The notes under the pieces: model-generated
Told to the model about the DNA's origin: nothing
Databases searched by the model: none
What the model saw: the letters and a program-made list of their open reading frames with translations, nothing else
Made by a program: the position numbers and the translations under genes
Shown here: piece after piece, positions 1 through 64,000 of the stretch
Layout: the number at the start of each line of letters is the position of its first letter
Numbering within the stretch: the first letter of the stretch is position 1
DNA from: a virus
Length of the DNA: 64,000 nucleotides
Direction: 5' to 3' (one strand)
IMG/VR virus record: IMGVR_UViG_3300045918_000320
Location: 17,293-81,292 of that record

Positions 1-23
1 TTTTTAACTACTATATCAGACAT
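1..23 (-). CDS. Start of a structural-block gene cut by the window edge
   Basis: A minus-strand ATG at 23 is preceded by an AGAGG ribosome binding site and reads MSDIVVK before the window ends. It overlaps the last codons of the upstream gene in a different frame, the same packing seen elsewhere in this block. Nothing can be said about its function. Confidence 0.5.
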
Positions 24-259
24 AATTGACCTCTTATAATTAAAGTTCCCTCTACTCTAATTCTTCGTTTAACTATCATTTGTTGATTAATTGGTATTGT
101 AACTGTGGTACTAGCTGGTACATTATTATATGAGAAATTGTCAGAGTCTCCAGTTCCAGTAAACCCTATATGAGTAAGAGCATTTGATAAATCATATTCA
201 GTAGGAATATCTAATTCCACTCCGTCTACTTCTAATACTGCTACTTTAATTGTTCCCAT
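11..259 (-). CDS. Small hypothetical protein of the tail block
   Basis: An 82-aa protein whose ATG has AAAGGAT upstream. Its composition is rich in Thr, Val and Ile, suggesting a small beta-rich domain, which fits a minor virion or tail accessory protein. It follows a hairpin terminator at the end of the tail-fibre gene on its right. I do not recognise the family; the virion role is inferred from position only. Confidence 0.7.
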   Translation of the reverse strand: MGTIKVAVLEVDGVELDIPTEYDLSNALTHIGFTGTGDSDNFSYNNVPASTTVTIPINQQMIVKRRIRVEGTLIIRGQLCLI

Positions 260-270
260 TTTTATCCTTT

Positions 271-299
271 AAAAGAAGCCTCGTATTTCTACGAGGCCC
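271..299 (-). terminator. Rho-independent terminator-like hairpin, minus strand
   Basis: Perfect 8-bp stem GCCTCGTA/TACGAGGC with a 4-nt loop (278-297), followed on the minus strand by a T-rich stretch (TTCTTTT). It sits just after the stop of the 494-aa tail-fibre gene. Confidence 0.6.
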
Positions 300-328
300 T
301 TACTTACCCCCCGAAAAGAGTAAGGTGA

Positions 329-1813
329 TTAAGCGTTCTTTTTAACGTGAGATACATTTAAGATCAAATCTGTTGCATTTTTAGCTTCACCAGCTAACCA
401 TACGTTGTTACCAGATCCACTTGGAATAGAAGTTGATAAAGCACTTCCTGTCCAGTAATATTTTGCACCTGCAGTAGCACTAGTTAAAACACCAGCACAA
501 ATAGATTCAACTGCTTTTACGTAAACAATTTGACCTACAGTAACTGCATTCATTGCTATACCTATAGCTTGAGTGTTGTTAGCTAAAGTTGAGTATACAG
601 ATACAGTATCGTTTGCTGACATATAAACTAATTGACCTTTAGCAATTGTTCCACCAGCAGTATAAGGTTGACCTACACTTGCAGCAGCAGCAGCTAATTG
701 TTGTAAAGCAGCTTCTACGTTATCAGTAGAAAAAAAAGATCCAGCATCTGCAATTGGCATATCAACAGCAGAAACTTGTCCTGCTCCTGTACCAAAATCA
801 ATCATAGTATCTTTAATACCTAAAGCTTTTACTCGTAAAGTATCAACATTTATTTCGATAGAAGAAGCATCTACATTTACTGATAGTACTCCTGAAGAAA
901 ATCCTAATCCAGCTCCGGCAGCAGAAGAGTCAATTTGAATATCATTACCTACTTTTACTAATCCAGTAGACGCCGTAATAGAATCAGCAGCATTAAAGAA
1001 TACAAAGTTAATTGCATCTGTACCAATTGTTACTACTGTACCTTGTTGTACAAAAGCTTTACCAGCGTTAGAACCTAATTGAACAGCAGTATACGCACCA
1101 TTGATTTCGTCAATTGGAGTAATAGCATCAAAATCAGTAGCTCTAACTGGAGCACCTGAAGCTTGAACGATATAGATACCATTTTCAGCAGGAGCAACTT
1201 GATCCTTAATTAAAATACGCACTCCAGCTACTAAAGTTACAGTATCTACTACTTGACCAGCAGCAAAAGACGTAGCTAAAGTTCCAGCTACTACAGTAGC
1301 AACAGAAACAGCAGCTTTTGGCTTAAGACCTTGTTGGTAAGATTGTAAAGTTTGTAAATTAACAGCATCTGTACCTGTAGATGGATCTGCTAAGTTAGTT
1401 AACTTAAATCCGCCCATAGATTGAGCACCTGTAAATGCTCTAGTACCATCAGCTTTAGTATAGATAGTGTGGTCATCATCACCTAATCCAGCTAAAGTTC
1501 CGTGATCTAATGCAGCGTTTAAAACTGAAGTATTAATCAATGAATTGATATACCCAGCAGCATCAGTTTGAACAGGTTTTGAAGCATCAGCTACTCCAGC
1601 AGAAGATGAAATAAATTCATTTTCTCTGAAATAACGAGCATCATGAATGTGTTCGTCTGCAGCATCAGCACCATCAACTAAGTGACCTAACTTTGTATCA
1701 GTTAGTTCTTTTGTTGCAGTTTTAAATGATGCAAGTTGTAGAGAGTCCGTTGCAGCCGAGGCTTCTTGATCGAAACCGTCTGCGTTTTTGTAAATTACCT
1801 TAATATCAGCCAT
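329..1813 (-). CDS. Tail-fibre-like protein (494 aa)
   Basis: A low-complexity Ala/Thr/Val/Ser-rich fibre protein. Residues about 111-129 contain DDDHTIYTKADGTRAFTG, a motif common in phage tail-fibre proteins (GLxDDDHxxYxxADGTRAFTG), which is the main support for the call. The rest is repetitive beta-rich sequence without a recognisable catalytic site. It is probably a receptor-binding or structural fibre segment. A degenerate copy of the T7-like promoter lies about 30 bp upstream, and a terminator hairpin follows the gene. Confidence 0.75.
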   Translation of the reverse strand: MADIKVIYKNADGFDQEASAATDSLQLASFKTATKELTDTKLGHLVDGADAADEHIHDARYFRENEFISSSAGVADASKPVQTDAAGYINSLINTSVLNAALDHGTLAGLGDDDHTIYTKADGTRAFTGAQSMGGFKLTNLADPSTGTDAVNLQTLQSYQQGLKPKAAVSVATVVAGTLATSFAAGQVVDTVTLVAGVRILIKDQVAPAENGIYIVQASGAPVRATDFDAITPIDEINGAYTAVQLGSNAGKAFVQQGTVVTIGTDAINFVFFNAADSITASTGLVKVGNDIQIDSSAAGAGLGFSSGVLSVNVDASSIEINVDTLRVKALGIKDTMIDFGTGAGQVSAVDMPIADAGSFFSTDNVEAALQQLAAAAASVGQPYTAGGTIAKGQLVYMSANDTVSVYSTLANNTQAIGIAMNAVTVGQIVYVKAVESICAGVLTSATAGAKYYWTGSALSTSIPSGSGNNVWLAGEAKNATDLILNVSHVKKNA

Positions 1814-1839
1814 TCTTTCCTCCTATTAGTAGTGTATAG

Positions 1840-1858
1840 CTACAATACTAGTTGTTAA
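1840..1858 (-). promoter_or_regulatory. T7-like late promoter, degenerate copy
   Basis: Minus strand reads TTAACAACTAGTATTGTAG. The AACAACTA core is identical to the other late promoters but the initiation part differs. It overlaps the stop codon of the gene at 1855-2196 and precedes the 494-aa fibre gene. Confidence 0.5.
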
Positions 1859-2196
1859 TCTATAATTTCTCCAGTATTGGGATTGTAACTGAATTTATCA
1901 CTTTCTAGCTCGTGATTTTTCATAATATCTCCCATAGCCGCAGTATATAAAGCCTTTTCCTGCGAGTATTTATGGTGACATTCTCCCACTACTCTTTTTT
2001 GTCTTTCTATTTGAGCTTCCATAAGCTTGTATTCTAAAATCATATTCTTAAGTAACTGTTCTTCTACTGCCATTTTTAATTTAGCATTTTCTATAGTTAA
2101 AGGCATAGTTTCTACTTTTAGCCTTTCGTCTATTGTTAAAACTTTACTTACTGGTTCTTCTTGTACTTCTTGCTGTCTTTTACTTACTTTTGCCAT
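1855..2196 (-). CDS. Coiled-coil hypothetical protein (113 aa)
   Basis: Charged, mostly helical protein. Residues about 20-90 are rich in Glu, Lys, Leu and Met with heptad-like spacing, suggesting a coiled coil. The C-terminus (YNPNTGEIID) is typical of small phage virion-block proteins. It could be a fibre connector or assembly chaperone, but only its place between tail genes supports that. No family recognised. Confidence 0.7.
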   Translation of the reverse strand: MAKVSKRQQEVQEEPVSKVLTIDERLKVETMPLTIENAKLKMAVEEQLLKNMILEYKLMEAQIERQKRVVGECHHKYSQEKALYTAAMGDIMKNHELESDKFSYNPNTGEIID

Positions 2197-2208
2197 AAAA
2201 TCTCCTTA

Positions 2209-2640
2209 TTAAATGAATACTGGTCTTAGTGGATTAATAAATACTTCTCCATTTCCGTAAGATCTACCTACTACTGTAGTTGAAGATGCGGCTGGAGTAT
2301 TAGGTTTTGTGTCAGTAGTAGCTCCGGCAGTATCTAAAAATATAGTAGAATTTAAAGGAAATACATTAAATGCTGGATCGTTAATTATTCCCATAATTAA
2401 AACATCTACTAAATTTCCTGCTGTAACATTATTTAAAGCCATACCAACTACAAATGCATCGTCAGGAGTAGTATTATTATTAGCTAATTTTACTTCTCCT
2501 ATTGCATTATAAGATAGTACATCTGTTCTAACTATATCTTCAGCCGCTATTCTCTGAATAACTAAATACGTAGAGCTATCGGCTGTAATAGCATCTGTAA
2601 AATCTAAAGTGCCTGTAAATGGATTCCATCTATAAGCCAT
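2209..2640 (-). CDS. Tail or capsid accessory beta-sandwich protein (143 aa)
   Basis: Starts MAYRWNPFTGTLDF, a start seen in phage virion proteins that carry a short N-terminal attachment motif. The rest (NATVGMALN-like and GNLVDVLIMG segments) resembles the small domain at the end of the 494-aa fibre protein (AIGIAMNAVTVGQIVYVKA), so the two may share a fold. A virion decoration or fibre-tip role is inferred. It abuts the next gene, whose stop lies one base away. Confidence 0.7.
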   Translation of the reverse strand: MAYRWNPFTGTLDFTDAITADSSTYLVIQRIAAEDIVRTDVLSYNAIGEVKLANNNTTPDDAFVVGMALNNVTAGNLVDVLIMGIINDPAFNVFPLNSTIFLDTAGATTDTKPNTPAASSTTVVGRSYGNGEVFINPLRPVFI

Positions 2641-3378
2641 TTATATTTTCCTAACTCTAGTTAATACTCTTTTTGTAGCATCTGAGTATGTTATTTCTAT
2701 TGTTGTAGCTAAAGTTGAAGTTAAATAATAAGCATATTGCTCTGTTGTAGAAGTAGGATATACTACTTGTATTTCATCAAATTGAATATTAGATAACAGG
2801 GAACCTTGCATTTTTGTATCAATACTCTGCAAGGAATTATTTCCTGTTACTTGGTTAGCCGATGTAGCCAAAGCTCCAGCACCGCTTAGTACTGCTGTAA
2901 CACTATCTTGACTACTATTTAAATTTCTAATATTCTGAGTGTTTGCTGGCTCAGTTTTTTGTTCTAATTCTGTTAGTATAGTATCTTGTTTAGCTAAAAT
3001 ATTATTTAATTGTCCAATTTGAATAGACTGATTAAATGCAGAGGCATCTCCTCCCCCAGAAGTTCCCCCGGAGGCTACGTGAAATCCACTACCAATAATT
3101 TCTACATAAGTAGAATTTGAAGAGTATGTAGTACAAGTAATTTCTAGAAAATCAAATAGAGAAATATCAAAAACTACTTCTTGACTACCTACTATTGTTC
3201 CTATTAATCCAAAAGAATCTTTGCCTTGTATCTTTCCTCTAATTTGAAATATGTTTGTAGATGCAGCATTTATTACCTCAAATTTAGCTTGAGTGTCTTC
3301 ATCAATATCAAATATCCCCAGATTTTTCACTGAGGATACGTATTGATTTATGCCGAATTTACCTGAAGAAGAAGCCAT
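2641..3378 (-). CDS. Tail-fibre-associated protein, paralogue of 4795-5487
   Basis: A 245-aa protein. Its first 110 residues (KFGINQY, then LFDFLEITCTTYS and VEIIGSGF) match the N-terminus of the 230-aa protein at 4795-5487 (KFGIKEY, MYDFVRLECTVFS, VELVGSGF). The C-terminal half has a helical, coiled-coil-like stretch and ends in a short beta segment. The shared N-terminal domain is probably a docking module on the virion. A strong T7-like late promoter lies 18 bp upstream of the start codon. Confidence 0.75.
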   Translation of the reverse strand: MASSSGKFGINQYVSSVKNLGIFDIDEDTQAKFEVINAASTNIFQIRGKIQGKDSFGLIGTIVGSQEVVFDISLFDFLEITCTTYSSNSTYVEIIGSGFHVASGGTSGGGDASAFNQSIQIGQLNNILAKQDTILTELEQKTEPANTQNIRNLNSSQDSVTAVLSGAGALATSANQVTGNNSLQSIDTKMQGSLLSNIQFDEIQVVYPTSTTEQYAYYLTSTLATTIEITYSDATKRVLTRVRKI

Positions 3379-3395
3379 TTTAACCCTTAATAATT

Positions 3396-3413
3396 CCTAT
3401 AAGTAGTTGTTAA
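3396..3413 (-). promoter_or_regulatory. T7-like late promoter
   Basis: Minus strand TTAACAACTACTTATAGG; predicted transcript start G at 3397. It directly precedes the gene at 2641-3378. Confidence 0.7.
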
Positions 3414-3433
3414 AGGTAGGTTTTACCCTACCC
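3414..3433 (-). terminator. Possible terminator just before the late promoter
   Basis: Inverted repeat GGTAGG/CCTACC (3415-3420 and 3427-3432) with a 6-nt loop. On the minus strand it is followed by only TTT before the late promoter begins. It lies right after the stop of the 447-aa fibre gene, so it may end that transcript, but the T tract is short. Confidence 0.4.
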
Positions 3434-3440
3434 TAATGGC

Positions 3441-4784
3441 TTAAATATTGGTAACTGTAGCTCTGAATTTAATTGTGTTAGATACAAATCCAGCAGAGTT
3501 AGCTGAAGTATATTGTACTTGTCCACCTGAAGTTATACTAAACACTACTCCAGAATCATCTCCTACGCCATTTACAGACATTACAAATCCTGTACCTGTT
3601 TGTATACCCATTAGTTCGAAAGTCTCGTATAAGCTTGCTGTAGCGTTTATAGCAACACTTACTTGAGCTTTAAAGCTTCTAACTACTGAACTAGAAAAAG
3701 CTAGACCAGTTACATTTGCCACAGAAGTTACGTTATTAGATGCTGAAAAAGAAGTGTGAGAAATATCCCCTAAAGTAGAAGAAGATCCAATTAAAGAATC
3801 GGCATAAGCTTTAACAGCTTTTGCTGAAGGTAAAGTATCATCACTAGCAGATACGGAACTTAAATCTGTATCTAATACTCCAGAAGCTAACATAGCTACT
3901 GTTAAATTAGAAATTGTATTACTAGAAGCATCAATTGTTTTGTTAGTTAAAGTAGCTGTAGCACTATTTTTTGTAGCATCAGAAGTATTGTCAACATTTC
4001 CTAACGAAACATCAGATTTAGTAAGAGTTACTACTCCGGTTTGTCCGTTTACCGAAACTACAGTATTAGAATTAATTGACTTTTCCCAAATTGAACCAGA
4101 ATAAACTGCCCAATCACCTACTGCAAAAGATATTGCACCTGCACCAAAATTATAAGATCCGGCTACACTTGCTAAATAAACCATACCAGCATTAGCAGCA
4201 GAATCTCCATTTAAAAGTGGAGTAGCTGGAGTAGCTGAAGCATCAAAAGTTCCTTCATAAGTCATTACTGAGTTTGGAAGTTGAGAAGCTGGAACTTTAC
4301 CTCCAGCATCTAGAGTAGCTACACCTGAATTAGCACCTTTTTCAGAAGTGTTAATTTTTAATGCTAAAGCGTCAAATACAGCGTTTTGAGAAGGAGCTAC
4401 ATCTGTAACTGCATCTGCGATACTATCTGCTACTGCAGCAGATTTTGCGGCTGAAGAAAAGTCAGAAATTGTAGCTGCTAATTGAGTACCAGTATGGTTA
4501 GCTCTATTAGTAGCGTCTACATTTGGTACATTTCCTAATCCAACTTGTGCTTTTGTAACACTATGGGGATTAGAAGTATTACTTGTATGCGAAGTTAAAT
4601 CACTTGCATTAGCTTTATTTCCAATTTGAGTTTGAATTGCACTGGTAACTCCGGATAAATATCCAAGTTCAGTGTTAGATACTGCAGAAGATTCAACTTC
4701 TCCAGAAGCACTAATTTGTAATGCTTTACTTGCCGTTTCTGCTGGGAGTTTTAACTTCCCTGTAATTTTAAATGGTGCTGTCAT
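3441..4784 (-). CDS. Tail-fibre protein with TLTNKT repeats (447 aa)
   Basis: Contains TATLTNKTIDASSN and SDVSLGNVDNTSDATK, motifs common in phage and prophage tail fibres, and a helical NTELGYLSG-type segment near residue 40. Two modules are shared with neighbours: about residues 265-330 match the 1649-aa fibre (SVSASDDTLPSAKAVK in both), and the last 100 residues match the C-terminus of 11528-11995 (GxVQYxSxNxxG). The gene starts after a clear TAAGGAGAAA site. A role in host recognition is inferred. Confidence 0.8.
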   Translation of the reverse strand: MTAPFKITGKLKLPAETASKALQISASGEVESSAVSNTELGYLSGVTSAIQTQIGNKANASDLTSHTSNTSNPHSVTKAQVGLGNVPNVDATNRANHTGTQLAATISDFSSAAKSAAVADSIADAVTDVAPSQNAVFDALALKINTSEKGANSGVATLDAGGKVPASQLPNSVMTYEGTFDASATPATPLLNGDSAANAGMVYLASVAGSYNFGAGAISFAVGDWAVYSGSIWEKSINSNTVVSVNGQTGVVTLTKSDVSLGNVDNTSDATKNSATATLTNKTIDASSNTISNLTVAMLASGVLDTDLSSVSASDDTLPSAKAVKAYADSLIGSSSTLGDISHTSFSASNNVTSVANVTGLAFSSSVVRSFKAQVSVAINATASLYETFELMGIQTGTGFVMSVNGVGDDSGVVFSITSGGQVQYTSANSAGFVSNTIKFRATVTNI

Positions 4785-4794
4785 AGTTTTCTCC

Positions 4795-5487
4795 TTATTC
4801 TATTATTATTTTTCCTACAAACCGAGTATCGGGCGTAATCACTGCATAAATTGTTATATTATTACTTGTATCAATATTTACTGGAGCAATTAATAAATCA
4901 AAACTACTTCCATTATTTTCGTAACAATTTACTACAGGATTTGCTATAGCATGTGTACTAAATGGAATAGTTAAGACATATTCTCCAGAAAATGTAGCCC
5001 AATCTGTTAAAGTAATAGTTTTAACATATTTTGTAGCTAAGCTAGAGCCTCCTCCGCCTACAGATCTAATATCTATAATATTTGGAGAAATGCTAGAAAT
5101 AATTACACTACTATCACTAGAAATTAATTCTAAAGTATCTAATCCTGTTAAATCTCCGTCAGGAGTAGTTATAGTATGTACTCCAGAAGTTAATTGAAAT
5201 CCGCTACCAACTAATTCAACTAATCCGCCTATTGCTGAGAATACTGTACATTCTAATCTGACAAAATCATACATACTAACAGTAAAATCTTTTTGACCAG
5301 ATCCAGTTAGAGTATCAACTATTGTCCAAGTATCCTGACCAGCAATTCTTCCGTATAAAACTATAGTATTACTCGGAGCTGCTCGATTAGTAATTAATCT
5401 TATTTTTGTATCATCCGTAATGTCAATTTCGGGAGCAAATACACTTGCACCTTGTAGGTATTCTTTAATACCAAATTTATTTGACAT
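4795..5487 (-). CDS. Tail-fibre-associated protein, paralogue of 2641-3378
   Basis: A 230-aa protein. Its N-terminal 100 residues are homologous to the protein at 2641-3378, while the C-terminal half is different. The C-terminal part (YVLTIPFSTHAIANPVV and IVITPDTRF-like strands) looks like a small beta-sandwich, such as a receptor-binding or fibre-tip domain. Conserved N-terminus with variable C-terminus is usual for fibres that share a docking site. Confidence 0.72.
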   Translation of the reverse strand: MSNKFGIKEYLQGASVFAPEIDITDDTKIRLITNRAAPSNTIVLYGRIAGQDTWTIVDTLTGSGQKDFTVSMYDFVRLECTVFSAIGGLVELVGSGFQLTSGVHTITTPDGDLTGLDTLELISSDSSVIISSISPNIIDIRSVGGGGSSLATKYVKTITLTDWATFSGEYVLTIPFSTHAIANPVVNCYENNGSSFDLLIAPVNIDTSNNITIYAVITPDTRFVGKIIIE

Positions 5488-5499
5488 TTTATTCCTTTT

Positions 5500-5922
5500 T
5501 TATTTTACTCTTCTAGAAATTTTATAAACTAACACTTCTAAACTATCAGCTTGCCCAGCTAATAAATTTTGTGTACCTACTGATACTGAAGGATCTTTAC
5601 AAGCTTGATCTAACATTGTTAAAGTAGCTTGTAATTGTTTTAGAATTTCCATATAAAATTCTTTATTTTCCGAAACACCTTTAGTTTTTAATTGAGATAA
5701 AATCTCTGTAGCTTTTTGATTAATTAACATTAAATCTACATGTTCTTCGCCATTTAATCCAATATGTCTTTCAATTAATTGATCGTAAAAATCTTCTGCT
5801 TGTCCGTAAACTTCAGCAAAAAATGCATGGTCGGGGAAGAATGCTACTTTAGCAGCTAAATGGTGAGCTTGTACAGCAAAAAGGTATAAAGCACGATAAT
5901 GAACAGCAATTTGTAACAACAT
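5500..5922 (-). CDS. Dps/ferritin-like four-helix protein (140 aa)
   Basis: Residues 19-52 follow the Dps ferroxidase layout. H20 and H32 are 12 residues apart, and D47 and E51 lie 15 and 19 residues after H32, the same spacing as H51, H63, D78 and E82 of E. coli Dps. The position of Dps D67 is Ala36, with Glu37 next to it. The length is close to Dps (about 150-167 aa) and the rest is helical. Dps proteins oxidise and store iron and can bind DNA. It sits between fibre genes, so it may be carried in the virion or simply expressed late. Confidence 0.65.
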   Translation of the reverse strand: MLLQIAVHYRALYLFAVQAHHLAAKVAFFPDHAFFAEVYGQAEDFYDQLIERHIGLNGEEHVDLMLINQKATEILSQLKTKGVSENKEFYMEILKQLQATLTMLDQACKDPSVSVGTQNLLAGQADSLEVLVYKISRRVK

Positions 5923-5931
5923 AAAAAGCTC

Positions 5932-6525
5932 CTATATTTTAGCTCTAAGTACTGCTATTTGATTATCTATTGATACTATAAAACTATTATCTCCAGAAAT
6001 TACAGCTTCTCTTACTCTTCTTGGAGTAATACTAGCTTCTAATTCTGCTATTTCTTTTTGTATAGCTTCTTTAGAATTTTTTAATTCTACTACAGCTACA
6101 AAGTCAAATAATTCATCTCTAGTTGGACATGGAATATTCGTAAATCTCCAATCCTGAATTTGTCCATTTACAATATTTATAGAATCATTTTCTGTATCTC
6201 TCAATGCAGATTTATCTTTTAAATATTCTTCAATTAATATTGCTATATCAATTTCTTTTATACAGATATTTTTGTGAGCATTTAAAATTTCTTCTGTAGA
6301 AGGAAATACTTCAAAATAAGTTTCTGTTGCCTGAATAGTTTCGTCGTATGCTGGTAAAGCAGATTCAATTACAGTCTCTCCATTCATTCTAGCCGGTACT
6401 GCATCGTGATGAATTACTTGATCCACAATTCTAGTCTTAGCTATTTTGTCAAATCCTGTAGAAGTGATTACAAAATCTACTCCTTCTTTTAATCCAAATT
6501 GTTCTAATATTTTTTTATAGTTCAT
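5932..6525 (-). CDS. Tail-fibre-associated protein with ITPRR C-terminus (197 aa)
   Basis: The last 40 residues (ITPRRVREAVISGD, then IDNQIAVLRAKI) match a C-terminal segment found in many phage tail-associated proteins next to fibre genes. The N-terminus contains QFGLKEGVDF. The gene lies directly downstream of the 1649-aa fibre gene and may encode a fibre-assembly or attachment protein. The exact role is not visible. Confidence 0.7.
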   Translation of the reverse strand: MNYKKILEQFGLKEGVDFVITSTGFDKIAKTRIVDQVIHHDAVPARMNGETVIESALPAYDETIQATETYFEVFPSTEEILNAHKNICIKEIDIAILIEEYLKDKSALRDTENDSINIVNGQIQDWRFTNIPCPTRDELFDFVAVVELKNSKEAIQKEIAELEASITPRRVREAVISGDNSFIVSIDNQIAVLRAKI

Positions 6526-6559
6526 TTTCTATCCTTTGCTGTGTTATGTACTTGTAACA

Positions 6560-9500
6560 CTATTTAATTTTTTCTATTAAGAACGATGTATAAATTTCAT
6601 TTTCCCCATCAGTAAATGCAGCACCTCTACCGTTTGTCTGTGCCCCTATATCTTGTAATTCAAATATACAAGTTTGAGTTATAGTAAATATTCCATCAAT
6701 TGTAGAAGTATTTGCATCTGCTATTGCTGATACTCTACCTAATTTTAAACCTACTGCTGAAGTAGTTCCTGTAGTTATATTTCTAAGTCTTGAACTTAAA
6801 GAAGATGCACCTGCTGAACCTGTATAAAAAGAAACTCCTCCACTAATAGAATAAGTTCCTGCTGCTAATTGAACTTGAGTATTAGTACCGTTTGTTCCTG
6901 TAAATGCTGAAGAGTTTTGTACAATTCCAAAAGGGTCTATTAAAGTATTTATTGGTCTAGCTGAAAAAGATGATAATGTATTTCCACCATTTGTACCTGA
7001 AGTATATTGAGTAGAAATATGTGCAATCTTTGGCATTAAATTAGGTAACGAAACTAAACTAGGTGATTTTGAAGCATTGATTACGAAGTAACCTGAAGTG
7101 TAAGAACTTGCTGCAGCATCTTGTCCAATATACCTTACTGTGCTAGTTAAAAATGGAGAACCTGCATCAATTGTTAATACTCCAGTTACTTCATTATACA
7201 TAACCCGTGTACCAATTTCAGTGTTTGTGCTGAATATTGACCAATCTGTACTTATAGTTGTACTTTTTGCTAAAGCAGCATAAGCATTTACTTGATAAGA
7301 TTTTAATCCAATTCCAATAAATATATCTGCCCTAGCTGGTAAAGCTGAAGTTGATGCGGTATTATATGGTCTTGAAAAGATCTGAATACCGTTTGTATTC
7401 ATAGAACTTGTAGTTTGAGTAGGTGCCGTATTAGCTATGACAGCACTAACACTGTTAGCAGCATAAGTATAAGTATTAAAAGTCCCTATAGCATCCGAAG
7501 TAGTGATAGCAGTACTCTTAAATACAAAACTCATTGTATCTGAACTTACTTGTTGAGTTGGAGAGGCTGTAGCTCCGTTGTCGGCTGTGGCTAGGATATT
7601 TACTTGTGTAAAACCAGTTAAATTAGTGCTAGACCTTTGTAATCTTATTACATCGTTAGCTGTTAATCTTATTGTAGTAGATGCACCAATAAAATAAATA
7701 TTAGATGTATCTTCTACTGCCATTATTCCATTAGGTACTCCAGTAGTAAGAGTTGTTGAGTTTTTTGTTACATAATAAGTAGTAGTACCTGAAGCAGTAG
7801 CATTTGCACTTAATGTAAATGCACAATCTTTTAATGCTTTAAAGCTAGTACCATTCACAGAATCACTAATGACTTGAATTACTCCAACATTTGTATTCTT
7901 GGTTATGTTTAAAACTGGTACACCTGTATTTGTAGAACCAAAAGTTGATGTAGCTGTTAATGCTTCAATCGCTTCTGTATCAGTAGTCTTCATATTCACA
8001 AAAGGGGTTACGTCTACTGAGGTTAAATTAGGTTTACCGACTTTTGAGATAGTGAATTTAGCTTCAAATGTTCCATCTGAACCTGTAGATGTTCCGTTAG
8101 AGTGTGCTCTTATTACATCTCCTGCTTGTAAGTATCCTTGCCAAGAAACTGTATTCGAGTATGATGAGTTCTCCGAGTGAGAGTTAGATAAAACTTCAGA
8201 AGGATTGGCTAGTAAAAATATATTTACAGTTGGTTGAGTTGTATTTTTTGTAATACCGAACTCAGAAACTGTGGAAAAAAGATCTGAGTATGATATACCA
8301 TAAGTTCCACTTGTATTTACAGTAAAATACCCACCTAAAGCAGCATCATCAGTATAAGTAATATCTCCACCAATATTTTGAACAGTATTAGAAAATCTTC
8401 TAATTTTTGTATTAGTACTCCCATACCCATTTGCAGTACGTAGTTGAACACAAGAATCCGACTGACTCCACTGAGGTAAAACATTAGAGAAATTTGCTGC
8501 AATTGACGTTTCTGTGAGTGAGAGATTAAATTGATTTGTCCCTACCGAAACTATAGTAGTATTTCCAGATATTCTTATTTTATCTCCTATATTTACATAC
8601 CCACTCCACGACAGAGTCTTAACTCTCGAAGCCACGTTACTTGATACCGACATAGCCTCGCTAGCTAGTGGATCTGTAGTAAGCACTTGCATATTTTTAG
8701 TAATAAAGAATGTACCGTCAGCAGAATTTACGGAAGCATTTACCGATAAACTCCCTGCTTTATTTACCGTAACCACTGTACCGTTAGCGGCACTATTTAC
8801 TACACTCCACGCATCCCCTTGAGTAATAGTTTGTGTGTCAAACTTTACCGTGTAGGTATCTGTACTCCCTCTAGCACTAGCACCTTCAAATCTCAATTGA
8901 TGAGTTGGGATAGTGATTTTAGAATCAGAAGATACGTTAAGTTGTTTTAGTGAACCCTGTTTAGAGATACTAAATTTAGCTTCTAAAGTACCGTTTGTTC
9001 CTGCCGGAGAACCATTTGTATGACATCTTATAACATCATTTACATATAAATATCTTGTAGTTTGTGCTGTGCTGAATAAGTTAGCAGCGGAGCCGACACC
9101 AATTGCAATTAATTCTGAAGCATTTGTTAGTGAATCCACGTTTGTAGTTGGTTGGGTAGTATTTAAAGTAATACCAACATATGGAGCAGTGTTTACTGCT
9201 TCTACAAACATCATTGAGTACATACCCTCTTCTTTAATTACAAAAGAAGCTCCTAAAGCAGCATCATCAATATACTGAATTGAACTTCCTAAATTTTGAT
9301 GTATATTTGAAAATCTTCTAATTTTAGTATTAGTTGAGCCGTATCCATTAGCAGTTCTTACTGCAATAATACTATCAGGAGTCTGAACTAATTGAGCTGT
9401 AGTAAGAGGGATTGTAGTAGTTGTAGAAGTAGAAGCTGTTAGTCCTGCAATTGGTACTGAAGCAAAGAAAGAAAAAGTCATACCAGAAGTAGCAAAAACC

Positions 9501-11509
9501 GAGCCTGTTACTTTTGTCAATCCAGCATTTGAGCCGTTTTGAATACCAAATGTCATATATGTAACAGATGGCTCAATTAAAGTTTCCCAAACTGACCCAG
9601 AAGCAGTTAATGATGTCATGTGACCAATCATAGATATACTAGGAATTATAGAACTACTTGCACTTGTAGCTGAATTTGGTAAAGATATTCTAGCCTCTAC
9701 AGCAGTAGTAGTCCCAGAAACAAACTTACCTCTAATCTCGTAATTTTCCCCAACTTGTCTCCATTCAAATTCTACAGCAGATGGTGTACCAAATCCTGTA
9801 AATGTTGGAGTATAGCTAGTCCAAGAAGTACTGTTAAAAGTATTCGTTGTAATACTTGTACTAGTTAAAGCTGTGGCTGTTAATTGTACTACAATGTCAT
9901 CTAAATATGATTCTGTATTGGCTTCAACTACTGAAGAAATTGTATAAGACAAACTTAAGCAATTGGCTGGTACATCAAAACTAAATGATTTTCTATTTAC
10001 TAAATCTGAAATTCTAATACCTGTAGATACACCTGTAGCAGCTTGAGATAGAGTAGCTGTTAAAGTAGAAGTATTTAAAGCTGTAATTGTTGTACCAACT
10101 GGAATAGCACTACCTGTAATTACCATACCTACTTTAAGTGTATTAAATGCACTTGTAGTCATTCCTGTAAGAGAGGTAGAAGCATTAGCAGTAGTAGCTG
10201 TTAAAGCTTGAGAGTTAGTAGCTATAGCTTGAGATGCTTTTAAAGTAGTAGAATTAGTTTCATCTGTAATTAATATATTTAAATTACCTGAAGTAGCAGT
10301 TGATACTACATCTAAATTTAATGTTAAGTTTTTACCTCTAAACTTTTTATCTACTGCAATTACTTTTTTGAATGATTTAATTGAAGTAGAGTGTTGTAGT
10401 CTAAATGATTTTGTACCATGAAGTACTATTGGAGTATCTAATATTTCTAAGCCAGTTTGAGTATAATCTGTTAAAGAAGAGTTATCGGCTATATCTGAAT
10501 TTAGTATACTAACATCAGAAATACCTCCAGCTCCACCTACTGCTGATAATAAATTATTTTTAATTACAAAAGTTTCTTGAGTATCTGTAGCAAAAACCAT
10601 CTGACCGTCAGTAGCAGTTAATGCATAAGTAGTTAAATTAGACTTAGTATCTTTTTTTAAGTCTAGTCTAATTGGAGATTGTATACTAGCCCCTGTAATA
10701 GTTTTATTTGTAAGGGTAGCTGTAGCACTATTTTTTGTAGCATCTGAGGTGTTATCTACGTTTCCTAATCCTACCATAGTTTTATCGATACCAGATACAG
10801 TACCAGTAAAAGTTGGAGAGGATATATTAGCTTTTAAATTTAAAGCAGTTTGAGTAGCTGTAGATACCGGTTTATTTACATCAGAAGTATTGTCAACATT
10901 ACTTAAGCCGACATCAGATTTTGTAATTCCTGTAGGTGTGTTAATTACAGGAGAAGTTAAAGTTTTATTTGTAAGAGTTTGTGTATCTGTAGTTCCTACT
11001 ACATCACCTATTACTCCATGCACTCCAGAATTAGCATTTATGTGAGCATAAGCATCAGTTATAGTACTTGATAAATCAGCAGCAATTACTTCTATAGCAG
11101 CTTGAACATTTGTAGCTCCTAATACAGTAACAGTATCATCGTAAATTATTTCAGAGGCTTCATCTTTAGATTGAATTCTTGTATCAACATAACTTTTTAC
11201 TGCTTTAGCAGACGGAAGTGTGTCGTCAGAAGCGGATACAGAAGTAAGGTCAGTATCTAATACTCCTGATGCTAGCATTGGAACAGTAATATTACTTACA
11301 GTATTATTTGCTGCATCTATATTTTTATTAGTTAAAGTTTGAGCTTGATCTGCTGTAATTATTTCTCTTACTGCACCATTTAAATATGCTTTTAAAAGAT
11401 GAGAAGTAGAGTTTACAAATAATGCACCTTCTATATTATCTGAAATATCTGTAGTATTTCCTCTTAATTCTATACCTTTTACAAAATAACGTAAATTGCT
11501 TGTTGACAT
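6560..11509 (-). CDS. Giant modular tail fibre (1649 aa)
   Basis: The largest gene in the window. The N-terminal 330 residues contain repeated TLTNK(N/T)I and VGLxNVDNTSD motifs typical of phage tail fibres, one module being shared with the 447-aa fibre. The central and C-terminal parts hold at least two copies of a roughly 135-residue unit starting RTANGYGSTNTKIRRFSN and ending LEAKFSISK or FEAKFTISK. These units look like C1q/TNF-like beta-sandwiches by pattern only. Further related but diverged units follow. It probably forms a long trimeric adhesion fibre. Base composition is like its neighbours. Confidence 0.85.
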   Translation of the reverse strand: MSTSNLRYFVKGIELRGNTTDISDNIEGALFVNSTSHLLKAYLNGAVREIITADQAQTLTNKNIDAANNTVSNITVPMLASGVLDTDLTSVSASDDTLPSAKAVKSYVDTRIQSKDEASEIIYDDTVTVLGATNVQAAIEVIAADLSSTITDAYAHINANSGVHGVIGDVVGTTDTQTLTNKTLTSPVINTPTGITKSDVGLSNVDNTSDVNKPVSTATQTALNLKANISSPTFTGTVSGIDKTMVGLGNVDNTSDATKNSATATLTNKTITGASIQSPIRLDLKKDTKSNLTTYALTATDGQMVFATDTQETFVIKNNLLSAVGGAGGISDVSILNSDIADNSSLTDYTQTGLEILDTPIVLHGTKSFRLQHSTSIKSFKKVIAVDKKFRGKNLTLNLDVVSTATSGNLNILITDETNSTTLKASQAIATNSQALTATTANASTSLTGMTTSAFNTLKVGMVITGSAIPVGTTITALNTSTLTATLSQAATGVSTGIRISDLVNRKSFSFDVPANCLSLSYTISSVVEANTESYLDDIVVQLTATALTSTSITTNTFNSTSWTSYTPTFTGFGTPSAVEFEWRQVGENYEIRGKFVSGTTTAVEARISLPNSATSASSSIIPSISMIGHMTSLTASGSVWETLIEPSVTYMTFGIQNGSNAGLTKVTGSVFATSGMTFSFFASVPIAGLTASTSTTTTIPLTTAQLVQTPDSIIAVRTANGYGSTNTKIRRFSNIHQNLGSSIQYIDDAALGASFVIKEEGMYSMMFVEAVNTAPYVGITLNTTQPTTNVDSLTNASELIAIGVGSAANLFSTAQTTRYLYVNDVIRCHTNGSPAGTNGTLEAKFSISKQGSLKQLNVSSDSKITIPTHQLRFEGASARGSTDTYTVKFDTQTITQGDAWSVVNSAANGTVVTVNKAGSLSVNASVNSADGTFFITKNMQVLTTDPLASEAMSVSSNVASRVKTLSWSGYVNIGDKIRISGNTTIVSVGTNQFNLSLTETSIAANFSNVLPQWSQSDSCVQLRTANGYGSTNTKIRRFSNTVQNIGGDITYTDDAALGGYFTVNTSGTYGISYSDLFSTVSEFGITKNTTQPTVNIFLLANPSEVLSNSHSENSSYSNTVSWQGYLQAGDVIRAHSNGTSTGSDGTFEAKFTISKVGKPNLTSVDVTPFVNMKTTDTEAIEALTATSTFGSTNTGVPVLNITKNTNVGVIQVISDSVNGTSFKALKDCAFTLSANATASGTTTYYVTKNSTTLTTGVPNGIMAVEDTSNIYFIGASTTIRLTANDVIRLQRSSTNLTGFTQVNILATADNGATASPTQQVSSDTMSFVFKSTAITTSDAIGTFNTYTYAANSVSAVIANTAPTQTTSSMNTNGIQIFSRPYNTASTSALPARADIFIGIGLKSYQVNAYAALAKSTTISTDWSIFSTNTEIGTRVMYNEVTGVLTIDAGSPFLTSTVRYIGQDAAASSYTSGYFVINASKSPSLVSLPNLMPKIAHISTQYTSGTNGGNTLSSFSARPINTLIDPFGIVQNSSAFTGTNGTNTQVQLAAGTYSISGGVSFYTGSAGASSLSSRLRNITTGTTSAVGLKLGRVSAIADANTSTIDGIFTITQTCIFELQDIGAQTNGRGAAFTDGENEIYTSFLIEKIK

Positions 11510-11527
11510 TTTATTTTCTCCGAATAA

Positions 11528-11995
11528 TTAAGAATTAAGTATACCAATGCCTCTAAATTTAATTAATCCAGAATATAGTCCGGAAGTTAAATTAGAAGAT
11601 TTATATTGTACTTGCCCTTGTAATGTTATATCAAATGTTACTCCAGAATTACCTATACCGTCTTGTTGCAGTATCCATCCTGTACTTGTACGCAATCCTA
11701 CTAATACAAATTCTTCTGCTAATTCAATAGCACCTGAAGTACGATAAATATTTCCACGTACTGCAAAAGATCTAACTATAGTTGGATTAAATTTAAAATC
11801 AGGAATATCTGTAAGTGTTGTAACATTGTTTGCAATAATAGCTGCAGTTTCGAGAATGTCTGAAGTACCTTTTAGGGAATTAAGTACTTTAGTAACTTCG
11901 GCAGCCCATCCAGTAGCATTCTCTCCCCAAGGCGGATTTTCACCATTCTCTGGATAGTCGAATGGAATATTATTTACTGTTAGTGTTATAGCCAA
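11528..11995 (-). CDS. Short fibre protein sharing the C-terminal domain of the 447-aa fibre (155 aa)
   Basis: The N-terminal 55 residues (DYPENGENPPWGENATGWAA) resemble the attachment region of podovirus-type fibre proteins. The last 95 residues match the C-terminus of the 447-aa fibre: VRSF, FxLxGxxTxTG, SGVxFxIxxxGQVQY, then IKFR. It looks like a short fibre or tip protein. It has its own strong late promoter 25 bp upstream. Confidence 0.75.
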   Translation of the reverse strand: MAITLTVNNIPFDYPENGENPPWGENATGWAAEVTKVLNSLKGTSDILETAAIIANNVTTLTDIPDFKFNPTIVRSFAVRGNIYRTSGAIELAEEFVLVGLRTSTGWILQQDGIGNSGVTFDITLQGQVQYKSSNLTSGLYSGLIKFRGIGILNS

Positions 11996-12018
11996 AATAC
12001 ACCTCTCAAAAGGAAATT

Positions 12019-12037
12019 CTCTATAAGTAGTTGTTAA
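12019..12037 (-). promoter_or_regulatory. T7-like late promoter, consensus copy
   Basis: Minus strand TTAACAACTACTTATAGAG, predicted start G at 12021. It precedes the 155-aa fibre and the giant fibre gene. Confidence 0.75.
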
Positions 12038-12074
12038 AACTCCGAATTAGAGATGTATTTTAGATGAAAATAGA

Positions 12075-12800
12075 TTATTCTGGTAACTTATTGGATTTTT
12101 TAATGTTATCTACTGCCCACATAGGTTTTAAATTACTGTAATGACAAAGCTTATATATTTCTTCTACTGTTTTTGCTGAATCTAGCGGTACATGGTGATC
12201 GATATGAATATTTCCAGCATATACTTCCTCCCAAGACATATTTCCAGTAAATTGATTCTCTATATGTTGTCTAAATTCTCCTTCTGAACACCCTATATAC
12301 TCTACAAATTTACGTTTTGCAGTCCATCCTTTTTTTCTTAATGCGTCATGAGTTCTACATCTACATCTTCTTTTTAAAACAAAAATAGAATCTGATTTAT
12401 ATCTTTCTTTTTGTCTTCTATTTGCATTTTTAAATATTTTTTCCTTATTATTTTTATAATAAGTAATTACTTTTTCTTTAATAATTTCTTTATTTTTAAT
12501 ATACCTTATTTTTGATTTTATTACTCTGCAAGATTTACATTCTGCAAAAAGTCCATTACTATTATTTTTATCTTTGTGAAAATTATCAAAAGGTAGCCAA
12601 TTAGTACATAGACAACATCTTTTAGTATTGTTTTCTAAATTTACTACTACCTCTCTGGGTTTGCATCCACTTAATCTACGTTTTTCTGATTTTCTGCAGT
12701 CATTACATTGATGATGCGGAATTCTTTTTCCAGATTGAGTTTTTACTGAAAGATATTCTATTAATGATTTTTCTATTTTACAAAGATTACAAATTTTCAT
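12075..12800 (-). CDS. HNH homing endonuclease with zinc fingers (241 aa)
   Basis: N-terminal cysteine pairs CNLC, CNDC, CCLC and CKSC suggest two zinc-binding units. The C-terminal part contains IHIDHHVPLDSAK followed by HYSNLKPMWAVDNIKKSNK, the classic HNH pattern (H...DH...N...N..K). Such free-standing genes are mobile and usually cut intron-less or homologous sites beside conserved genes. This one sits beside the major capsid gene and has its own late promoter. Lysine and asparagine use is higher than in the structural genes. Confidence 0.85.
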   Translation of the reverse strand: MKICNLCKIEKSLIEYLSVKTQSGKRIPHHQCNDCRKSEKRRLSGCKPREVVVNLENNTKRCCLCTNWLPFDNFHKDKNNSNGLFAECKSCRVIKSKIRYIKNKEIIKEKVITYYKNNKEKIFKNANRRQKERYKSDSIFVLKRRCRCRTHDALRKKGWTAKRKFVEYIGCSEGEFRQHIENQFTGNMSWEEVYAGNIHIDHHVPLDSAKTVEEIYKLCHYSNLKPMWAVDNIKKSNKLPE

Positions 12801-12816
12801 ATTACTCCTAACAGTA

Positions 12817-12835
12817 TTCTACTAGTAGTTGTTAA
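12817..12835 (-). promoter_or_regulatory. T7-like late promoter
   Basis: Minus strand TTAACAACTACTAGTAGAA, predicted start near 12819, directly upstream of the HNH gene. Confidence 0.65.
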
Positions 12836-12876
12836 ATAAGTCAAGCTTTTGTAGTTATTTTGGTATAAATAAAATG

Positions 12877-12903
12877 AAAAAAAAAGGGAGCCTGACGGCT
12901 CCC
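12877..12903 (-). terminator. Rho-independent terminator after the major capsid gene
   Basis: Minus strand GGGAGCC-GTCA-GGCTCCC followed by nine T. It lies 30 bp after the capsid stop codon. Confidence 0.9.
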
Positions 12904-12932
12904 AAAACTTAAAGAACTTAAGTTAGCAAAGT

Positions 12933-14165
12933 TTATGGATGTGTAATTCCGCTAAGTAATAGTGTTCTACCTATTGCTTTAGAGAACAAAGCTTGATTAG
13001 AATAACATCTTAACTCATATCCAGCATTGTTTGGAGCGATAGTTAAGAAATTATCTGGTAATCCCGGAAGAGAGAAAGTTACATCAGTAGCACCGATTCT
13101 TAAGAAATCTTCAGTAGCTATAACGTAAGCATATCCTTCTTTACAGTAAATAGAAGAATGAATTTCGATTTTTCCAGCTTGGTGGAAGAATTCGATAGCC
13201 ATAGTTCCATTTTCTAATTTCTTAGTTGAATAAGAAGAATCGAAACGTCTTAAAGCAGCTTGATCTTTCATTAAAGAAGCCCAAGTTTTTGGGTTAACGA
13301 TACAGATAGTATCTGACTCTAAACCTTTTTCTACTGGACGAGACATTTTTTTAATAAGTACTTCAAAAGTAAGTTCTCCACCTACGTTTTCTACGTTACC
13401 TTTCCACAATTCGTATTGAGCAGCATTAATATCGAAAAGTGTGCTTGTATTAGATAAGATTTTATGTAATCCAGCAGCTTCTTTTCCGTTAGCTCCGGCA
13501 GGAAGAATAACGTCAAGATCTTGAACAGCAGCAGAAGAAGTTGTAAAAACTACTCTTTTGTTATCAAAATCAATAGAAGAAATTACGAATACACCACGAG
13601 ATGTAGCAAAAGTTGGATCGAAAATTTCAACTTTCATATCTTTAGCTCCAGAGAAAACTCCCGGTGCCCATTCAGCAGCTACGATATCGATTTGTGAACT
13701 AGTTACTGAACCAGCTTTTACAACACCAATATTAGTTTGACCGTACATTAAAGAAACTTCAAGTTTCTTTGACATAGATTCCGCCATTGCTTGAACGATA
13801 TATTTAGTAGCGTTTTCGAAAGCTCTTTGTCCTTTTGCTGGAGCTGATGCCAATAGATCGTAAGCGATTACTGATCTAAGTAACATTTGAGCACCTTTTA
13901 CTCTTGCATGTTTAGTTACAGAAGAGATAGCGTCATTAAGAGCGAAAGCTCCATCATCAGCGTCTGCATAAGTAACACCGTGCTCTAATTGAAGAGCTAA
14001 TGGTTGGTTGTAATAGTTACCCGGCATTTTTTCTCTTGCACCGAATTTAATTAAACCTTGAAGTTTAGATTGAATAGGTATCATGTTTGATACATTGTCT
14101 GCGTACGTTTCTTTTACTAGACCGTTAAGCGTATCTAGGTTTGCTGCACCTGCTGGTAAAGCCAT
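12933..14165 (-). CDS. Major capsid protein (410 aa)
   Basis: Length, place after the scaffold-like gene, isolation by terminators on both sides and a long structured leader all fit a major capsid protein of HK97 fold. Features include MALPAGAANLDTLNGLVKE at the start, helix-rich 100-150 (FENATKYIVQAMAESM, spine-helix-like), and a C-terminal SNQALFSKAIGRTLL. No catalytic motif is present. Codon choice is more regular than in neighbours, as expected for a highly expressed gene. Fold assignment is inferred. Confidence 0.85.
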   Translation of the reverse strand: MALPAGAANLDTLNGLVKETYADNVSNMIPIQSKLQGLIKFGAREKMPGNYYNQPLALQLEHGVTYADADDGAFALNDAISSVTKHARVKGAQMLLRSVIAYDLLASAPAKGQRAFENATKYIVQAMAESMSKKLEVSLMYGQTNIGVVKAGSVTSSQIDIVAAEWAPGVFSGAKDMKVEIFDPTFATSRGVFVISSIDFDNKRVVFTTSSAAVQDLDVILPAGANGKEAAGLHKILSNTSTLFDINAAQYELWKGNVENVGGELTFEVLIKKMSRPVEKGLESDTICIVNPKTWASLMKDQAALRRFDSSYSTKKLENGTMAIEFFHQAGKIEIHSSIYCKEGYAYVIATEDFLRIGATDVTFSLPGLPDNFLTIAPNNAGYELRCYSNQALFSKAIGRTLLLSGITHP

Positions 14166-14305
14166 GTGAAATTCTCCTGTTAAATTGTTGTTGACAAAAA
14201 ATTAATTTTGCTATAAACTATTTCAACATTCAGTTGGTTTCAGGGCTAATGCTTGCTGAAACGCCTAGTTCTACTCGGTTTAGTAGCAGCAGAGTTATTC
14301 TGCTC
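14166..14305 (-). promoter_or_regulatory. Structured 5' leader of the capsid mRNA
   Basis: About 140 nt between the predicted transcript start (G at 14305) and the capsid ATG. The RNA would begin with a hairpin, AGCAGA/TCTGCT, followed by TTTCAG/CTGAAA with a larger loop. The start has AGGAG at a good distance. A 5' terminal hairpin may stabilise this abundant mRNA; that role is inferred. Confidence 0.5.
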
Positions 14306-14321
14306 TATAAATAGTTGTTAA
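14303..14321 (-). promoter_or_regulatory. T7-like late promoter for the capsid gene
   Basis: Minus strand TTAACAACTATTTATAGAG, predicted start G at 14305. Confidence 0.75.
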
Positions 14322-14368
14322 AATTATTCAATTTTAGTGTTAAAATCCTGTAATTACTCAAATAAAAT

Positions 14369-14391
14369 AAAAAAAGGGAGCCTAAGCTCCC
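14369..14391 (-). terminator. Rho-independent terminator after the scaffold gene
   Basis: Minus strand GGGAGC-TTAG-GCTCCC followed by seven T. It separates the scaffold transcript from the capsid promoter. Confidence 0.88.
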
Positions 14392-14420
14392 AATATTATT
14401 ACATATTGTAATTTGTGATA

Positions 14421-15362
14421 CTAGAAATGATCATCCCCTAAAGATTTCCAGAAGTCTCTTGGGCTAGGTTTTTTTGTATCAGTCTTTGGCTCCGGTCTTC
14501 TTCCTGTATCCTGTACTTTTACTGCCTGAGAGTTTTTAGATCTTACAGATTGTATACGTTTATTACGAATTGATTTAACTCTATCAGGAGTTACTAATTC
14601 TTCTAATACTTCATCTGGTAATTTACCCATCATATCACGCATATCTTTTAAATAAGCTTGTTTTACTAGAGGTACAATGTCTTTAGCATCTACATCTATT
14701 CCATTATCAAAAGCTACTGCTAACATTTGAGCCATTTTATTTACAATATAAGGAGAATTAGGTAAATCTCCAGTATCTATTGCTGAAATAATTTCATTTT
14801 GAATATGTTGAGAAGCTTCTTGCTCTAATCTTTCCATTTCAGCTTTTTCTTTAGCTTTAGATAATGAAGTTCTTTCATCTTCTAATTCTTGTAATCTTTT
14901 TCTAGCTTTTTCTAATTCAATTTGCTCAGGAGATTTCATTTCTTCTTCAATTTTTTGTTGAAGAATTAATTCTGCTATTTGTTCTAAATTAATTCCTAAT
15001 TCTGGATGTTTTAAAATTTCTAAAGGATTAGATTTTAAACGCTCAATAAAAGCATTCATTTCAGCATTAGTTTGCTCTAATTGTTTTTTAGCCGCAGCAG
15101 ATGATTGAAATGCTTCTTGGGCAGCAGCTTCCATTTGTAAAGCTTTACGAATACGAGATTCGTCGTTTAAATCAATTTTAGATTTAACTTCTTTTCCATT
15201 TACTTTTAACAAATATTCTCTTTCTAGCTTTTCAATTACTTTTTGCTCTACTGGAGAACTTTCACTACTTTCTGATTCCATTGATTCCAATTCTACTGGA
15301 TCAATAGTATCTGCACTTGATTGTTGAGATGTTGCGGCTGAGTCGCCTGAGTTTTCTGACAT
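14421..15362 (-). CDS. Capsid scaffold / head assembly protein (313 aa)
   Basis: Acidic, Ser/Glu-rich N-terminus (residues 1-45), long coiled-coil middle (about 90-190, many Glu, Lys, Gln and Leu), and basic C-terminus ending DFWKSLGDDHF. This layout, together with position immediately before the capsid gene, is that of a phage scaffold protein, which guides procapsid assembly and then leaves or is cleaved. No protease motif seen in it. Confidence 0.8.
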   Translation of the reverse strand: MSENSGDSAATSQQSSADTIDPVELESMESESSESSPVEQKVIEKLEREYLLKVNGKEVKSKIDLNDESRIRKALQMEAAAQEAFQSSAAAKKQLEQTNAEMNAFIERLKSNPLEILKHPELGINLEQIAELILQQKIEEEMKSPEQIELEKARKRLQELEDERTSLSKAKEKAEMERLEQEASQHIQNEIISAIDTGDLPNSPYIVNKMAQMLAVAFDNGIDVDAKDIVPLVKQAYLKDMRDMMGKLPDEVLEELVTPDRVKSIRNKRIQSVRSKNSQAVKVQDTGRRPEPKTDTKKPSPRDFWKSLGDDHF

Positions 15363-15428
15363 AAATTTTCCTTGTTTAGCCCTAATTTCCTATAGGGGTA
15401 TAAATATTGGTAGAGGGCGTAATGCTTG

Positions 15429-15447
15429 CTCCAAATATAGTTGTTAA
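15429..15447 (-). promoter_or_regulatory. T7-like late promoter for the scaffold gene
   Basis: Minus strand TTAACAACTATATTTGGAG, predicted start G at 15431. It lies back to back with a host-type promoter on the plus strand. Confidence 0.65.
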
Positions 15448-15468
15448 ATTAATAAGTTATAGGAAAGT

Positions 15469-15497
15469 TTGACATAAATTAGGTATTATGCTAACCT
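15469..15497 (+). promoter_or_regulatory. Host-type sigma-70 promoter for the lysozyme-like gene
   Basis: TTGACA, 17-bp spacer, TAACCT. The start codon of the gene at 15514 lies 17 bp after the -10 box. Confidence 0.65.
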
Positions 15498-15513
15498 AAA
15501 CAAAGAGGTACTA

Positions 15514-15939
15514 ATGATTTATTTTCAGCCAAAAATTATAAAAGAAGAAACTTTAAACATTATTCGTAAAATAGAATCTAATAATGGCAAGGATACAAAA
15601 CATAAGTCTGACGCTTTCGGAGACTATGGCATTAGAATAAACACTGCTAAAGAATTAGGTTATATTATTACAAAAAAGAATGAAAGAAAAGTAGCTAGTG
15701 CTTTTTACGATGAGATTACAAAAAAGTTAAATACAAATAATCCAGAAGTGGTAGTTTACGCTTGGTTGAAAGGAATTTATGGAGCTAAAAAGCAAATAAA
15801 TAAACCTTTATATTATAGACCTATTTCTAGTCATTGGCATGTTAAGAAATATAGAAAGTATGTTAGTTATTACGATAATTTTATTACTGATATAAATAAA
15901 ATATTAACTAATTCCCAATTTACGTCTAAGAGCATTTAA
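15514..15939 (+). CDS. Lysozyme / lytic-transglycosylase-like protein (141 aa)
   Basis: Residues 17-50 read IRKIESNNGKDTK...AFGDYGIRINTAKELGY, like the SLT motif ES....(S)..G.YGI...TAKxLG, with Glu21 as the likely catalytic acid. Such enzymes cleave peptidoglycan between MurNAc and GlcNAc. It has an AAAGAGG ribosome site and a host-type promoter, on the strand opposite the surrounding late genes. Its 3' end overlaps the convergent gene by 36 bp. No signal peptide is seen, so it is either an endolysin needing a holin or a virion hydrolase. Confidence 0.65.
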   Translation: MIYFQPKIIKEETLNIIRKIESNNGKDTKHKSDAFGDYGIRINTAKELGYIITKKNERKVASAFYDEITKKLNTNNPEVVVYAWLKGIYGAKKQINKPLYYRPISSHWHVKKYRKYVSYYDNFITDINKILTNSQFTSKSI

Positions 15940-16152
15940 ATATTTTAATTTATTTGGATGTCTAAATCCTTCTTCTTGAATTGCTTTATCTGCTTGGATA
16001 GCATCTACTTGTTTTGATGGAGCTTCATCTAAATGATCTCCCGCCATTAAATGCCGTACAATTTTTTCTGTACCTTGTTGCTGAATAGGCTTACTCGGAT
16101 CATATTTTTTAGATAATTCTGGAAATAAATCATACAGTCTTTTAACGTCCAT
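15904..16152 (-). CDS. Small portal-block protein (82 aa)
   Basis: Helical, charged protein starting MDVKRLYDLFPELSKKYDP and ending RRKLGIS. It overlaps the start of the gene on its right by 11 bp and the convergent lysozyme-like gene by 36 bp. C-terminal KLGI is shared with the ends of neighbours (KLGVK, KLGIK), which may mark a common tag or motif. Function unknown; a virion or assembly role is inferred. Confidence 0.7.
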   Translation of the reverse strand: MDVKRLYDLFPELSKKYDPSKPIQQQGTEKIVRHLMAGDHLDEAPSKQVDAIQADKAIQEEGFRHPNKLKYLNALRRKLGIS

Positions 16153-16912
16153 ATAATTTCTCTTTCAATTGCTGTGCTTTCATAAATTTTTCAGGATTAT
16201 CGTCGCCTTTACCTAAAGATTCCGGCTCGACCATTTGCTTAACTTCTCCTAATACTGGAGTCATATCAGCTATATCAGATACAGCTCCTACATTATCCCC
16301 TGCTTGAGCTTTATTATAAGCTCCTAAAGCACCTAAGCCCATTCCAGCCACTCCTAGTCCTTTCATTACTGGAGCTAAATATCCTGCAGCTAATTTACCA
16401 TTTTTAAGCAATTTTTGCCATGCTTCTTTTTCAAAAAATCCTACTTGGTGATGATCTCCAAATGCTTTCAGTGCATCCGGTAATCCTGAACCTTTTAGAG
16501 CTGAAGTTGTTTCTTCTAATGGTGCTATAGCTTTAAATCCTTTATTAGCTACTTCGTCTGCATGTCCAAATTCATGCATTTTATTTCCCATTTGTCTACT
16601 AGGAATTTCTAAATTTTCATGAGGTAAATATATTTTATTTTCTGAGAGATTATATTTACCAGCAATGTTATCTGGCAATTTTGTATATTCTACTGGAACT
16701 TGTTCTAATAATTTTTTATTTTCAAAGGCATTTAAAGGATTATCATAATTTTTTCTAACATGTTGTCCTAAACCTGTAGATAATTCATCTCTAATAGTCA
16801 TTGGACTTTTATTACGTAACAAATCTTCTACGGCATCATCGTCGCCTATTTGTAGGTATTTTGCTAAATCATCAAATAACGCTTGACGTTTTTTTGGAAT
16901 GCTTTCGCCCAT
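16142..16912 (-). CDS. Portal-block protein with HExxH metallopeptidase motif and hydrophobic C-terminal segment (256 aa)
   Basis: Residues 113-117 are HEFGH inside MGNKMHEFGHADE, a zinc peptidase consensus, with Glu133/134 as a possible third ligand. A glycine-rich hydrophobic segment (about 180-200, GLGVAGMGLGALGAY) follows, then MTPVLGEVK and LGKGDDNPE. The last part matches the neighbour at 16912-17598. A protein combining a peptidase and a membrane-active segment beside the portal could be an ejected protein acting on the host envelope. Enzymatic activity is inferred from the motif only. Confidence 0.65.
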   Translation of the reverse strand: MGESIPKKRQALFDDLAKYLQIGDDDAVEDLLRNKSPMTIRDELSTGLGQHVRKNYDNPLNAFENKKLLEQVPVEYTKLPDNIAGKYNLSENKIYLPHENLEIPSRQMGNKMHEFGHADEVANKGFKAIAPLEETTSALKGSGLPDALKAFGDHHQVGFFEKEAWQKLLKNGKLAAGYLAPVMKGLGVAGMGLGALGAYNKAQAGDNVGAVSDIADMTPVLGEVKQMVEPESLGKGDDNPEKFMKAQQLKEKLYGR

Positions 16913-17598
16913 TATTTAACTCCGAGCTTCTTTTTTAATGGATCTAAAACTGGATTATTAGATATTTCATTTTGCATATCTTCGTATCGTACTGGATTTT
17001 CTCTTTTTGTATCGTTTACTAAATATGGAGTCATGTCTGCTGGTTTTAAATTAGATACGTCATCACTACCTTTTCCTAAACCTTCGCTTCCTAGAGCCAT
17101 TTTAGCCTCTCCTACACCGGGTACAAAGTTACTCGCTGTATCTGCTGCATCTAGTCCAGCACCTTTTAAATCGCCAGCCATAGCCTTCTGACCAGCTCCC
17201 ATTATGCCCATCATTCCGCCACCAATAGCTAAAGTTTTTGCTAAAGGGCCTAGCATTGCTAACATTTTTCCAGCTTTTGGAATTCTACTAATTATACCGC
17301 CAGCTTCTGAAGCTTCTTCGGCTAAAGGACTAGCTTTTCTCAATTCACTTGGAATATTTACTTTACTTTTTACCATATCCGGTAAATCTTGTAAATTTTC
17401 ATAAGCTTTACCTTGATTTTTAAAATGAAATGTAGTTTTAGCATTTAGATCTTTATACTGTTCTTGACTTAAAGAACCAGCATCGTAAGCTTGTCTAACT
17501 TTATTTTTAATATCTTGCCAATCAGGAGTACTGGCAGAAGCATCTCCAATTTTTTTGTAATATTGTGATAAATATTTTGCTAAACTATCAAAATCCAT
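16912..17598 (-). CDS. Portal-block protein with hydrophobic glycine-rich segment (228 aa)
   Basis: The C-terminal half (MLGPLAKTLAIGGGMMGIMG, then AGDLKGAGLDAADTAS, VPGVGEAK and LGKGSDD) is paralogous to that of the gene at 16142-16912. The N-terminus is polar and lacks the HExxH site. It may be a pilot or ejection protein with a membrane-seeking segment. Start and stop overlap both neighbours by single bases, which implies translational coupling. Confidence 0.7.
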   Translation of the reverse strand: MDFDSLAKYLSQYYKKIGDASASTPDWQDIKNKVRQAYDAGSLSQEQYKDLNAKTTFHFKNQGKAYENLQDLPDMVKSKVNIPSELRKASPLAEEASEAGGIISRIPKAGKMLAMLGPLAKTLAIGGGMMGIMGAGQKAMAGDLKGAGLDAADTASNFVPGVGEAKMALGSEGLGKGSDDVSNLKPADMTPYLVNDTKRENPVRYEDMQNEISNNPVLDPLKKKLGVK

Positions 17599-17780
17599 TA
17601 TAACCTCTTAGTATGATATAAATCACCAATATGATTTCTAAATCCTTTATCAAATTTCGCTTTTTCTTTTTTTATTTTAGGAATAGTTGAAACTTTTTGC
17701 TTAGGTACAGATTCCATTTCTGGTTCTTTAGCTTCTGGTTGTTTAATTCCTAATTTTTCTTTTAGTTTTTGGAATTTCAT
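17598..17780 (-). CDS. Small basic portal-block protein (60 aa)
   Basis: Begins MKFQKLKEKLGIKQPEAKEPEM and is lysine-rich. Both ends overlap neighbouring genes by one base. The KLKEKLGIK start resembles the C-terminal KLGI motifs of nearby proteins. Unknown function. Confidence 0.65.
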   Translation of the reverse strand: MKFQKLKEKLGIKQPEAKEPEMESVPKQKVSTIPKIKKEKAKFDKGFRNHIGDLYHTKRL

Positions 17781-19813
17781 TATTGTCCGTTTCCTGTTAT
17801 ATTTGCTAAACCTTGTTGCGGAGTAGCTACACCTTGAGGAGGCTCTGCTGGACTCGGCTGATTTGGCATATTTTGATTTGGCATTTGCCCTTGATCTTGC
17901 ATTATATCTCCTGCACTTGGATTTGGTGCTTGTTGCATTTGTCCTTGAGGTGCTTGCCCTTGAGGCTGTTGAGGAGCTGCTATAGGCTGGTATCCTAATA
18001 CTTGTAGTAAAGCTGGATCTACAGTTTGTCCTAATGTAATATGTTCTTGAATATGATTCAAAATTAAAGCTGCATGTTGATCATCATCTCTAATATCTGG
18101 ATCATCTAATAAACTAGCATGTTCTTTAATATGTTCAGCATGGTCGTCAATAGCTAAAGCTTTAATTTGCTTTCCATCCATTAACTTTTCATTTTCCATT
18201 TCAATTTGATTCATTCTTCTAGTATTTCTATCAGTCATTACTTCAAGTTTACCAGTATTAATAACTTGAATATACTGATCAATAGTAAATTCATCAGCTT
18301 TCATTTGTAATAATTGTTCCGCCATTTGAATTCTACCGGCAGTAGTTTTAGCTAAAGGATTTCCCACATCAACTACTACTCTATTTACTTCTTGAATATC
18401 ATCTGATTTAAATTGTTTTAAATATGCTTTATTATTTCTACCAATAATACTAGCTACTCTAGGCTCTGTGGCATAATCTTTTAATACTTCAATTATAGCT
18501 GTACCAACGTCCTCTAAAAGCTGAACGTATTGTTGCTGAAGCCCAGAAATAAATTGAATAGACATCGATTGTACTAATGCCAATGAAGTTCCAGACTTTA
18601 AATTAGCTTCAGGATTACCTCTAGTAACTGAGTTTACTCCTGAAAGTGTTTCCATTAATCCTTCCAACTTATTTACTAAATCAAATGACATTGGATTAGT
18701 GCCAAGTAAATTCATTACTTCAGGTTTTTCCAAACCTTCAATAATATTTAATCCACCTGATAAATTAGACATAGAAACATTAGAACCGGTTTTAACAAAA
18801 ATATTTTGTGTACCAAAAGCTACTTGATTTGAAAAAATAGAAGTATAAACTGTATTCACTGCCTCTTGGAGAGGAATTAAATCGAAGAGGCTGGAATAAC
18901 CCATTGTTGTACCTAGTACTTCATTCGGAGCAATTCGGTATACTGGAATTTGTTTATATGGTAAATCTTGATCTGTTAAAATAACTTTTTCTGAAAGAAA
19001 TACTACTTCTCTACCATTAGGTAAAGAGTCTGTTGGTCTGTGGTAAAAAGTAAATATGGGAACTTCGTCTGTTGCCATTTGTTTATTCATTACTAAAGTT
19101 TGATATTTATCTTTACCGTCTAATCCTAAAATATCATCTTCATATTCTGGAAATTTAGCAATTAAATCATATCTATTTTTAAAATCAATTGTAATCATCC
19201 AATCATGGTTCGTGCTATCTTTAGAAATGTCAAAAATGACTTCAAAGGGGGATAGATTAGAGAATTTAATATCTCCTTCACGAATAACTGTACCGGTTTC
19301 TTCGTCTTCTTCAACGATTTTACCAATACTAGTATCCCATTCCATTTTAATATAACCAGCACCAAGTACAATAGCATATTCCACCGCAGTTGAGATGAAT
19401 CTTTCTAATCTCTTTTCTCTCATATAATAATCTAAAAGTCCAGTAGCAAGTTGAGCTTGTATTAAACTTTTTGGATCAGTATTTGCGGCTCTAGCCTCTA
19501 AAGCTGGTCTAGAAGCGATAGTCATAGTCTTAATGTGTTGAGCAATATTTCTGATATGATTTACTGGAAGGTTAGCTAACTCGCCCTGCTCTCCCCCAAA
19601 AGAAATTTGGTGAGAACCAGCGAAAGATTGAAAAAACATACCATGGTAACTAGCCCAGCATTGTTTAATTTTATCGGAGTAGCCCATAGCTTTAGAAGTA
19701 GCTTGCCACTCTCCAACTTTACCAATTAATACTTCAGCTAAATCAGTACCTTCTTTTTTAGCAAAATATACATTATCGGTTTTTTGTTTTTTTGTAAAAT
19801 TAAAACTATCCAT
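17780..19813 (-). CDS. Portal protein (677 aa)
   Basis: Forms the dodecameric DNA channel at the capsid vertex. Recognised from place after the large terminase, length, SYHGMFFQSFAGSHQ near the N-terminus, the FSNLSPFEVIFD wing-like segment, LDxVNKLEGLMETLSGVNSVTRGNP stem-like region, and a Gln/Pro-rich C-terminal tail (last 90 residues). I chose the ATG at 19813, not an upstream in-frame ATG at 19870, because GGAG lies 6 bp before it and the late promoter occupies the longer N-terminus. Confidence 0.88.
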   Translation of the reverse strand: MDSFNFTKKQKTDNVYFAKKEGTDLAEVLIGKVGEWQATSKAMGYSDKIKQCWASYHGMFFQSFAGSHQISFGGEQGELANLPVNHIRNIAQHIKTMTIASRPALEARAANTDPKSLIQAQLATGLLDYYMREKRLERFISTAVEYAIVLGAGYIKMEWDTSIGKIVEEDEETGTVIREGDIKFSNLSPFEVIFDISKDSTNHDWMITIDFKNRYDLIAKFPEYEDDILGLDGKDKYQTLVMNKQMATDEVPIFTFYHRPTDSLPNGREVVFLSEKVILTDQDLPYKQIPVYRIAPNEVLGTTMGYSSLFDLIPLQEAVNTVYTSIFSNQVAFGTQNIFVKTGSNVSMSNLSGGLNIIEGLEKPEVMNLLGTNPMSFDLVNKLEGLMETLSGVNSVTRGNPEANLKSGTSLALVQSMSIQFISGLQQQYVQLLEDVGTAIIEVLKDYATEPRVASIIGRNNKAYLKQFKSDDIQEVNRVVVDVGNPLAKTTAGRIQMAEQLLQMKADEFTIDQYIQVINTGKLEVMTDRNTRRMNQIEMENEKLMDGKQIKALAIDDHAEHIKEHASLLDDPDIRDDDQHAALILNHIQEHITLGQTVDPALLQVLGYQPIAAPQQPQGQAPQGQMQQAPNPSAGDIMQDQGQMPNQNMPNQPSPAEPPQGVATPQQGLANITGNGQ

Positions 19814-19833
19814 TAGTACTCCATGAGTATAAA

Positions 19834-19852
19834 TCTCATAAGTAGTTGTTAA
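19834..19852 (-). promoter_or_regulatory. T7-like late promoter for the portal gene
   Basis: Minus strand TTAACAACTACTTATGAGA, predicted start near 19836. It supports the shorter portal start. Confidence 0.65.
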
Positions 19853-19902
19853 TTTCTCGAATTTACTCAAAAACTACGAAAAAATCACAGCTTTAAGCTA
19901 AA

Positions 19903-21321
19903 TTATTTTCTTTTTTTAAATGGATTAAATAAATTTTTAAGCTCTTGATGAAATTCTGGTAACTTAGATACTTGATTTGTCTCCCAGAGTGTTCCCGAAG
20001 GTAAAAAATGACCAGAAGGATACGGATTTTTATTATATTGTACGTTTCTTACAAAATAAATTAAAGCATCTAAAGTATCGAAATGTCCATGCTGAGTATC
20101 TCTATCAAATCCTGTTCTTTTTGTATTCCATGTAGCGTATTTTAAATGGTCTATTAAATATTTACATTTAGGGCTAATTAAAATAGATTCATTTTGAACT
20201 AGTAAACGTAATTTACTTATTGCGGCTTCTTTATTATCTTTTGCTGTAGGAATAAATACTAAATTATATGGTTCTTGAGATAATTCATTTAGTAAAATTA
20301 AATTATTATTATCTGCATATCTTAAATAAGGTTTTGCTAACCAAAGTTCAGATTCTTTTTCAGAAATTCCGGCATGAAGGGATCTAGTAGTTACTTTATT
20401 TCCTTTAACAACGTACTCATCTTCGATTACTACTTTATTTTGTAAAAAATCATAATATCCAAAAATTATTGCTGTAAAATCTTTAAATCCAATATCCATA
20501 GCAACATAACAATCAAAAAATGCAGGTCTAGGTTGTTCACCTATTATTAATTTCATTTTTTCTTCTGTAGCTTCTGGTACTACTGCTGATTCTTGATCTG
20601 TAATCATGATATTTAAATATTCACGTTTAAAATCTACAGAATCGTATCCACCAACTTCTTCAGCAAATCCATCAACATCAGTTCTAGTATATCTAGGGCA
20701 AGAAAATATATCTTTTTTAATCAAAGTTCCATCAAATTCTGCTTTTTTTACAAGCTCCCAATATTCATGTTCCGCAGATTTAGGAAGAGTACTACATAAA
20801 AGCATTTTACCTTTTGTAGTGTTGAGTTTAGGATACAAAACAGATCTTAATCCGTATTTTAATTCATCCATAAATCCGCACTCGTCAACGATAACTAAAA
20901 CCGCTTTTCCACCTCGTTGAGATTCTATTTCTCCAGCATTAAATCCTCCAAGTTCTAGTCTAGCTCCATTTGGAAATAGGTAACAAGATTCTTGAGTTTT
21001 ATATTCCGGCTGCATATCTTGAGGACATGTTTTTAATATTTCTAAAAGAGTAGCTCTAATAATTTTTTTACCTTGATTTAATCTAGGAGAAATATAAATT
21101 ACTGTAGCATTTGGAGACTTTAAACATTTCTCTACTGCAATAGTAACTAGAGAAAAAGTTTTACCCATTTGCCGAGAAAATACTGCAATTAAAGTTTTTC
21201 TTGGAGATTTTGTATAATGTTCGTAAATTTCTTTTTGATTAGCATCGAGTAAGAATTCAGAAATATTTCCAGATTCCCAGATTAATCTTCTAGCTTCTGC
21301 TGGAGTAATATCTCTAGCCAT
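19903..21321 (-). CDS. terL: Large terminase subunit (472 aa)
   Basis: DNA-packaging motor ATPase and nuclease. Walker A-like SRQMGKTF at residues 49-56, Walker B VIVDE near 143-147, coupling motif CSTLPKS near 178. The RNase H-like nuclease has AMDIGFKD and FDTLDALIYF acidic motifs in the C-terminal half. Length is normal for the family. It lies directly after the small-terminase candidate, with a GGAG site. Confidence 0.93.
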   Translation of the reverse strand: MARDITPAEARRLIWESGNISEFLLDANQKEIYEHYTKSPRKTLIAVFSRQMGKTFSLVTIAVEKCLKSPNATVIYISPRLNQGKKIIRATLLEILKTCPQDMQPEYKTQESCYLFPNGARLELGGFNAGEIESQRGGKAVLVIVDECGFMDELKYGLRSVLYPKLNTTKGKMLLCSTLPKSAEHEYWELVKKAEFDGTLIKKDIFSCPRYTRTDVDGFAEEVGGYDSVDFKREYLNIMITDQESAVVPEATEEKMKLIIGEQPRPAFFDCYVAMDIGFKDFTAIIFGYYDFLQNKVVIEDEYVVKGNKVTTRSLHAGISEKESELWLAKPYLRYADNNNLILLNELSQEPYNLVFIPTAKDNKEAAISKLRLLVQNESILISPKCKYLIDHLKYATWNTKRTGFDRDTQHGHFDTLDALIYFVRNVQYNKNPYPSGHFLPSGTLWETNQVSKLPEFHQELKNLFNPFKKRK

Positions 21322-21322
21322 T

Positions 21323-21727
21323 TTAATTCTCCGAATCTTCCGGACTAGATTTTAAAGCTATCTCAATTAATTCTTGAGGAGAGTATTGTTTAACTGTATC
21401 TTTAGACTTAGGTTTTTCGGCTAAATCTTTACCTTTTATTGCTAATAAAGTTTTTGTATATAGCTCTACTAATTTTGCTTCAGAATATTCTAAAGGTTTT
21501 TGTTGGCATTTTACAAAAAGTCTACCTAATTCTATCTTACAAATTTCTTCTTCATTGCTAGCTATAGCAAGGCTATGAGAATTATGTTTAATTAAATCTT
21601 CTAAATGTTTTTTTTTATTTTCTACTTCTTTTAATTGACTTTGTAATACTAAATTAGTTTGCACTAGTCTTTCCGCAAATTCTCTTAATTCTTTTTCTGT
21701 TTTATACTGTGATAAGTCTACTATCAT
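21323..21727 (-). CDS. Probable small terminase subunit (134 aa)
   Basis: Helical protein with a coiled coil at residues 25-60 (VLQSQLKEVENKKKHLEDLI) and a helical C-terminal half. Size and position immediately before terL fit a small terminase, which recognises phage DNA and regulates TerL. No helix-turn-helix is obvious, so the call rests mainly on position. Confidence 0.55.
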   Translation of the reverse strand: MIVDLSQYKTEKELREFAERLVQTNLVLQSQLKEVENKKKHLEDLIKHNSHSLAIASNEEEICKIELGRLFVKCQQKPLEYSEAKLVELYTKTLLAIKGKDLAEKPKSKDTVKQYSPQELIEIALKSSPEDSEN

Positions 21728-22002
21728 TTTTTAAATCCACCTAGAGATTGTACAAATTGATCTTTAGTCTTTATACTCTCTACATTATTTCTTAAATTTG
21801 TTATTTCTTCTTTTACTTTGTTAATTTCTTCAGCCTGAACTTCATTTAATTTCTCAATTTTCTTAATTTCTACTACCTTATTTATTAAATTATAGAAAAT
21901 AATACTAATTGCGATTACTGAATCAGCAAATCCTATAGGTCTAACAATACATTTTATTAAAAATAGACAAGCAATTGTGAAAAAGACATTCTTTTTTGAC
22001 AT
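21724..22002 (-). CDS. Membrane-anchored coiled-coil protein (92 aa)
   Basis: Two hydrophobic stretches (FFTIACLFLIKCIV and DSVIAISIIFYNLI, residues 6-40) are followed by a coiled coil (EIKKIEKLNEVQAEEINKVKE onward). Topology resembles some holins or i-spanin-like proteins, but no family is recognised. It is the first full gene behind the strongest late promoter copy and overlaps the next gene by 4 bp. Confidence 0.65.
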   Translation of the reverse strand: MSKKNVFFTIACLFLIKCIVRPIGFADSVIAISIIFYNLINKVVEIKKIEKLNEVQAEEINKVKEEITNLRNNVESIKTKDQFVQSLGGFKK

Positions 22003-22097
22003 TTTTTTTACTTCCTTATAAAAAGAGACTGCATGGTAAGTCGTTAACAGCTCGGCTCAAGTATTACTATTGGTAGTCTGACTTGACTTTGAGCACT

Positions 22098-22116
22098 CTC
22101 TATAAGTAGTTGTTAA
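22098..22116 (-). promoter_or_regulatory. T7-like late promoter at the head of the late block
   Basis: Minus strand TTAACAACTACTTATAGAG, predicted start G at 22100. The transcript would begin GAGAGTGCTCAA and can fold through GCTCAA/TTGAGC. Confidence 0.75.
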
Positions 22117-22202
22117 AAAGGCATAGTTTGGGCTTTCAGTTCTATTTTAGGCATATGTATACTGTAGCGTAACATAAGAGAAGCTACAGGAACTTCAGCC
22201 AT
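22113..22202 (-). CDS. 29-residue leader ORF
   Basis: Reads MAEVPVASLMLRYSIHMPK and on to a TAA that overlaps the late promoter TTTTTAAC. A minus-strand sigma-70 promoter ends 30 bp upstream and TTTGGAT could serve as a ribosome site. It may be a leader peptide or just a chance ORF. Confidence 0.35.
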   Translation of the reverse strand: MAEVPVASLMLRYSIHMPKIELKAQTMPF

Positions 22203-22231
22203 TATATCCAAAATGTTAAATTTGTAAATAT

Positions 22232-22260
22232 ATATTATTATAAATTATATTAAATGTCAA
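22232..22260 (-). promoter_or_regulatory. Host-type sigma-70 promoter facing the late block
   Basis: Minus strand TTGACA, 17-bp spacer, TAATAT. It would give host polymerase transcription into the terminase and portal genes. Confidence 0.55.
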
Positions 22261-22392
22261 TAAAAATAATAAGATATAGACAAATACAAAAGATAAATAT
22301 TATTAATTTTACCAAAAAAACATAGTTATTCAGTATTCCACCAAGGAACTTTTAAATTTTAATATATATTTTATATTTTGTCAACTTTTTTC

Positions 22393-22420
22393 TTGACTGT
22401 AAGATATTTTGTGGTATTAT
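22393..22420 (+). promoter_or_regulatory. Host-type sigma-70 promoter opening the plus-strand block
   Basis: TTGACT, 16-bp spacer, TATTAT with a TG just upstream of the -10 box. The 290-bp AT-rich stretch before it (22203-22392) holds no other feature I can support besides the divergent promoter. Confidence 0.65.
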
Positions 22421-22444
22421 TCTTACAAGGTCTTTAATACGTTT

Positions 22445-22477
22445 GGGAGAGATGTCGCACTACACTCTCCCTTTTTT
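22445..22477 (+). terminator. Terminator or attenuator before the M15 peptidase
   Basis: GGGAGAG (22445-22451) pairs with CTCTCCC (22465-22471), followed by six T. It lies only about 25-50 nt after the promoter start and 16 bp before the peptidase ATG, so readthrough must be needed for expression. Confidence 0.75.
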
Positions 22478-22492
22478 GTTTTTGGGAGATTT

Positions 22493-22900
22493 ATGTTAAT
22501 TAAAATTCAAAAAGGTCAACCTGTTCAAATAACTAATCACTTTTCTAGCACAGAATTTGAATGTCCCTGTACAAATTGTACAATAAATTATGTTGATGAT
22601 CAATTAGTAAATAAATTAGAAGATTTAAGAGTTGATTATGGATCACCAATTAGAATAACTTCAGGATATCGATGTCCAAAACACAATGAAGAAGTGGGGG
22701 GAGTATCTGCTTCTGCCCACCAATCAGGCTTGGCGGCTGATATACAACCTTCAGTAGTTAATGTTGACGAATTAGATAAATTATATGATTTAGCTTATAT
22801 TTCTTTTGACAATATTGGCGATGGTAGACGTTTAAAATTTGTACACCTTGACGTTCGCCCATCTAAACCGGATGGAAAAAAAAGAACTTGGACATATTAA
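22493..22900 (+). CDS. M15-family D-Ala-D-Ala peptidase, likely endolysin (135 aa)
   Basis: Contains the M15_3 signature: SGYRCPKHNEEVGG, then SASAHQSGLAADI, then KFVHLDVR near the C-terminus. These give the zinc ligands (H, D and H) and the catalytic acid. Substrate would be the cross-linking peptide of peptidoglycan. Two extra Cys motifs (CPCTNC) at residues 24-29 may bind a metal. I use ATG 22493 with GGGAG just before it, since the upstream in-frame start would read through the terminator hairpin. Confidence 0.85.
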   Translation: MLIKIQKGQPVQITNHFSSTEFECPCTNCTINYVDDQLVNKLEDLRVDYGSPIRITSGYRCPKHNEEVGGVSASAHQSGLAADIQPSVVNVDELDKLYDLAYISFDNIGDGRRLKFVHLDVRPSKPDGKKRTWTY

Positions 22901-22904
22901 TTTA

Positions 22905-22932
22905 TTGACAAATTAATTATATTTGATATACT
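22905..22932 (+). promoter_or_regulatory. Host-type sigma-70 promoter, probably giving a leaderless mRNA
   Basis: TTGACA, 16-bp spacer, TATACT. The ATG of the next gene begins only 8 bp after the -10 box, at the expected transcript start. Confidence 0.75.
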
Positions 22933-22939
22933 GTAGCCG

Positions 22940-23305
22940 ATGAAAAAAACTAAAGACTTTACTTCAGAAAATTATGTTAGAATTATAGGTAATGAATCTT
23001 ATAAAAGAATTTTAGATAAAATGTCTAAAACTACAGGTTTAAGTTATACATATTTGGACTTATTATTGCGACAATTTGCTACAGAATTTGCTGACGAAAT
23101 GGCAGTTTCTGAGATTGTATCAGTACCTCTTATGGGTAATTTTAAAATAGTTAGACCGGATGGATCAACTCCTAGAGTTAGATTTTTAGCCGGAAAAACT
23201 TTTATGGAAATTTTTAAAAATGGAGGAACAGATGCGAATAAATCTCTCAGAGAACTCGGTATTATTGCTAAAGGAGCTATTACAGAGCGGAAAGGAGATA
23301 GCTGA
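22940..23305 (+). CDS. HU/IHF-like small DNA-binding protein candidate (121 aa)
   Basis: Residues about 60-100 (VSVPLMGNFKIVRPDGSTPR, then VRFLAGKTFME) resemble the beta-arm region of HU/IHF proteins (VxLxGFGxF...PxTGxxxxVxFxxGKxL). The N-terminal half is helical as in HU. The similarity is weak, so the call is tentative. The gene would be translated from a leaderless mRNA and has no ribosome binding site. Confidence 0.55.
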   Translation: MKKTKDFTSENYVRIIGNESYKRILDKMSKTTGLSYTYLDLLLRQFATEFADEMAVSEIVSVPLMGNFKIVRPDGSTPRVRFLAGKTFMEIFKNGGTDANKSLRELGIIAKGAITERKGDS

Positions 23306-23573
23306 ACAGGCTGATGATAATGTTCAATTATCTTACTATATACAATTAGAAAAACAATTAACTAGACATAATTTTGCTAATTTCAAAAACCATCAAATGG
23401 AATGTCTTTGGTATCTTGCTGACACAGGAAAAATATTAGCAGATACAGCTAAAGAAAATGCAGGAGAAAATGAAATAGCTTTAAAAAAAGCTGAAAAAAT
23501 TTCTGCAGCATATGATGAAATAAAAACGCACATACAAGAAGTAATTATAGCTAACTCACCACGAAAACTTTAA
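23232..23573 (+). CDS. Helical hypothetical protein (113 aa)
   Basis: The start at 23232 is preceded by GGAGG at 5 bp; an in-frame ATG 12 bp upstream has no such site. It overlaps the end of the HU-like gene by 74 bp. The protein is helical throughout (LLLKELLQSGKEIAEQADDN, KKAEKISAAYDEIKT). Unknown function; it lies directly before the ribonucleotide reductase. Confidence 0.7.
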   Translation: MRINLSENSVLLLKELLQSGKEIAEQADDNVQLSYYIQLEKQLTRHNFANFKNHQMECLWYLADTGKILADTAKENAGENEIALKKAEKISAAYDEIKTHIQEVIIANSPRKL

Positions 23574-23592
23574 TAATTAAGGGGGATTTTTA

Positions 23593-25215
23593 ATGTCAGA
23601 ATTTGATGTTTTTTCAAACAAATTTGCTCAGGATATTTTTTTACAAAAGTATTCTATGGATGGACAAGAAACTTGGGAACAAACCGCACGAAGAGTTACA
23701 GAAGCTGTATGTAATCAGCTAGTAGATAATCAAACAAAAGAAAAAATATTCAAATTAATTAAAGATAGAAAATTTATTCCGGGAGGAAGATATTTATATT
23801 CTGCTGGAAGACCGTTTCACCAAGTAAATAATTGCTTTCTTTTTAGAGCTGAAGATTCTAGAGAAGGATGGGCAGACGCTACTTATAAAGCTACTAGTGC
23901 CTTAATGACAGGAGGAGGAATTGGATTCGACTATTCCGCTCTTCGACCATCTGGTGCAATTATTAAACGAACTGGAGGAACTTCTACAGGGCCTTTAGCT
24001 TTAATGAATATTATTAATGAGACAGGTAGATACGTAATGCAAGGTGGACAAAGACGTTCAGCTATTTATGGATCTTTAAACTGGCAACACGGAGATATAC
24101 AAGCATTTTTAAAATGTAAAGATCATTCTCCAGAACTACGAGCAGCTAAAGAAAAAGATTTTAATTTTCCTCTACCTCTAGAACTTACAAATATTTCTGT
24201 AAACTATGATACAGAATTTTTTGTAGCTATTGAAAATGAAGAGCATCCAAAACATAAACAAGCTAAAGAAATATTTATGCAGAATTTTAGACAAGCTGTA
24301 ACTTCTGCAGAGCCGGGATTTAGTTTTAATTATTTAAAAGATAATGAAACTTTAAGAAATGCTTGTACTGAGGTGACTAGTGAAGATGATAGTGATAAGT
24401 GCAATTTGGGTACTCTATGGATTAATCGCTTTAGAGATCGTAAGGAGTTTGCCGAAGGTGTCAAATTTTCTACTATTTTTCTACTTTGCGGTGGTATTTA
24501 TTCTGACGTACCTAATGACAAAATACGTGAAGTAGGATTAAAAAATAATAGAATTGGATTGGGACTTGGCGGTATGCATGAATGGTTAATGCTTCGTGGA
24601 GAAAAATACGAAGTTACTCCAGAGTTACACAAATGGTTACGAGTATACGAACAAGAGTCTAATTCAGCAGCATTTATTTATGCAAAAGAATTAGGAGTAG
24701 CAGTACCTAAAGGTATTAGAGCTATAGCACCAACAGGCACTATTGGAATTATTGCTGAAACAACTACAGGAATTGAGCCTTTATTCTGTAAATCATACAA
24801 AAGAAGATATTTTAAAGATGGAAAATGGTTAACTCAGTTTGTAATTGATGGATCTGTAAAAAGACTTTTAGATAAAGGTGTAAAGATAGAAGATATACAA
24901 GATAGTTATGATTTAACTTTCCAACAAAGAGTTAAATTTCAAGCTGATGTTCAAAATTATGTTGACATGGCAATTTCTTCTACTTGTAACATGGCTCCTT
25001 GGGGATCTGATGAAAATAATGAAAAATCTTTAGAAAAAAATGCTAAAATTTTATTAAAATATGCAAAGAGACTACGTGGATTTACAGTATATCCTGATGG
25101 ATGTCGTGGTGGGCAGCCTTTAACTAGAGTAGACTTATCCGAAGCTTTAGGTAAAGAAGGGCAAGTATTTGAAGAAAATATGACAGAATGTATAGGCGGT
25201 GTTTGCGGATTATGA
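23593..25215 (+). CDS. nrdJ: Class II (B12-dependent) ribonucleotide reductase (540 aa)
   Basis: Makes deoxyribonucleotides from ribonucleotides using adenosylcobalamin. Visible motifs: FIPGGRYLYSAGR, VNNCFLF (first redox Cys), TGGGIGFDYSALRPSG, NACTE (N-x-C-x-E active site), CNLGTLWIN (second redox Cys), APTGTIGIIAETTTGIEP (phosphate loop), SSTCNMAP. C-terminal ECIGGVCGL provides the cysteines that re-reduce the site. Length fits compact phage monomeric NrdJ. RBS GGGGGA at 23581-23586. Confidence 0.95.
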   Translation: MSEFDVFSNKFAQDIFLQKYSMDGQETWEQTARRVTEAVCNQLVDNQTKEKIFKLIKDRKFIPGGRYLYSAGRPFHQVNNCFLFRAEDSREGWADATYKATSALMTGGGIGFDYSALRPSGAIIKRTGGTSTGPLALMNIINETGRYVMQGGQRRSAIYGSLNWQHGDIQAFLKCKDHSPELRAAKEKDFNFPLPLELTNISVNYDTEFFVAIENEEHPKHKQAKEIFMQNFRQAVTSAEPGFSFNYLKDNETLRNACTEVTSEDDSDKCNLGTLWINRFRDRKEFAEGVKFSTIFLLCGGIYSDVPNDKIREVGLKNNRIGLGLGGMHEWLMLRGEKYEVTPELHKWLRVYEQESNSAAFIYAKELGVAVPKGIRAIAPTGTIGIIAETTTGIEPLFCKSYKRRYFKDGKWLTQFVIDGSVKRLLDKGVKIEDIQDSYDLTFQQRVKFQADVQNYVDMAISSTCNMAPWGSDENNEKSLEKNAKILLKYAKRLRGFTVYPDGCRGGQPLTRVDLSEALGKEGQVFEENMTECIGGVCGL

Positions 25216-25376
25216 AAGCAACAAAAATGTATAATAAATTTGTAAAAATAAAATGCCCATATTGTGAGTCAGCAGTAAAAGTAGATTTTAATTTTGCTAA
25301 AGAAAATGGCAGAGTATTTTGCGGAACTTGCTGTAAAAGCTTTGATGTAGAAATAGATGATACTGAAGAAGAATAG
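25212..25376 (+). CDS. Zinc-ribbon protein (54 aa)
   Basis: Starts at an ATGA overlap with the reductase stop. CPYC and CGTC pairs 19 residues apart form a zinc ribbon, and the C-terminus is acidic (DVEIDDTEEE). It could support the reductase or bind nucleic acid. Co-translation with nrdJ suggests a linked role. Confidence 0.75.
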   Translation: MKATKMYNKFVKIKCPYCESAVKVDFNFAKENGRVFCGTCCKSFDVEIDDTEEE

Positions 25377-25378
25377 TG

Positions 25379-25407
25379 TTGACATATAAAAATTATTATG
25401 ATACAAT
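25379..25407 (+). promoter_or_regulatory. Strong host-type sigma-70 promoter
   Basis: TTGACA, exact 17-bp spacer, TACAAT. It starts three bases after the previous stop codon. Confidence 0.8.
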
Positions 25408-25412
25408 ATAAG

Positions 25413-25493
25413 AGTCTCCTTAAACTTTAGATTAGTTTTAGAGACTCCTTTGGTTAGCCAGCTAGTTGTTCCCTCCTTCTAGCTGGTTTTTTT
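25413..25493 (+). ncRNA. Small RNA or attenuated leader of about 80 nt
   Basis: Bounded by the promoter at 25379 and a perfect terminator at 25458-25493. It contains a 5' hairpin GAGTCTC/GAGACTC (25412-25447 region) and the terminator stem. No ORF fits. It is either an sRNA or an attenuator for the gene at 25506. Boundaries are predicted from the promoter and T tract only. Confidence 0.6.
25458..25493 (+). terminator. Rho-independent terminator
   Basis: CCAGCTAG (25458-25465) pairs perfectly with CTAGCTGG (25479-25486), 13-nt loop, then seven T. Confidence 0.92.
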
Positions 25494-25505
25494 ATTTGAG
25501 GTTAT

Positions 25506-25790
25506 ATGTTTAATAAATTAAAATTTAGTATAAAAAAAATTATAGACTTAAGAATTATAAAAGTAAAAGTATTAATTACTTCTCATAATTTAGATGCGTT
25601 TGAAGCTTACTTGGATAAACTTCCAGTAGAAGGCTCTTCTATATTTGCTTTAGATATAGAAAGATCTAAGAACTATGGACAAAACCTCTATTCTTGGATA
25701 GATGTAACTAAAATGACAAAAGTAGGTGATGTATATCATATTTTAGATTGCTTAGATAGAAAATTTGTAGTAAGGGTATTGACAGAATAA
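25506..25790 (+). CDS. Hypothetical protein (94 aa)
   Basis: Start has GAGG 4 bp upstream, directly behind the terminator. Lys-rich N-terminus (KLKFSIKKIIDLRIIKVKV) followed by a mixed alpha/beta domain. No family recognised. Expression probably depends on readthrough of the terminator. Confidence 0.7.
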   Translation: MFNKLKFSIKKIIDLRIIKVKVLITSHNLDAFEAYLDKLPVEGSSIFALDIERSKNYGQNLYSWIDVTKMTKVGDVYHILDCLDRKFVVRVLTE

Positions 25791-25829
25791 TATAATTGAT
25801 TTATGATTTAAATATAAGTGGAGGGACTT

Positions 25830-26045
25830 ATGGAAATCAAAAAAAATCAAATTTACATTTTTAAAAAGTCGATGGAAATTGTAACAGTAATTAAAGTAAA
25901 TGAAAACAAAGTAGCTTTATTATTTAACGAAACCGAAAAAGAATATGAAGTACTTACAGTAGATTTAAATTTTATGACAGAAGATAAGTTTAAGTATATA
26001 GGAGAATATCGTGGACAAAATAGAAAGTTACAACAGGTGGCATAA
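25830..26045 (+). CDS. Small SH3-like hypothetical protein (71 aa)
   Basis: The ATG at 25830 is preceded by GGAGGGA; the in-frame GTG 12 bp earlier overlaps that site and is rejected. Alternating hydrophobic pattern (QIYIFKKSMEIVTVIKVNENKVALLF) suggests a small beta barrel. Overlaps the next gene by 35 bp. Confidence 0.65.
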   Translation: MEIKKNQIYIFKKSMEIVTVIKVNENKVALLFNETEKEYEVLTVDLNFMTEDKFKYIGEYRGQNRKLQQVA

Positions 26046-26745
26046 TCCTAATCACGGATTTGAATTACAGCCGGATGTTAATGGAGGCCCTAGAATAACT
26101 ACTGAAAATGGTATTTTGTATCAATCTGAATTTGTAATGCTGCAGGATATTATTGGTACTCTGGACGATATGGATAAATCTAGATTTTCTAGAACGGTAG
26201 ATGCTCTAGAATTAGAGCCGGGATTATATTGTCGTTCTCGACAAGAAAAATCTGAAGACTCAGCTACTAGACGTACAATATCTCAAGACAATATAGATGG
26301 TATAGTTTATGGCGGATTAATTTGTGGTACAGATAGATACAGTAAAGACGTAGCAAAATACGCACTAAAACACTTTGGAATATTTAATAATACTTCTAGA
26401 TTTGTATTACCTCTAAACCCTGGAAATTTCTTTGACTGGTTTTTATCAGGGGGATATTTTATCTTGTCTATTTTCTTTTTACCAGTATTTATTATTAACT
26501 ATTTACTTACTATACATAAAGATAAGAATAATACGAGTTCTAAAAAACTATACCTACTTTGTCTTTATGCTATGCGTAAAACAAAAATTATGAGATATTT
26601 TTATAGACATTTCTGTGAGCATATGGTAGAAATGTATGGAGAGGAATTTATATCTGAAATTTATAAGATATACTATCCAGCCGAGCATCCTTTAAATTTT
26701 TTTGCTAAAGGTATAAAGTATACTAATGGAGTATTTACAAAATGA
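26011..26745 (+). CDS. Membrane protein of unknown function (244 aa)
   Basis: GTG start with GGAG upstream. The N-terminal 125 residues are soluble (YNRWHNPNHGFEL; ELEPGLYCRS). A strongly hydrophobic hairpin at about 140-165 (FFDWFLSGGYFILSIFFLPV) follows, then a basic helical tail. Could sit in the host inner membrane. No family recognised. Confidence 0.75.
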   Translation: MDKIESYNRWHNPNHGFELQPDVNGGPRITTENGILYQSEFVMLQDIIGTLDDMDKSRFSRTVDALELEPGLYCRSRQEKSEDSATRRTISQDNIDGIVYGGLICGTDRYSKDVAKYALKHFGIFNNTSRFVLPLNPGNFFDWFLSGGYFILSIFFLPVFIINYLLTIHKDKNNTSSKKLYLLCLYAMRKTKIMRYFYRHFCEHMVEMYGEEFISEIYKIYYPAEHPLNFFAKGIKYTNGVFTK

Positions 26746-27005
26746 ATAAGTTAGATAATGAAACACTTTTGGAATTAGTAGAGGTAGATTTTGATAAAAT
26801 CAAATTCGAGAAAGAGAGCGATGGTGGAGTTAGTATTGTTTTTACTGACGAGTCCGAGAAGATCAAGTTGGAAAACATCGCTCTTAGGGCTTTTAAGGTT
26901 AAAAAAGATACTGTTAAAGCTCGTGAGAAAAACCTAGTAAAGCTTATAGAAATTTTATTAAATGAAGCTTTTAGATCTTTAGGAGATGAAGATGTACAAG
27001 TTTAA
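26742..27005 (+). CDS. Acidic hypothetical protein (87 aa)
   Basis: ATGA overlap with the membrane-protein gene. Charged, helical C-terminal half. G+C is locally higher around 26810-26900 than in its neighbours. Unknown function. Confidence 0.7.
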   Translation: MNKLDNETLLELVEVDFDKIKFEKESDGGVSIVFTDESEKIKLENIALRAFKVKKDTVKAREKNLVKLIEILLNEAFRSLGDEDVQV

Positions 27006-27186
27006 AAAAGAACCAGATTCTAACAATGAATTTGATATTTCAGAAGTTGTCTTTACTGTAGACGCTAATACTGCAACTGAATTAACTACAGAAATGTTTT
27101 ATTTCCTATTAGCTTGTGGATTTCAAAAAGAATCTATATTAAATTCATTATCAGCTCTTATCGAGGAACACAATGAAGAAGTCTGA
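26992..27186 (+). CDS. Hypothetical protein (64 aa)
   Basis: I place the start at 26992 because TTAGGAG ends 6 bp before it; the ATG at 26986 touches the site. Starts MYKFKKEPDSNNEFDI. Acidic, no recognised domain. Overlaps both neighbours. Confidence 0.65.
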   Translation: MYKFKKEPDSNNEFDISEVVFTVDANTATELTTEMFYFLLACGFQKESILNSLSALIEEHNEEV

Positions 27187-27352
27187 ATTAATAGAAGCAG
27201 TTCTAAAAGAAAGCATGTCTCTTTGTAATAAAGAGCAAGTAATACAGAATTTAGAGATACTGGAAAGATTAGGAATGAAACCTCCAGTAACTAAAGACTA
27301 TGAAAATTTTGAAGAACATTTTGGTGTAGCGTTTAAATGGGATGAGGAATGA
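27173..27352 (+). CDS. Helical hypothetical protein (59 aa)
   Basis: Reads MKKSELIEAVLKESMSLCNK onward and ends FKWDEE. GAGG lies 7 bp before the ATG, and both ends overlap neighbours (ATGA at the 3' end), supporting it as a real gene. Function unknown. Confidence 0.7.
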   Translation: MKKSELIEAVLKESMSLCNKEQVIQNLEILERLGMKPPVTKDYENFEEHFGVAFKWDEE

Positions 27353-27639
27353 TTACAAAAAAAGAAGCTTACGAAAATATGATGGGATTTGATTCTCATC
27401 CTCCTGTCACTACTATGTCTTTAATAAATGAGATAGTAGATATTTCTAGTAAGCTTGGTCAGCAAGCTATCTCAATTTATGTACCAATAAAATCTTTAGA
27501 AAAATTTAAAAACTCTTTGCGTAAAAGAGGATTTGGCGTGCAGTATGTTACATTTAAAGCTATGCCCGAAGTAGCATATATAACTATAGTTTGGGATGTA
27601 GCAGATTTTATAGCTAGCGAAGCTGGTAAGGAGATTTAA
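27349..27639 (+). CDS. Hypothetical protein upstream of dUTPase (96 aa)
   Basis: Begins MITKKEAYENMMGFDSHPPV. Alternating strand and helix pattern suggests a compact alpha/beta domain (ISIYVPIKSLEKFKNSLRKRG). Unknown family. ATGA-coupled to the previous gene. Confidence 0.7.
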   Translation: MITKKEAYENMMGFDSHPPVTTMSLINEIVDISSKLGQQAISIYVPIKSLEKFKNSLRKRGFGVQYVTFKAMPEVAYITIVWDVADFIASEAGKEI

Positions 27640-27642
27640 ATA

Positions 27643-28146
27643 ATGTTTTATACTTTTACAGCACTAGCAATATATTTTATTACAAAAATTATTTTAAGAG
27701 ATAGTAGAACTATAAATGTAAAAGTAGTTAGATCTTTAAATGCTCAAGTATTTTCTAATCCTCCTAGACCTAGAAATAATTCTTTAGAGAATGTTGGGAT
27801 AGACTTATATGTAGACCGAGTAGAGGATTGCGGATCTTATTTTAGAGTATATACTGGAGTATGCGTACAGCCGCCAAAAGGATATTATTTTGACGCAGTA
27901 CCTAGATCTAGTATTTATAAAAAAGGCTTGATATTGTATAATTCTTGTGGTATAATAGATCAGTCGTATACAGGAGAGATACAAGCAATGTTTTTTAAAA
28001 CTCCTAATTGCGAAGCTCCGGTAGTTGGAGAAAGATTAATACAACTAATACCTAGAGAAAATTTATTAGTTGAGTTTGAAGAAGTATCGGAATTAGAAGT
28101 TAGCGAGCGTGGGAATAAAGGTTTTGGAGAAAATAGTGGACGATAA
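27643..28146 (+). CDS. dut: dUTPase with N-terminal hydrophobic anchor (167 aa)
   Basis: Hydrolyses dUTP to dUMP and pyrophosphate, keeping uracil out of DNA and feeding ThyX. All five trimeric dUTPase motifs are visible: NVGIDLYV, PRSSIYKKG, GIIDQSYTGEI, GERLIQLIP and RGNKGFGENSG. Unusually, residues 2-19 are hydrophobic (FYTFTALAIYFITKIIL), suggesting a membrane anchor. The ATG has AAGGAG upstream and there is no better internal start. Confidence 0.92.
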   Translation: MFYTFTALAIYFITKIILRDSRTINVKVVRSLNAQVFSNPPRPRNNSLENVGIDLYVDRVEDCGSYFRVYTGVCVQPPKGYYFDAVPRSSIYKKGLILYNSCGIIDQSYTGEIQAMFFKTPNCEAPVVGERLIQLIPRENLLVEFEEVSELEVSERGNKGFGENSGR

Positions 28147-28615
28147 TCATAAAAAGATTATGAGATTCATGAAATCTAGTTGGACTAATATGAACATTAG
28201 ATGTGGAAAGTATAAACATCTACAAACTAAAAGTAAGTCTAAATCTTATATGGGATTAGAAGTTTTATTTTCTAGAAAAGAATATAAAGATTTTTGTTTT
28301 AGCCACAAAGAGGAGATTCTAAATTTAGAAAAGCCTAGTGTGGATAGAATAGATTCTTCTAAGTCATACTCCCTAGATAATATAAGATTTATAGAATTGT
28401 CCGAGAATATACGGATTAAAAAATATGGTAATCAATATCATGGCGGTCAATTAAGTAACACTAAACGAGGAATAAAGTCTGTAGGAAAAAAATTTGCAGC
28501 CAGAATTACTCATAGATCTAAAGAAAAACATTTAGGAGTTTTTGAGACACAAGAAGAGGCTTACGAAGCATATAAGAAAGAGTATATAAATATCTATGGA
28601 AAGGAACCATTTTAA
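28136..28615 (+). CDS. AP2/HNH homing endonuclease (159 aa)
   Basis: GTG start at 28136 with GGAG 6 bp upstream, overlapping the dUTPase end. The middle (VDRIDSSKSYSLDNIRFIEL, then SENIR) is an HNH-type core of the kind found with AP2 domains. The C-terminus (GIKSVGKKFAARITHRSKEK, HLGVFETQEEAYEAY) is an AP2 DNA-binding domain. A mobile gene inserted beside a conserved gene. Confidence 0.85.
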   Translation: MDDNHKKIMRFMKSSWTNMNIRCGKYKHLQTKSKSKSYMGLEVLFSRKEYKDFCFSHKEEILNLEKPSVDRIDSSKSYSLDNIRFIELSENIRIKKYGNQYHGGQLSNTKRGIKSVGKKFAARITHRSKEKHLGVFETQEEAYEAYKKEYINIYGKEPF

Positions 28616-28616
28616 A

Positions 28617-28871
28617 ATGAACGAAAAACAAATATTAGAATCTCTGCAGGAAGCAGATAGAGCGTTAAATTTAGCAGTAGTTCGGATAAAGGAATTAGAA
28701 GATCTACTTGCTTTTTATGCTAATCCCCAAACTTGGGAAAGAAATAGTTTTAAGCTAGCCACAGCTATACCTCAAGATACGGATAGCTTAGTAGGATATG
28801 ATGCTCAGAATAAAACACATTACAATTTTGGCGGAGCCAAAGCAAGGAGTTATTTTTATGGTAAAAATTAA
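28617..28871 (+). CDS. Helical hypothetical protein (84 aa)
   Basis: The start at 28617 has AAGGAA upstream and follows the previous stop by one base. Helical N-terminus (EKQILESLQEADRALNLAVV) like a short coiled coil. It overlaps the next gene by 14 bp. Unknown. Confidence 0.65.
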   Translation: MNEKQILESLQEADRALNLAVVRIKELEDLLAFYANPQTWERNSFKLATAIPQDTDSLVGYDAQNKTHYNFGGAKARSYFYGKN

Positions 28872-29133
28872 AACACTACTAGTATTAGGCTTATTAAGTT
28901 TTAACGCTATATCTGTTGAAATTCCAAAATTTCAATATGGAGATAAAGTAAGAATAAAAAAGTCTGTAACATCTTCTGAGATAGAATTTTATAATCTTCA
29001 TAAAAAAATTGCAACAATTAGAACTTATACTGAGGGAGTATGTATGGCATATTCTATAACCTATAAAGAATACTATATACCTAACGCTACTATCTGTGAA
29101 AAGGATTTGGAGTTAATTAATGGAAAAAAATAG
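28858..29133 (+). CDS. Secreted small protein (91 aa)
   Basis: The ATG at 28858 has GGAG upstream and opens a classical signal peptide (KIKTLLVLGLLSFNAIS). The mature part is beta-rich (KFQYGDKVRIKKSV, SH3-like) with two cysteines. Predicted periplasmic; role unknown. Confidence 0.72.
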   Translation: MVKIKTLLVLGLLSFNAISVEIPKFQYGDKVRIKKSVTSSEIEFYNLHKKIATIRTYTEGVCMAYSITYKEYYIPNATICEKDLELINGKK

Positions 29134-29515
29134 TAGACTACAATTCTGGCATGAAAGAAAATGGCATTGTGATTATTATTTTGATGGATCTGAACATACT
29201 ACAATATTTGCTAAAGGTGGAATTACTTTAGCCGTTCTTGTACCCACTCTAGCTGAGATTGAGGCTATGGAAATAAGTGGAGAGTACGGACTACAACTAG
29301 GTATTGCCAAGTGTCATGAGGATGATAATTTTAATAAAAGAATTGGTAGAGTAGTTTCTACTGGAAGAATGGCAGAAGTAAAAGCGAAGGTACTAGAAAA
29401 ATTTATTTTACATGATCAAATCTACATTACACTTAGAGTACATAATATTGATATACAAATTTATAAAAGATTTGACAAAGAAATAGCTAGAATCGATTGC
29501 GTGGAGATTGTATAA
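29120..29515 (+). CDS. Hypothetical protein (131 aa)
   Basis: Starts MEKNSRLQFWHERKWHCDYY and has a mixed beta pattern with several His, Cys and Trp residues. Overlaps the secreted-protein gene by 14 bp. No family recognised. Confidence 0.7.
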   Translation: MEKNSRLQFWHERKWHCDYYFDGSEHTTIFAKGGITLAVLVPTLAEIEAMEISGEYGLQLGIAKCHEDDNFNKRIGRVVSTGRMAEVKAKVLEKFILHDQIYITLRVHNIDIQIYKRFDKEIARIDCVEIV

Positions 29516-29583
29516 TGATTGGAATATGTTTATTTAGTATGTCTGTATATATTTTCCTATTAGGATTTGTGGTGTTAAAATGA
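29515..29583 (+). CDS. 22-residue single-pass membrane peptide
   Basis: Reads MIGICLFSMSVYIFLL and then GFVVLK, hydrophobic throughout. Start overlaps the previous stop (TAATG), stop overlaps the next start (ATGA), and GGAG lies 8 bp upstream. The packing argues for a real micro-gene. Confidence 0.55.
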   Translation: MIGICLFSMSVYIFLLGFVVLK

Positions 29584-29765
29584 GAGTATTAATTGATACA
29601 AAAACTGATACTACTTTTATACTTGAGTATGATCATATTACTTATATGGCTACACTTACCGATAAAAAAGGTAATGAGTTAAAGTATAGTTATATACAAG
29701 AACTACCAATAGATTTACACGTATTTCTTGTATTTTTACATAATGAGTTTATAATATTAGACTAG
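29580..29765 (+). CDS. Hypothetical protein (61 aa)
   Basis: Beta-rich small protein (DTTFILEYDHITYMATLTDK). Last plus-strand gene before the non-coding region; its end faces the convergent zinc-finger gene across 11 bp. Confidence 0.65.
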   Translation: MRVLIDTKTDTTFILEYDHITYMATLTDKKGNELKYSYIQELPIDLHVFLVFLHNEFIILD

Positions 29766-29776
29766 ACGAGAGACTG

Positions 29777-30094
29777 TCACTCTTCTTTAACTTTATTTGT
29801 ATCTCTACGACAGCTCTCGCACTTCCTATGCGAACCTCGCTTTAGAGTAATCATATTCGAACAGCCATCAGCGATACATTGTACCTCCTGTCCAATCGGC
29901 TTGTGACCAAGCTTTAAACGTCTACCAGCATCATACTCGGCCTTATGCTTTAGAGCACAGTCAGGACATCTCCTGCCTGACCATCTCCGGCCTTTATCAT
30001 CCAAATATATTATGTTAGTACCTTGCTGCCCTATCAGGGATCTAGTATGCCATTCCCGGCAAAAGGGACAAACAACTCCATCTAGATTATTCAT
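29777..30094 (-). CDS. Cys-rich zinc-finger protein on the opposite strand (105 aa)
   Basis: Four cysteine pairs (CPFC, CPDC, C...GC and CESC) suggest two zinc fingers, with many Arg and Lys residues. GGAGG is 6 bp before the ATG. It is the only minus-strand gene in the right part and has its own T7-like promoter starting just 9 nt before the ATG. G+C is about 46%, far above its neighbours, so it may be recently acquired or strongly constrained. A nucleic-acid-binding regulator is likely; no family recognised. Confidence 0.75.
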   Translation of the reverse strand: MNNLDGVVCPFCREWHTRSLIGQQGTNIIYLDDKGRRWSGRRCPDCALKHKAEYDAGRRLKLGHKPIGQEVQCIADGCSNMITLKRGSHRKCESCRRDTNKVKEE

Positions 30095-30100
30095 AGTAGC

Positions 30101-30119
30101 CTCCAGTAATAGTTGTTAA
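30101..30119 (-). promoter_or_regulatory. T7-like late promoter for the zinc-finger gene
   Basis: Minus strand TTAACAACTATTACTGGAG, predicted start G at 30103, giving a leader of 9 nt that still contains the ribosome site. Confidence 0.65.
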
Positions 30120-30191
30120 GCTTACATAATATTGAACCTATAGTTTCGGCTAACCACTTATGCTGCATAGTGTACATAATATAATACTCGT

Positions 30192-30210
30192 TTAACAACT
30201 ACCTGTGGAA
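30192..30210 (+). promoter_or_regulatory. Plus-strand copy of the T7-like promoter
   Basis: TTAACAACTACCTGTGGAA, predicted start G at 30208. It is the only plus-strand copy found and it points into the non-coding region. Confidence 0.6.
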
Positions 30211-30480
30211 TATGAATAATATTCTAGTACCCTTCTCTTAGGAACGTGAAATAGAGCTAACCACTCAGGGACGGTCGGGACACAGGCTACCTAGCCCATA
30301 AAACGATTACTGGAATGTCGAAGGTCAGAAGACACCAGCGTAAGGCCTAGCAGAAGAATCTTATTTACCAGAACAACTTCAGATGAAACATAAACTAGTA
30401 ACCCTGAAGTAGATAATCAAGTAACTTTTACAGGGACTAGAGATCTACTTACCCAAATATGACACACTACATAATATTGA
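30208..30480 (+). ncRNA. Candidate structured RNA, GC-rich, in the non-coding region
   Basis: Starts at the plus-strand T7-like promoter. The 5' end folds as GAATAT/ATATTC. Line 30241-30300 is about 55% G+C against about 30% in the genome. Two hairpins, ACTTCAG/CTGAAGT (30376-30410) and AAGTAGAT/ATCTACTT (30407-30450), share bases and exclude each other. No ORF longer than a few codons fits. The 3' end is a guess, as no terminator was found. Confidence 0.4.
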
Positions 30481-30544
30481 ATACATAACTCACTATAGCC
30501 TTTATAGGCTGACTACCCTAAAACATAACTCATACTATAGCCCC
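30480..30544 (+). promoter_or_regulatory. Two further T7-core matches in the non-coding region
   Basis: ACTCACTATAG at 30488-30498 is identical to positions -10 to +1 of the T7 promoter. A second copy, ACATAACTCATACTATAGCC, lies at 30523-30542 with a 2-bp insertion. Both are preceded by ACATA. They may be a second promoter class or chance. Confidence 0.35.
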
Positions 30545-31034
30545 AAAGCCTAAAATAGCTGTATTAAGCTCTAATAGAGGCTTAGGACATGATACAAGAA
30601 TGCTAAATGAATAATAGACATTACATATTAGATAGTTATGAGAGTGCATAATATATAGATAAGTGTGTGTAGACATAGATATATATATTTTTATTCAGTT
30701 ATAGAGTTACCTACCCCCCTACCCTGCCAACAATATCTGTCACTTGACTTGGCATGACACTTGCATTGCAATCGATAAGCCAAATAAGAAGTGGCATGCT
30801 AATTGTATAAGCAATATTGATGCCAAGAATATGTAATCTCTACCCGATAACTACTATTATAAGGTATAGAATATAGGTGCAATATAATTGCAAGTTGCAA
30901 TATGTAAAGTAAACTATACATTATTCGACAAGATTTTAGGGTAAAAAATTAAAGATATTCAAATATAAAGCATATTATATAAACGTAAGATTATATTATT
31001 CAAACACTTGTTTTATTTTAACCTACATATATTT

Positions 31035-31051
31035 AACACTGTAATGTTAAT
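31035..31051 (+). repeat. Near-palindromic repeat, copy 1
   Basis: AACACTGTAATGTTAAT. The AACA..TGTT arms are nearly symmetric, as in protein-binding sites. Confidence 0.5.
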
Positions 31052-31083
31052 ATATTCAATATATTGCTAATTTACCATAAATC

Positions 31084-31100
31084 AACACTATAATGTTAAT
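31084..31100 (+). repeat. Near-palindromic repeat, copy 2
   Basis: AACACTATAATGTTAAT, 49 bp after copy 1, differing at one base. It could be an iteron or operator pair. Confidence 0.5.
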
Positions 31101-31211
31101 CCTACAATATTGAACTATCTATATTAGAAGCTATCAACTTACTTTCAATCAATACAACTACTTTATATTATTCGAATGGTGAAATTATTTTAGAATAATA
31201 ATAGTTTCTAG

Positions 31212-31240
31212 TTGCTATTTAATGCATCATGTTATATACT
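31212..31240 (+). promoter_or_regulatory. Host-type sigma-70 promoter
   Basis: TTGCTA, 17-bp spacer, TATACT, 31 bp before the ATG at 31272. Confidence 0.55.
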
Positions 31241-31271
31241 AGTATTAAGAAAACAAACGAAAGAGGTATAT

Positions 31272-31466
31272 ATGAATAATTATGAAACAATACTTACCTT
31301 TGAAGAACCTACACTTACTATAATTATTTTAGCCGATGGAAATAATGGCTTTAAATATTACTTAGAATCTTTAGATGGTTACCCTTTAACTAACGTCTAT
31401 AGCTCTGAAAAAAGAGATTTAATAAGTACTATTGAACAGGCTAAGGCATTATCTAAACAATATTAA
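31272..31466 (+). CDS. Hypothetical protein (64 aa)
   Basis: The ATG at 31272 follows AAAGAGG; an upstream in-frame ATG overlaps the promoter and is rejected. Starts MNNYETILTFEEPTLTIII. First gene after the non-coding region. Unknown. Confidence 0.65.
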   Translation: MNNYETILTFEEPTLTIIILADGNNGFKYYLESLDGYPLTNVYSSEKRDLISTIEQAKALSKQY

Positions 31467-31478
31467 AAGGGGCATAAA

Positions 31479-31700
31479 ATGCAATTAAAATATAAAAGAG
31501 TATCAAGTTATATTATCGAGACTATTTACGATGATACTACAATTAGAATAGGAAAGGACTATGGCAGTCATGGCAGATGTAAACCATTTTACTATGTAGA
31601 GTCAGATAATAAAGTTATAATGCATGGCTTTACTACTCAAAAAGAAGCAAAGAAGTATGTTTTAACTCAAATAGGGATAGACTTTAAAAAGGCGGTATAA
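31479..31700 (+). CDS. Hypothetical protein (73 aa)
   Basis: AAGGGGC ribosome site. Beta-rich with ETIYDDTTIRIGKDYGSHG and a helical end (TQKEAKKYVLTQIG). Resembles small proteins with an AP2-like or SH3-like pattern but too weakly to name. Confidence 0.65.
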   Translation: MQLKYKRVSSYIIETIYDDTTIRIGKDYGSHGRCKPFYYVESDNKVIMHGFTTQKEAKKYVLTQIGIDFKKAV

Positions 31701-31701
31701 T

Positions 31702-31968
31702 ATGAAATATGACACTTGGAAACTAGATAACAATGAAAAATCAACTACTTGCGATTGTTGTGAATGTAAAATTGATAGTAATGATGGAATATTAGCCAAA
31801 GGATATAAAAACAATGATTTAGAACTAATCTGCGAAAAATGTAGTGAAGATTTATTTATATGTGATAGATGTAATTATGCTTGTACTGAAAATGAATGTA
31901 GCTATGGACAAGATTTATGCGATGACTGTTGTGATTTAATAGCGGAAAGATATTCCGACAATGATTAA
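31702..31968 (+). CDS. Cysteine-rich zinc-binding protein (88 aa)
   Basis: Twelve or more cysteines arranged as CDCC, CEC, CEKC, CDRC, C...C and CDDCC, like tandem zinc knuckles or a LIM-like domain. Probably a protein- or nucleic-acid-binding regulator. No family recognised. Confidence 0.7.
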   Translation: MKYDTWKLDNNEKSTTCDCCECKIDSNDGILAKGYKNNDLELICEKCSEDLFICDRCNYACTENECSYGQDLCDDCCDLIAERYSDND

Positions 31969-31979
31969 AAGGGGGATTT

Positions 31980-32276
31980 ATGGGCTATGTAGCTTTAGAC
32001 AAAATCTATTTAACTAAAAAAGGTAACTTAAGAGCTAAAATATTAATTGAAACTAAAGATAATACGGACAGTCATATTTTAAAGATAACTAATAAAACTA
32101 ATAGCTTTATTTCAGGCAATGGCTATGCTTTTTTTGTAACTTTAATCGATATAGAAAAACAAATTATTAAAATTACTATACAAAATAAAAGCTATAATGC
32201 TATAAAATTAAATCATTTTATTAATGTAGGGGGCAAAATTACAATTGATACTTTAATAAATGAAACTAATATATAA
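31980..32276 (+). CDS. Hypothetical beta-rich protein (98 aa)
   Basis: GGGGG site directly before the ATG. Repeated Ile/Lys strands (IYLTKKGNLRAKILIETKDN). Unknown. A conserved-spacer promoter follows it. Confidence 0.65.
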   Translation: MGYVALDKIYLTKKGNLRAKILIETKDNTDSHILKITNKTNSFISGNGYAFFVTLIDIEKQIIKITIQNKSYNAIKLNHFINVGGKITIDTLINETNI

Positions 32277-32285
32277 AAATAATGT

Positions 32286-32314
32286 TTGACACAATGAATT
32301 AAAAATGCTATTAT
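32286..32314 (+). promoter_or_regulatory. Host-type promoter with conserved spacer, copy 1
   Basis: TTGACA, spacer CAATGAATTAAAAATGC (17), TATTAT. The first 11 spacer bases are shared with copies at 33243 and 33923. Confidence 0.8.
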
Positions 32315-32346
32315 TAATTATTGAAACAAAAACAAAGGGGAATTAT

Positions 32347-33201
32347 ATGACAAGTTTAAATTTAATTCATTCACCGGCTGACTATTTAACTACAAAATAC
32401 CATACTTTAAATACTTTAGATTTAACTTCTCAATTTAACAGAGTGGGCTTTAATATTGCTAATGAAGGAAAATCAACTTTAAGAATTCCGGTTAATCCTG
32501 AATTAACTAGACTATTTAATACTTATACTCAAGAAAAACAATTAGAGCTAATTAATCAATATAATACTAAAATGACAAGATACAATCAGAGATTAGGACA
32601 TGAAAAGCATTTTATTAGATTTCAATCGAATGAATTAAAAAGTACTCGAAAAGATCATGATTTATACTTAAGAGTATCAAATTCGTATGACGGCACAAGT
32701 TCTTTAAAAGTAAGTTTAGACATTTTAAGACTAGTTTGCTTAAATGGAATGGTAGCCCCAAGAAATATTTTCGAATTTTCAGTATCTCATCGCTCTAAAA
32801 ATATTTATAATGATGCAATTGAGGCAAGTTATAAAATATTAGCTAAAAAAGAAATTATTGACAATCAAATTGAGGCAATGACTTCTAAAGTATTAAATAC
32901 TGATGAGAAATTGCAACTAGTTGATAATATGCTAAAGTTTAGATTTGATGATAGGGAAATAATTATGGCAGAATCTCAAAAATTAAATTTATTAAGACCG
33001 GTAAGACAAGCGGAAATGAATGATAATTTATATCAAAATTTCAATACAATACAAGAAAAACTAACTAAAGGGGCTAGAATTGCTTTATTAGACGAGAATG
33101 GCAATCCTTTTCATAGTACTGTAAGAGCGGTAAGATCTCAAGTTACTGCAGATAATTTTAATGATCAAGCTTGGCAGTTTGCTACTAGTTTAGTTGGATA
33201 A
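32347..33201 (+). CDS. DUF932-like phage protein (284 aa)
   Basis: Contains LYLRVSNSYDGTSSLKVSLD followed by RLVCLNGMV, the hallmark of the DUF932 phage/plasmid family. The C-terminal half is helical (Q(A)WQFATSL at the end). The family is common in plasmids and phages near early genes; its function is not established. Start at 32347 follows AGGGG. Confidence 0.85.
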   Translation: MTSLNLIHSPADYLTTKYHTLNTLDLTSQFNRVGFNIANEGKSTLRIPVNPELTRLFNTYTQEKQLELINQYNTKMTRYNQRLGHEKHFIRFQSNELKSTRKDHDLYLRVSNSYDGTSSLKVSLDILRLVCLNGMVAPRNIFEFSVSHRSKNIYNDAIEASYKILAKKEIIDNQIEAMTSKVLNTDEKLQLVDNMLKFRFDDREIIMAESQKLNLLRPVRQAEMNDNLYQNFNTIQEKLTKGARIALLDENGNPFHSTVRAVRSQVTADNFNDQAWQFATSLVG

Positions 33202-33205
33202 TATT

Positions 33206-33232
33206 AAGAGGGAATTTAATTCCCTCTTTTTT
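33206..33232 (+). terminator. Rho-independent terminator
   Basis: AAGAGGGAATT and AATTCCCTCTT pair perfectly with a one-base centre, followed by six T. It closes the DUF932 transcript. Confidence 0.9.
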
Positions 33233-33242
33233 CAAATAAATA

Positions 33243-33271
33243 TTGACACAATGAATTAATTTTGATAAACT
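33243..33271 (+). promoter_or_regulatory. Host-type promoter with conserved spacer, copy 2
   Basis: TTGACA, spacer CAATGAATTAATTTTGA (17), TAAACT. Confidence 0.75.
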
Positions 33272-33301
33272 AATTAAGAGAACCAAACAAGAGGGGATAA
33301 A

Positions 33302-33919
33302 ATGAAATTAAAACTTTTAACTAGTAATTCAAAATTAAAAAAAGATTCAATTTTTAACTTTGATATTCCGGCATATAAATCTAGTACCGGATTAATCACT
33401 TGCCCACACGCTAAAGACTGTATTTCTAATTGCTATGCTCGACAAGGTACTTATATTTTTAGCAATGTAAAAGCTAAACATGAAAAAAACTTACAGGCTA
33501 CTTTAGAAAATGATTTTTGCGAAAACATGATAATAGATGTTATTGAATCTAAAGCTAATATAATTAGAATTCATTCAGCCGGTGACTTTTATAATAAAGA
33601 ATATATTTCTAAATGGTTAAAAATTATTGACGCTTTGCCTCATGTAACTTTTTATGCATATACTAAAAGTTTTAAAATGTTTGATGGTATTGAATTGCCT
33701 AAAAATTTTAAAATTATTCAATCTCAAGGGGGGATTTATGAGATTGACGAAAATAAAGCTCATTCTAAAGTTTTTGAAAATGAATCTGATATACCTAAAA
33801 ATTATTCTAAAGCTATAGAATCGGATTTAAATGCGGTATATAATGATAAAATAGCTTTAGTTTACCATGGCAGTAAAAAACATAATGGCAATAGTTTTAT
33901 TAATAAAAAAATAGCTTAG
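33302..33919 (+). CDS. gp88-like phage protein (205 aa)
   Basis: Residues about 32-60 (TCPHAKDCISNCYARQGTY) and 88-115 (RIHSAGDFYNKEYISKW, then FYAYTKS) match the mycobacteriophage gene product 88 family. The cysteines (CPxAxxCxxxCYA) may bind a metal or iron-sulfur cluster. The biochemical role is not known. It has its own promoter and a GAGGGG site. Confidence 0.82.
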   Translation: MKLKLLTSNSKLKKDSIFNFDIPAYKSSTGLITCPHAKDCISNCYARQGTYIFSNVKAKHEKNLQATLENDFCENMIIDVIESKANIIRIHSAGDFYNKEYISKWLKIIDALPHVTFYAYTKSFKMFDGIELPKNFKIIQSQGGIYEIDENKAHSKVFENESDIPKNYSKAIESDLNAVYNDKIALVYHGSKKHNGNSFINKKIA

Positions 33920-33922
33920 TAC

Positions 33923-33951
33923 TTGACACAATGAATTAAAAATGTAATAAT
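33923..33951 (+). promoter_or_regulatory. Host-type promoter with conserved spacer, copy 3
   Basis: TTGACA, spacer CAATGAATTAAAAATGT (17), AATAAT. Confidence 0.75.
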
Positions 33952-33968
33952 AAATAAAAGGAGGATTT

Positions 33969-34229
33969 ATGGAATTAAGATCGAAACAAATTAGACAATT
34001 AGTAGGTAACAAATTTTTTACGGTAGAATTTATTAAAAAAGACGGTACTATTCGAGTAATGAATTGTAGATTGAACGTAAAAAAACATTTGAAAGGGGGA
34101 GAATTAAAACATAATCCCGAAGCTTTAAATCATTTAATTGTTTTTGATGTAGTAGCTAAAGAATATCGAACTATTAATTTAAATACACTTTTAAGAGTAA
34201 AATTTAATGGAATTGAACTATCATTTTAA
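33969..34229 (+). CDS. Conserved small phage protein, FTVEFIKKDGTIR type (86 aa)
   Basis: Pattern FFTVEFIKKDGTIRVMNCR, VKKHLKGGE, then D(V)AKEYRTINLNTLLR occurs in many phage proteins and looks like a small beta-barrel nucleic-acid-binding module. Exact role unknown. GGAGG site. Confidence 0.72.
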   Translation: MELRSKQIRQLVGNKFFTVEFIKKDGTIRVMNCRLNVKKHLKGGELKHNPEALNHLIVFDVVAKEYRTINLNTLLRVKFNGIELSF

Positions 34230-34244
34230 TACAAGGGGGATTTT

Positions 34245-34799
34245 ATGGGAACACGACACTTAATAATGGTACAATTAGATAATGAATATAAAGTAACTCA
34301 ATACGGTCAATGGGATGGCTATCCTACCGGTACGGGCAAAGATATAGTAGAGATACTAAAAAAGATTGACTTAAACCGGTTTAAAGCTCAATTGAGAGAC
34401 TTTACTTTGTTAGTACCTGAGGACATGGCATTCAATTCAGACATTGAAAATATGCTAGGTAATGACTTTAGTTCAAATTATCCTGAATTGTCGAGAAATA
34501 CAGGGGCTAAAATACTTGAATTAATTTATAATACTAATACAGGGTTAATTTTAGCCGATAATTTAGATTTTGGGAATGATTCGCTGTATTGTGAATGGGC
34601 GTATTGTATAAATCTAGATAAAAATACTTTAGAAATTTATCAGGGATTTAATAAAGATAGCTCTAAAGTAAATTATAGATTTGATAAAAATGCTAAAATT
34701 AGTATGGACTATTCAGCCGTAAAGTTTATAGGGGAATATCCTTTAGAAATGATTAGTGAGTCTTTAATGGAAAGATTAGAAAAAACTTTAGGAGAATAA
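34245..34799 (+). CDS. Conserved phage protein, MGTRHL...QYGQWDGYP type (184 aa)
   Basis: The N-terminus MGTRHLIMV, VTQYGQWDGYPTGTGKDI is a widespread phage and plasmid signature of unknown function. The rest is poorly conserved. AAGGGGG site. Confidence 0.8.
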   Translation: MGTRHLIMVQLDNEYKVTQYGQWDGYPTGTGKDIVEILKKIDLNRFKAQLRDFTLLVPEDMAFNSDIENMLGNDFSSNYPELSRNTGAKILELIYNTNTGLILADNLDFGNDSLYCEWAYCINLDKNTLEIYQGFNKDSSKVNYRFDKNAKISMDYSAVKFIGEYPLEMISESLMERLEKTLGE

Positions 34800-34800
34800 T

Positions 34801-34977
34801 ATGAGTACATTTACTTTTAAGCAATTAAAATTTACATCTAAAATTAAAGCCTGTAAAGATTATATAACAGGGCAAGGGCTAAAGGTTAGTGATTTAAGAT
34901 TAGATGAAACTTATACTATTTTATGGCAAAATGATAATTTCCAATATGCTCATTCTGGAAAATATATAGGAGAATAA
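34801..34977 (+). CDS. Hypothetical protein (58 aa)
   Basis: Starts MSTFTFKQLKFTSKIKACKD and ends AHSGKYIGE. AGGAG lies before the ATG in the end of the previous gene. Same TAGGAGAATAAT-ATG junction precedes the next gene, suggesting coupled expression. Unknown. Confidence 0.65.
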   Translation: MSTFTFKQLKFTSKIKACKDYITGQGLKVSDLRLDETYTILWQNDNFQYAHSGKYIGE

Positions 34978-34978
34978 T

Positions 34979-35197
34979 ATGAAAGTACTATTTAAAAGAT
35001 CGGAGAAGGCAGCTAATAGTTTTAAAATTGAAAGACAATGTTATAACATAAATGAAACTTTTACTAAATATGACAAGTTAACTAGTTTAGATTTAGTAAC
35101 TAAAATAGAAGGTAAGGAATATAGATTTGAATTAAATAGAAATGAGATTTTAGATTTAATTAAACGTCTAAATGATTCTTTAAATGGAGGCTATTAA
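34979..35197 (+). CDS. Hypothetical protein (72 aa)
   Basis: Basic beta-helix protein (KVLFKRSEKAANSFKIERQ; C-terminal DLIKRLNDSLNGG). Good AGGAG site. Unknown. Confidence 0.65.
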   Translation: MKVLFKRSEKAANSFKIERQCYNINETFTKYDKLTSLDLVTKIEGKEYRFELNRNEILDLIKRLNDSLNGGY

Positions 35198-35198
35198 A

Positions 35199-35387
35199 AT
35201 GAAACAATTTTTATTTATAACTACAATATTTTTAAGTTTTTGTTTAGGAATGTACTCAATAATTGAAATGGTTCAAATTAAAACAATCCTAAAGCATTAT
35301 CCTAAAGCTAAAATTTCAATGGCAATAGGCATTAAAATAGATAAACCTAAAGGATGTAACAACACTTTTAAATGTAGAGTAGGATAA
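35199..35387 (+). CDS. Small membrane or secreted protein (62 aa)
   Basis: ATG at 35199 follows GGAGG. N-terminal hydrophobic stretch KQFLFITTIFLSFCLGMYSI (signal anchor), then a basic tail with two cysteines. Unknown. Confidence 0.65.
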   Translation: MKQFLFITTIFLSFCLGMYSIIEMVQIKTILKHYPKAKISMAIGIKIDKPKGCNNTFKCRVG

Positions 35388-35391
35388 TTTT

Positions 35392-35877
35392 ATGAGAATA
35401 ATAATATTAAGTTTATTTCTAATTGGATGCGGTAAACCTAAAATATTAAGTATTGAACCTAAAATGCAATACTTGATAAATAATTTTGAACAAAAATCTA
35501 AAATACTAGGTAAACCTATCAAAATTGATAACTTGATATTAGAATTTAAAGATACTTATAACAATGAGTCAATTTTGGGACAGTGCGGTATTAAGAATAA
35601 TACTCCTAAAATAACTATTAAAAAGAGCTATTTTGAGGCATCTAATAAGGCATTAAAAGAAATTATAGTATTCCACGAGCTTGGACATTGTTTATTAAAT
35701 AGAGATCATTTAAGCGGATACGATTATGGAAATCATAGATTGTATAGTATAATGAATGCTTATGAGTTTAATGATGAAATGTATAAATTAAATTATGATT
35801 ATTACCTAAAGGAGCTTTTCGGAGTAATTAATTATACTGAAATTCCGACTAGGACAGATTTTATATTTGAAGATTAA
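35392..35877 (+). CDS. Lipoprotein metallopeptidase candidate (161 aa)
   Basis: Signal peptide with lipobox LIGC at residues 10-13, so a predicted envelope lipoprotein. HELGHCLLNRDH at 95-106 gives HExxH with Asp105/His106 as third-ligand candidates, and SIMNAYEF supplies a possible Met-turn, as in metzincins. The same architecture recurs at 59219-59725. Substrate unknown; lysis, superinfection exclusion or envelope remodelling are options. Confidence 0.75.
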   Translation: MRIIILSLFLIGCGKPKILSIEPKMQYLINNFEQKSKILGKPIKIDNLILEFKDTYNNESILGQCGIKNNTPKITIKKSYFEASNKALKEIIVFHELGHCLLNRDHLSGYDYGNHRLYSIMNAYEFNDEMYKLNYDYYLKELFGVINYTEIPTRTDFIFED

Positions 35878-35912
35878 GATTTAAAACTAAAGGAAAAAAG
35901 GAGGATAAGAAA

Positions 35913-36170
35913 ATGTTAACAGAAATTTTAAGTGGTATAGTCTTAGTAATATTAGCAGTAACCTTGCTTATAGTGGTACTGGCACTATTAGGCTTTGCCT
36001 TTACAGGATTGTTAATTGAAAATAGAAATGTTGTTAGTAAAGCTTTTGGAATATTTATGGGAATTTGGGGGAGCTTTTTAATTACTGGATTGTGCTTAAT
36101 AACTTTACACTGGACATCTATTCCTACAGAGGTTAAAGCTCAATGGAATGGATTTACTAAAGGAGTATAG
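35913..36170 (+). CDS. Two-helix membrane protein (85 aa)
   Basis: Hydrophobic segments at about 5-35 (IVLVILAVTLLIVVLALLGF) and 45-68 (FGIFMGIWGSFLITGLCL). Size and topology are compatible with a holin, but no family is recognised. AAGGAGGA site. Confidence 0.68.
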   Translation: MLTEILSGIVLVILAVTLLIVVLALLGFAFTGLLIENRNVVSKAFGIFMGIWGSFLITGLCLITLHWTSIPTEVKAQWNGFTKGV

Positions 36171-36171
36171 A

Positions 36172-36390
36172 ATGAATACAGTAAAAAAATATGAAAACAG
36201 AAAACTTTATTTTGATGGAAAATATATAACATTATTAGATATTATTGCAATGTTAAAACGAGGTGAATCTGTTACAGTAGTTAGCCATAAAGACGGTTTA
36301 GACGTTACCAATAGCGTTTTAAAAGAAGCTTTATTATTTTTAAATATAAGTACAGACTCACTAATTGAAATGGTTAAAAAAGGCGAATAA
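36172..36390 (+). CDS. PhaR-type (PHB_acc_N-like) DNA-binding protein (72 aa)
   Basis: Residues 3-60 match the N-terminal DNA-binding domain of polyhydroxyalkanoate synthesis regulators: VKKYENRKLY, KYITLLDIIAMLKRGE, then DVTNSVLKEAL (family: KYxNRRLYDT..SxYITLxDL..LV+xG..F.V.D...GxDxTxxVL). Only that domain is present, without the PHB granule-binding part. It could act as a transcription factor or affect host PHA storage. Start at 36172 follows AAAGGAG. Confidence 0.75.
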   Translation: MNTVKKYENRKLYFDGKYITLLDIIAMLKRGESVTVVSHKDGLDVTNSVLKEALLFLNISTDSLIEMVKKGE

Positions 36391-36391
36391 T

Positions 36392-36502
36392 ATGCTTAAA
36401 ACAATAAGACATTTTGAAGATCAAATATTATTTATAATTATAGCCGGCAATTGTTTAGTATGGCTTTACAGTTTTACACTGGCTCAGTTGTTTAATTATT
36501 AA
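36392..36502 (+). CDS. 36-residue membrane peptide
   Basis: MLKTIRHFEDQ followed by a hydrophobic helix (ILFIIIAGNCLVWLYSF). AGGCG lies upstream. Packed directly behind the PhaR-like gene. Likely a real small membrane protein. Confidence 0.5.
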   Translation: MLKTIRHFEDQILFIIIAGNCLVWLYSFTLAQLFNY

Positions 36503-36577
36503 AACTCCCTAAAGGAGCTTTACAGTTAAACTTTTTTGTGATAGATTTATAAATAGGGAAATACCCTTGGAGGAAAT

Positions 36578-36685
36578 ATGAGTAAAATAATTTTAATTTT
36601 AGCAGCAATAAGCATTTTAGCAAGTTGCACCACTAACACAGTAAAAAAGAATATTATTCCTCGGCAAGGATCTAGCCGAAATTAA
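36578..36685 (+). CDS. 35-residue lipoprotein
   Basis: Signal peptide with lipobox LASC (residues 14-17) and an 18-residue mature part. GGAGG is 4 bp before the ATG. Size and type recall Rz1-like outer-membrane spanins, though it has little proline. The 75 bp before it hold only a weak CTCC/GGAG hairpin. Confidence 0.65.
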   Translation: MSKIILILAAISILASCTTNTVKKNIIPRQGSSRN

Positions 36686-36709
36686 TAATCAAATACCTAG
36701 GAGGTACGT

Positions 36710-36904
36710 ATGTTTACAGGTATTACAAATGCAGAAATGAGAGAGTTTGAAGAATTTCTAGAATCAGAAGCAGCGGATGCTTTAATGGCAGATCCTGATG
36801 TAATAGCTTTTTTTAAAGCTTTACGAGATGAAGTAGTGGATAGCTATTATCCTCCATTGGTTTTGGAGGAAGATGTTGAAGAGGAATATCCGGAGGTGGC
36901 GTAA
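36710..36904 (+). CDS. Acidic hypothetical protein (64 aa)
   Basis: Very acidic (FEEFLESEAADALMADPD; ends EEDVEEEYPEVA). AGGAGG site. Could be a DNA-mimic or inhibitor by charge, but this is speculation. Confidence 0.68.
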   Translation: MFTGITNAEMREFEEFLESEAADALMADPDVIAFFKALRDEVVDSYYPPLVLEEDVEEEYPEVA

Positions 36905-37122
36905 TGAGTGCTAATGCAGCTTATTTAATCACTAAAGTATATTCTAACCTGAAACAAAGAGGAGAAGAAGAATTGGCAATGCCTTTAGAATTATTGTATA
37001 AAAGATACAATAAAGCTCACCAAAGAGATAAAGGAAAAATATTCCAAGATTTTCTTGACTATTGTAATGATTATGATATAAATATAAGAGAAGAACAAAT
37101 TTCAGAAAAGGAAGCGGCATAG
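36904..37122 (+). CDS. Helical hypothetical protein (72 aa)
   Basis: ATGA-type overlap with the acidic gene. Helical and charged (LKQRGEEELAMPLELLYKR). Its stop codon lies inside a perfect 9-bp inverted repeat (37107-37131). Confidence 0.68.
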   Translation: MSANAAYLITKVYSNLKQRGEEELAMPLELLYKRYNKAHQRDKGKIFQDFLDYCNDYDINIREEQISEKEAA

Positions 37123-37131
37123 CCGCTTCCC
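37107..37131. repeat. Perfect inverted repeat over a stop codon
   Basis: GGAAGCGGC-ATA-GCCGCTTCC spans the end of the gene at 36904-37122. No T tract follows, so it is not a standard terminator. It could protect the mRNA 3' end or bind a protein. Confidence 0.55.
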
Positions 37132-37146
37132 CTTGAGGGAGGATTT

Positions 37147-37557
37147 ATGAAATTAATTATACTTTTATTTTTTGTATCTCTGCTGCAAAGTTGTGCTAGC
37201 CATTTAACTAAAGAAGATAAGCAGGCTGTAGTCCGAGTACATACTAGATGTACTCTAGAATTTCTAGACATTTTAAAAACAAATGACCAAAGATTTACTG
37301 CTGAATATTGCCGGAGATTTTTAAGTAAGATAGCCGGTTCAGATCAACATGATGTACCTAAATTAGTATTTAATTATAAAGCTAAAATTAATGTAGCCAG
37401 AATATTAAAAACTGGAACTATAAAAGATATACAAGATTTACCTATTGAGTATGCAACAGAAACGGCTAAACAAATTGATGATACATTTAATGAAACTACA
37501 GAATTCTTTTACGAAAAAGAAATGGACAATAGAATAAATACTAAATTAGGAGTATAG
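37147..37557 (+). CDS. Lipoprotein (136 aa)
   Basis: Signal peptide with lipobox LLQSC (residues 12-16). The mature part is helical and contains two cysteines (RCTLEFLDIL, YCRRFLSKI). Predicted envelope protein; function unknown. GGGAGGA site. Confidence 0.72.
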   Translation: MKLIILLFFVSLLQSCASHLTKEDKQAVVRVHTRCTLEFLDILKTNDQRFTAEYCRRFLSKIAGSDQHDVPKLVFNYKAKINVARILKTGTIKDIQDLPIEYATETAKQIDDTFNETTEFFYEKEMDNRINTKLGV

Positions 37558-37558
37558 G

Positions 37559-37879
37559 ATGAGAATAATTAAAGCTATAGCACATTTTATAATGAGGATA
37601 TTAGGACTTAGAGTTTATCCTATTGGTAGCTTATTATTTCAAACTCAGCACCATTTATATTTTATCTTAGAAGATTATCAGGAAGGTAGAGCTATTTTAA
37701 TTGACGAATTTGGAATGTTACTGTATATTAAAAAAGAAGATCTTAAAGCCAATTTTGAAGAAGTATTAGCAGTATTTAGAGATGGTAAAATTCAGTCAGT
37801 GAAGGAAATAATAGGAGATACTGTTTACTTAGATAATGAAACGGTAATGCTTTCAGATTTAAACGAAGGGAGTAACTAA
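37559..37879 (+). CDS. Hypothetical protein (106 aa)
   Basis: N-terminal amphipathic or weakly hydrophobic helix (IIKAIAHFIMRILGLRVYPI), then a beta-rich domain. May associate with the membrane. Unknown. Confidence 0.68.
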   Translation: MRIIKAIAHFIMRILGLRVYPIGSLLFQTQHHLYFILEDYQEGRAILIDEFGMLLYIKKEDLKANFEEVLAVFRDGKIQSVKEIIGDTVYLDNETVMLSDLNEGSN

Positions 37880-38040
37880 TGAATTATGTAGAGTATGTAT
37901 TAAGTTTAATAAATGATAAAAACGAAATAGTAGTAGACGATAGATTTAAATTACAAGTAGCTATTACTATTATAAATCAACATGATCATTTAAAAAGAGC
38001 TTTAGAATTAGGTGTTAAAGATAAGGTTAAATTACAATAA
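37879..38040 (+). CDS. Helical hypothetical protein (53 aa)
   Basis: Starts MNYVEYVLSLINDKNEIVVD. AAGGGAG precedes it and its TAA shares a base with the next ATG. Unknown. Confidence 0.65.
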   Translation: MNYVEYVLSLINDKNEIVVDDRFKLQVAITIINQHDHLKRALELGVKDKVKLQ

Positions 38041-38249
38041 TGAAATGTACTAATAAAGACGATACTTATTTTTTACAAGATAGCAGTAATGATACTTTTA
38101 TTTCGTATTTTGATTCATTAGTAAATATTTTTGGAGAATGGACTCCTCACAAATATGGAGCATTAGGTACTAGAGGCGGATATTGGGGAAACGAAATTAA
38201 AGTGGAGGTTTTTAGATCTCCTCTAATTATAGTAATATTTAAAGGATAA
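38040..38249 (+). CDS. SPLL-tail family small protein (69 aa)
   Basis: First member of the family from the left. Ends KVEVFRSPLIIVIFKG, matching the shared C-terminal pattern (S/A)PL(L/I)xxI(I/F). The rest (GEWTPHKYGALGTRGGYW) is unlike other members. The AAGGA encoded in the last codons serves as ribosome site for the next gene. Confidence 0.72.
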   Translation: MKCTNKDDTYFLQDSSNDTFISYFDSLVNIFGEWTPHKYGALGTRGGYWGNEIKVEVFRSPLIIVIFKG

Positions 38250-38252
38250 TAA

Positions 38253-38609
38253 ATGAAATTACACGAATTGGCTAAAGAATTAAACACAAAAGCTACAGAA
38301 TTATTAAAAAAAGCTACAGAGCTTAACATGGAAATTAAATCTGTAAATGCTCACGTAAGCTTAGAGGACGAGCAAACTTTAAGAAATGAGTTTGGAATTG
38401 TTGTATCGGGAGGCTCGCTAATTACTCCTATTGCCTTTGTAAGACGTTTAGGATTGGATGCTAACAATATGATGAGATACGAATTAGTTGAAGCTGAAAT
38501 TTGTGAGAATGGATTTGTAGAAATTAAATCTAGAAAAGAATTTAATAGTCGTACCAGAGCATTCCATGAATTAGGATACAAAAATGGTCATTTAGAAATG
38601 GATGTATAA
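38253..38609 (+). CDS. IF2_N-domain protein (118 aa)
   Basis: Residues 1-48 (MKLHELAKELNTKATELLKK, then LNMEIKSVNAHVSLED) match the N-terminal domain of bacterial translation initiation factor IF-2 (LAKELGVSSKELLxxLxELGIxVKSxxSxL). No GTPase domain follows; residues 50-118 are a different beta-rich part (NEFGIVVSGGSLITP). It could bind the ribosome or DNA, as this domain type does. Confidence 0.75.
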   Translation: MKLHELAKELNTKATELLKKATELNMEIKSVNAHVSLEDEQTLRNEFGIVVSGGSLITPIAFVRRLGLDANNMMRYELVEAEICENGFVEIKSRKEFNSRTRAFHELGYKNGHLEMDV

Positions 38610-38789
38610 ATGAAATTTATTTGTAATATAGCATCTTTAGTATCTATGTTTATGTTTGTAGGCTGTACAGCAATTTCATTGCTTACAGCTATTAATTTAG
38701 ATTTTGGTGCGAGTATTGGCTATGGACTTTTAGCTGGTGTTCATTTTGTTCTTATGGTAATATTTGGATATATTTCTATAAAAGCTTAG
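38610..38789 (+). CDS. Two-helix membrane protein (59 aa)
   Basis: Hydrophobic helices at about 4-27 (with a VGC lipobox-like site at 17-19) and 38-56. ATG directly follows the previous stop. Unknown; small holin-like topology. Confidence 0.6.
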   Translation: MKFICNIASLVSMFMFVGCTAISLLTAINLDFGASIGYGLLAGVHFVLMVIFGYISIKA

Positions 38790-38798
38790 GGAGTTTTT

Positions 38799-39164
38799 AT
38801 GTGGAAAATTTTGAATAAAAGTAATGGTCAGGAATTAATATTTAAAACTGATAGCGACTTTTGTCAGTGGTATGACAATACACATTTAGCACAATACGAA
38901 AGCTCAGTAGGTGCTATGGATCAAGCTAAAGATCAGCAAAATGGATACTATATAGGTTTAGGATACTATTTAAACTATATTGATATTCCGGATTACGTAT
39001 CCTATCCGCCTAAAAAAGAAGAAACTAAAACTTGTCAGCATCCCAGAAAATATTTAAATAAAATTAGCAATAGTTTAGAATTTATGGTTTGTCCGGATTG
39101 TAAAGAAGAAGTAAAAGAAGAGCCAGTAGTTAATAAAAATACTGGATGGGAATGGGGATTTTGA
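38799..39164 (+). CDS. Zinc-binding hypothetical protein (121 aa)
   Basis: Cys/His set CQHPRKYL...CPDC near residues 78-101 forms a zinc-ribbon-like site, followed by an acidic linker. GGGAG site. It overlaps the Cas4-like nuclease gene by 19 bp and may be its partner. Confidence 0.68.
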   Translation: MWKILNKSNGQELIFKTDSDFCQWYDNTHLAQYESSVGAMDQAKDQQNGYYIGLGYYLNYIDIPDYVSYPPKKEETKTCQHPRKYLNKISNSLEFMVCPDCKEEVKEEPVVNKNTGWEWGF

Positions 39165-40012
39165 AACTGTCACACTCTGCTAAAGATCTTTGGAAAACCT
39201 GCAAATACAAATGGCATTTACATTACCAAAAAAGATATCGCTCTGTCAGAGTTAGCTCTGCATTAGCTTTTGGAAATAGCTTTGACTTAGCTTTAAACGA
39301 ATTATTGCTAACTAAAGATTTGCTAAAAGCTGCAGATGTTTTCTGGAATAGCTGGGAAGAATGGAAATATAAACCACTAATTGATTTTTATAAATCTGAT
39401 TTTAATTCAGATTTATTATCCAAATCAGATCTAGACGAAATTCAAGCAGTAGAGGCAGATGCCGATCTACAGGATCATTTATTAAATTGGTACTCACTCC
39501 GAGCTAAAGGTCTTAGGATGCTAGCAGAATATGATCTTCAGATCATGCCTAGCCTAGCTGAGATCATTTCTATTCAAGGAGAGTTTGAAATACCTATCCC
39601 AAATACAGAACACACTGTAGGAGGTAAATTAGATTTAATAGCACGTATTGGAGAACACACTTATATTCTAGATAACAAAACTACTAGTCAGCCTTATGCC
39701 AAAAATAGTTGTCAAACTAAAGAGCAGACAGCTTTATATGCAAGAGGAGTGCCAGAATACGATTCTAATGTAGGATTTTTAACTATAAACAAAAAAGATT
39801 TTAGAACACAAATTTTGTTAGGGCAAGCTCCTAAAGAATTACAAGAATCTGTAATGCAAGATTTTGTATCTATGGCTACAGAAATTGATAATACTACAGA
39901 ATTTGACAAGAATAAAAAAGGATGTTATTCTTTTGGTAGCAAGTGTCAGTTTTATTCGCATTGCTGGGGAGAAGGATTCAGTGAAAACATTTATGAAGCT
40001 GAAAAAGAATAA
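39146..40012 (+). CDS. Cas4/RecB-like PD-(D/E)XK nuclease (288 aa)
   Basis: N-terminal LSHSAKDLWKTCKYKWHLHY (with a cysteine), central FGNSFDLALNELL, catalytic GGKLDLIARI...YILDNKTT (D...D-x-K), a QTxLYAxG motif, and C-terminal CYSFGSKCQFYSHCW. The four cysteines fit an iron-sulfur cluster as in Cas4 and AddB-type nucleases. Likely processes DNA ends for recombination with the ERF protein nearby. Start uncertain: ATG 39146, ATG 39152 or TTG 39161. Confidence 0.88.
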   Translation: MGMGILKLSHSAKDLWKTCKYKWHLHYQKRYRSVRVSSALAFGNSFDLALNELLLTKDLLKAADVFWNSWEEWKYKPLIDFYKSDFNSDLLSKSDLDEIQAVEADADLQDHLLNWYSLRAKGLRMLAEYDLQIMPSLAEIISIQGEFEIPIPNTEHTVGGKLDLIARIGEHTYILDNKTTSQPYAKNSCQTKEQTALYARGVPEYDSNVGFLTINKKDFRTQILLGQAPKELQESVMQDFVSMATEIDNTTEFDKNKKGCYSFGSKCQFYSHCWGEGFSENIYEAEKE

Positions 40013-40203
40013 TGAAAAGAAATAATTTACATAATTATTATACCGCCCACAGATTATCACATGATATACTATATCTATTAAAAGGATATGCACCTTGGAT
40101 TACAGGCACTTATGTAAAGTATTACGGAAAGGAAACTCACTATCTTATAGATATGGTAACAATAGATAATGCAAAATTATTAAGGATTATTTTTGAAATA
40201 TAA
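40012..40203 (+). CDS. SPLL-tail family small protein (63 aa)
   Basis: ATG overlaps the nuclease stop. Ends MVTIDNAKLLRIIFEI. The codons for LRIIFE read TTAAGGATTATTTTTGAA and contain AGGA plus the TTG start of the next gene. Confidence 0.72.
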   Translation: MKRNNLHNYYTAHRLSHDILYLLKGYAPWITGTYVKYYGKETHYLIDMVTIDNAKLLRIIFEI

Positions 40204-40372
40204 AAACACAGAATTATATTTTATCTACAGATCAAAACTCCGATACTGTTTTACAGGTTTAAATTACTTATATGATACTTACGAAATATTAAATCTAACA
40301 AATAATGAAAAAATTTTTTTAAATAGAAAAATATTAATATCTCCTATGCTGAGAGAAATTTATGAGTTATAA
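40193..40372 (+). CDS. SPLL-tail family small protein, TTG start (59 aa)
   Basis: TTG at 40193, placed by the AGGA 7 bp upstream. Reads MKYKNTELYFIYRSKLRYC and ends KILISPMLREIYEL. The next ATG lies inside the codons of IYE. Confidence 0.68.
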   Translation: MKYKNTELYFIYRSKLRYCFTGLNYLYDTYEILNLTNNEKIFLNRKILISPMLREIYEL

Positions 40373-40556
40373 ATTAAAAACTAGTGATTTAGTTTGTATA
40401 TTTTGGGATAAAGATTTTGATATAGGATTTTACGTGCATCTAAATAATAAACATTTATATACTAAAAATAGTTCATTTGTTAGCAATTTACCAAAATATA
40501 AAATAGAATTAATAAGTAGTCCTTTACTTAGAGTAATTTACACTGGAGATTTTTAA
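40362..40556 (+). CDS. SPLL-tail family small protein (64 aa)
   Basis: Starts MSYKLKTSDLVCIFWDKDFD and ends IELISSPLLRVIYTGDF. GAGAG from the previous tail acts as ribosome site; its own GGAGATTTT precedes the next gene. Confidence 0.75.
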   Translation: MSYKLKTSDLVCIFWDKDFDIGFYVHLNNKHLYTKNSSFVSNLPKYKIELISSPLLRVIYTGDF

Positions 40557-40557
40557 A

Positions 40558-40767
40558 ATGGAAAAAGCAATAAAGACTTACAAAATCATAAATGTATTAA
40601 GTATAATATGTTTAGCTATTTGGGCAGCAGCATTTTTATTTTCAAATAAACCTATAGAAACTATTGACAAGATAATAATAGCTATGTTAGTATTTAAGAG
40701 TATTAATTATAATCTAAAAGAAAATGAATTTTTAGATGAGTTTAAACCGGAGGAAAAAAATGAGTAA
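40558..40767 (+). CDS. Small membrane protein (69 aa)
   Basis: Hydrophobic segment at about 10-30 (INVLSIICLAIWAAAFLFS), then IDKIIIAMLVF. Charged C-terminus. Overlaps the ERF gene by 8 bp. Unknown. Confidence 0.68.
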   Translation: MEKAIKTYKIINVLSIICLAIWAAAFLFSNKPIETIDKIIIAMLVFKSINYNLKENEFLDEFKPEEKNE

Positions 40768-41401
40768 TTTAATTTTTAAGAAAATGTCAGAAGTAATGAA
40801 AGATGTTGGATCTATTGGTAAAGACCAAAAGAATACAGCTCAAGGATTTAAATTCAGAGGTATAGACCAATTTGTAAATGCTTTGTATCCTGCTTTAACT
40901 AAACATGGAGTATTTATGGCTCCTAGATGTGTTAGAGAAGATCACGAAGTAAAAGATGTTACTAGATCTAACGGAAAGGCTGGAGTAGATAAACATGTTA
41001 CTATTATGATGGAATATGATTTCTTTGCTGAAGATGGATCTAAAGTAACTGTAGGGCCAATTCCTGCTGAAGGATTAGATTCTGGGGACAAAGCTACAAA
41101 TAAAGCTTTATCAGCAGCTTTAAAATATGCTTTAATTCAGACTTTCAGTATCCCAACAGAAGATATGGCTGAAGCAGATTTAGAATCTCCAACTATCGGA
41201 CAACAGTTAGTTGGGAATACCGGATTAACTACTATAACTTTAACTGATTCTTCATTTTCAAAAGGAGGAGCTGTATCAGGAAATACTGATGCTCCTCCTA
41301 AAATGACAGCAGCAGCCGCTACAGCAAAAGCAGTTGAGAAAAAAGTTAGTAGTATGCGAAAAGTAGAAGTTAAAAGTAACGATTCAGATTTAGACTTGTA
41401 G
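40760..41401 (+). CDS. erf: ERF-family single-strand annealing protein (213 aa)
   Basis: Start at 40760 follows GGAGGAAAA. The signature FKFRGIDQFVNALYPALTKHGVF and later EGLDSGDKATNKALSAALKY are typical of ERF recombinases, which anneal complementary strands in phage recombination. Length is normal for the family, and the C-terminal tail is low-complexity Ala/Lys. It pairs naturally with the nuclease at 39146. Confidence 0.92.
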   Translation: MSNLIFKKMSEVMKDVGSIGKDQKNTAQGFKFRGIDQFVNALYPALTKHGVFMAPRCVREDHEVKDVTRSNGKAGVDKHVTIMMEYDFFAEDGSKVTVGPIPAEGLDSGDKATNKALSAALKYALIQTFSIPTEDMAEADLESPTIGQQLVGNTGLTTITLTDSSFSKGGAVSGNTDAPPKMTAAAATAKAVEKKVSSMRKVEVKSNDSDLDL

Positions 41402-41425
41402 GAGTTAAAATAAAAAGGAGTTATT

Positions 41426-41629
41426 ATGCGAGTAGCAATGCTAGGTATAGAAAATGATAAAATAAAAATCGGAGCATTAGAAGAAGTGGAAACTCTGAAA
41501 AAAGCAAGAGAATATATTCAAAATGAATTGAATAATATTCCATCTTTAAAAGACTGTAAGGTAGTAGTATTTGAAGTAGAAGATGATTTTGATATGTCAA
41601 CTCTTATGTTTGATGATGGGGATGAATAA
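41426..41629 (+). CDS. Hypothetical protein (67 aa)
   Basis: Starts MRVAMLGIENDKIKIGALEE and is acidic at the end. AAAAGGAG site. One-base overlap with the next gene. Unknown. Confidence 0.68.
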   Translation: MRVAMLGIENDKIKIGALEEVETLKKAREYIQNELNNIPSLKDCKVVVFEVEDDFDMSTLMFDDGDE

Positions 41630-41895
41630 TGACTTTAGATGAATTTATTAATGAACAAATAGAAAAAGATCCCGAAGGTTTATTAGACATGCTATTAACT
41701 ATGGCTCTCCAAGAAGGAGATAAATATAGTGCAGAGGATACAGAAAAAGACTTTATGGATGCTGCAGAAAATGCTTTTGAAGTTATTAAATTCATAAATG
41801 CATTAAATAACCAACAGCCGCAATTAGAAGAAGATACTGAAGGATTAGAAGATTTAATATTACAATCAAACAGCAATGTAAAATTGCTACATTAG
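41629..41895 (+). CDS. Acidic helical hypothetical protein (88 aa)
   Basis: Helical (LDEFINEQIEKDPEGLLDML), acidic, no recognised domain. TAATG overlap with the previous gene. Confidence 0.68.
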   Translation: MTLDEFINEQIEKDPEGLLDMLLTMALQEGDKYSAEDTEKDFMDAAENAFEVIKFINALNNQQPQLEEDTEGLEDLILQSNSNVKLLH

Positions 41896-41904
41896 GAGAT
41901 TAAA

Positions 41905-42177
41905 ATGTCAGAAGTAGGATTATTAAAAGAAGCTAAAAACAAAGACAAGAACGGAAAAACTGTTTTAACAATTGAAGTTACAAATGATATTACTTTAAAA
42001 AAAGGTGATGTTATTTTTCTAAACGATCCAAAAGATTATTTAAACTTTATTGTTAAATCTGAAAAATCTTCAGATAAGCAAAGAGCTTGGGCAGAAGGGC
42101 AGTTAGAAGGATTTGAAACTGGTAAGTTAGGATTTATTAAAAAGAGATTACAACTTGCAAAACGCAAAGAAAACTAG
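41905..42177 (+). CDS. Hypothetical protein (90 aa)
   Basis: Beta-rich start (KTVLTIEVTNDITLKKGDVIFL) and a basic helical end (KKRLQLAKRKEN). Located after ERF; might bind DNA, but this is only from charge and place. TAGGAG site. Confidence 0.65.
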   Translation: MSEVGLLKEAKNKDKNGKTVLTIEVTNDITLKKGDVIFLNDPKDYLNFIVKSEKSSDKQRAWAEGQLEGFETGKLGFIKKRLQLAKRKEN

Positions 42178-42361
42178 GAAAAAGGGATACTTTTATGTAT
42201 CCTTAGAATATTATAATAGATCATTAAAACGTAAAGTTGAAAATCCAAATAGCTATGACATATATTTTAATGATTATGATAATACTTCTAAATCGTCTAC
42301 ACATTTAGATATTAGAATTTTTTATAAAGGGTTACTAAAAGAAATATTCAAAGGAGTTTAA
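42155..42361 (+). CDS. SPLL-tail family small protein, TTG start (68 aa)
   Basis: Probable TTG start with AGAGA upstream, overlapping the previous gene by 23 bp. Very basic N-terminus. Ends FYKGLLKEIFKGV, a variant of the family tail whose AAAGGAG leads the next gene. Confidence 0.6.
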   Translation: MQNAKKTRKKGYFYVSLEYYNRSLKRKVENPNSYDIYFNDYDNTSKSSTHLDIRIFYKGLLKEIFKGV

Positions 42362-42362
42362 A

Positions 42363-43511
42363 ATGCAAGTTAAAGATTTAAAGAGAGCTATTCCATATTT
42401 ATTTAAAACTAAAATCACACCACTACTAATTGGACTACACGGAAAAGGTAAAACATCTTTTGTATCTGAGTTAGCTCAGGAAATGGATGCTAATTTACTA
42501 GTGGTGCGTTTAGGTACATTGTCAGATTCAGGAGATCTAATTGGTTTACCGGCTCACCTACAAGATTCTTTAGGTAAAGCTATAGAAACTATTTATGTAG
42601 CACCTAGCTTCTTACCAGTAGCTAGAGAAGGATTTGACAATACCAGAAAGACTGTATTATTTCTAGATGAGATTAACAGATGCCACAAAGATTTAATTCA
42701 AGCTATTTTCCAGTTAGTAGAAAAAGGTGAACAGCTAGGGCCTCATAAATTAATTAATACTCACGTAATTGCTGCAGCTAACCCAGCTACAGACGACTAT
42801 TCAGTAATGGATATTTCAGATAAAGCTTTTACAGACAGATTTTGCCACTTAGCTTTCGAGCCTAGCACTCAAGAATTTTTAGATTATGGTAAAGCTAATT
42901 TTAACTCTCCATATTTAAATTTCTTATCTAATAGACCAGAAATGATTAGAAAAAAGAATGATCTAATTATAATTGATTATATTGATCAGTCTGAAAGATC
43001 TGCTGAAAAAATTTGTAGATTGGAATTAGCAGGACTACCTACAGATTTATTTCTAGAAGTAGCTTCGGGGATAGTAGGTACTGAAGCAGCCTCGGCAGCA
43101 GTAGCTTTTTACTTAGAAAATAATGTTAAAATCTCAGGAAATGATATTATTTATAATTACGAATCTGTAAAAGAAAAAGTATTAAAGCACAATATGCCAG
43201 CATTAGCACTTGCTATAGACGAAATTGAAAAGATACTTATTGATAAAAAAGAAGAGCCGAACACTCAGCAAGAAATTGATAATTTTATTCAATTCCTAAC
43301 TGACATTCCTGCAGATCTTTGTATTGGTACTATTATTAATTTTGCTAAAATTGAATCTTGGTCTAATGATGAACTTGTAATTCAAAACTTTTACGGGTAC
43401 GATTCTGGAAAAGGTATTTCAGATACATGTTCTAAATTCCTAGATTATATTCGAGAAATGCGTAAAGCAGGTAAATTAAAATTGCCAGAAGAAAAGAAAG
43501 AAGAAAATTAA
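42363..43511 (+). CDS. MoxR-type AAA+ ATPase (382 aa)
   Basis: Walker A LHGKGKTS (about 25-32), Walker B VLFLDEINR (98-106), sensor 1 VIAAANPATDDY, and arginine-finger region DRFCHL. MoxR ATPases act as chaperones together with VWA-domain proteins, and the next gene encodes exactly such a partner. The C-terminal third is helical. AAAGGAG site. Confidence 0.9.
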   Translation: MQVKDLKRAIPYLFKTKITPLLIGLHGKGKTSFVSELAQEMDANLLVVRLGTLSDSGDLIGLPAHLQDSLGKAIETIYVAPSFLPVAREGFDNTRKTVLFLDEINRCHKDLIQAIFQLVEKGEQLGPHKLINTHVIAAANPATDDYSVMDISDKAFTDRFCHLAFEPSTQEFLDYGKANFNSPYLNFLSNRPEMIRKKNDLIIIDYIDQSERSAEKICRLELAGLPTDLFLEVASGIVGTEAASAAVAFYLENNVKISGNDIIYNYESVKEKVLKHNMPALALAIDEIEKILIDKKEEPNTQQEIDNFIQFLTDIPADLCIGTIINFAKIESWSNDELVIQNFYGYDSGKGISDTCSKFLDYIREMRKAGKLKLPEEKKEEN

Positions 43512-43533
43512 TATTTACAACAGGAAAAATTAA

Positions 43534-44706
43534 ATGTCAGTACAACAAGCTATAATAGAATTAATTGTTTCTGGTAATCAATTTTATGCAAGTTTTTTAG
43601 CACAATGTAATAGAAAAATACGTTACGATTTACCAGCTCCGGCTGGTATTTCAGTAACCTCTTCTATTAATTTGTATATTAATCCAACATTATTTGATAA
43701 GTTTACTTTAAAGCAACAACAAGATATTTTAAAGCACGAAATAATGCATTTAATAAACGAACATTGTGGAGTTAAACCTTCAGATGAAAATTTATCAGCA
43801 AAGCAATTAAATATAGCTATGGACTGTGCTATAAACCAATTAGAAGGTATTGAGCAGTCAGTAGATGAGATTGGCGGAGTAACTTTAGAACGCTTTAAAA
43901 AAGCTTGCAGTGAGTTTATAGAACCCGATAGTATCAAGCCTAAAATGGACTTTAGATATTATGGTAGAATTATAAAACAATGTCAGGATAAATTTGACGA
44001 AGAGCAAGCTGGAAAAGAAATAGACGATCACTCCAAAATGGAGAATGATACTGAAGGCGATTCGAGAGAAACTACTTATGGAAAAGAATTCCAAAAGCAA
44101 GTTGTAAAAAATGCTGTAGGTAGAGCTAAAAATGCTGCTGGAAATGTTGGTGGAGATTTACAAAGATTAATTGATCAAATGTTTGCTAGTAAGGTAAACT
44201 GGAAACAGCAATTAACACGGATTGTTTCTAATGCTGTTACAATTAAAAAGACTACTACTAGAACACGTTTAAACAGACGTTACGGATTGATGTCACCCGG
44301 AAAAAAGAAAGATTATGTTCTTAAAGTCGGATATGTTTTAGATACTTCTGGTAGTATGTCTTCTTATAACCTAGCCCAAGGCTGGGGAGAAATTTCTAAA
44401 TTACAATCTCTATTCCCAGAAATGGAAATTATTTTATACGAATGTGATGCAGACGTTCAGCCGGGAAGAAAATTTGATAGGAAATTGAAGCCAGAAGTTA
44501 AAGGTGGAGGAGGAACAGATATGAATCCTGCATTCCAATTAGCTTTAAAAGATGGTGCTGATTTAATTATATGTTTTACAGATGGTGATTTTTACGAAAA
44601 TATAGATAATCCAAATGTACCAGTTATTTTTTGTATCGACGGTAAAAATAGTTATAGCTACCCTTTTGGTAAAGTGTTATGTTTAGGTGAGCATAGAGAT
44701 GGTTGA
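43534..44706 (+). CDS. VWA-domain protein with N-terminal HExxH metallopeptidase-like domain (390 aa)
   Basis: Residues 67-72 (KHEIMH) give an HExxH zinc site followed by NIAMDCAINQ, as in the DUF2201 putative metallopeptidases. The C-terminal half is a VWA domain: MIDAS DTSGSM at 270-275, GGGGTDMNPAF, and CFTDGDF. It pairs with the MoxR ATPase 22 bp upstream. Such pairs are thought to remodel or activate protein complexes with a metal cofactor. The middle linker is charged and low complexity. Confidence 0.88.
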   Translation: MSVQQAIIELIVSGNQFYASFLAQCNRKIRYDLPAPAGISVTSSINLYINPTLFDKFTLKQQQDILKHEIMHLINEHCGVKPSDENLSAKQLNIAMDCAINQLEGIEQSVDEIGGVTLERFKKACSEFIEPDSIKPKMDFRYYGRIIKQCQDKFDEEQAGKEIDDHSKMENDTEGDSRETTYGKEFQKQVVKNAVGRAKNAAGNVGGDLQRLIDQMFASKVNWKQQLTRIVSNAVTIKKTTTRTRLNRRYGLMSPGKKKDYVLKVGYVLDTSGSMSSYNLAQGWGEISKLQSLFPEMEIILYECDADVQPGRKFDRKLKPEVKGGGGTDMNPAFQLALKDGADLIICFTDGDFYENIDNPNVPVIFCIDGKNSYSYPFGKVLCLGEHRDG

Positions 44707-44806
44707 TAAATTTATGGACAGTTATGTTGATGAATTTGTCAGGCAATACAGACGTATGAAATATAAAAATAAACCATTAATATATATTATTTACGGATTA
44801 GAATGA
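44699..44806 (+). CDS. SPLL-tail family micro-protein (35 aa)
   Basis: Starts MVDKFMDSYVDEFVRQYRR and ends KPLIYIIYGLE. Overlaps the VWA gene by 8 bp and the next gene by 4 bp (ATGA). One of the smallest members, almost reduced to the tail. Confidence 0.6.
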   Translation: MVDKFMDSYVDEFVRQYRRMKYKNKPLIYIIYGLE

Positions 44807-45087
44807 TTTTAAATACAGACTATTTAGAAAATATTTTTAGAGGTATAGTTCCGGGGCCAGTGATTGTAACTAAAAGTTCTGAGAGAGATGGTTATAGAAT
44901 TTGCATAGTTCATCCGTTCCCTGTATTGCCTTCATATTTTTATATTAATACCATAGAATTACATAGACCAAAATCCGATTTAGTTTATGAATTAGGAATT
45001 AGAGTTAAGTTTAATTCTATATTTAAAAAAGACGTAGAAGCCTTTAAAGCACCATTATTAAAAATTATTTATGGATATAGAGAATGA
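44803..45087 (+). CDS. SPLL-tail family small protein (94 aa)
   Basis: Starts at the ATGA overlap. Ends EAFKAPLLKIIYGYRE. The middle (RDGYRICIVHPFPVLPSYF) is unique. It overlaps the next gene by 4 bp. Confidence 0.75.
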   Translation: MILNTDYLENIFRGIVPGPVIVTKSSERDGYRICIVHPFPVLPSYFYINTIELHRPKSDLVYELGIRVKFNSIFKKDVEAFKAPLLKIIYGYRE

Positions 45088-45428
45088 TGCAAACTTCCAT
45101 GGACGACTATAACTATGTATCAAAACATTTTGAAGTTGTCCGAAAAAAATATGGCACAGAAATTAACTTCACAATTAGCCCTATAGTAAACGAAAATTCT
45201 CAGCCTTGTATAATTAGTTTTTATACTTTAGTTACTGATTATTTCGGGTATATGGATTTTATATCTTTAGAGGGTATAGAATTGTGGGAAATGCTTGACA
45301 AAGTAAAGGTAATGAATTATGCTCTTACTGTGATGATTCGCAAAGCATTATTTAATTATGGAATAAAGGGATTAAAAGGAGAGAGATTATCCAAAACTCC
45401 TTTATTGAGATTAATTTATGAAGTATAA
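45084..45428 (+). CDS. SPLL-tail family protein, longest member (114 aa)
   Basis: Ends LSKTPLLRLIYEV, with the next ATG inside the IYE codons. The middle contains WEMLDKVKVMNYALTVMIRK. Function unknown. Confidence 0.75.
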   Translation: MMQTSMDDYNYVSKHFEVVRKKYGTEINFTISPIVNENSQPCIISFYTLVTDYFGYMDFISLEGIELWEMLDKVKVMNYALTVMIRKALFNYGIKGLKGERLSKTPLLRLIYEV

Positions 45429-45663
45429 ATTTCCCGGAGAGTATATTGAGTTACTACACGAAGAAACTGGATTAATAGAATGTCTAAATTGGTATGTAAA
45501 AAATGACGATCATCAGTTTTTACTTCTTGACAATATAAGAGATGTTAATTTACTGGCAGTATGGACAGATTTACTAGATTCTAGAATTTTAGCAGGAAAA
45601 TTGTTACCAATAATATTAGGAGAGGAATATGTATCAGAGATTTACAGAAACGCAAAAAGATAA
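45418..45663 (+). CDS. SPLL-tail family protein with extended end (81 aa)
   Basis: Contains the tail-like KLLPIILGEE near residue 64, after which it continues 14 residues (YVSEIYRNAKR). The GGAGAGG codons of LGEE form the ribosome site for the primase-helicase start at 45629. Confidence 0.7.
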   Translation: MKYKFPGEYIELLHEETGLIECLNWYVKNDDHQFLLLDNIRDVNLLAVWTDLLDSRILAGKLLPIILGEEYVSEIYRNAKR

Positions 45664-47581
45664 AGGTTTATTAGTTCCAGTAGGGACTGATGTATACAAA
45701 TTAATGCGTAACGCTAACAAAGATTATTACACTTCATTTTATAGATATAACGATGAGCACAAAAAAGAATTCGATGCTAAAGGTTCTGTAGCTGGATTTA
45801 AAGGTGTTGTATCTGATTTGCTACCTTGGGATTTCGACAATGAATCAGATCCATCTATTGCTCAAGCAGATGCTTTAGAAATGGTTTACCGGCTAAAGAA
45901 AGACGGATACAAAGAAGAGAATATTAGAATATTTTTTTCAGGTATGAAAGGATTTGAGGTATCAGTACCTATTTCAGAATTGCTTACTCCGGCTGAATTA
46001 AAAAATGTATGTTTAAATTATGCGGAAGGATTAAAAGCTGATACTAGTGTTTATAACGATACTAGAATATTCAGATTACCATTTACTAAACACAATAAAT
46101 CTGGACTATATAAAATTCCTTTAACACTGGAACAATTAGAATCTCTCAGTATTTCAGAAATTAGAGATGAAGCTAAAAGTATAGAAGGATTTGATAAGCA
46201 TGAGATATTAGCAGCTTATAAACCAGCTAAACTTACAGAAAAAATGAGACAATTTAAAGCTAAAACTCCAGAAGTAAAAGTTACTAGAGAATTATTAGAA
46301 TCTATTAGTTTAGAAAATATCGATTGGGGAAAGAAGCCTAGAGATTTAACTCACGAAAAATATTTACTATCTTTAGGTTATTTCTCGCAAGGAAATCGTA
46401 GCGAGGCTTTAATTATTTTAGCAGCTACTTTAAAAAATTTAGGATGGAATGAAACTCAGGTATACTATGCTTGTAAAGCTGCAGCCGATTTACAGGCTAG
46501 CCGAACAGGCGAAGATAAATTTCCTAAAAATGAAATATACAAAAATATTATTGAGCAAGTCTTTGGGCCGAATTGGAAAAATGGTAGCTATTCTGTAAAA
46601 GATAATTCTTTATTGCAGCAATTATCTCTATTAGTTCCGGCTGAAGTGAGAATGACTTCTTCTGAGGATAATATTGTATCTATTACTGAATCTTTTGGAT
46701 CTTTCAGTAGCTATGCAAAAGAAATTGATAAAAATACTATTAAGTTTGGAATAGCCCCTTTAGACGAAAAATTAGTGATGCAGACAGGAAGACTTTACGG
46801 TATTCTAGCAGCTCCGGGAGTCGGTAAGACTACTTTTGGAGTAGACGTTTTAAGAAATACTTCTTTAAATGGTGAGCTTAGTATGTTTGCCAGCTATGAC
46901 ATGTCTTGTCCAGACGTTATTCAAAAATTAATTCAAAAACATAGCCGATTAAAAGCTAAAGATATTTACGCAGCTTTTAGGGATAATGATACAAAACAAA
47001 TAGAAAAATTCTATAAAATGTTAGATGAGAATTACAAAAATGTTACCTTTATTTTTAAAACTGGACAAACTATAGATGATTTAAAGAAATCTATTATTGA
47101 AAGGGAAAAACAATTAGGAGCACCTATTCGGTTAGTAGTAGTAGATTATTTAGAGTTAATTCAATCTAAATTTTCAGATCCTACTCAGGCTAGTATGGAG
47201 TCGATACAAGGACTTAGAGAAATAGCTGTAGGGATGAATAAAGCAGTTATTGTAATGCTTCAGCCGAGTAAAATGGGTACTAGTATAGACGAGCCTATTA
47301 CGTCTTATTCTGCCAGTAAAGGTAGTTCTAGTATTGCCCAAGCAGTTACAGCTATGCTTACTTTACACAGACCGGGATGCAGCTCTAGGACTCCAGAGAA
47401 TGATAATTATATTGGTATAGATTGTGTAAAAAATAGAAGTGGTGGATTATTTAGTTTAGATTTACATTTTGACGGAGCTACAGGAAATATTAGAGCTTTG
47501 GAAACTATTGAAGCTATGACATTGCAGGAATTGCGAGAAGCTAAAAGACAGCAGCATCAGGACGAGGATAGTTTATTTTGA
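45629..47581 (+). CDS. AEP primase - DnaB-type helicase fusion (650 aa)
   Basis: The N-terminal half carries archaeo-eukaryotic primase motifs: LPWDFDNESD (D-x-D), FFSGMKGFEVSVP (SGxKGxH-like), and DTRIFRLPFTKHNKSGLYK. The C-terminal half is a RecA/DnaB helicase: Walker A LAAPGVGKTT, Walker B RLVVVDYLELI, then VMLQPSKMG and SASKGSSSIAQAV. The middle (250-330) is helical. It would unwind DNA and prime lagging-strand synthesis. No zinc-binding domain or DnaG-type TOPRIM is seen. Confidence 0.9.
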   Translation: MYQRFTETQKDKGLLVPVGTDVYKLMRNANKDYYTSFYRYNDEHKKEFDAKGSVAGFKGVVSDLLPWDFDNESDPSIAQADALEMVYRLKKDGYKEENIRIFFSGMKGFEVSVPISELLTPAELKNVCLNYAEGLKADTSVYNDTRIFRLPFTKHNKSGLYKIPLTLEQLESLSISEIRDEAKSIEGFDKHEILAAYKPAKLTEKMRQFKAKTPEVKVTRELLESISLENIDWGKKPRDLTHEKYLLSLGYFSQGNRSEALIILAATLKNLGWNETQVYYACKAAADLQASRTGEDKFPKNEIYKNIIEQVFGPNWKNGSYSVKDNSLLQQLSLLVPAEVRMTSSEDNIVSITESFGSFSSYAKEIDKNTIKFGIAPLDEKLVMQTGRLYGILAAPGVGKTTFGVDVLRNTSLNGELSMFASYDMSCPDVIQKLIQKHSRLKAKDIYAAFRDNDTKQIEKFYKMLDENYKNVTFIFKTGQTIDDLKKSIIEREKQLGAPIRLVVVDYLELIQSKFSDPTQASMESIQGLREIAVGMNKAVIVMLQPSKMGTSIDEPITSYSASKGSSSIAQAVTAMLTLHRPGCSSRTPENDNYIGIDCVKNRSGGLFSLDLHFDGATGNIRALETIEAMTLQELREAKRQQHQDEDSLF

Positions 47582-47787
47582 AGACAAATGATAATAGATA
47601 TGTCTATTTTTTCACTTATAGTAATGAATCTATAGTGTCTATGTTTTTTGAATGTCAAGAGGAAGATATTAATAGTAATACTTGCTTTAAAAGAAAAGAA
47701 ATTGAAGAGCAAAGAGAGGATTACGATATCTATTTACATTATAAAGCAATACAAAGCCCTTTATTAAAAGCTATTTTGGAAGAATAA
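47578..47787 (+). CDS. SPLL-tail family small protein, TTG start (69 aa)
   Basis: TTGA overlap with the helicase stop. Ends YKAIQSPLLKAILEE. The first part (RYVYFFTYSNESIVSMFFE) is a short strand-rich segment. Confidence 0.7.
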   Translation: MKTNDNRYVYFFTYSNESIVSMFFECQEEDINSNTCFKRKEIEEQREDYDIYLHYKAIQSPLLKAILEE

Positions 47788-48008
47788 TGAAATATAAAAA
47801 AGATAAAGTTTGTAGATATAAATTTGTATATTCTAAAGATATTATACAATCTTTGCGAGACTCTATAGACATTACTGGATTTGAAAGTAGTTTAGACTTG
47901 CATTTATATAGAACTGAAGAAATTTACAAAGAAAATAATTACGAAAGTTTTATTAATCATAATGCTCTAATTGCACCTTTATTTAGAATTATTTTAGGAG
48001 AAAAATGA
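47787..48008 (+). CDS. SPLL-tail family small protein (73 aa)
   Basis: Ends NHNALIAPLFRIILGEK; the TTAGGAGAAAAATG of its last codons carries the ribosome site and ATG of thyX. Confidence 0.75.
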   Translation: MKYKKDKVCRYKFVYSKDIIQSLRDSIDITGFESSLDLHLYRTEEIYKENNYESFINHNALIAPLFRIILGEK

Positions 48009-48631
48009 AATTAATTAATCCTTCTGTAACTATAGAAACTGATTTAAACGGAGAGTTTATTTTAAGACATGTAGAAAAGGCTATACGTAATTGCTACAAG
48101 TCTGAGGATAAAATAGGTGAGGATAGCCATAAAAAGCTAATTAAAACTATTTTAGATAGTCACCATTACAGTACTATAGAACACTATACTATTACTGTAA
48201 GAGTAATTTGTAGTCGAGCTTGTATGGCTCAGTGGACTAGACACAGACTAATGTCTTTTAGTATTGAATCTCAGAGATACATAAATTATTCTAGAGGTAA
48301 ATTTGGCGGAGAGATTACGTTTATTCGCCCAATAGAATATTACGATTGGACTGTACAGCAACAATTTAAATTTGATATAGCTATGCAGGATTCTGAAAAA
48401 TCTTATATGGATTTGCTATCTGCAGGGCTAAAAGCTCAGGATGCCAGAAATGCTTTAAATAATGCTACTAAAACAGAAATGGTAGTTTCTGGAAATTTAA
48501 GAGTTTGGAGAGATTTACTAATAAAAAGAGTTGACAAATCAGCACAGTCTGAGATACGATATTTAGCAAAGGAACTTCTTTCGGAATTTAAAAAGGAGAT
48601 TCCTATAATTTTTGATGATATAGAGGTGTAA
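48005..48631 (+). CDS. thyX: Flavin-dependent thymidylate synthase ThyX (208 aa)
   Basis: Converts dUMP to dTMP using FAD and NADPH. ThyX motif RHRLMSFSIESQRY at residues 79-92 (family RHRxxSxNxxSxRY), earlier HHYSTIEHYT, and later RNALNNATKTEMVVSGNLRVW. Length normal. It works with dUTPase and the dNMP kinase of this phage. Confidence 0.95.
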   Translation: MKLINPSVTIETDLNGEFILRHVEKAIRNCYKSEDKIGEDSHKKLIKTILDSHHYSTIEHYTITVRVICSRACMAQWTRHRLMSFSIESQRYINYSRGKFGGEITFIRPIEYYDWTVQQQFKFDIAMQDSEKSYMDLLSAGLKAQDARNALNNATKTEMVVSGNLRVWRDLLIKRVDKSAQSEIRYLAKELLSEFKKEIPIIFDDIEV

Positions 48632-48949
48632 ATGAAACTTTGTAAATCTTGTAATTTAATTACTTCAGATTTTGGCAAAAATAAAGCTAGAAAAGATGGA
48701 CTTAGTTTTTACTGTAGACCTTGTAACCGAAAATTAGAACAAATTAGTATCTCTAAATTATCTAATAAAAAAAATAAACAAGTAGTAGTTAGCTTTGAAA
48801 AAAACTGTCAGAATTGTAATTGGAATTTTGGCGGTAAATGCGTAGTAAAAAATCCCGGACAAATTACAGAAATAGAAAATGATAATATCTGTCATAAATT
48901 TGAAAGATTTGTGGAGAGAGAAATTGACATTGCCGAGTTACATTCATGA
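48632..48949 (+). CDS. Zinc-finger protein (105 aa)
   Basis: N-terminal KLCKSCNLITSDFGKNKARK, then CRPC resembles the zinc motif of HNH-type proteins (CxxC...DF.xNK..KDG....C..C), but no nuclease core follows. A second set CQNCNWN...GGKCVVKN with CHKF lies in the C-terminal half. Probably nucleic-acid binding. Confidence 0.7.
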   Translation: MKLCKSCNLITSDFGKNKARKDGLSFYCRPCNRKLEQISISKLSNKKNKQVVVSFEKNCQNCNWNFGGKCVVKNPGQITEIENDNICHKFERFVEREIDIAELHS

Positions 48950-49167
48950 AAATTAAAAACTCAATACTATTGCAATTGTGGGATCTTTCTTTTTTATTAA
49001 GATGTTCAACGTATTCCGTACCTTATGCTTTGGATTATCATATGTATGTTTATGATTTTGTAGGAGATACTTATGCCTGTAGTCCTATAACTTATTTAGA
49101 AATAAAACAACTACAAAACTGTACCCTTTTAGGAATTATATATGGAAAAGAATTATCAAATAATTAA
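48946..49167 (+). CDS. SPLL-tail family small protein (73 aa)
   Basis: ATGA-coupled. Tail-like NCTLLGIIYGKE near the end, extended by LSNN. The codons AGGAATTATATATGG hold the site and ATG of the DNA polymerase. Confidence 0.72.
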   Translation: MKIKNSILLQLWDLSFLLRCSTYSVPYALDYHMYVYDFVGDTYACSPITYLEIKQLQNCTLLGIIYGKELSNN

Positions 49168-51457
49168 TGCTTTAAATTTTGAAGCAGCTTTAGCAGAAAT
49201 AGAGCAGTTTGACATAATTGCATACGATACGGAAACTACAGGATTAAATGTACGTAAAGATAGGGTAATTGGATTCTCTTTTACCTGTACTCCCAATTCT
49301 GGATGGTATTTACCTTTATGGATATATGAAAAAACTACAGATAAATTAATTGAACGTGGCAATTCTGAAATGGCTATAGAGTTATTAAAAGCTTTAGCTA
49401 AAAAGAAACTTATAATGCATAATGCTAGTTTTGACGTTAGGGTAACAGCTAACTCTCTAGGTATAAATTTACTTAATGCACTTTACGCAGATACACAATT
49501 AATGATTCACACTCTCCGAGAGGAGGGGCCATTTGCATTAAAAGATAATGCAGTGCTTTTAGCAAGGGAATTAGGATTAGACAATCAGGATGCAGCTAAT
49601 CAGGAGCAATTGGAATTAGAGCAAAATGTAAAAGCTAATGGTGGAAAATGGCTGAAGTCAAATAAAGAAATGTTTAAAGCAGACTTAAATGTTTTAGCTA
49701 AATATGCTATAGCGGATACAGATATCACTTTAAGACTTTTTCAGTATCTTCAGCAGCAATTAGAAAAAGAACAGTTATTAGATTTTTTTTACAAAGACGA
49801 AGTAATGCCTCTACAGAAATATTGTACTATCAGAATGGAGCATAGACCTGTTCATTTAGATATGGTAAAATTGGAGCAATTGAATAGAGAAATTGATTTA
49901 GAAATTAAACAAATAGAAACTAATGTTGTAATTGCGTTACTAGCTACTGAGGAAGGTCAGGAATTTAGTAAGCAAAGATTGGCTGAAGAATTTCCTCCAA
50001 AAAATAGTGGAGCTTTCGCACAGGAAGTTTGTAGACTATTCGATTTGCCGATGCCTATGCTAGTTTCGGGAAAATTTCAAATTACAAAAAAGAGTTTACA
50101 ATTTCCTAAAGATTTTTATTTAGAGCCGGATAAACTCAGAGCTATAGAATTTCTAAAAGATACTGAAAACGAACTAATGACTCATGAAATTGACGAAATA
50201 CAAAAGAAACTTTTAATAGCTAAAGAAGGTACAGAACATATTATTAATATTTCTTCTAAACAGCAGCTAGGTAAAATTGTATTTGATTTAATGGGAATTA
50301 AACCTCTGAGTAAAACTGAAAAAGGTTCTCCACAGTTTAATGAAGATTTAGTAGAACATTTAGTAAAAGAATATGGATTTCTTTGGGCTAAGGAATTACG
50401 AGTTTACAATAAACTTTTAAAGATAAAAAGTAGCTATTATGAAAGATTTTTAGATGCTCAGGAAGGTGGAGTATTCTACCCTACTTTTAAACAGCATGGA
50501 ACTACTTCTGGAAGGTTTAGTTCGGATATGCAACAGTTACCAAAGCCTCTAGAGGAAGACAGTGAGGAGGAGCCGGAAGATTCTCGTATCGTAAAGCATA
50601 CAGATGCTGTTCGTACTTTATTTATTCCACCTCCGGGATTTAAATTTTTAGATGACGACTATGAATCTTTAGAGCCTAGAGTATTTGCTGACGATGCTGC
50701 AGATCAAGCTCTAATAGATATTTTTATTAAAAATTATGACATGTATTCTGTAGTAGCTATTGGAGCTGAAAAGTTAGAAGGAGTTTCTGCAGACAAAAAA
50801 GCACCAAATTATTTAAAAAATATTAATCCTAATAAAAGACAGAATGCTAAACCGTATGCTTTAGGAATTCGCTACGGAATGAAAGATTTTAAGTTACACA
50901 AAACTTTAGAAATAGAACTTACTGCGGCTCAAGAAATTATCGAGAATTATTTTAAAGCATTCCCCGGACTAAAAGCCGCTATGGATAAATATTTAAAAGA
51001 AGTAAAAACTACAGGTAAAGTTACTTCTAAGTATGGCAGAGTGCGGCATATTCCTAGAGCTAGGGAAATATACAGAAAGTTCGGGGATGATGTTTTAGAA
51101 TATAAAAATTTAAAGAACTTGGCAATTAAGCATTATACTCCAATTTCTGAATTAAAAGATATCAGAAAAGAATATAATAATTTATTAAATAATGCTTTAA
51201 ACTTCCCAATTCAGGCAGCAGGAGCTAGTATCGTAAATAGAGCTATGATTGCTATGTCTAAGAAATTTCATGAAGAGAAATTAAATGCTTGGGTATGTCT
51301 TCAAATTCACGATCAAATTGTAATAACTTGTGTAGAAAAAGATATTGACAGGGCTAAAGAAATAGTGCAAGATTGTATGGAGAATACAAATAAGCTATTA
51401 ATGCCGTTAATAGCTAAACCAGAAGTGGCTGGAAATTTAGCAGAAGGACATATTTAA
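49142..51457 (+). CDS. polA: Family A DNA polymerase with 3'-5' exonuclease (771 aa)
   Basis: Exonuclease: AYDTETTGLN (Asp29, Glu31), MHNASFDVR, YAIADTDITLRLF. Polymerase: TTSGRFSSDMQQLP, motif A DDDYESLEPRVFA, motif B KRQNAKPYALGIRYGM, motif C QIHDQIVI. Motif C has Gln where most family members have Glu (HDE), so catalysis may differ slightly. No 5'-3' exonuclease domain. This is the replicative polymerase. Confidence 0.95.
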   Translation: MEKNYQIINALNFEAALAEIEQFDIIAYDTETTGLNVRKDRVIGFSFTCTPNSGWYLPLWIYEKTTDKLIERGNSEMAIELLKALAKKKLIMHNASFDVRVTANSLGINLLNALYADTQLMIHTLREEGPFALKDNAVLLARELGLDNQDAANQEQLELEQNVKANGGKWLKSNKEMFKADLNVLAKYAIADTDITLRLFQYLQQQLEKEQLLDFFYKDEVMPLQKYCTIRMEHRPVHLDMVKLEQLNREIDLEIKQIETNVVIALLATEEGQEFSKQRLAEEFPPKNSGAFAQEVCRLFDLPMPMLVSGKFQITKKSLQFPKDFYLEPDKLRAIEFLKDTENELMTHEIDEIQKKLLIAKEGTEHIINISSKQQLGKIVFDLMGIKPLSKTEKGSPQFNEDLVEHLVKEYGFLWAKELRVYNKLLKIKSSYYERFLDAQEGGVFYPTFKQHGTTSGRFSSDMQQLPKPLEEDSEEEPEDSRIVKHTDAVRTLFIPPPGFKFLDDDYESLEPRVFADDAADQALIDIFIKNYDMYSVVAIGAEKLEGVSADKKAPNYLKNINPNKRQNAKPYALGIRYGMKDFKLHKTLEIELTAAQEIIENYFKAFPGLKAAMDKYLKEVKTTGKVTSKYGRVRHIPRAREIYRKFGDDVLEYKNLKNLAIKHYTPISELKDIRKEYNNLLNNALNFPIQAAGASIVNRAMIAMSKKFHEEKLNAWVCLQIHDQIVITCVEKDIDRAKEIVQDCMENTNKLLMPLIAKPEVAGNLAEGHI

Positions 51458-51470
51458 TTTTAAATATAAC

Positions 51471-51500
51471 TTGACATTAGGGGCATTAGTCTGTTATAAT
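51471..51500 (+). promoter_or_regulatory. Host-type sigma-70 promoter before the HNH gene
   Basis: TTGACA, 18-bp spacer, perfect TATAAT with an extended TG. Confidence 0.8.
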
Positions 51501-51519
51501 ATATCTTGGAGGATGTATT

Positions 51520-52038
51520 ATGAAAAATTATAAAGTAGATATAAAAGGGTATGAGGGAATATATCAAATCTCCCGAGATGGAAAAGTTTTCAGTTTAAAA
51601 AATGATTTAGAGTTTAAATTATCAATAGGCACAACCGGATACTATAGAGTGAATTTAAATAATAAAGATAGAGGTAAGACTCATAAAGTTCACAGATTAG
51701 TGGCTTTGCATTTTATACCAAATCCGAATAATTATAAATGTGTCAATCATTTAGATGGGAATAAATTAAATAACGATATGTCTAACTTGGAATGGTGTTC
51801 TCATAAAAGAAATAACAATCATGCTAGAGAATTAGGATTAAACCCAATATTAAGAGGATTGGATTCTCCTTTAATAAAGTCAGTAAAAAGACATGATACT
51901 GGAGAAATATTTTTATCCTTAGATTCTGCTTGCCGAGCTTGTGGTCAATATAGAAATAGATCAGGATTATCTAACCACTTAGCAGGAAGACATCCCAAAT
52001 TTGATGGTACTACTTGGGAATTTGTAAATGAAAACTAA
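51520..52038 (+). CDS. NUMOD4/HNH homing endonuclease (172 aa)
   Basis: N-terminal NUMOD4 (YKVDIKGYEGIYQISRDGKV), HNH_3 core (KVHRLVALHFIPNPNN, NHLDGNKLNNDMSNLEW) and C-terminal NUMOD1-like SKEDSACRACG-type helix (LDSACRACGQYRNRSG). It lies directly after the DNA polymerase gene, a classical target for these mobile genes. It has the best host promoter in the region. Confidence 0.9.
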   Translation: MKNYKVDIKGYEGIYQISRDGKVFSLKNDLEFKLSIGTTGYYRVNLNNKDRGKTHKVHRLVALHFIPNPNNYKCVNHLDGNKLNNDMSNLEWCSHKRNNNHARELGLNPILRGLDSPLIKSVKRHDTGEIFLSLDSACRACGQYRNRSGLSNHLAGRHPKFDGTTWEFVNEN

Positions 52039-52135
52039 ACCAAAAGCTCCTAGAAGACTTAAAGTTAAACCTCCTAAAGCTATTCCTCACGGAAAAATGT
52101 ATAATAGGAAAAAACTTAAAAAGGTAGTAGTATGA
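52028..52135 (+). CDS. 35-residue very basic peptide
   Basis: Reads MKTKPKAPRRLKVKPPKAIP and on to KKVVV, with 14 Lys or Arg. Overlaps both neighbours (ATGA at the 3' end). Could bind nucleic acid. Confidence 0.5.
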   Translation: MKTKPKAPRRLKVKPPKAIPHGKMYNRKKLKKVVV

Positions 52136-52275
52136 AATATTTAAATGTATTATTAATAGTAATTCTTATAAATAGTTTTTATTTGATATACAAATTAAAA
52201 AAAGATATGTTTACTTTAAATCTAATAATACATACTCAAAACGATATGTTAGTAAATAAATGCGGAATCCAGTAA
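52132..52275 (+). CDS. 47-residue single-pass membrane protein
   Basis: N-terminal hydrophobic helix (KYLNVLLIVILINSFYLIY) and a 27-residue polar tail. Tight packing supports it. Confidence 0.55.
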   Translation: MKYLNVLLIVILINSFYLIYKLKKDMFTLNLIIHTQNDMLVNKCGIQ

Positions 52276-52276
52276 A

Positions 52277-52519
52277 ATGATAGCAGCTATAGGCTCTATA
52301 ATGCTTGCTCTTTGCGGTCTTCCTGAAATGATCCGAACCATTCAGGATAGGAGATGTCATGTTGGATGGCTAATGCTACTATTATGGCTATTTGGGGAAA
52401 TATTATTATTTATTTTTGCTTGCAATACAAAACAATATGTGTTATTAATTAATTATGTCGCAAATATAACTTTTGTATCTGTGATGATTTATTACAAAAT
52501 ATATGGAGATAAAAAATGA
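52277..52519 (+). CDS. PQ-loop / SemiSWEET-like three-helix membrane protein (80 aa)
   Basis: Three hydrophobic helices: 2-17, 31-50, 53-73. GLPEMIRTIQDRRC followed by a WLMLLLWLFGEILLFIF helix resembles the SemiSWEET half-transporter layout (LPQxxKTxKTKS...WLxGxxLWxxYG), with PE instead of PQ. SemiSWEETs move sugars as dimers. Similarity is by pattern only. It overlaps the next gene by 4 bp. Confidence 0.6.
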   Translation: MIAAIGSIMLALCGLPEMIRTIQDRRCHVGWLMLLLWLFGEILLFIFACNTKQYVLLINYVANITFVSVMIYYKIYGDKK

Positions 52520-52941
52520 GAATTATTTTAGGATTATTACTTTCACTAAATGTTTTTGCCAGTAACACTGCTAGTATAGTTTTGCATGGAACTATTCCGG
52601 CTAAAACAGACGTTACAACTACAGTTACTTCAGTTAACCTATCTGTAGAAGCTAATGCTGTAGATACTGTAATTTCCACTCTAGGAATTAAAACTAATAG
52701 ACCTGCTACAGTATTTATTACTTCTACTAATAGTTTTAATTTAGTTAAGTCTGGATTCGCTACACAAATTCCATATACTCTAAAATTAGGCACTACAACA
52801 GTTACTGCTTCGGCTATTTCATTTCCACAGTTTACGAATACTAATAGAGATTTAAAAATTAGCTATACTGGAGTAGATGGCTACTTAATGGATGCTGGAG
52901 ATTATACAGATACTTTAACCGTAACTGTTACAGCTCTTTAG
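52516..52941 (+). CDS. Secreted SCPU/fimbrial-like beta-sandwich protein (141 aa)
   Basis: Signal peptide RIILGLLLSLNVFAS. The mature part is Thr/Val/Ser-rich and ends GDYTDTLTVTVTAL, the typical last strand of spore coat U and chaperone-usher pilin domains. No cysteines are seen. It would be exported to the periplasm or surface. No chaperone or usher lies nearby. Confidence 0.65.
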   Translation: MRIILGLLLSLNVFASNTASIVLHGTIPAKTDVTTTVTSVNLSVEANAVDTVISTLGIKTNRPATVFITSTNSFNLVKSGFATQIPYTLKLGTTTVTASAISFPQFTNTNRDLKISYTGVDGYLMDAGDYTDTLTVTVTAL

Positions 52942-52950
52942 GAGAGTTTT

Positions 52951-53361
52951 ATGGATAAGTGGTATTTTATAGAAAATAAATATAATCCTAGATTTAATTT
53001 TATTTTATTAGAATCGGAAGGTAAGAGTTATTATTCTAGCATATATGCTAGTGGTTCAGATTGCATAGCTACTGAGTGGGAGCGTATGAATTTACAATAT
53101 TACTTTACTAATAGTAATTATTATAATGTTACCGAATTAGGAAGTTTGGAGCCTGATAGACCTATGACTAGAGAAGATGCTAAAGCTTTCCACCCTGATG
53201 CAGAAGTAGTTGGGGATGGGAGCACTTGGCAAATAGTAGTACCTTTGCCGGAAAAAGAATCTACTGGACTAAATTTTGATGTAGAGTTACTTTTTGGAAT
53301 TTGTTTATTTATTAATATTGTAATTACTATTTACTTGACAATTATTAGATTTCTGATATAA
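52951..53361 (+). CDS. C-terminal membrane-anchored protein (136 aa)
   Basis: Soluble N-terminal 110 residues (DKWYFIENKYNPRFNFIL), then a hydrophobic tail helix (LLFGICLFINIVITIYLTII). Tail-anchored topology. Unknown. Confidence 0.7.
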   Translation: MDKWYFIENKYNPRFNFILLESEGKSYYSSIYASGSDCIATEWERMNLQYYFTNSNYYNVTELGSLEPDRPMTREDAKAFHPDAEVVGDGSTWQIVVPLPEKESTGLNFDVELLFGICLFINIVITIYLTIIRFLI

Positions 53362-53379
53362 CCTTTTTAGGAGAATTAA

Positions 53380-53910
53380 ATGAAAGTACAAGAATTAATT
53401 AATTTGTTACAAAAATTTGACGTAAACCATACTGTCAGATTAAAAATAGGATCTGAATACAAAAATATAGATGATGTAATTACTGGTAGATTTGTAAATA
53501 CTGTAGAATTACTAAATTTTAATGATATTAGTATTGAGCAAGCTGAAGGTGAAACAATGTCTACTATGCTTGCCAAAAATGAAATATCTCCAATTAGAGA
53601 AAAATTAATTGTGAGAGCAATTGGTCAGGAAAGATTTGACGAAATTAGAAATGAAATTACTACGTTTTTTTCTAAACAAAATTCTGAAGAAGAATCTGTA
53701 CCTGAAGTTACTCTTGTAGAGGATATAGAATTTGACGAAGAAGCTGATAGATTATCAGTTGAAAAAGCTAGAGCTGAAATACTTGTAGAAAAGCTATATA
53801 AAGGTGAGGAATTGTCAGATGCTCAGTTAGAAGCTGTATCTGCTGCCAAAAAACTATTAGGAAAAAAAGCTGTATCTGCAATTAAAAAAGCTGTAGAAAA
53901 AGAAGTATAG
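53380..53910 (+). CDS. Acidic helical protein (176 aa)
   Basis: N-terminal MKVQELINLLQKFDVNHTV resembles a short conserved phage module; the rest is acidic and helical (DEEADRLSVEKARAEILVEK). TAGGAG site. Unknown. Confidence 0.7.
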   Translation: MKVQELINLLQKFDVNHTVRLKIGSEYKNIDDVITGRFVNTVELLNFNDISIEQAEGETMSTMLAKNEISPIREKLIVRAIGQERFDEIRNEITTFFSKQNSEEESVPEVTLVEDIEFDEEADRLSVEKARAEILVEKLYKGEELSDAQLEAVSAAKKLLGKKAVSAIKKAVEKEV

Positions 53911-53911
53911 T

Positions 53912-54094
53912 TTGAAAGTAGAATTAGATAAAAAAATAATTGACGAGATTGTGGAAGTTTTAGCTGAAGAGTTAGAAATAAAACATTTAGGATTGGAAGA
54001 AGAGGAAGTCTTAATTAGACTTGCCTCTTTGTCTATTGCTATTTATTTAGGTTCTTTACGAAGAGATCCAGATCAGTCTACAAAAATACATTAA
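53912..54094 (+). CDS. Small acidic helical protein, TTG start (60 aa)
   Basis: MKVELDKKIIDEIVEVLAEE, helical, ends in a polar tail. Ribosome site weak (GAAG). Unknown. Confidence 0.6.
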   Translation: MKVELDKKIIDEIVEVLAEELEIKHLGLEEEEVLIRLASLSIAIYLGSLRRDPDQSTKIH

Positions 54095-54107
54095 CAGGAA
54101 GTTAAAA

Positions 54108-55037
54108 ATGGCTTTAGTAAAAGCAATGTCAAAAGCAGAAATTGAGAATTTAATTAAATACAGACAAAAAGGTGAGACTTGGGCTAGCCTTGCTAAAAAA
54201 TTTAAAGGGCATACTCCAAATGCTCTCAGAAAAACATATTATAGAAATATCCGTAAACCTGAAGTAAAGGTGTTAATTTTTGATATTGAAACTGCACCTA
54301 TGCTAGGATACATTTGGGGATTATGGGACAATAACGTAGCTTTAAACATGCTTAAATCTGATTGGTATATTTTATCTTGGGCTGCAAAATGGTTACACGA
54401 TTCTGAAGATAAAGTAATGTATGCAGATCAGAGAAATGCTAAAAATATTGAAGATGATTCTGAAATGTTAAAAGGTATTTGGAAATTATTGGATGAGGCT
54501 GATGTTGTTCTTACTCAAAATGGGATAAGCTTTGATGTCAAAAAATTAAATGCAAGATTTCTTCAACATGGATTTCCACCTCCTAGTAGCTTCAGACACA
54601 TTGATACAAAAATAATTGCTAAAGCTAAATTTGCATTTACTAGCAATAAATTAGAGTATATGACTGATAAGTTAAATGTTAAATATAAAAAATTAAAACA
54701 TGATGAATTTTCTGGATTTGAGCTTTGGAAACAGTGTTTAGCTGGTAACAAAAAAGCTTGGGAATCTATGAAAAAATATAACTGTTACGATGTTTTAGCT
54801 TTAGAAGAATTATATCTTATCTTAGCTCCTTGGGACTCTAGAATTAATTTTAATGTTTTCCGAGATGATTTAGAAACTAAATGTAATGCTTGCGGATGTA
54901 GTGAGTTTAAATCTCACGGGTACAAGTACACAAATTCTGGTAAGTTTAAAAGACTTATCTGTGAAAATTGTGGTGCGGAATTGTCAGAGAAGGCTAACCT
55001 ATTGACAAAAGATAAGAAAAAGTCTCTTAAAAAATAA
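54108..55037 (+). CDS. DnaQ-like 3'-5' exonuclease with N-terminal HTH and C-terminal zinc ribbon (309 aa)
   Basis: N-terminal helix-turn-helix-like region (IENLIKYRQKGETWASLAKK). RNase H/DnaQ core: LIFDIETAP (D-x-E), LTQNGISFDVKKLN, and YNCYDVLALEEL (catalytic Asp). C-terminal zinc ribbon CNACGC...CENCG. Likely a DNA-trimming exonuclease beside the polymerase. AGGAAG site. Confidence 0.85.
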   Translation: MALVKAMSKAEIENLIKYRQKGETWASLAKKFKGHTPNALRKTYYRNIRKPEVKVLIFDIETAPMLGYIWGLWDNNVALNMLKSDWYILSWAAKWLHDSEDKVMYADQRNAKNIEDDSEMLKGIWKLLDEADVVLTQNGISFDVKKLNARFLQHGFPPPSSFRHIDTKIIAKAKFAFTSNKLEYMTDKLNVKYKKLKHDEFSGFELWKQCLAGNKKAWESMKKYNCYDVLALEELYLILAPWDSRINFNVFRDDLETKCNACGCSEFKSHGYKYTNSGKFKRLICENCGAELSEKANLLTKDKKKSLKK

Positions 55038-55040
55038 TAT

Positions 55041-55069
55041 TTGACTTGTATCAGCTTTTCGTGTAACAT
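55041..55069 (+). promoter_or_regulatory. Host-type sigma-70 promoter
   Basis: TTGACT, 17-bp spacer, TAACAT, 22 bp before the ATG at 55091. Confidence 0.6.
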
Positions 55070-55090
55070 AGACTTATCGGGGGATATTTT

Positions 55091-55723
55091 ATGATACCAC
55101 AAAGTAAAATTAAAGAGATAGAAGCTAAAGAATACGGAGTTATGACAGAAGAGGAAGCTCTTCTGTTAAAATACTGGAATTCGTATAAAGAATCAAATAT
55201 GTGGCATTCTATGATGCTAGGAATTACTGAAGCTCCAGACTGTCTAGAAAAAGCATTAAACTATGCTAGAAAAGGTAAAGAGAGTGTTAAAACTGCTTTA
55301 CGGATTCAAGGACAGCTTTTAATGATGTGGGCAAACAATCAGAACAAAGTATTAGAATTTAAAATAAACGAAGATAAACAAGTTATAAGAGGTATATTAG
55401 AAGACGAAACTGCTACTATACACTATTTAAAATCTCCAGAAGCTAAAGATCCTAAAAATGTAGTAGAGTTTTTAGAAAATAAAAAGATTTCTAAATATAT
55501 GGGTACAATTAGACCTTTGCAAACTAAAGAAGATTTAAAAATAGATACTGAAAAACAGTTAAGAGAGAGAAATTTAGTAATTCCTGCCGGAGCTACTGAA
55601 GAAGAAAAAATTAACATATCTCTTAAAATTCTTGACAATCTTTTTTGGCATGGGAAAATTATAGAAAAAGATTATAATGAAATGTGTAGAAAATTAATGA
55701 ATAAAAAAGCAAAAATAGCTTGA
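55091..55723 (+). CDS. Hypothetical protein (210 aa)
   Basis: Helical protein beginning MIPQSKIKEIEAKEYGVMTE, with charged middle and KKAKIA end. It has its own promoter and a GGGGGA site. No family recognised. Confidence 0.75.
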   Translation: MIPQSKIKEIEAKEYGVMTEEEALLLKYWNSYKESNMWHSMMLGITEAPDCLEKALNYARKGKESVKTALRIQGQLLMMWANNQNKVLEFKINEDKQVIRGILEDETATIHYLKSPEAKDPKNVVEFLENKKISKYMGTIRPLQTKEDLKIDTEKQLRERNLVIPAGATEEEKINISLKILDNLFWHGKIIEKDYNEMCRKLMNKKAKIA

Positions 55724-55753
55724 TATTTAGTTTTAACTTTGGTAAGATAAATT

Positions 55754-56089
55754 ATGAGTAAGATAAAGCACATTATTTTAACTATAAAAGGGATACAATG
55801 GAAGATTTTTATACAATCTCCATCTTCGTACCGAAGAATGCATGGAAATGATAGTGATGCAATTATGTATCCATCAGATAGAGAATTATACTTTAAAAAA
55901 GATCATTTAAAGTTTGGTACTGTTTGTCACGAATTGTTACACTGTTATATTGCTTCAGCCGGTACAGCTAGTGCTGATATGCAAGCTTCTCAAATGGAAG
56001 AACATATTTGTGAGTTATTGGAAGATCATATTTTTGACTTATTAAATGATGCTAAGAGAGTTATAGATTTTATAGCAAAGGAAAAATAA
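55754..56089 (+). CDS. HExxH protein, SprT/ImmA-like metallopeptidase candidate (111 aa)
   Basis: VCHELLHCYI gives HExxH at residues 59-63; MEEHICELLED about 20 residues later supplies a possible Glu ligand. The N-terminal beta segments (KHIILTIKGIQWKIFI) fit a small M78/ImmA-like fold. Cytoplasmic. It might cleave a regulator. Function inferred from the motif only. Confidence 0.65.
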   Translation: MSKIKHIILTIKGIQWKIFIQSPSSYRRMHGNDSDAIMYPSDRELYFKKDHLKFGTVCHELLHCYIASAGTASADMQASQMEEHICELLEDHIFDLLNDAKRVIDFIAKEK

Positions 56090-56733
56090 TGTTAATTGGA
56101 ATATCGGGAATTAAAAGAAGTGGAAAAGATACAATAGCTAATGTTTTAATAAAAGACTTTGGCTTTAAGAAAATAGCTTTTGCCGATAAATTAAAAGATA
56201 TCTGTGCTAGAGTATTCGATTTACCTGTATCTGTGTTTCATAGAGATGATTTTAAAGATATGGTGTTTGAAGCACCAGTAATTATAGATGTTGAGCACAT
56301 TAAGAATCTGGTTACTTTGCTAGAGGAGTATACTAGTATCCCAAATGATGCCTACAATGCGTTAATGTCTACAGGATGTAGCAAAACGCTTTATTCACCG
56401 AGAGAAATCTTACAATTCGTAGGGACGGATTTATGCCGAAACTGCGTCAATGATTCGATTTGGCTCGACATCTTTAATTCTATAGTAAAAAATACTGAAG
56501 GTCATGTTGTTGTTTCAGATGCTAGATTTACTAATGAAAGAAATTTAATTAAAAGTTTAGGCGGAACAAATATTCTTGTATCACGTTCTAATTTAAATAA
56601 TAAAGATTCTCACGCTTCTGAAAATGATTTAGGGGATGAGTCTAGTTACGATGTTCATGTAAAAAATGACACTACTAAGGAAAAACTAGAGCATGATATT
56701 CAAATGTGGTATACACTTAGAACAGCTAGATGA
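56089..56733 (+). CDS. Deoxynucleoside monophosphate kinase (214 aa)
   Basis: P-loop GISGIKRSGKDT at residues 4-15, FADKLKD and SPREILQFVGTDLCR motifs, then VVSDARFTNE. This matches the phage T4 gp1-type dNMP kinase family, which phosphorylates dNMPs (dTMP, dGMP and 5-hydroxymethyl-dCMP in T4). It completes the route from NrdJ, dUTPase and ThyX to dNTPs. Confidence 0.92.
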   Translation: MLIGISGIKRSGKDTIANVLIKDFGFKKIAFADKLKDICARVFDLPVSVFHRDDFKDMVFEAPVIIDVEHIKNLVTLLEEYTSIPNDAYNALMSTGCSKTLYSPREILQFVGTDLCRNCVNDSIWLDIFNSIVKNTEGHVVVSDARFTNERNLIKSLGGTNILVSRSNLNNKDSHASENDLGDESSYDVHVKNDTTKEKLEHDIQMWYTLRTAR

Positions 56734-56942
56734 AATTAAAACCTGCAGATCACGTTGCTAGTAATATTTTAGGATTTCCTCAAATTAAATTTTATAGAGA
56801 GCAGTTAAAAAAGTATCCTCTAAAAGGTTCTAAAGTAATTTATTTGCAATATAGGAATTTAATAAGACCTAGCGTATACGATAATAATATTAATTTAAAA
56901 ATGCTGGAAAGCGAATTAATTAAAATATTGGTGGGATTTTGA
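56730..56942 (+). CDS. SPLL-tail family small protein (70 aa)
   Basis: ATGA-coupled. Ends LESELIKILVGF; the codons GGTGGGATTTTGA contain the ribosome site and TTG of the next gene. Starts MKLKPADHVASNILG. Confidence 0.68.
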   Translation: MKLKPADHVASNILGFPQIKFYREQLKKYPLKGSKVIYLQYRNLIRPSVYDNNINLKMLESELIKILVGF

Positions 56943-57200
56943 AACATAGAAAATTAAAAGAAGGTGATTGGGCTTGGTGCTTATCTCCAGAAGCTACTAA
57001 TATATTATATCATGACGATATAGATACTGCCATGGATTCTACCAGTATGCGATCAAGAGACTTGATGACTACTTGTCAAGAACATAATCAATATAATGAA
57101 ATAGAAGATCCAGATGATTGGTGGGGAATATTTAGTTAAAGTTGATATATTTAAGTCACCATTAATTCACCTAATAGCAGGATATAAAATTGAAGGGTAA
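56939..57200 (+). pseudogene. Frameshifted SPLL-tail family member
   Basis: The TTG-started frame (MKHRKLKEGDWAWCLSPEAT) runs to a stop at 57139 with no tail. The tail continues in the +1 frame, GEYLVKVDIFKSPLIHLIAG and YKIEG, ending at 57200. A one-base change in the TGGTGGGG run (57120-57125) would restore one frame. Either the gene is broken or it uses programmed +1 shifting. Its end still carries the site and TTG start of the gene at 57190. Confidence 0.55.
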
Positions 57201-57495
57201 TAAAAAATCTAAAAGTGAAGTCGAATACTGGAGAGGAAAATACAAGGAATTATTAAGTGAAAATAAAAGGTTAAAGAAAGATTTAAAAAGATTAAAAAAT
57301 GTAGATTACGAATTTGAAGAGTTTAAAGACGCATTTGAAGATTTTTCAGAAGAAAAAGTAACAAAACGAAAAGAAAACTTGTGTCAAAACTGTATGCGTG
57401 GTAAACTAGTTTCCGTAGATATTCCGGGAAACAGAGTAGTTAGATTATGTAAAATATGCGGTAATAGGGAAACAAAAAGTGAAGATGGGATTTAA
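57190..57495 (+). CDS. Coiled-coil zinc-ribbon protein, TTG start (101 aa)
   Basis: N-terminal basic coiled coil (YWRGKYKELLSENKRLKKDL), C-terminal zinc ribbon CQNC...CKIC. Likely binds nucleic acid. The last codons NRETKSE are duplicated 103 bp downstream. Confidence 0.7.
   Translation: MKGNKKSKSEVEYWRGKYKELLSENKRLKKDLKRLKNVDYEFEEFKDAFEDFSEEKVTKRKENLCQNCMRGKLVSVDIPGNRVVRLCKICGNRETKSEDGI
57462..57485 (+). repeat. 24-bp direct repeat, copy 1
   Basis: Begins TAATAGGGAAACAAAAAG and ends TGAAGA. It encodes NRETKSE at the end of 57190-57495 and contains GTGAAG, the start of the next ORF. Confidence 0.85.
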
Positions 57496-57595
57496 ACGAA
57501 AAGAACAAAATCATTTCGGCTGTTGGTTACGAATATATAAATCTCCGCTAATGTGTATAATTTATAATAGGGAAACAAAAAGTGAAGAGATCTAA
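57479..57595 (+). CDS. SPLL-tail family micro-protein (38 aa, or 36 from the ATG)
   Basis: GTG at 57479 or ATG at 57485. Reads MGFKRKEQNHFGCWLRIYKS and PLMCIIYNRETKSEEI. A tail-only member whose last codons come from the duplicated 24-bp repeat. AGGGA upstream. Confidence 0.5.
   Translation: MKMGFKRKEQNHFGCWLRIYKSPLMCIIYNRETKSEEI
57565..57588 (+). repeat. 24-bp direct repeat, copy 2
   Basis: Identical to copy 1, starting 103 bp later. It again encodes NRETKSE and again holds a GTGAAG start, that of the gene at 57582. Confidence 0.85.
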
Positions 57596-57818
57596 TTACG
57601 ATTATGTATTTGGAGTTGGCGGAGAACATTGGGATATGAGCCACTGTATTGAAGAATTATTCTATAATAAGTATAATAACAATTATTTTTATATAGCAAC
57701 TGAGCGTAATAGTCTAGACGAATTAAATTATATAAAAGAAGCTACTTGGAATTCTCCATTAATAAATATAATTTACGATTTAAAAGATAAGAGAGCTTTA
57801 CGTGATACACAAAAATAG
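57582..57818 (+). CDS. SPLL-tail family small protein, GTG start (78 aa)
   Basis: Reads MKRSNYDYVFGVGGEHWDMS. Tail EATWNSPLINIIYDLKDK, then RALRDTQK, whose GAGAG and GTG start the next gene. Confidence 0.7.
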   Translation: MKRSNYDYVFGVGGEHWDMSHCIEELFYNKYNNNYFYIATERNSLDELNYIKEATWNSPLINIIYDLKDKRALRDTQK

Positions 57819-58347
57819 CATTGTATACAAAAAAGTTAAATCTAGAACTTATGAAATGATTTTAGCTAAAGATATTGAAGCTGGAATGATTTTACGTGGA
57901 TATGACATTGCTACTAAACAATATCAAGAAATTAAAGTTACATCCTGTTTTAAAATTCAAAATATTCGCTGGAGATTACAATTTCTAGGAACAGATCATA
58001 TTTTTATCTCACCTGACACTTTTTTATTGACAACTAATGGTTTTTGGTGTACTAAAGACTTAGCAGATTATACTGCTTTTAAATTAATAAAAAAAGATAT
58101 GACTATACACCATGGATCTAATACAGTTACTCCAAAAGTTCATATGAAAATTATGGAATCTCCAGATTTCTTTTACGATATTCGTACAGAATCTGAGTTA
58201 CCAGTTTTAGTAGATGGTTTTTTAGTATATTTTAAATGTTCGGAGACAAATAAATATGGATTCCAAAAAGAAAGCGACAGTGATCAGCCTATTACGCAGA
58301 GCTTGGATGAGAAGCAAAGAACGATCAGAGTGCCTGAAGAGAGCTAA
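57802..58347 (+). CDS. Hint (intein-like) domain protein (181 aa)
   Basis: Pattern AKDIEAGMILRGYD, DHIFISPDTFLLTTNGFW, and FFYDIRTESELPVLVDGFLV matches the start, block B/histidine region and C-terminal block of Hint/intein folds (vYDIxVe..H.f.adGilvHN). The N-terminal nucleophile Cys/Ser and the final HN are not evident, so it may be inactive or a non-splicing Hint protein. GTG start with GAGAG. The end overlaps the HNH gene by 92 bp. Confidence 0.6.
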   Translation: MIHKNSIVYKKVKSRTYEMILAKDIEAGMILRGYDIATKQYQEIKVTSCFKIQNIRWRLQFLGTDHIFISPDTFLLTTNGFWCTKDLADYTAFKLIKKDMTIHHGSNTVTPKVHMKIMESPDFFYDIRTESELPVLVDGFLVYFKCSETNKYGFQKESDSDQPITQSLDEKQRTIRVPEES

Positions 58348-58600
58348 AATTGATAGAGGACTTTACCAGTGCGAATTATGTGTAAAAGGTAAACTTACTC
58401 GCTATTCAGATATGCAAATTGACCATACTGAACCGGCAGTACCATTAACTGGCTGGGAAAGCTTTGACAGCTTTATAGAGCGTTTATTTGTACCTGTAGA
58501 GGGACTACGTGCCATTTGTAAGCCACACCATGAAGAAATAACTAAAGGTCAGACTGAAATACGAAAAACTAATAGAAAATTAAAAAAGATAAAAAAATGA
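58256..58600 (+). CDS. HNH-type nuclease (114 aa)
   Basis: YQCELCVKGK, MQIDHTEPAVP, and LRAICKPHHEEITKGQTE form an HNH zinc-nuclease pattern with Cys pairs. GGAG lies upstream. Its overlap with the Hint-like gene recalls intein plus homing endonuclease pairs, though here they are separate frames. Confidence 0.82.
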   Translation: MDSKKKATVISLLRRAWMRSKERSECLKRAKIDRGLYQCELCVKGKLTRYSDMQIDHTEPAVPLTGWESFDSFIERLFVPVEGLRAICKPHHEEITKGQTEIRKTNRKLKKIKK

Positions 58601-58779
58601 AAAGAACTAGTCATACTTCTTATTATTTTTTCGACCATCCTTCTGATATTATTCCGGTAATTCGCAAACTAGATTCTTATAAGAATGTGACTAGACGCTT
58701 AGGTGGATGGGCATATTACATAAAAGATATTGCTATTAACGCTCCTTTACTTCAGGAGATTTTTAAAGTTGAAAGCTAA
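58597..58779 (+). CDS. SPLL-tail family small protein (60 aa)
   Basis: ATGA-coupled. Starts MKRTSHTSYYFFDHPSDI and ends DIAINAPLLQEIFKVES. CAGGAG in the tail codons leads the next gene. Confidence 0.75.
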   Translation: MKRTSHTSYYFFDHPSDIIPVIRKLDSYKNVTRRLGGWAYYIKDIAINAPLLQEIFKVES

Positions 58780-58963
58780 AGATACAAAAAAATATTGTCA
58801 AGTGTGTGAATTTGACGATTTACAATATTGGACAAATTACGATGAATTGGAAGGCTCCACTTACCAGCACCATTTAGCACAATCTGATTTCGAAACTGTT
58901 ATTTTAGATATAGATATTTTTAAAAGCATAATGCTAAAACTAATTTTTAGAGGTATAAAATGA
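58769..58963 (+). CDS. SPLL-tail family small protein, TTG start (64 aa)
   Basis: TTG at 58769 chosen because GGAG is 9 bp upstream; reads MKAKDTKKYCQVCEFDD. Tail DIFKSIMLKLIFRGIK. Overlaps the next gene by 4 bp. Confidence 0.68.
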   Translation: MKAKDTKKYCQVCEFDDLQYWTNYDELEGSTYQHHLAQSDFETVILDIDIFKSIMLKLIFRGIK

Positions 58964-59235
58964 ATTTAGAATCGATTCTAAACAAAGTTAAAGATTTCTC
59001 AGGTATTGACTTTATTTTACCAAAAGATCCAGTAACTGGTAAAAGATCTGTTACTCTTTTATTTACTTTAGTTAGCTTTTTATTCTGTATCCTCGCCTCT
59101 AGTCTATTCGCTTACGGAAAGATTAAAAATACAGGTGATTTTAAAGAAATATTTTACGCTTCACTTGCTACTTATTTAGGTAGAAGAATTACTGGCAGTA
59201 AAGGTGAGGTAATAGAAAATGAAAATGCTAAGTAG
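58960..59235 (+). CDS. Two-helix membrane protein, holin candidate (91 aa)
   Basis: Hydrophobic helix at about 33-52 (LLFTLVSFLFCILASSLFAY) and a second weaker one (IFYASLATYLGRR). Size, helix layout and a polar C-terminus are holin-like. The family is not recognised for certain. Confidence 0.6.
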   Translation: MNLESILNKVKDFSGIDFILPKDPVTGKRSVTLLFTLVSFLFCILASSLFAYGKIKNTGDFKEIFYASLATYLGRRITGSKGEVIENENAK

Positions 59236-59725
59236 AGTATTATTTCTATTTATTTTAGCTTCTGTAATTCAGTGTAGCAGTATTGTTAGATATAGATTTG
59301 GCGAAAAGCCTAGTCCTAAATTAGACGAGTATTTAGCTATGTTTCACGAAGAAATGGATAAACGAGATGTACATTTAGATTACAGAAATATTAGCCTTAG
59401 ATTTACTAATAAATTATCTCATGATAACTATGTTGCCGTATCTTATCCTTTTGTTAAATATCGTTTTGTAGACGTTCTGAGGGGTTATTTTGACCATGCT
59501 CCAGCCGAGGAGAGGGAAGCTATAGTAGTACACGAATTAGGGCATACATTTGGTTTAAAGCATTTAGACGATATGCAATTTTTGTATCCTTTTGCTAAGT
59601 TTTGCCCAATTTCTGTAATGCATTCCTATAGTAATTTGCAAGGATGTTATTTTTCTCAAAGAGAGCAATATTTTAACGAATTAGCTTTTAGAATAAAAAA
59701 ACTTGACGGATCTATAGAAATTTGA
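59219..59725 (+). CDS. Lipoprotein metzincin-type metallopeptidase (168 aa)
   Basis: Signal peptide with lipobox VIQC (residues 16-19). HELGHTFGLKH at 105-115 is a perfect metzincin HExxHxxGxxH, and ISVMHSY supplies the Met-turn. Predicted envelope-attached zinc protease. Its paralogue by architecture is at 35392-35877. It overlaps the holin candidate by 17 bp, so a lysis role is possible. Confidence 0.85.
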   Translation: MKMLSRVLFLFILASVIQCSSIVRYRFGEKPSPKLDEYLAMFHEEMDKRDVHLDYRNISLRFTNKLSHDNYVAVSYPFVKYRFVDVLRGYFDHAPAEEREAIVVHELGHTFGLKHLDDMQFLYPFAKFCPISVMHSYSNLQGCYFSQREQYFNELAFRIKKLDGSIEI

Positions 59726-59731
59726 TATACT
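59703..59731 (+). promoter_or_regulatory. Host-type sigma-70 promoter before the ClpP-like gene
   Basis: TTGACG, 17-bp spacer, TATACT. It lies inside the end of the metzincin gene. Confidence 0.7.
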
Positions 59732-59768
59732 ATTGTTTTAGGCGGATAAACCGCTAATAGGAGATTTA

Positions 59769-60542
59769 ATGAAACGCATTTTATTATTAACATTAGCTTT
59801 TTTAGCATTAAATATAGGTGCTAAAACTATTACATTAACTAGTCAGAATACTATGTCATTATCAGGGCCAGTGGACGGTCAGTCTATGACAGGTTTAATG
59901 ACAAAATTACAAGAACTAAATAAAATAGAAACTACAGAGCCTATTTATTTAGTAATTAATTCTCCGGGCGGAAGTATTTATGATGGATTTGACTTTATCA
60001 GATTTGCTCAAACTTCGAAAAGAAAAATTAATACAGTGACAGTATTTGCTGCTAGTATGGCTTTTCAAATTGTAGAATCTTTAGGTGATAGATACGTTAC
60101 TAGCTATTCATCTTTAATGTCACATAAAGCTAAAGGTGGATTTGATGGTGAATTTCCGGGACAAGTAGATTCTCGTTATGCTCACATTTTATCTCATATT
60201 ATTGAACAGGATACTGAAGTAATAAAAAGAACTAATGGTAAACAAACTTTGGAATCTTATGCTAAATTAATTCAAAATGAATATTGGGCAAATGCTAATA
60301 AAGCAATTAAGGATGGATTTGCAGATGAGCAAGTTGCAGTATCTTGCGATAAATCTTTAGAAGGTACAAATTCAATACTAGTTAATTTAGGATTTGCTTC
60401 AGCTAATGTTGAATTCTCAAATTGTCCTTTGGTAATTTACCCTATCTCAATTAGAGGTGCTAACGGAAATAGAATTGTAGACGATGCAGATTTACTAAAA
60501 GCTTATAATAAACTTTTTGAACTAAAAAACTTTAAATTTTAG
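59769..60542 (+). CDS. Secreted ClpP-like serine protease (257 aa)
   Basis: N-terminal signal peptide (RILLLTLAFLALNIGA). ClpP/crotonase core: INSPGGSIYDGFDFIRFA (oxyanion loop 63-80), Ser96 in FAASMAF, His119 in LMSHKAKGG, with a later Asp. The core matches the ClpP family, but a signal peptide is unusual, since ClpP normally is cytoplasmic. GGAG site and its own promoter. A terminator follows. Confidence 0.82.
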   Translation: MKRILLLTLAFLALNIGAKTITLTSQNTMSLSGPVDGQSMTGLMTKLQELNKIETTEPIYLVINSPGGSIYDGFDFIRFAQTSKRKINTVTVFAASMAFQIVESLGDRYVTSYSSLMSHKAKGGFDGEFPGQVDSRYAHILSHIIEQDTEVIKRTNGKQTLESYAKLIQNEYWANANKAIKDGFADEQVAVSCDKSLEGTNSILVNLGFASANVEFSNCPLVIYPISIRGANGNRIVDDADLLKAYNKLFELKNFKF

Positions 60543-60546
60543 GAGA

Positions 60547-60569
60547 AGGAGCTTCGGCTCCTTTTTTTT
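60547..60569 (+). terminator. Rho-independent terminator after the ClpP-like gene
   Basis: AAGGAGC-TTCG-GCTCCTT followed by eight T. The next ATG begins right at the end of the T tract. Confidence 0.88.
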
Positions 60570-60779
60570 ATGTATAAACATTACAAATTAATAGAAGGTG
60601 ATTATATAAACTGGATTATGCCAGATGAATATCAGTATTCTTTAAGAGCGGATGTATTAAGTGAAGCTTGGGATACTAGATACGAAATATATTATAATGA
60701 TTCGGATGGAGATCCTCTAATTAAAAATAATATGATGAAAGGTAAACTTTTAAGGATAATTTATGGAAACGAAAACTAA
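60570..60779 (+). CDS. SPLL-tail family small protein (69 aa)
   Basis: Starts MYKHYKLIEGDYINWIMPDE, with a YKLxxGD start shared with other members, and ends MMKGKLLRIIYGNEN. The only nearby ribosome site is locked in the terminator stem. The TTTTAAGGATAATTTATGG end holds site and ATG of the next gene. Confidence 0.72.
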   Translation: MYKHYKLIEGDYINWIMPDEYQYSLRADVLSEAWDTRYEIYYNDSDGDPLIKNNMMKGKLLRIIYGNEN

Positions 60780-61209
60780 AATAATTATAGTAATTGTAGC
60801 AATAGCTTTAGGATTTGGAGCTGGATATTTTGCTAAACCCTCGTCCGTTAGGACGATCACCGTGGAAAAAATAATAAAAGAACAGTCTAAAGCTGAAGTA
60901 CAAACAAGAATTATTTATAAAGAAAAAACTGTAAAGCCTGATGGAACAGTTACAGAAATTGAAAAAACAGATAATAGTAATTCTAGTACAGATATTACAA
61001 AAATTAATAATGAAAAAAGTACTAGCCAAACTATAAAAAATGATATAGGATTAAATATATCAGCTTTAGCAATAGCTAATAGCAGTAATATTACAGGAAC
61101 TAGGGAGTATGGAATACATATTTCTAAAAGAGTGATTAGTAATATTACAGTAGGTGCTTTTGCTGATACAGAAAAGAAAATAGGAGTTAGCATTGGAATC
61201 AATTTCTGA
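60763..61209 (+). CDS. Membrane-anchored protein, possible i-spanin (148 aa)
   Basis: N-terminal transmembrane helix (KIIIVIVAIALGFGAGYFA), then a basic, helical and coiled-coil-like part with EKIIKEQSKAEVQTRIIYKE, then a beta-rich end. Such anchors with periplasmic coiled coils occur in i-spanins, but no partner is certain. Confidence 0.65.
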   Translation: METKTKIIIVIVAIALGFGAGYFAKPSSVRTITVEKIIKEQSKAEVQTRIIYKEKTVKPDGTVTEIEKTDNSNSSTDITKINNEKSTSQTIKNDIGLNISALAIANSSNITGTREYGIHISKRVISNITVGAFADTEKKIGVSIGINF

Positions 61210-61378
61210 GTTATTTAAACATAAATATAGAATATTGCTTTATTTAGATCATAATCCAGAACCTATTCTCGGAGTTAAGTATTTATGTATTAGGGGAATA
61301 GACGGAGATTTAGTTTTTGAAAAACGTAAATTTTACTTATTAAAAATGCCATTATTAAATTTAGTGTTTGGAGTTTAA
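61193..61378 (+). CDS. SPLL-tail family small protein, TTG start (61 aa)
   Basis: Starts MESISELFKHKYRILLYLD with GGAG 6 bp upstream. Ends FYLLKMPLLNLVFGV. Confidence 0.68.
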   Translation: MESISELFKHKYRILLYLDHNPEPILGVKYLCIRGIDGDLVFEKRKFYLLKMPLLNLVFGV

Positions 61379-61627
61379 ATGTCTCACGTATACACTGTAC
61401 CTGCTGCATTTAATTGGAGTACATATTCTACTGCTTTAATGTTTGTTAGACATACAAATCCTTGTGCTGCACAGAATTTATCCTTTCTATTTACAAGAAA
61501 ATCAGAACTAAAGAGTAAACTTAAGTTAACTTCTCATAGAATAATTTATACTCAATTGGGAGAAGAATTTACTTTAGATTTGTGTTTATTAAATTACAAA
61601 TTACTAGATATTATTTTTGAAGGTTAA
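61379..61627 (+). CDS. SPLL-tail family small protein (82 aa)
   Basis: Starts MSHVYTVPAAFNWSTYS and ends CLLNYKLLDIIFEG. Directly follows the previous stop. Confidence 0.7.
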   Translation: MSHVYTVPAAFNWSTYSTALMFVRHTNPCAAQNLSFLFTRKSELKSKLKLTSHRIIYTQLGEEFTLDLCLLNYKLLDIIFEG

Positions 61628-61861
61628 ATGTTTATACATTATTATAAATCTATAAATTTACCTACTAGAAGATTTTTTGGAATAGAAACTTCAGAAGATA
61701 TTAAAAATTTAATATTATGGAGTACTAAGGAAGAGTACATTAAATCTGCCGGATTTAAAGTTGATGTAAGTAATAAATTTGATAGTGATTTTAGAAATCG
61801 AATAAAAGTTCAAGTTATATTTGGAGAACTTCTACACTTAATATATTTGGGGGAAAAATGA
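61628..61861 (+). CDS. SPLL-tail family small protein (77 aa)
   Basis: Starts MFIHYYKSINLPTRRFFG and ends VIFGELLHLIYLGEK. GGGGGAAAAATG at the end starts the next gene. Confidence 0.72.
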   Translation: MFIHYYKSINLPTRRFFGIETSEDIKNLILWSTKEEYIKSAGFKVDVSNKFDSDFRNRIKVQVIFGELLHLIYLGEK

Positions 61862-62043
61862 AAATTGGAGATATTTTTTTAGATAAAAAATCTAATGATT
61901 TATTAATATTTTCTGGTGCTATGTGCGTAAATGAATTTAGAAAAGCTGCCTACTATTTAAAATTTGAAACTAAATATGGAGCTTTTCTTTACCTATCTTT
62001 AGATTCCGCAAAAGAAACTTTAGAGGTAATTGGTGCATTATAA
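61858..62043 (+). CDS. Small protein in the SPLL cluster, tail divergent (61 aa)
   Basis: Starts MKIGDIFLDKKSNDLLIF and ends SAKETLEVIGAL, which lacks a clear family tail. The N-terminus resembles the KLxxGD start of other members. AGAGG at the end starts the next gene. Confidence 0.62.
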   Translation: MKIGDIFLDKKSNDLLIFSGAMCVNEFRKAAYYLKFETKYGAFLYLSLDSAKETLEVIGAL

Positions 62044-62230
62044 ATTAGAAAATGCTGAAGGTATTTTTGTATATATGCCTAGTGAATTTTCTCAATTAAA
62101 AAGTGATGTTTTAGATGAGCGTTATGATAGAGATGTTACGTATTATCACAACAAAATATATGGCTCTACTTATATAATAAAATCAGAAGCTATACAATCT
62201 ACCCTTTTAAGGATAATTTATGAATTTTAA
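62033..62230 (+). CDS. SPLL-tail family small protein, GTG start (65 aa)
   Basis: GTG at 62033 (AGAGG 7 bp upstream); a TTG 3 bp earlier is less likely. Reads MHYKLENAEGIFVYMPSE and ends AIQSTLLRIIYEF. The codons TTTTAAGGATAATTTATG are identical to those at 60570-60779. Confidence 0.72.
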   Translation: MHYKLENAEGIFVYMPSEFSQLKSDVLDERYDRDVTYYHNKIYGSTYIIKSEAIQSTLLRIIYEF

Positions 62231-62384
62231 AACTAAGAATAAAATGGCATTTTTTTCTATTAGAGATTTAAAAAGATATATTATTGCTCCATACGGTAGA
62301 TTATTTACTATACGTCCCTATACTGGTTATGCCATAACTTCTGAAATACTTCAAGGACAATTACTAAAAATAATTTATGCCTAA
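62220..62384 (+). CDS. SPLL-tail family small protein (54 aa)
   Basis: Starts MNFKTKNKMAFFSIRDLKRY and ends EILQGQLLKIIYA. The next ATG lies inside the codons of IYA. Confidence 0.68.
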   Translation: MNFKTKNKMAFFSIRDLKRYIIAPYGRLFTIRPYTGYAITSEILQGQLLKIIYA

Positions 62385-62580
62385 ATATCATTATAAAATT
62401 AACATGGGAAATCTTGAAGAAATAATGTACAAAATTGTATCTATAAATTCCTCTCCAAATTGTATTAAAAAAGCTATAGGATTGTCAGCAGAAAATATTG
62501 GAGTAATTTCAGACTTTAATGCTAGTTTAATTTTAAAAGCTGTATTCCGTAGTAAATTAATTAAGGCTATATATGGCTAA
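62377..62580 (+). CDS. SPLL-tail family small protein (67 aa)
   Basis: Starts MPKYHYKINMGNLEEIMYK and ends FRSKLIKAIYG. Codons AAGGCTATATATGG contain site and ATG of the next gene. Confidence 0.7.
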   Translation: MPKYHYKINMGNLEEIMYKIVSINSSPNCIKKAIGLSAENIGVISDFNASLILKAVFRSKLIKAIYG

Positions 62581-62752
62581 ATTAAAATATGGAGATAAAG
62601 TGTGGGTATTTAGATACAATATGACTATTAGGTATGCCTTATTGTATCCTTATAACTACAGTATCTACGGAAAATATATGTTAGTTTCACCTTGGAATAT
62701 GGTTAAGTTTGAAGCTATTTGTTCACCTCTAATGAAGGCTATTTATGACTAG
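62573..62752 (+). CDS. SPLL-tail family small protein (59 aa)
   Basis: Starts MAKLKYGDKVWVFRYNMT and ends EAICSPLMKAIYD. Begins in the tail of the previous gene and ends in the start of the next. Confidence 0.72.
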   Translation: MAKLKYGDKVWVFRYNMTIRYALLYPYNYSIYGKYMLVSPWNMVKFEAICSPLMKAIYD

Positions 62753-62936
62753 ACCTAAAATAAATTACAATACTATATGTAGAGTGCTACTTTATAGTAT
62801 GCCTCTTAGAAATGGTTTTCACTATTCTCCAAGACCTTATTCTGAAAAATGGAGTCCTACTTTAATGGGAAAAAGAGTTAGAGTACTTAAAAATAAAATA
62901 TTTGCTTCTCCTTTAATTATGGAAATTTATGACTAG
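62745..62936 (+). CDS. SPLL-tail family small protein (63 aa)
   Basis: Starts MTRPKINYNTICRVLLYS and ends NKIFASPLIMEIYD. The next ATG lies in the IYD codons. Confidence 0.75.
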   Translation: MTRPKINYNTICRVLLYSMPLRNGFHYSPRPYSEKWSPTLMGKRVRVLKNKIFASPLIMEIYD

Positions 62937-63147
62937 ATACAAATTAAAATTAGGGGATAAAGTGCATAGATTATTTTGCATAGAAAATTTTAAATATGTA
63001 GATGATAATTTTTTATCTGATACTGAATTTAAAGGAGAGGATGCAGAACCAGATAGCCTTTTAATTTTTAAACATGAATTTTATAGAGCATCTTTACTGA
63101 GAGAAATATTTGGATATAAAGAAATTATACGAATTGGCAAGATCTGA
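62929..63147 (+). CDS. SPLL-tail family protein with extended end (72 aa)
   Basis: Starts MTRYKLKLGDKVHRLFCIE; the tail EFYRASLLREIFGYKEII is followed by RIGKI. The GAGAG...TTG start of the next gene is inside the tail. Confidence 0.72.
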   Translation: MTRYKLKLGDKVHRLFCIENFKYVDDNFLSDTEFKGEDAEPDSLLIFKHEFYRASLLREIFGYKEIIRIGKI

Positions 63148-63484
63148 GGATACTGAAGAAGACAGATTACAGTCAGTTTACGAATTTATTAAAAAAAATG
63201 AATTAAATAAAGGTTTTTCCCGAAAACCTATTGACTTTTTTTATTTTTGGTATACAATAGGCCATACAAATGACATTACGTTACAAGAGTTTCGTAAAGC
63301 ATTTCCACAAGGCCCTTTTGTTTATTTCAGCATGGATAAGCTGAATATTCCCAAGGAAGAATTCGGGAGAATAAATTTTGAATACGAGCGTCAAAAAGCA
63401 GAAAAGAAACGGAAAAAACTCCGTAACAAAAAGAAGTCTATCAAAGTATCCCTATCTAAACCCAAAAATGAATACACGGATTAG
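63110..63484 (+). CDS. Hypothetical basic protein, TTG start (124 aa)
   Basis: Reads MDIKKLYELARSEDTEEDRL; middle IDFFYFWYTIGHTND; the last 40 residues are very basic (KKRKKLRNKKKSIKVS). Possibly nucleic-acid binding. Not a family member. Confidence 0.68.
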   Translation: MDIKKLYELARSEDTEEDRLQSVYEFIKKNELNKGFSRKPIDFFYFWYTIGHTNDITLQEFRKAFPQGPFVYFSMDKLNIPKEEFGRINFEYERQKAEKKRKKLRNKKKSIKVSLSKPKNEYTD

Positions 63485-63830
63485 GCAAGAGTATTTAGAT
63501 GCGGATTATTTAAATAAGCTATCAGATACAGAATTAGAATTCCTAAATCAATTTTATAAAGAACATTATAATGCTAGTATAGGTAAAGCTGAAGGTGACT
63601 TGGATGGATACCTTTTAGATGTATCAAATCCTAAAGTTCGTAAAGAATTATACCGAGAAAATAATGCTAGAAATAGAGATGTATTTTCTTCTGGAAAAGC
63701 TACGGGTACTTTAATTTATTTAGATAATGTAACTTTGGAAGAAGTTATTGAGGCTAAACAGTATACTGAAGTAGATCATTTTGAAACTGCTATGTCTGAA
63801 TTAATTAAAGGCGAAGATGAAGAGGATTAA
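63378..63830 (+). CDS. Hypothetical protein (150 aa from TTG, or 120 aa from ATG 63468)
   Basis: The TTG at 63378 has GGGAG upstream but overlaps the previous gene by 107 bp; the ATG at 63468 (MNTRIRQEYLDADYLNKLSD) has no clear site. The conserved-looking core starts at the ATG. Acidic helical end. Resembles unnamed phage proteins with EYLDxDYLxKLS. Confidence 0.65.
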   Translation: MNTSVKKQKRNGKNSVTKRSLSKYPYLNPKMNTRIRQEYLDADYLNKLSDTELEFLNQFYKEHYNASIGKAEGDLDGYLLDVSNPKVRKELYRENNARNRDVFSSGKATGTLIYLDNVTLEEVIEAKQYTEVDHFETAMSELIKGEDEED

Positions 63831-64000
63831 GTTAAAAAAAGTAATATTTTGTAACTTAGATGAAGACTCTTTATTTATTATAAAATTTTACACTAGAAAT
63901 GTATATTTAGCTTTTGATATAGATGAATTAAATTTAGATATAGATAGAAAATATATTCTAGATATTAAAGTTTCAGAAGCACCATTATTACGAATATTAT
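63817..64000 (+). CDS. SPLL-tail family protein, cut by the window end
   Basis: Starts MKRIKLKKVIFCNLDEDSLF with AAAGG 5 bp upstream, and the last visible residues are KVSEAPLLRIL, the family tail. Confidence 0.7.
   Translation, partial: MKRIKLKKVIFCNLDEDSLFIIKFYTRNVYLAFDIDELNLDIDRKYILDIKVSEAPLLRIL

Follow-up and report, generated by a model that had tools for sequence, protein, structure and literature searches.

In the window analysed here, a stretch of 64,000 nucleotides (bases 17293-81292 of an 81,292-base phage record in IMG/VR), many small genes end in codons for one short peptide, and the last 8-12 codons of these genes include the Shine-Dalgarno (SD) sequence and the start codon of the next gene. 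The locus raises the question of whether this tail is kept for the peptide or for the initiation signal that the same codons carry.

The tail family in the window

Reading the window by sequence, we found that 28 small genes, all on the plus strand, end in (S/A)PLL(R/K)xI(Y/F), with the core L-L-x-x-I-(Y/F) and at most 17 residues after it. The motif is degenerate in 61858-62043, 45418-45663, and 58730-58963. When C-termini were clustered blindly, with no preset motif, 23 of the 90 small genes of the window genome were grouped, against 3-4 for shuffled termini and 4 for mid-protein segments. The tail family is not a product of chance.

The tail genes are closely followed by the next gene. With start codons as inferred here, 23 of the 28 overlap the next start, two abut it, and three leave a gap of 1-3 nt, so that 28/28 fall within 3 nt; this agrees with an earlier, sequence-only reading, which had counted over 20 members that overlap or abut the next start. 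For the other plus-strand genes the figures are 33/72 overlapping and 42/72 within 3 nt, and the excess of overlaps among tail genes (23/28 vs 33/72) is significant (Fisher P = 0.0014).

Start codons and SD sequences inside the tails

The sequence-only reading had placed the next start across the I-Y/F/L-(G/E/D/A) codons in at least 11 pairs. Exactly 11 were found in which the start begins on the second base of core codon 6 (nine ATG in TAT-G and two TTG in TTT-G). They are AKLLRIIF (40171-40194; gene 40012-40203), with AAGGA and a TTG start at 40193; SPMLREIY (40340-40363; gene 40193-40372), with GAGAG and ATG at 40362; TPLLRLIY (45396-45419; gene 45084-45428), with a weak SD and ATG at 45418; CTLLGIIY (49120-49143; gene 48946-49167), with TTAGGA and the ATG of DNA polymerase at 49142; GKLLRIIY (60741-60764; gene 60570-60779), with TTAAGGA and ATG at 60763; STLLRIIY (62198-62221; gene 62030-62230), with TTAAGGA and ATG at 62220; GQLLKIIY (62355-62378; gene 62220-62384), with ATG at 62377; SKLIKAIY (62551-62574; gene 62377-62580), with AAGG and ATG at 62573; SPLMKAIY (62723-62746; gene 62573-62752), with GAAGG and ATG at 62745; SPLIMEIY (62907-62930; gene 62745-62936), with TGGAA and ATG at 62929; and ASLLREIF (63088-63111; gene 62929-63147), with GAGAG and TTG at 63110. 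The Arg or Lys codon of the motif had been proposed to supply AGGA, GAGA, or AAGG. The SD-like bases do come mostly from core codon 3 (AGG, AGA, AAG, GGA, or ATG); the pair 62220-62384 to 62377 lacks an SD, with AAAA in its place.

In the other 17 members, the next start lies at core codon 5 (one member, earlier) or at codons 8-15, in all frames. Several of these carry the next SD in an extension beyond the core, namely SPLIIVIFKG (38040-38249; AAAGGAT, with the next gene starting 3 nt downstream), SPLLRVIYTGDF (40362-40556; Tyr is TAC, and TGGAG lies in the T-G-D extension), KGLLKEIFKGV (42155-42361; AAAGGAG in the K-G-V extension), and GELLHLIYLGEK (61628-61861; GGGGG from the L-G-E-K extension, ATGA). 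Overlaps of the ATGA type follow the 39-aa gene ending in KPLIYIIYGLE (44687-44806), APLLKIIYGYRE (44803-45087), and the degenerate SIMLKLIFRGIK (58769-58963); SELIKILVGF (56730-56942) has a TTGA overlap and SPLLKAILEE (47578-47787) a TAATG overlap. The 38-aa gene ending in SPLMCIIYNRETKSEEI (57479-57595) is followed by a GTG at 57582, which opens the tail gene with SPLINIIYDLKDK (57582-57818), and APLLQEIFKVES (58597-58779) has the SD CAGGAG before a TTG at 58769. The next start abuts MPLLNLVFGV (61193-61378) and YKLLDIIFEG (61379-61627). The remaining members are the degenerate KETLEVIGAL (61858-62043) and two genes that precede replication genes: the degenerate GKLLPIILGEE (45418-45663), with GGAGAGG and the ATG of the primase-helicase at 45629, and APLFRIILGEK (47787-48008), with AGGAG and the start of ThyX at 48005. 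Thus the primase-helicase, ThyX, and DNA polymerase do each follow a tail gene, as the sequence-only reading had noticed, but only the polymerase uses the I-Y-G site; the start of ThyX is an ATGA, and that of the primase-helicase lies past the core.

SD energies were computed on the assumption of the E. coli anti-SD; on this basis, the 11 internal starts have an SD energy of 3.70 kcal/mol vs 2.01 in synonymous shuffles (P = 5e-4), and the other 17 members have 5.46 vs 4.23 kcal/mol at their actual starts (P = 5e-4). In these 17, the internal site has a mean SD energy of 1.2. In both the window and its relatives, the downstream gene's SD lies within the upstream frame above the synonymous expectation. 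The synonymous codons of the tail are tuned to carry the SD of the gene that follows. Tail codons thus do have two uses. RNA structure at the start regions and junctions did not differ from shuffles (z 0.15), and an Rfam search of 38000-64000 gave no matches. Translation of the next gene is putatively coupled to that of the tail gene.

Tails in related phages

Relatives were collected through their DNA polymerase. Twelve related phages have the same tail as (S/T)(S/P)LxK(E/A)LL, with the start in another register. Their tails (SSLEKELL, SPLLEELF, TPLMEALL, and variants) stand at the very C-terminus. Blind C-terminal clustering grouped 28/101 small genes in G018, 19/43 in G012 (locus L032), 17/70 in G010, and 11/64 in G006, and the null for window and relatives was 1-4 genes. 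Furthermore, a profile built from the relatives' tails alone picked out those of the window, aligned in the same register (P = 5e-8 vs shuffles). More distant phages (40-45% polymerase identity) have essentially no tails. No complete genome nearer to the window phage than 68% polymerase identity was found. By polymerase, the sister of the window phage is G004, which is largely colinear and has none of the tail genes. Thus, two gains, losses, or a transfer are needed.

In the relatives, the SD falls on codons -4 and -3 (AAG GAG TTA TTA TGA), because the next start is mostly of the NTGA type. Among the non-redundant relatives, the third base of codon -4 is G in 50 of 64 members with an NTGA overlap vs 3 of 21 whose next gene starts downstream of the tail gene (P = 2.7e-7). 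SD energy is 6.15 vs 3.77 kcal/mol in synonymous shuffles for the overlapping relatives, and 2.04 vs 2.77 kcal/mol for those with the next start downstream. Where the downstream gene has its own SD, the tail is kept and the SD-forming codons are lost; examples are L004 1680-1895, where SPLIEELF is written with GAAGAA and followed by the gene's own GGGAG, and L032 8219-8416. Thus it is the synonymous choice, not the peptide, that tracks whether an SD is needed.

Outside the tail family, 69 non-redundant NTGA pairs of the same genomes have an SD energy of 5.67 vs 3.65 in the null, and the 53 tail NTGA pairs have 6.45 vs 3.65 (tail vs non-tail, Mann-Whitney P = 0.07). As a group, the C-termini of the non-tail pairs are without the motif, with a few borderline tails remaining among them. 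Since these pairs have SDs of similar strength, the initiation signal is not peculiar to the tail family.

Protein bodies and searches

The tails stand on 69 body clusters among 129 proteins. The bodies include SH3-like, membrane-plus-SH3, and short helical proteins, as assigned by eye except for one model, and many resemble SH3-type barrels with GD near the N-terminus. Dozens of small, otherwise unlike proteins in this phage group share one short terminal tail. The AlphaFold model of one relative (A2; pLDDT 77) has five SH3-like strands followed by a C-terminal helix at SLEKEL, residues 69-74; that of a window member (pLDDT 61) is too poor to use, so such a helix is predicted, with fair confidence, for the relatives only.

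In Foldseek, the top matches of the A2 model were of the SH3-like barrel/KOW, Tudor, and uL2 type at E 0.05-0.2 (PDB), none below 0.001, and those families are not known for a C-terminal tail of this kind. In BFVD, the same model matched uncharacterised proteins (E 0.005-0.06). Ten window members had no Pfam match at E <= 1, and the best PHROG match had E 0.0056 (partial) in the window and 0.05 among ten relatives, so that neither library yielded a usable assignment; the tail peptide is in neither profile library searched. An IMG/VR search with one window tail gene found no close relatives, and a membrane-SH3 tail protein had no match in a named phage collection. The host search against GTDB genomes returned only polymerases at <= 29% identity. 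The literature search gave general work on overlapping genes and coupling, and nothing on such a tail family.

Turnover between core genes

The relatives keep the order helicase, primase, 83-aa gene, and polymerase, where the names helicase and primase are inferences based on gene position and sequence. The presence of tail genes between these core genes varies from phage to phage. In G001 and G003, helicase and primase are joined by a direct TAATG overlap, and in the other relatives a tail gene lies between them. In G007 and G009, the 83-aa gene is followed directly by the polymerase. In addition, L104 and L033 exceed the related L031 and L030 by one tail gene. Between the primase and the 83-aa gene, G003 has a 17-codon ORF, MEKKLERICRILKKELL, and G002 a 24-codon ORF, MEEKLKNQCRTSELKAESLEKELT (L004 3935-4009). 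These two are in-frame, body-less relics of the 75-aa tail gene of G001. Both still overlap the primase gene and end in the tail, which runs up to the next ATG. No further clear body-less tail ORF was found. That the frame was retained twice is suggestive only. The idea of a portable cassette has support from this turnover and from the two relics. The sequence-only reading had held that the unit can be inserted upstream of any gene; this stands in so far as core genes differ among the phages in whether a tail gene separates them, and the overlaps stay tight either way.

Discussion

Why is the peptide kept? The core persists in members whose SD lies elsewhere, 17 of the 28 in the window and 21 non-redundant relatives. 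The same peptide accommodates two start registers: in the window the next start begins on the second base of the Y codon, and in the relatives on the third base of the last codon. Leu -6 and Leu -2 are constant within regex-defined sets, those from outside the window having been gathered with a pattern that fixes positions -8, -6, -3, and -2, and in the relatives the SD begins only after the residues that vary least, Leu -6 and Ser/Thr -8. Where two tails share a residue, the rate of sharing its codon is mostly near the codon-usage expectation (for Leu -2, 0.26 vs 0.19 expected in L032 and 0.31 vs 0.26 in the others). Because the tail survives with the SD elsewhere and in two registers, and its codons are largely randomised outside the SD, it is well supported that the peptide is conserved by selection on the protein. 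The sequence-only reading had suggested that motif and signal constrain each other, with initiation as a reason for conservation. This is partly supported: the tail DNA does carry the next SD and start, with synonymous codons tuned to them. The initiation signal does not explain the conservation, as the SD slides with the start and the amino acid core stays, and the motif is neither lost nor relaxed where the SD lies elsewhere.

It could be argued that the peptide is a by-product, with selection acting on the next gene's SD, spacer, and start, and the peptide sequence being a consequence. The excess of overlaps, the tuned codons, and the tail DNA retained in body-less relics would all fit, but the 17 window members and 21 relatives that keep the core with the SD elsewhere largely refute it, and the two registers, the non-tail pairs that have SDs without the motif, and the constant residues upstream of the SD speak against it as well; we consider it very improbable. 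We give just as little credit to recent copying, in which duplication or gene conversion would have spread the tail as a unit of DNA. One identical 19-mer, CTTTTAAGGATAATTTATG, does occur at 60747 and 62204, inside the genes 60570-60779 and 62030-62230, as had been noticed before, but 30 different 19-mers are repeated in the window, so this repeat alone is weak evidence. Repeated arrays and codon sharing above expectation at some positions (Leu -6 and Ala -3 in L032) also favour copying; the codons of identical residues, mostly as varied as codon usage predicts, mostly reject it, and the 69 body clusters among 129 proteins argue in the same direction.

Two further explanations accept a role for the peptide. 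As an intramolecular helix that caps a small SH3-like barrel, the tail would be kept for folding, in line with the A2 model and with the many SH3-type bodies. However, helical mini-proteins and membrane-anchored proteins end in the same tail, up to 17 residues follow the core in the window, and changes in L032 are concerted across the genome, which makes this explanation doubtful, though less so than the others. A degradation tag, recognised at the free C-terminus by a protease of the host, would suit the hydrophobic motif at the extreme C-terminus of the relatives, but hardly the residues after the core in the window, and is highly unlikely.

We therefore favour, as the probable reading, two layers, in which a C-terminal peptide specific to the clade and shared by many unrelated bodies is superimposed on ordinary coupling of the overlap type. 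In the first layer, sequence statistics show that genes are packed with overlaps, that the last codons of the tail hold the next SD and start, and that synonymous codons are chosen to match. In the second, which is well supported, a peptide of about (S/T)(P/S)L-x-(K/R)-(E/A/I)-(L/I)-(L/F/Y) is kept through selection on the protein. The tail may form a short, N-capped helix at the C-terminus by which many small phage proteins dock to one common partner, of the phage or of the host. This would fit its occurrence on bodies of the SH3-like, membrane-plus-SH3, and helical kinds and its concerted change within a genome. In L032, the same E to A change is found in three ortholog sets and SS to TP in two, which is what a shared, diverging partner would produce; it could instead reflect common descent. 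A comparison of gene presence and absence returned clade-wide genes only and identified no partner. A MoxR-like AAA and DUF2201 pair was rejected as a tail-specific partner, as it is also present in the tail-less G004. Ribosomes finishing a tail gene may reinitiate on the next start, or open it, and reinitiation would allow tail genes to be gained or lost between core genes with the translation chain unbroken.

Translationally coupled overlapping gene pairs of the NTGA and TAATG types are known in prokaryotes (PMC6728339, PMC12548453), and embedded SDs are a known situation for overlapping genes (PMC6728339, PMC2784483). NTGA is the commonest form in the relatives studied here. Unlike in those pairs, the signal here is spanned by a single peptide motif that recurs in dozens of genes of the same genome, and a further start, in TAT-G, is used by the window phage, 8-38 nt before the end of the stop codon. 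Earlier literature describes how the SD of a following gene constrains codons near the stop (Eyre-Walker 1996, as cited in PMC2784483; Palleja 2009, PMC2784483). The upstream codons near the stop are constrained here too, but the comparison is made within one peptide family, between members that need the SD and members that do not.

What was not expected is that so many genes share a terminal peptide at all. Because some members need the RNA signal and others do not, the family forms a natural data set that separates selection on the peptide from selection on an overlapping ribosome site. It is possible, though we put it forward tentatively, that one docking peptide marks dozens of unrelated proteins and that the same codons act as a portable translational relay, which could be slotted between any core genes. 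If this is true, a marked gene placed between any two core genes would bind the partner and pass ribosomes on. A shared terminal peptide on many small phage proteins suggests a common partner, which, if identified, would give a function to many phage genes of obscure role.

Most tail-bearing relatives share orthologs of a small membrane-anchored protein, which in locus L104, from one of these relatives, lies at 16827-17126, includes an SH3-like part (judged by eye) and carries the tail GLLKELE. No match to this protein was found in the collection of named phages. In addition, a small protein with a HELLH motif (window 55754-56089) is common to nearly all tail-bearing relatives and to one tail-less phage, G004, the sister of the window phage; a Pfam search with it returned no match. 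Furthermore, Pfam assigned window 42363-44706 to a MoxR-like AAA ATPase and an adjoining DUF2201 metallopeptidase-like/VWA protein, a pair of chaperone-like character, which is also present in G004 and in the tail-bearing relative G018.

Two tail genes of the window are very short, encoding 39 aa (44687-44806) and 38 aa (57479-57595). They may be body-reduced forms resembling those of the relatives G002 and G003.

At window 60543-60572, the sequence GGAGC TTCG GCTCC and the eight T that follow it resemble a terminator hairpin. The run of T passes straight into the start codon (ATG) of tail gene 60570, and the closest SD-like bases for this gene lie within, or just ahead of, the 5′ arm of the hairpin.

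In G004, at least 11 small proteins share the N-terminal motif M(K)LDYFDKDGE(F/I), and their bodies differ. Their genes lie on the minus strand of the contig of locus L006, at about 6679-11057, 62651-62875 and 64361-64648. With a shared terminus and unlike bodies, this family mirrors the tail family, but at the N-terminal instead of the C-terminal end.
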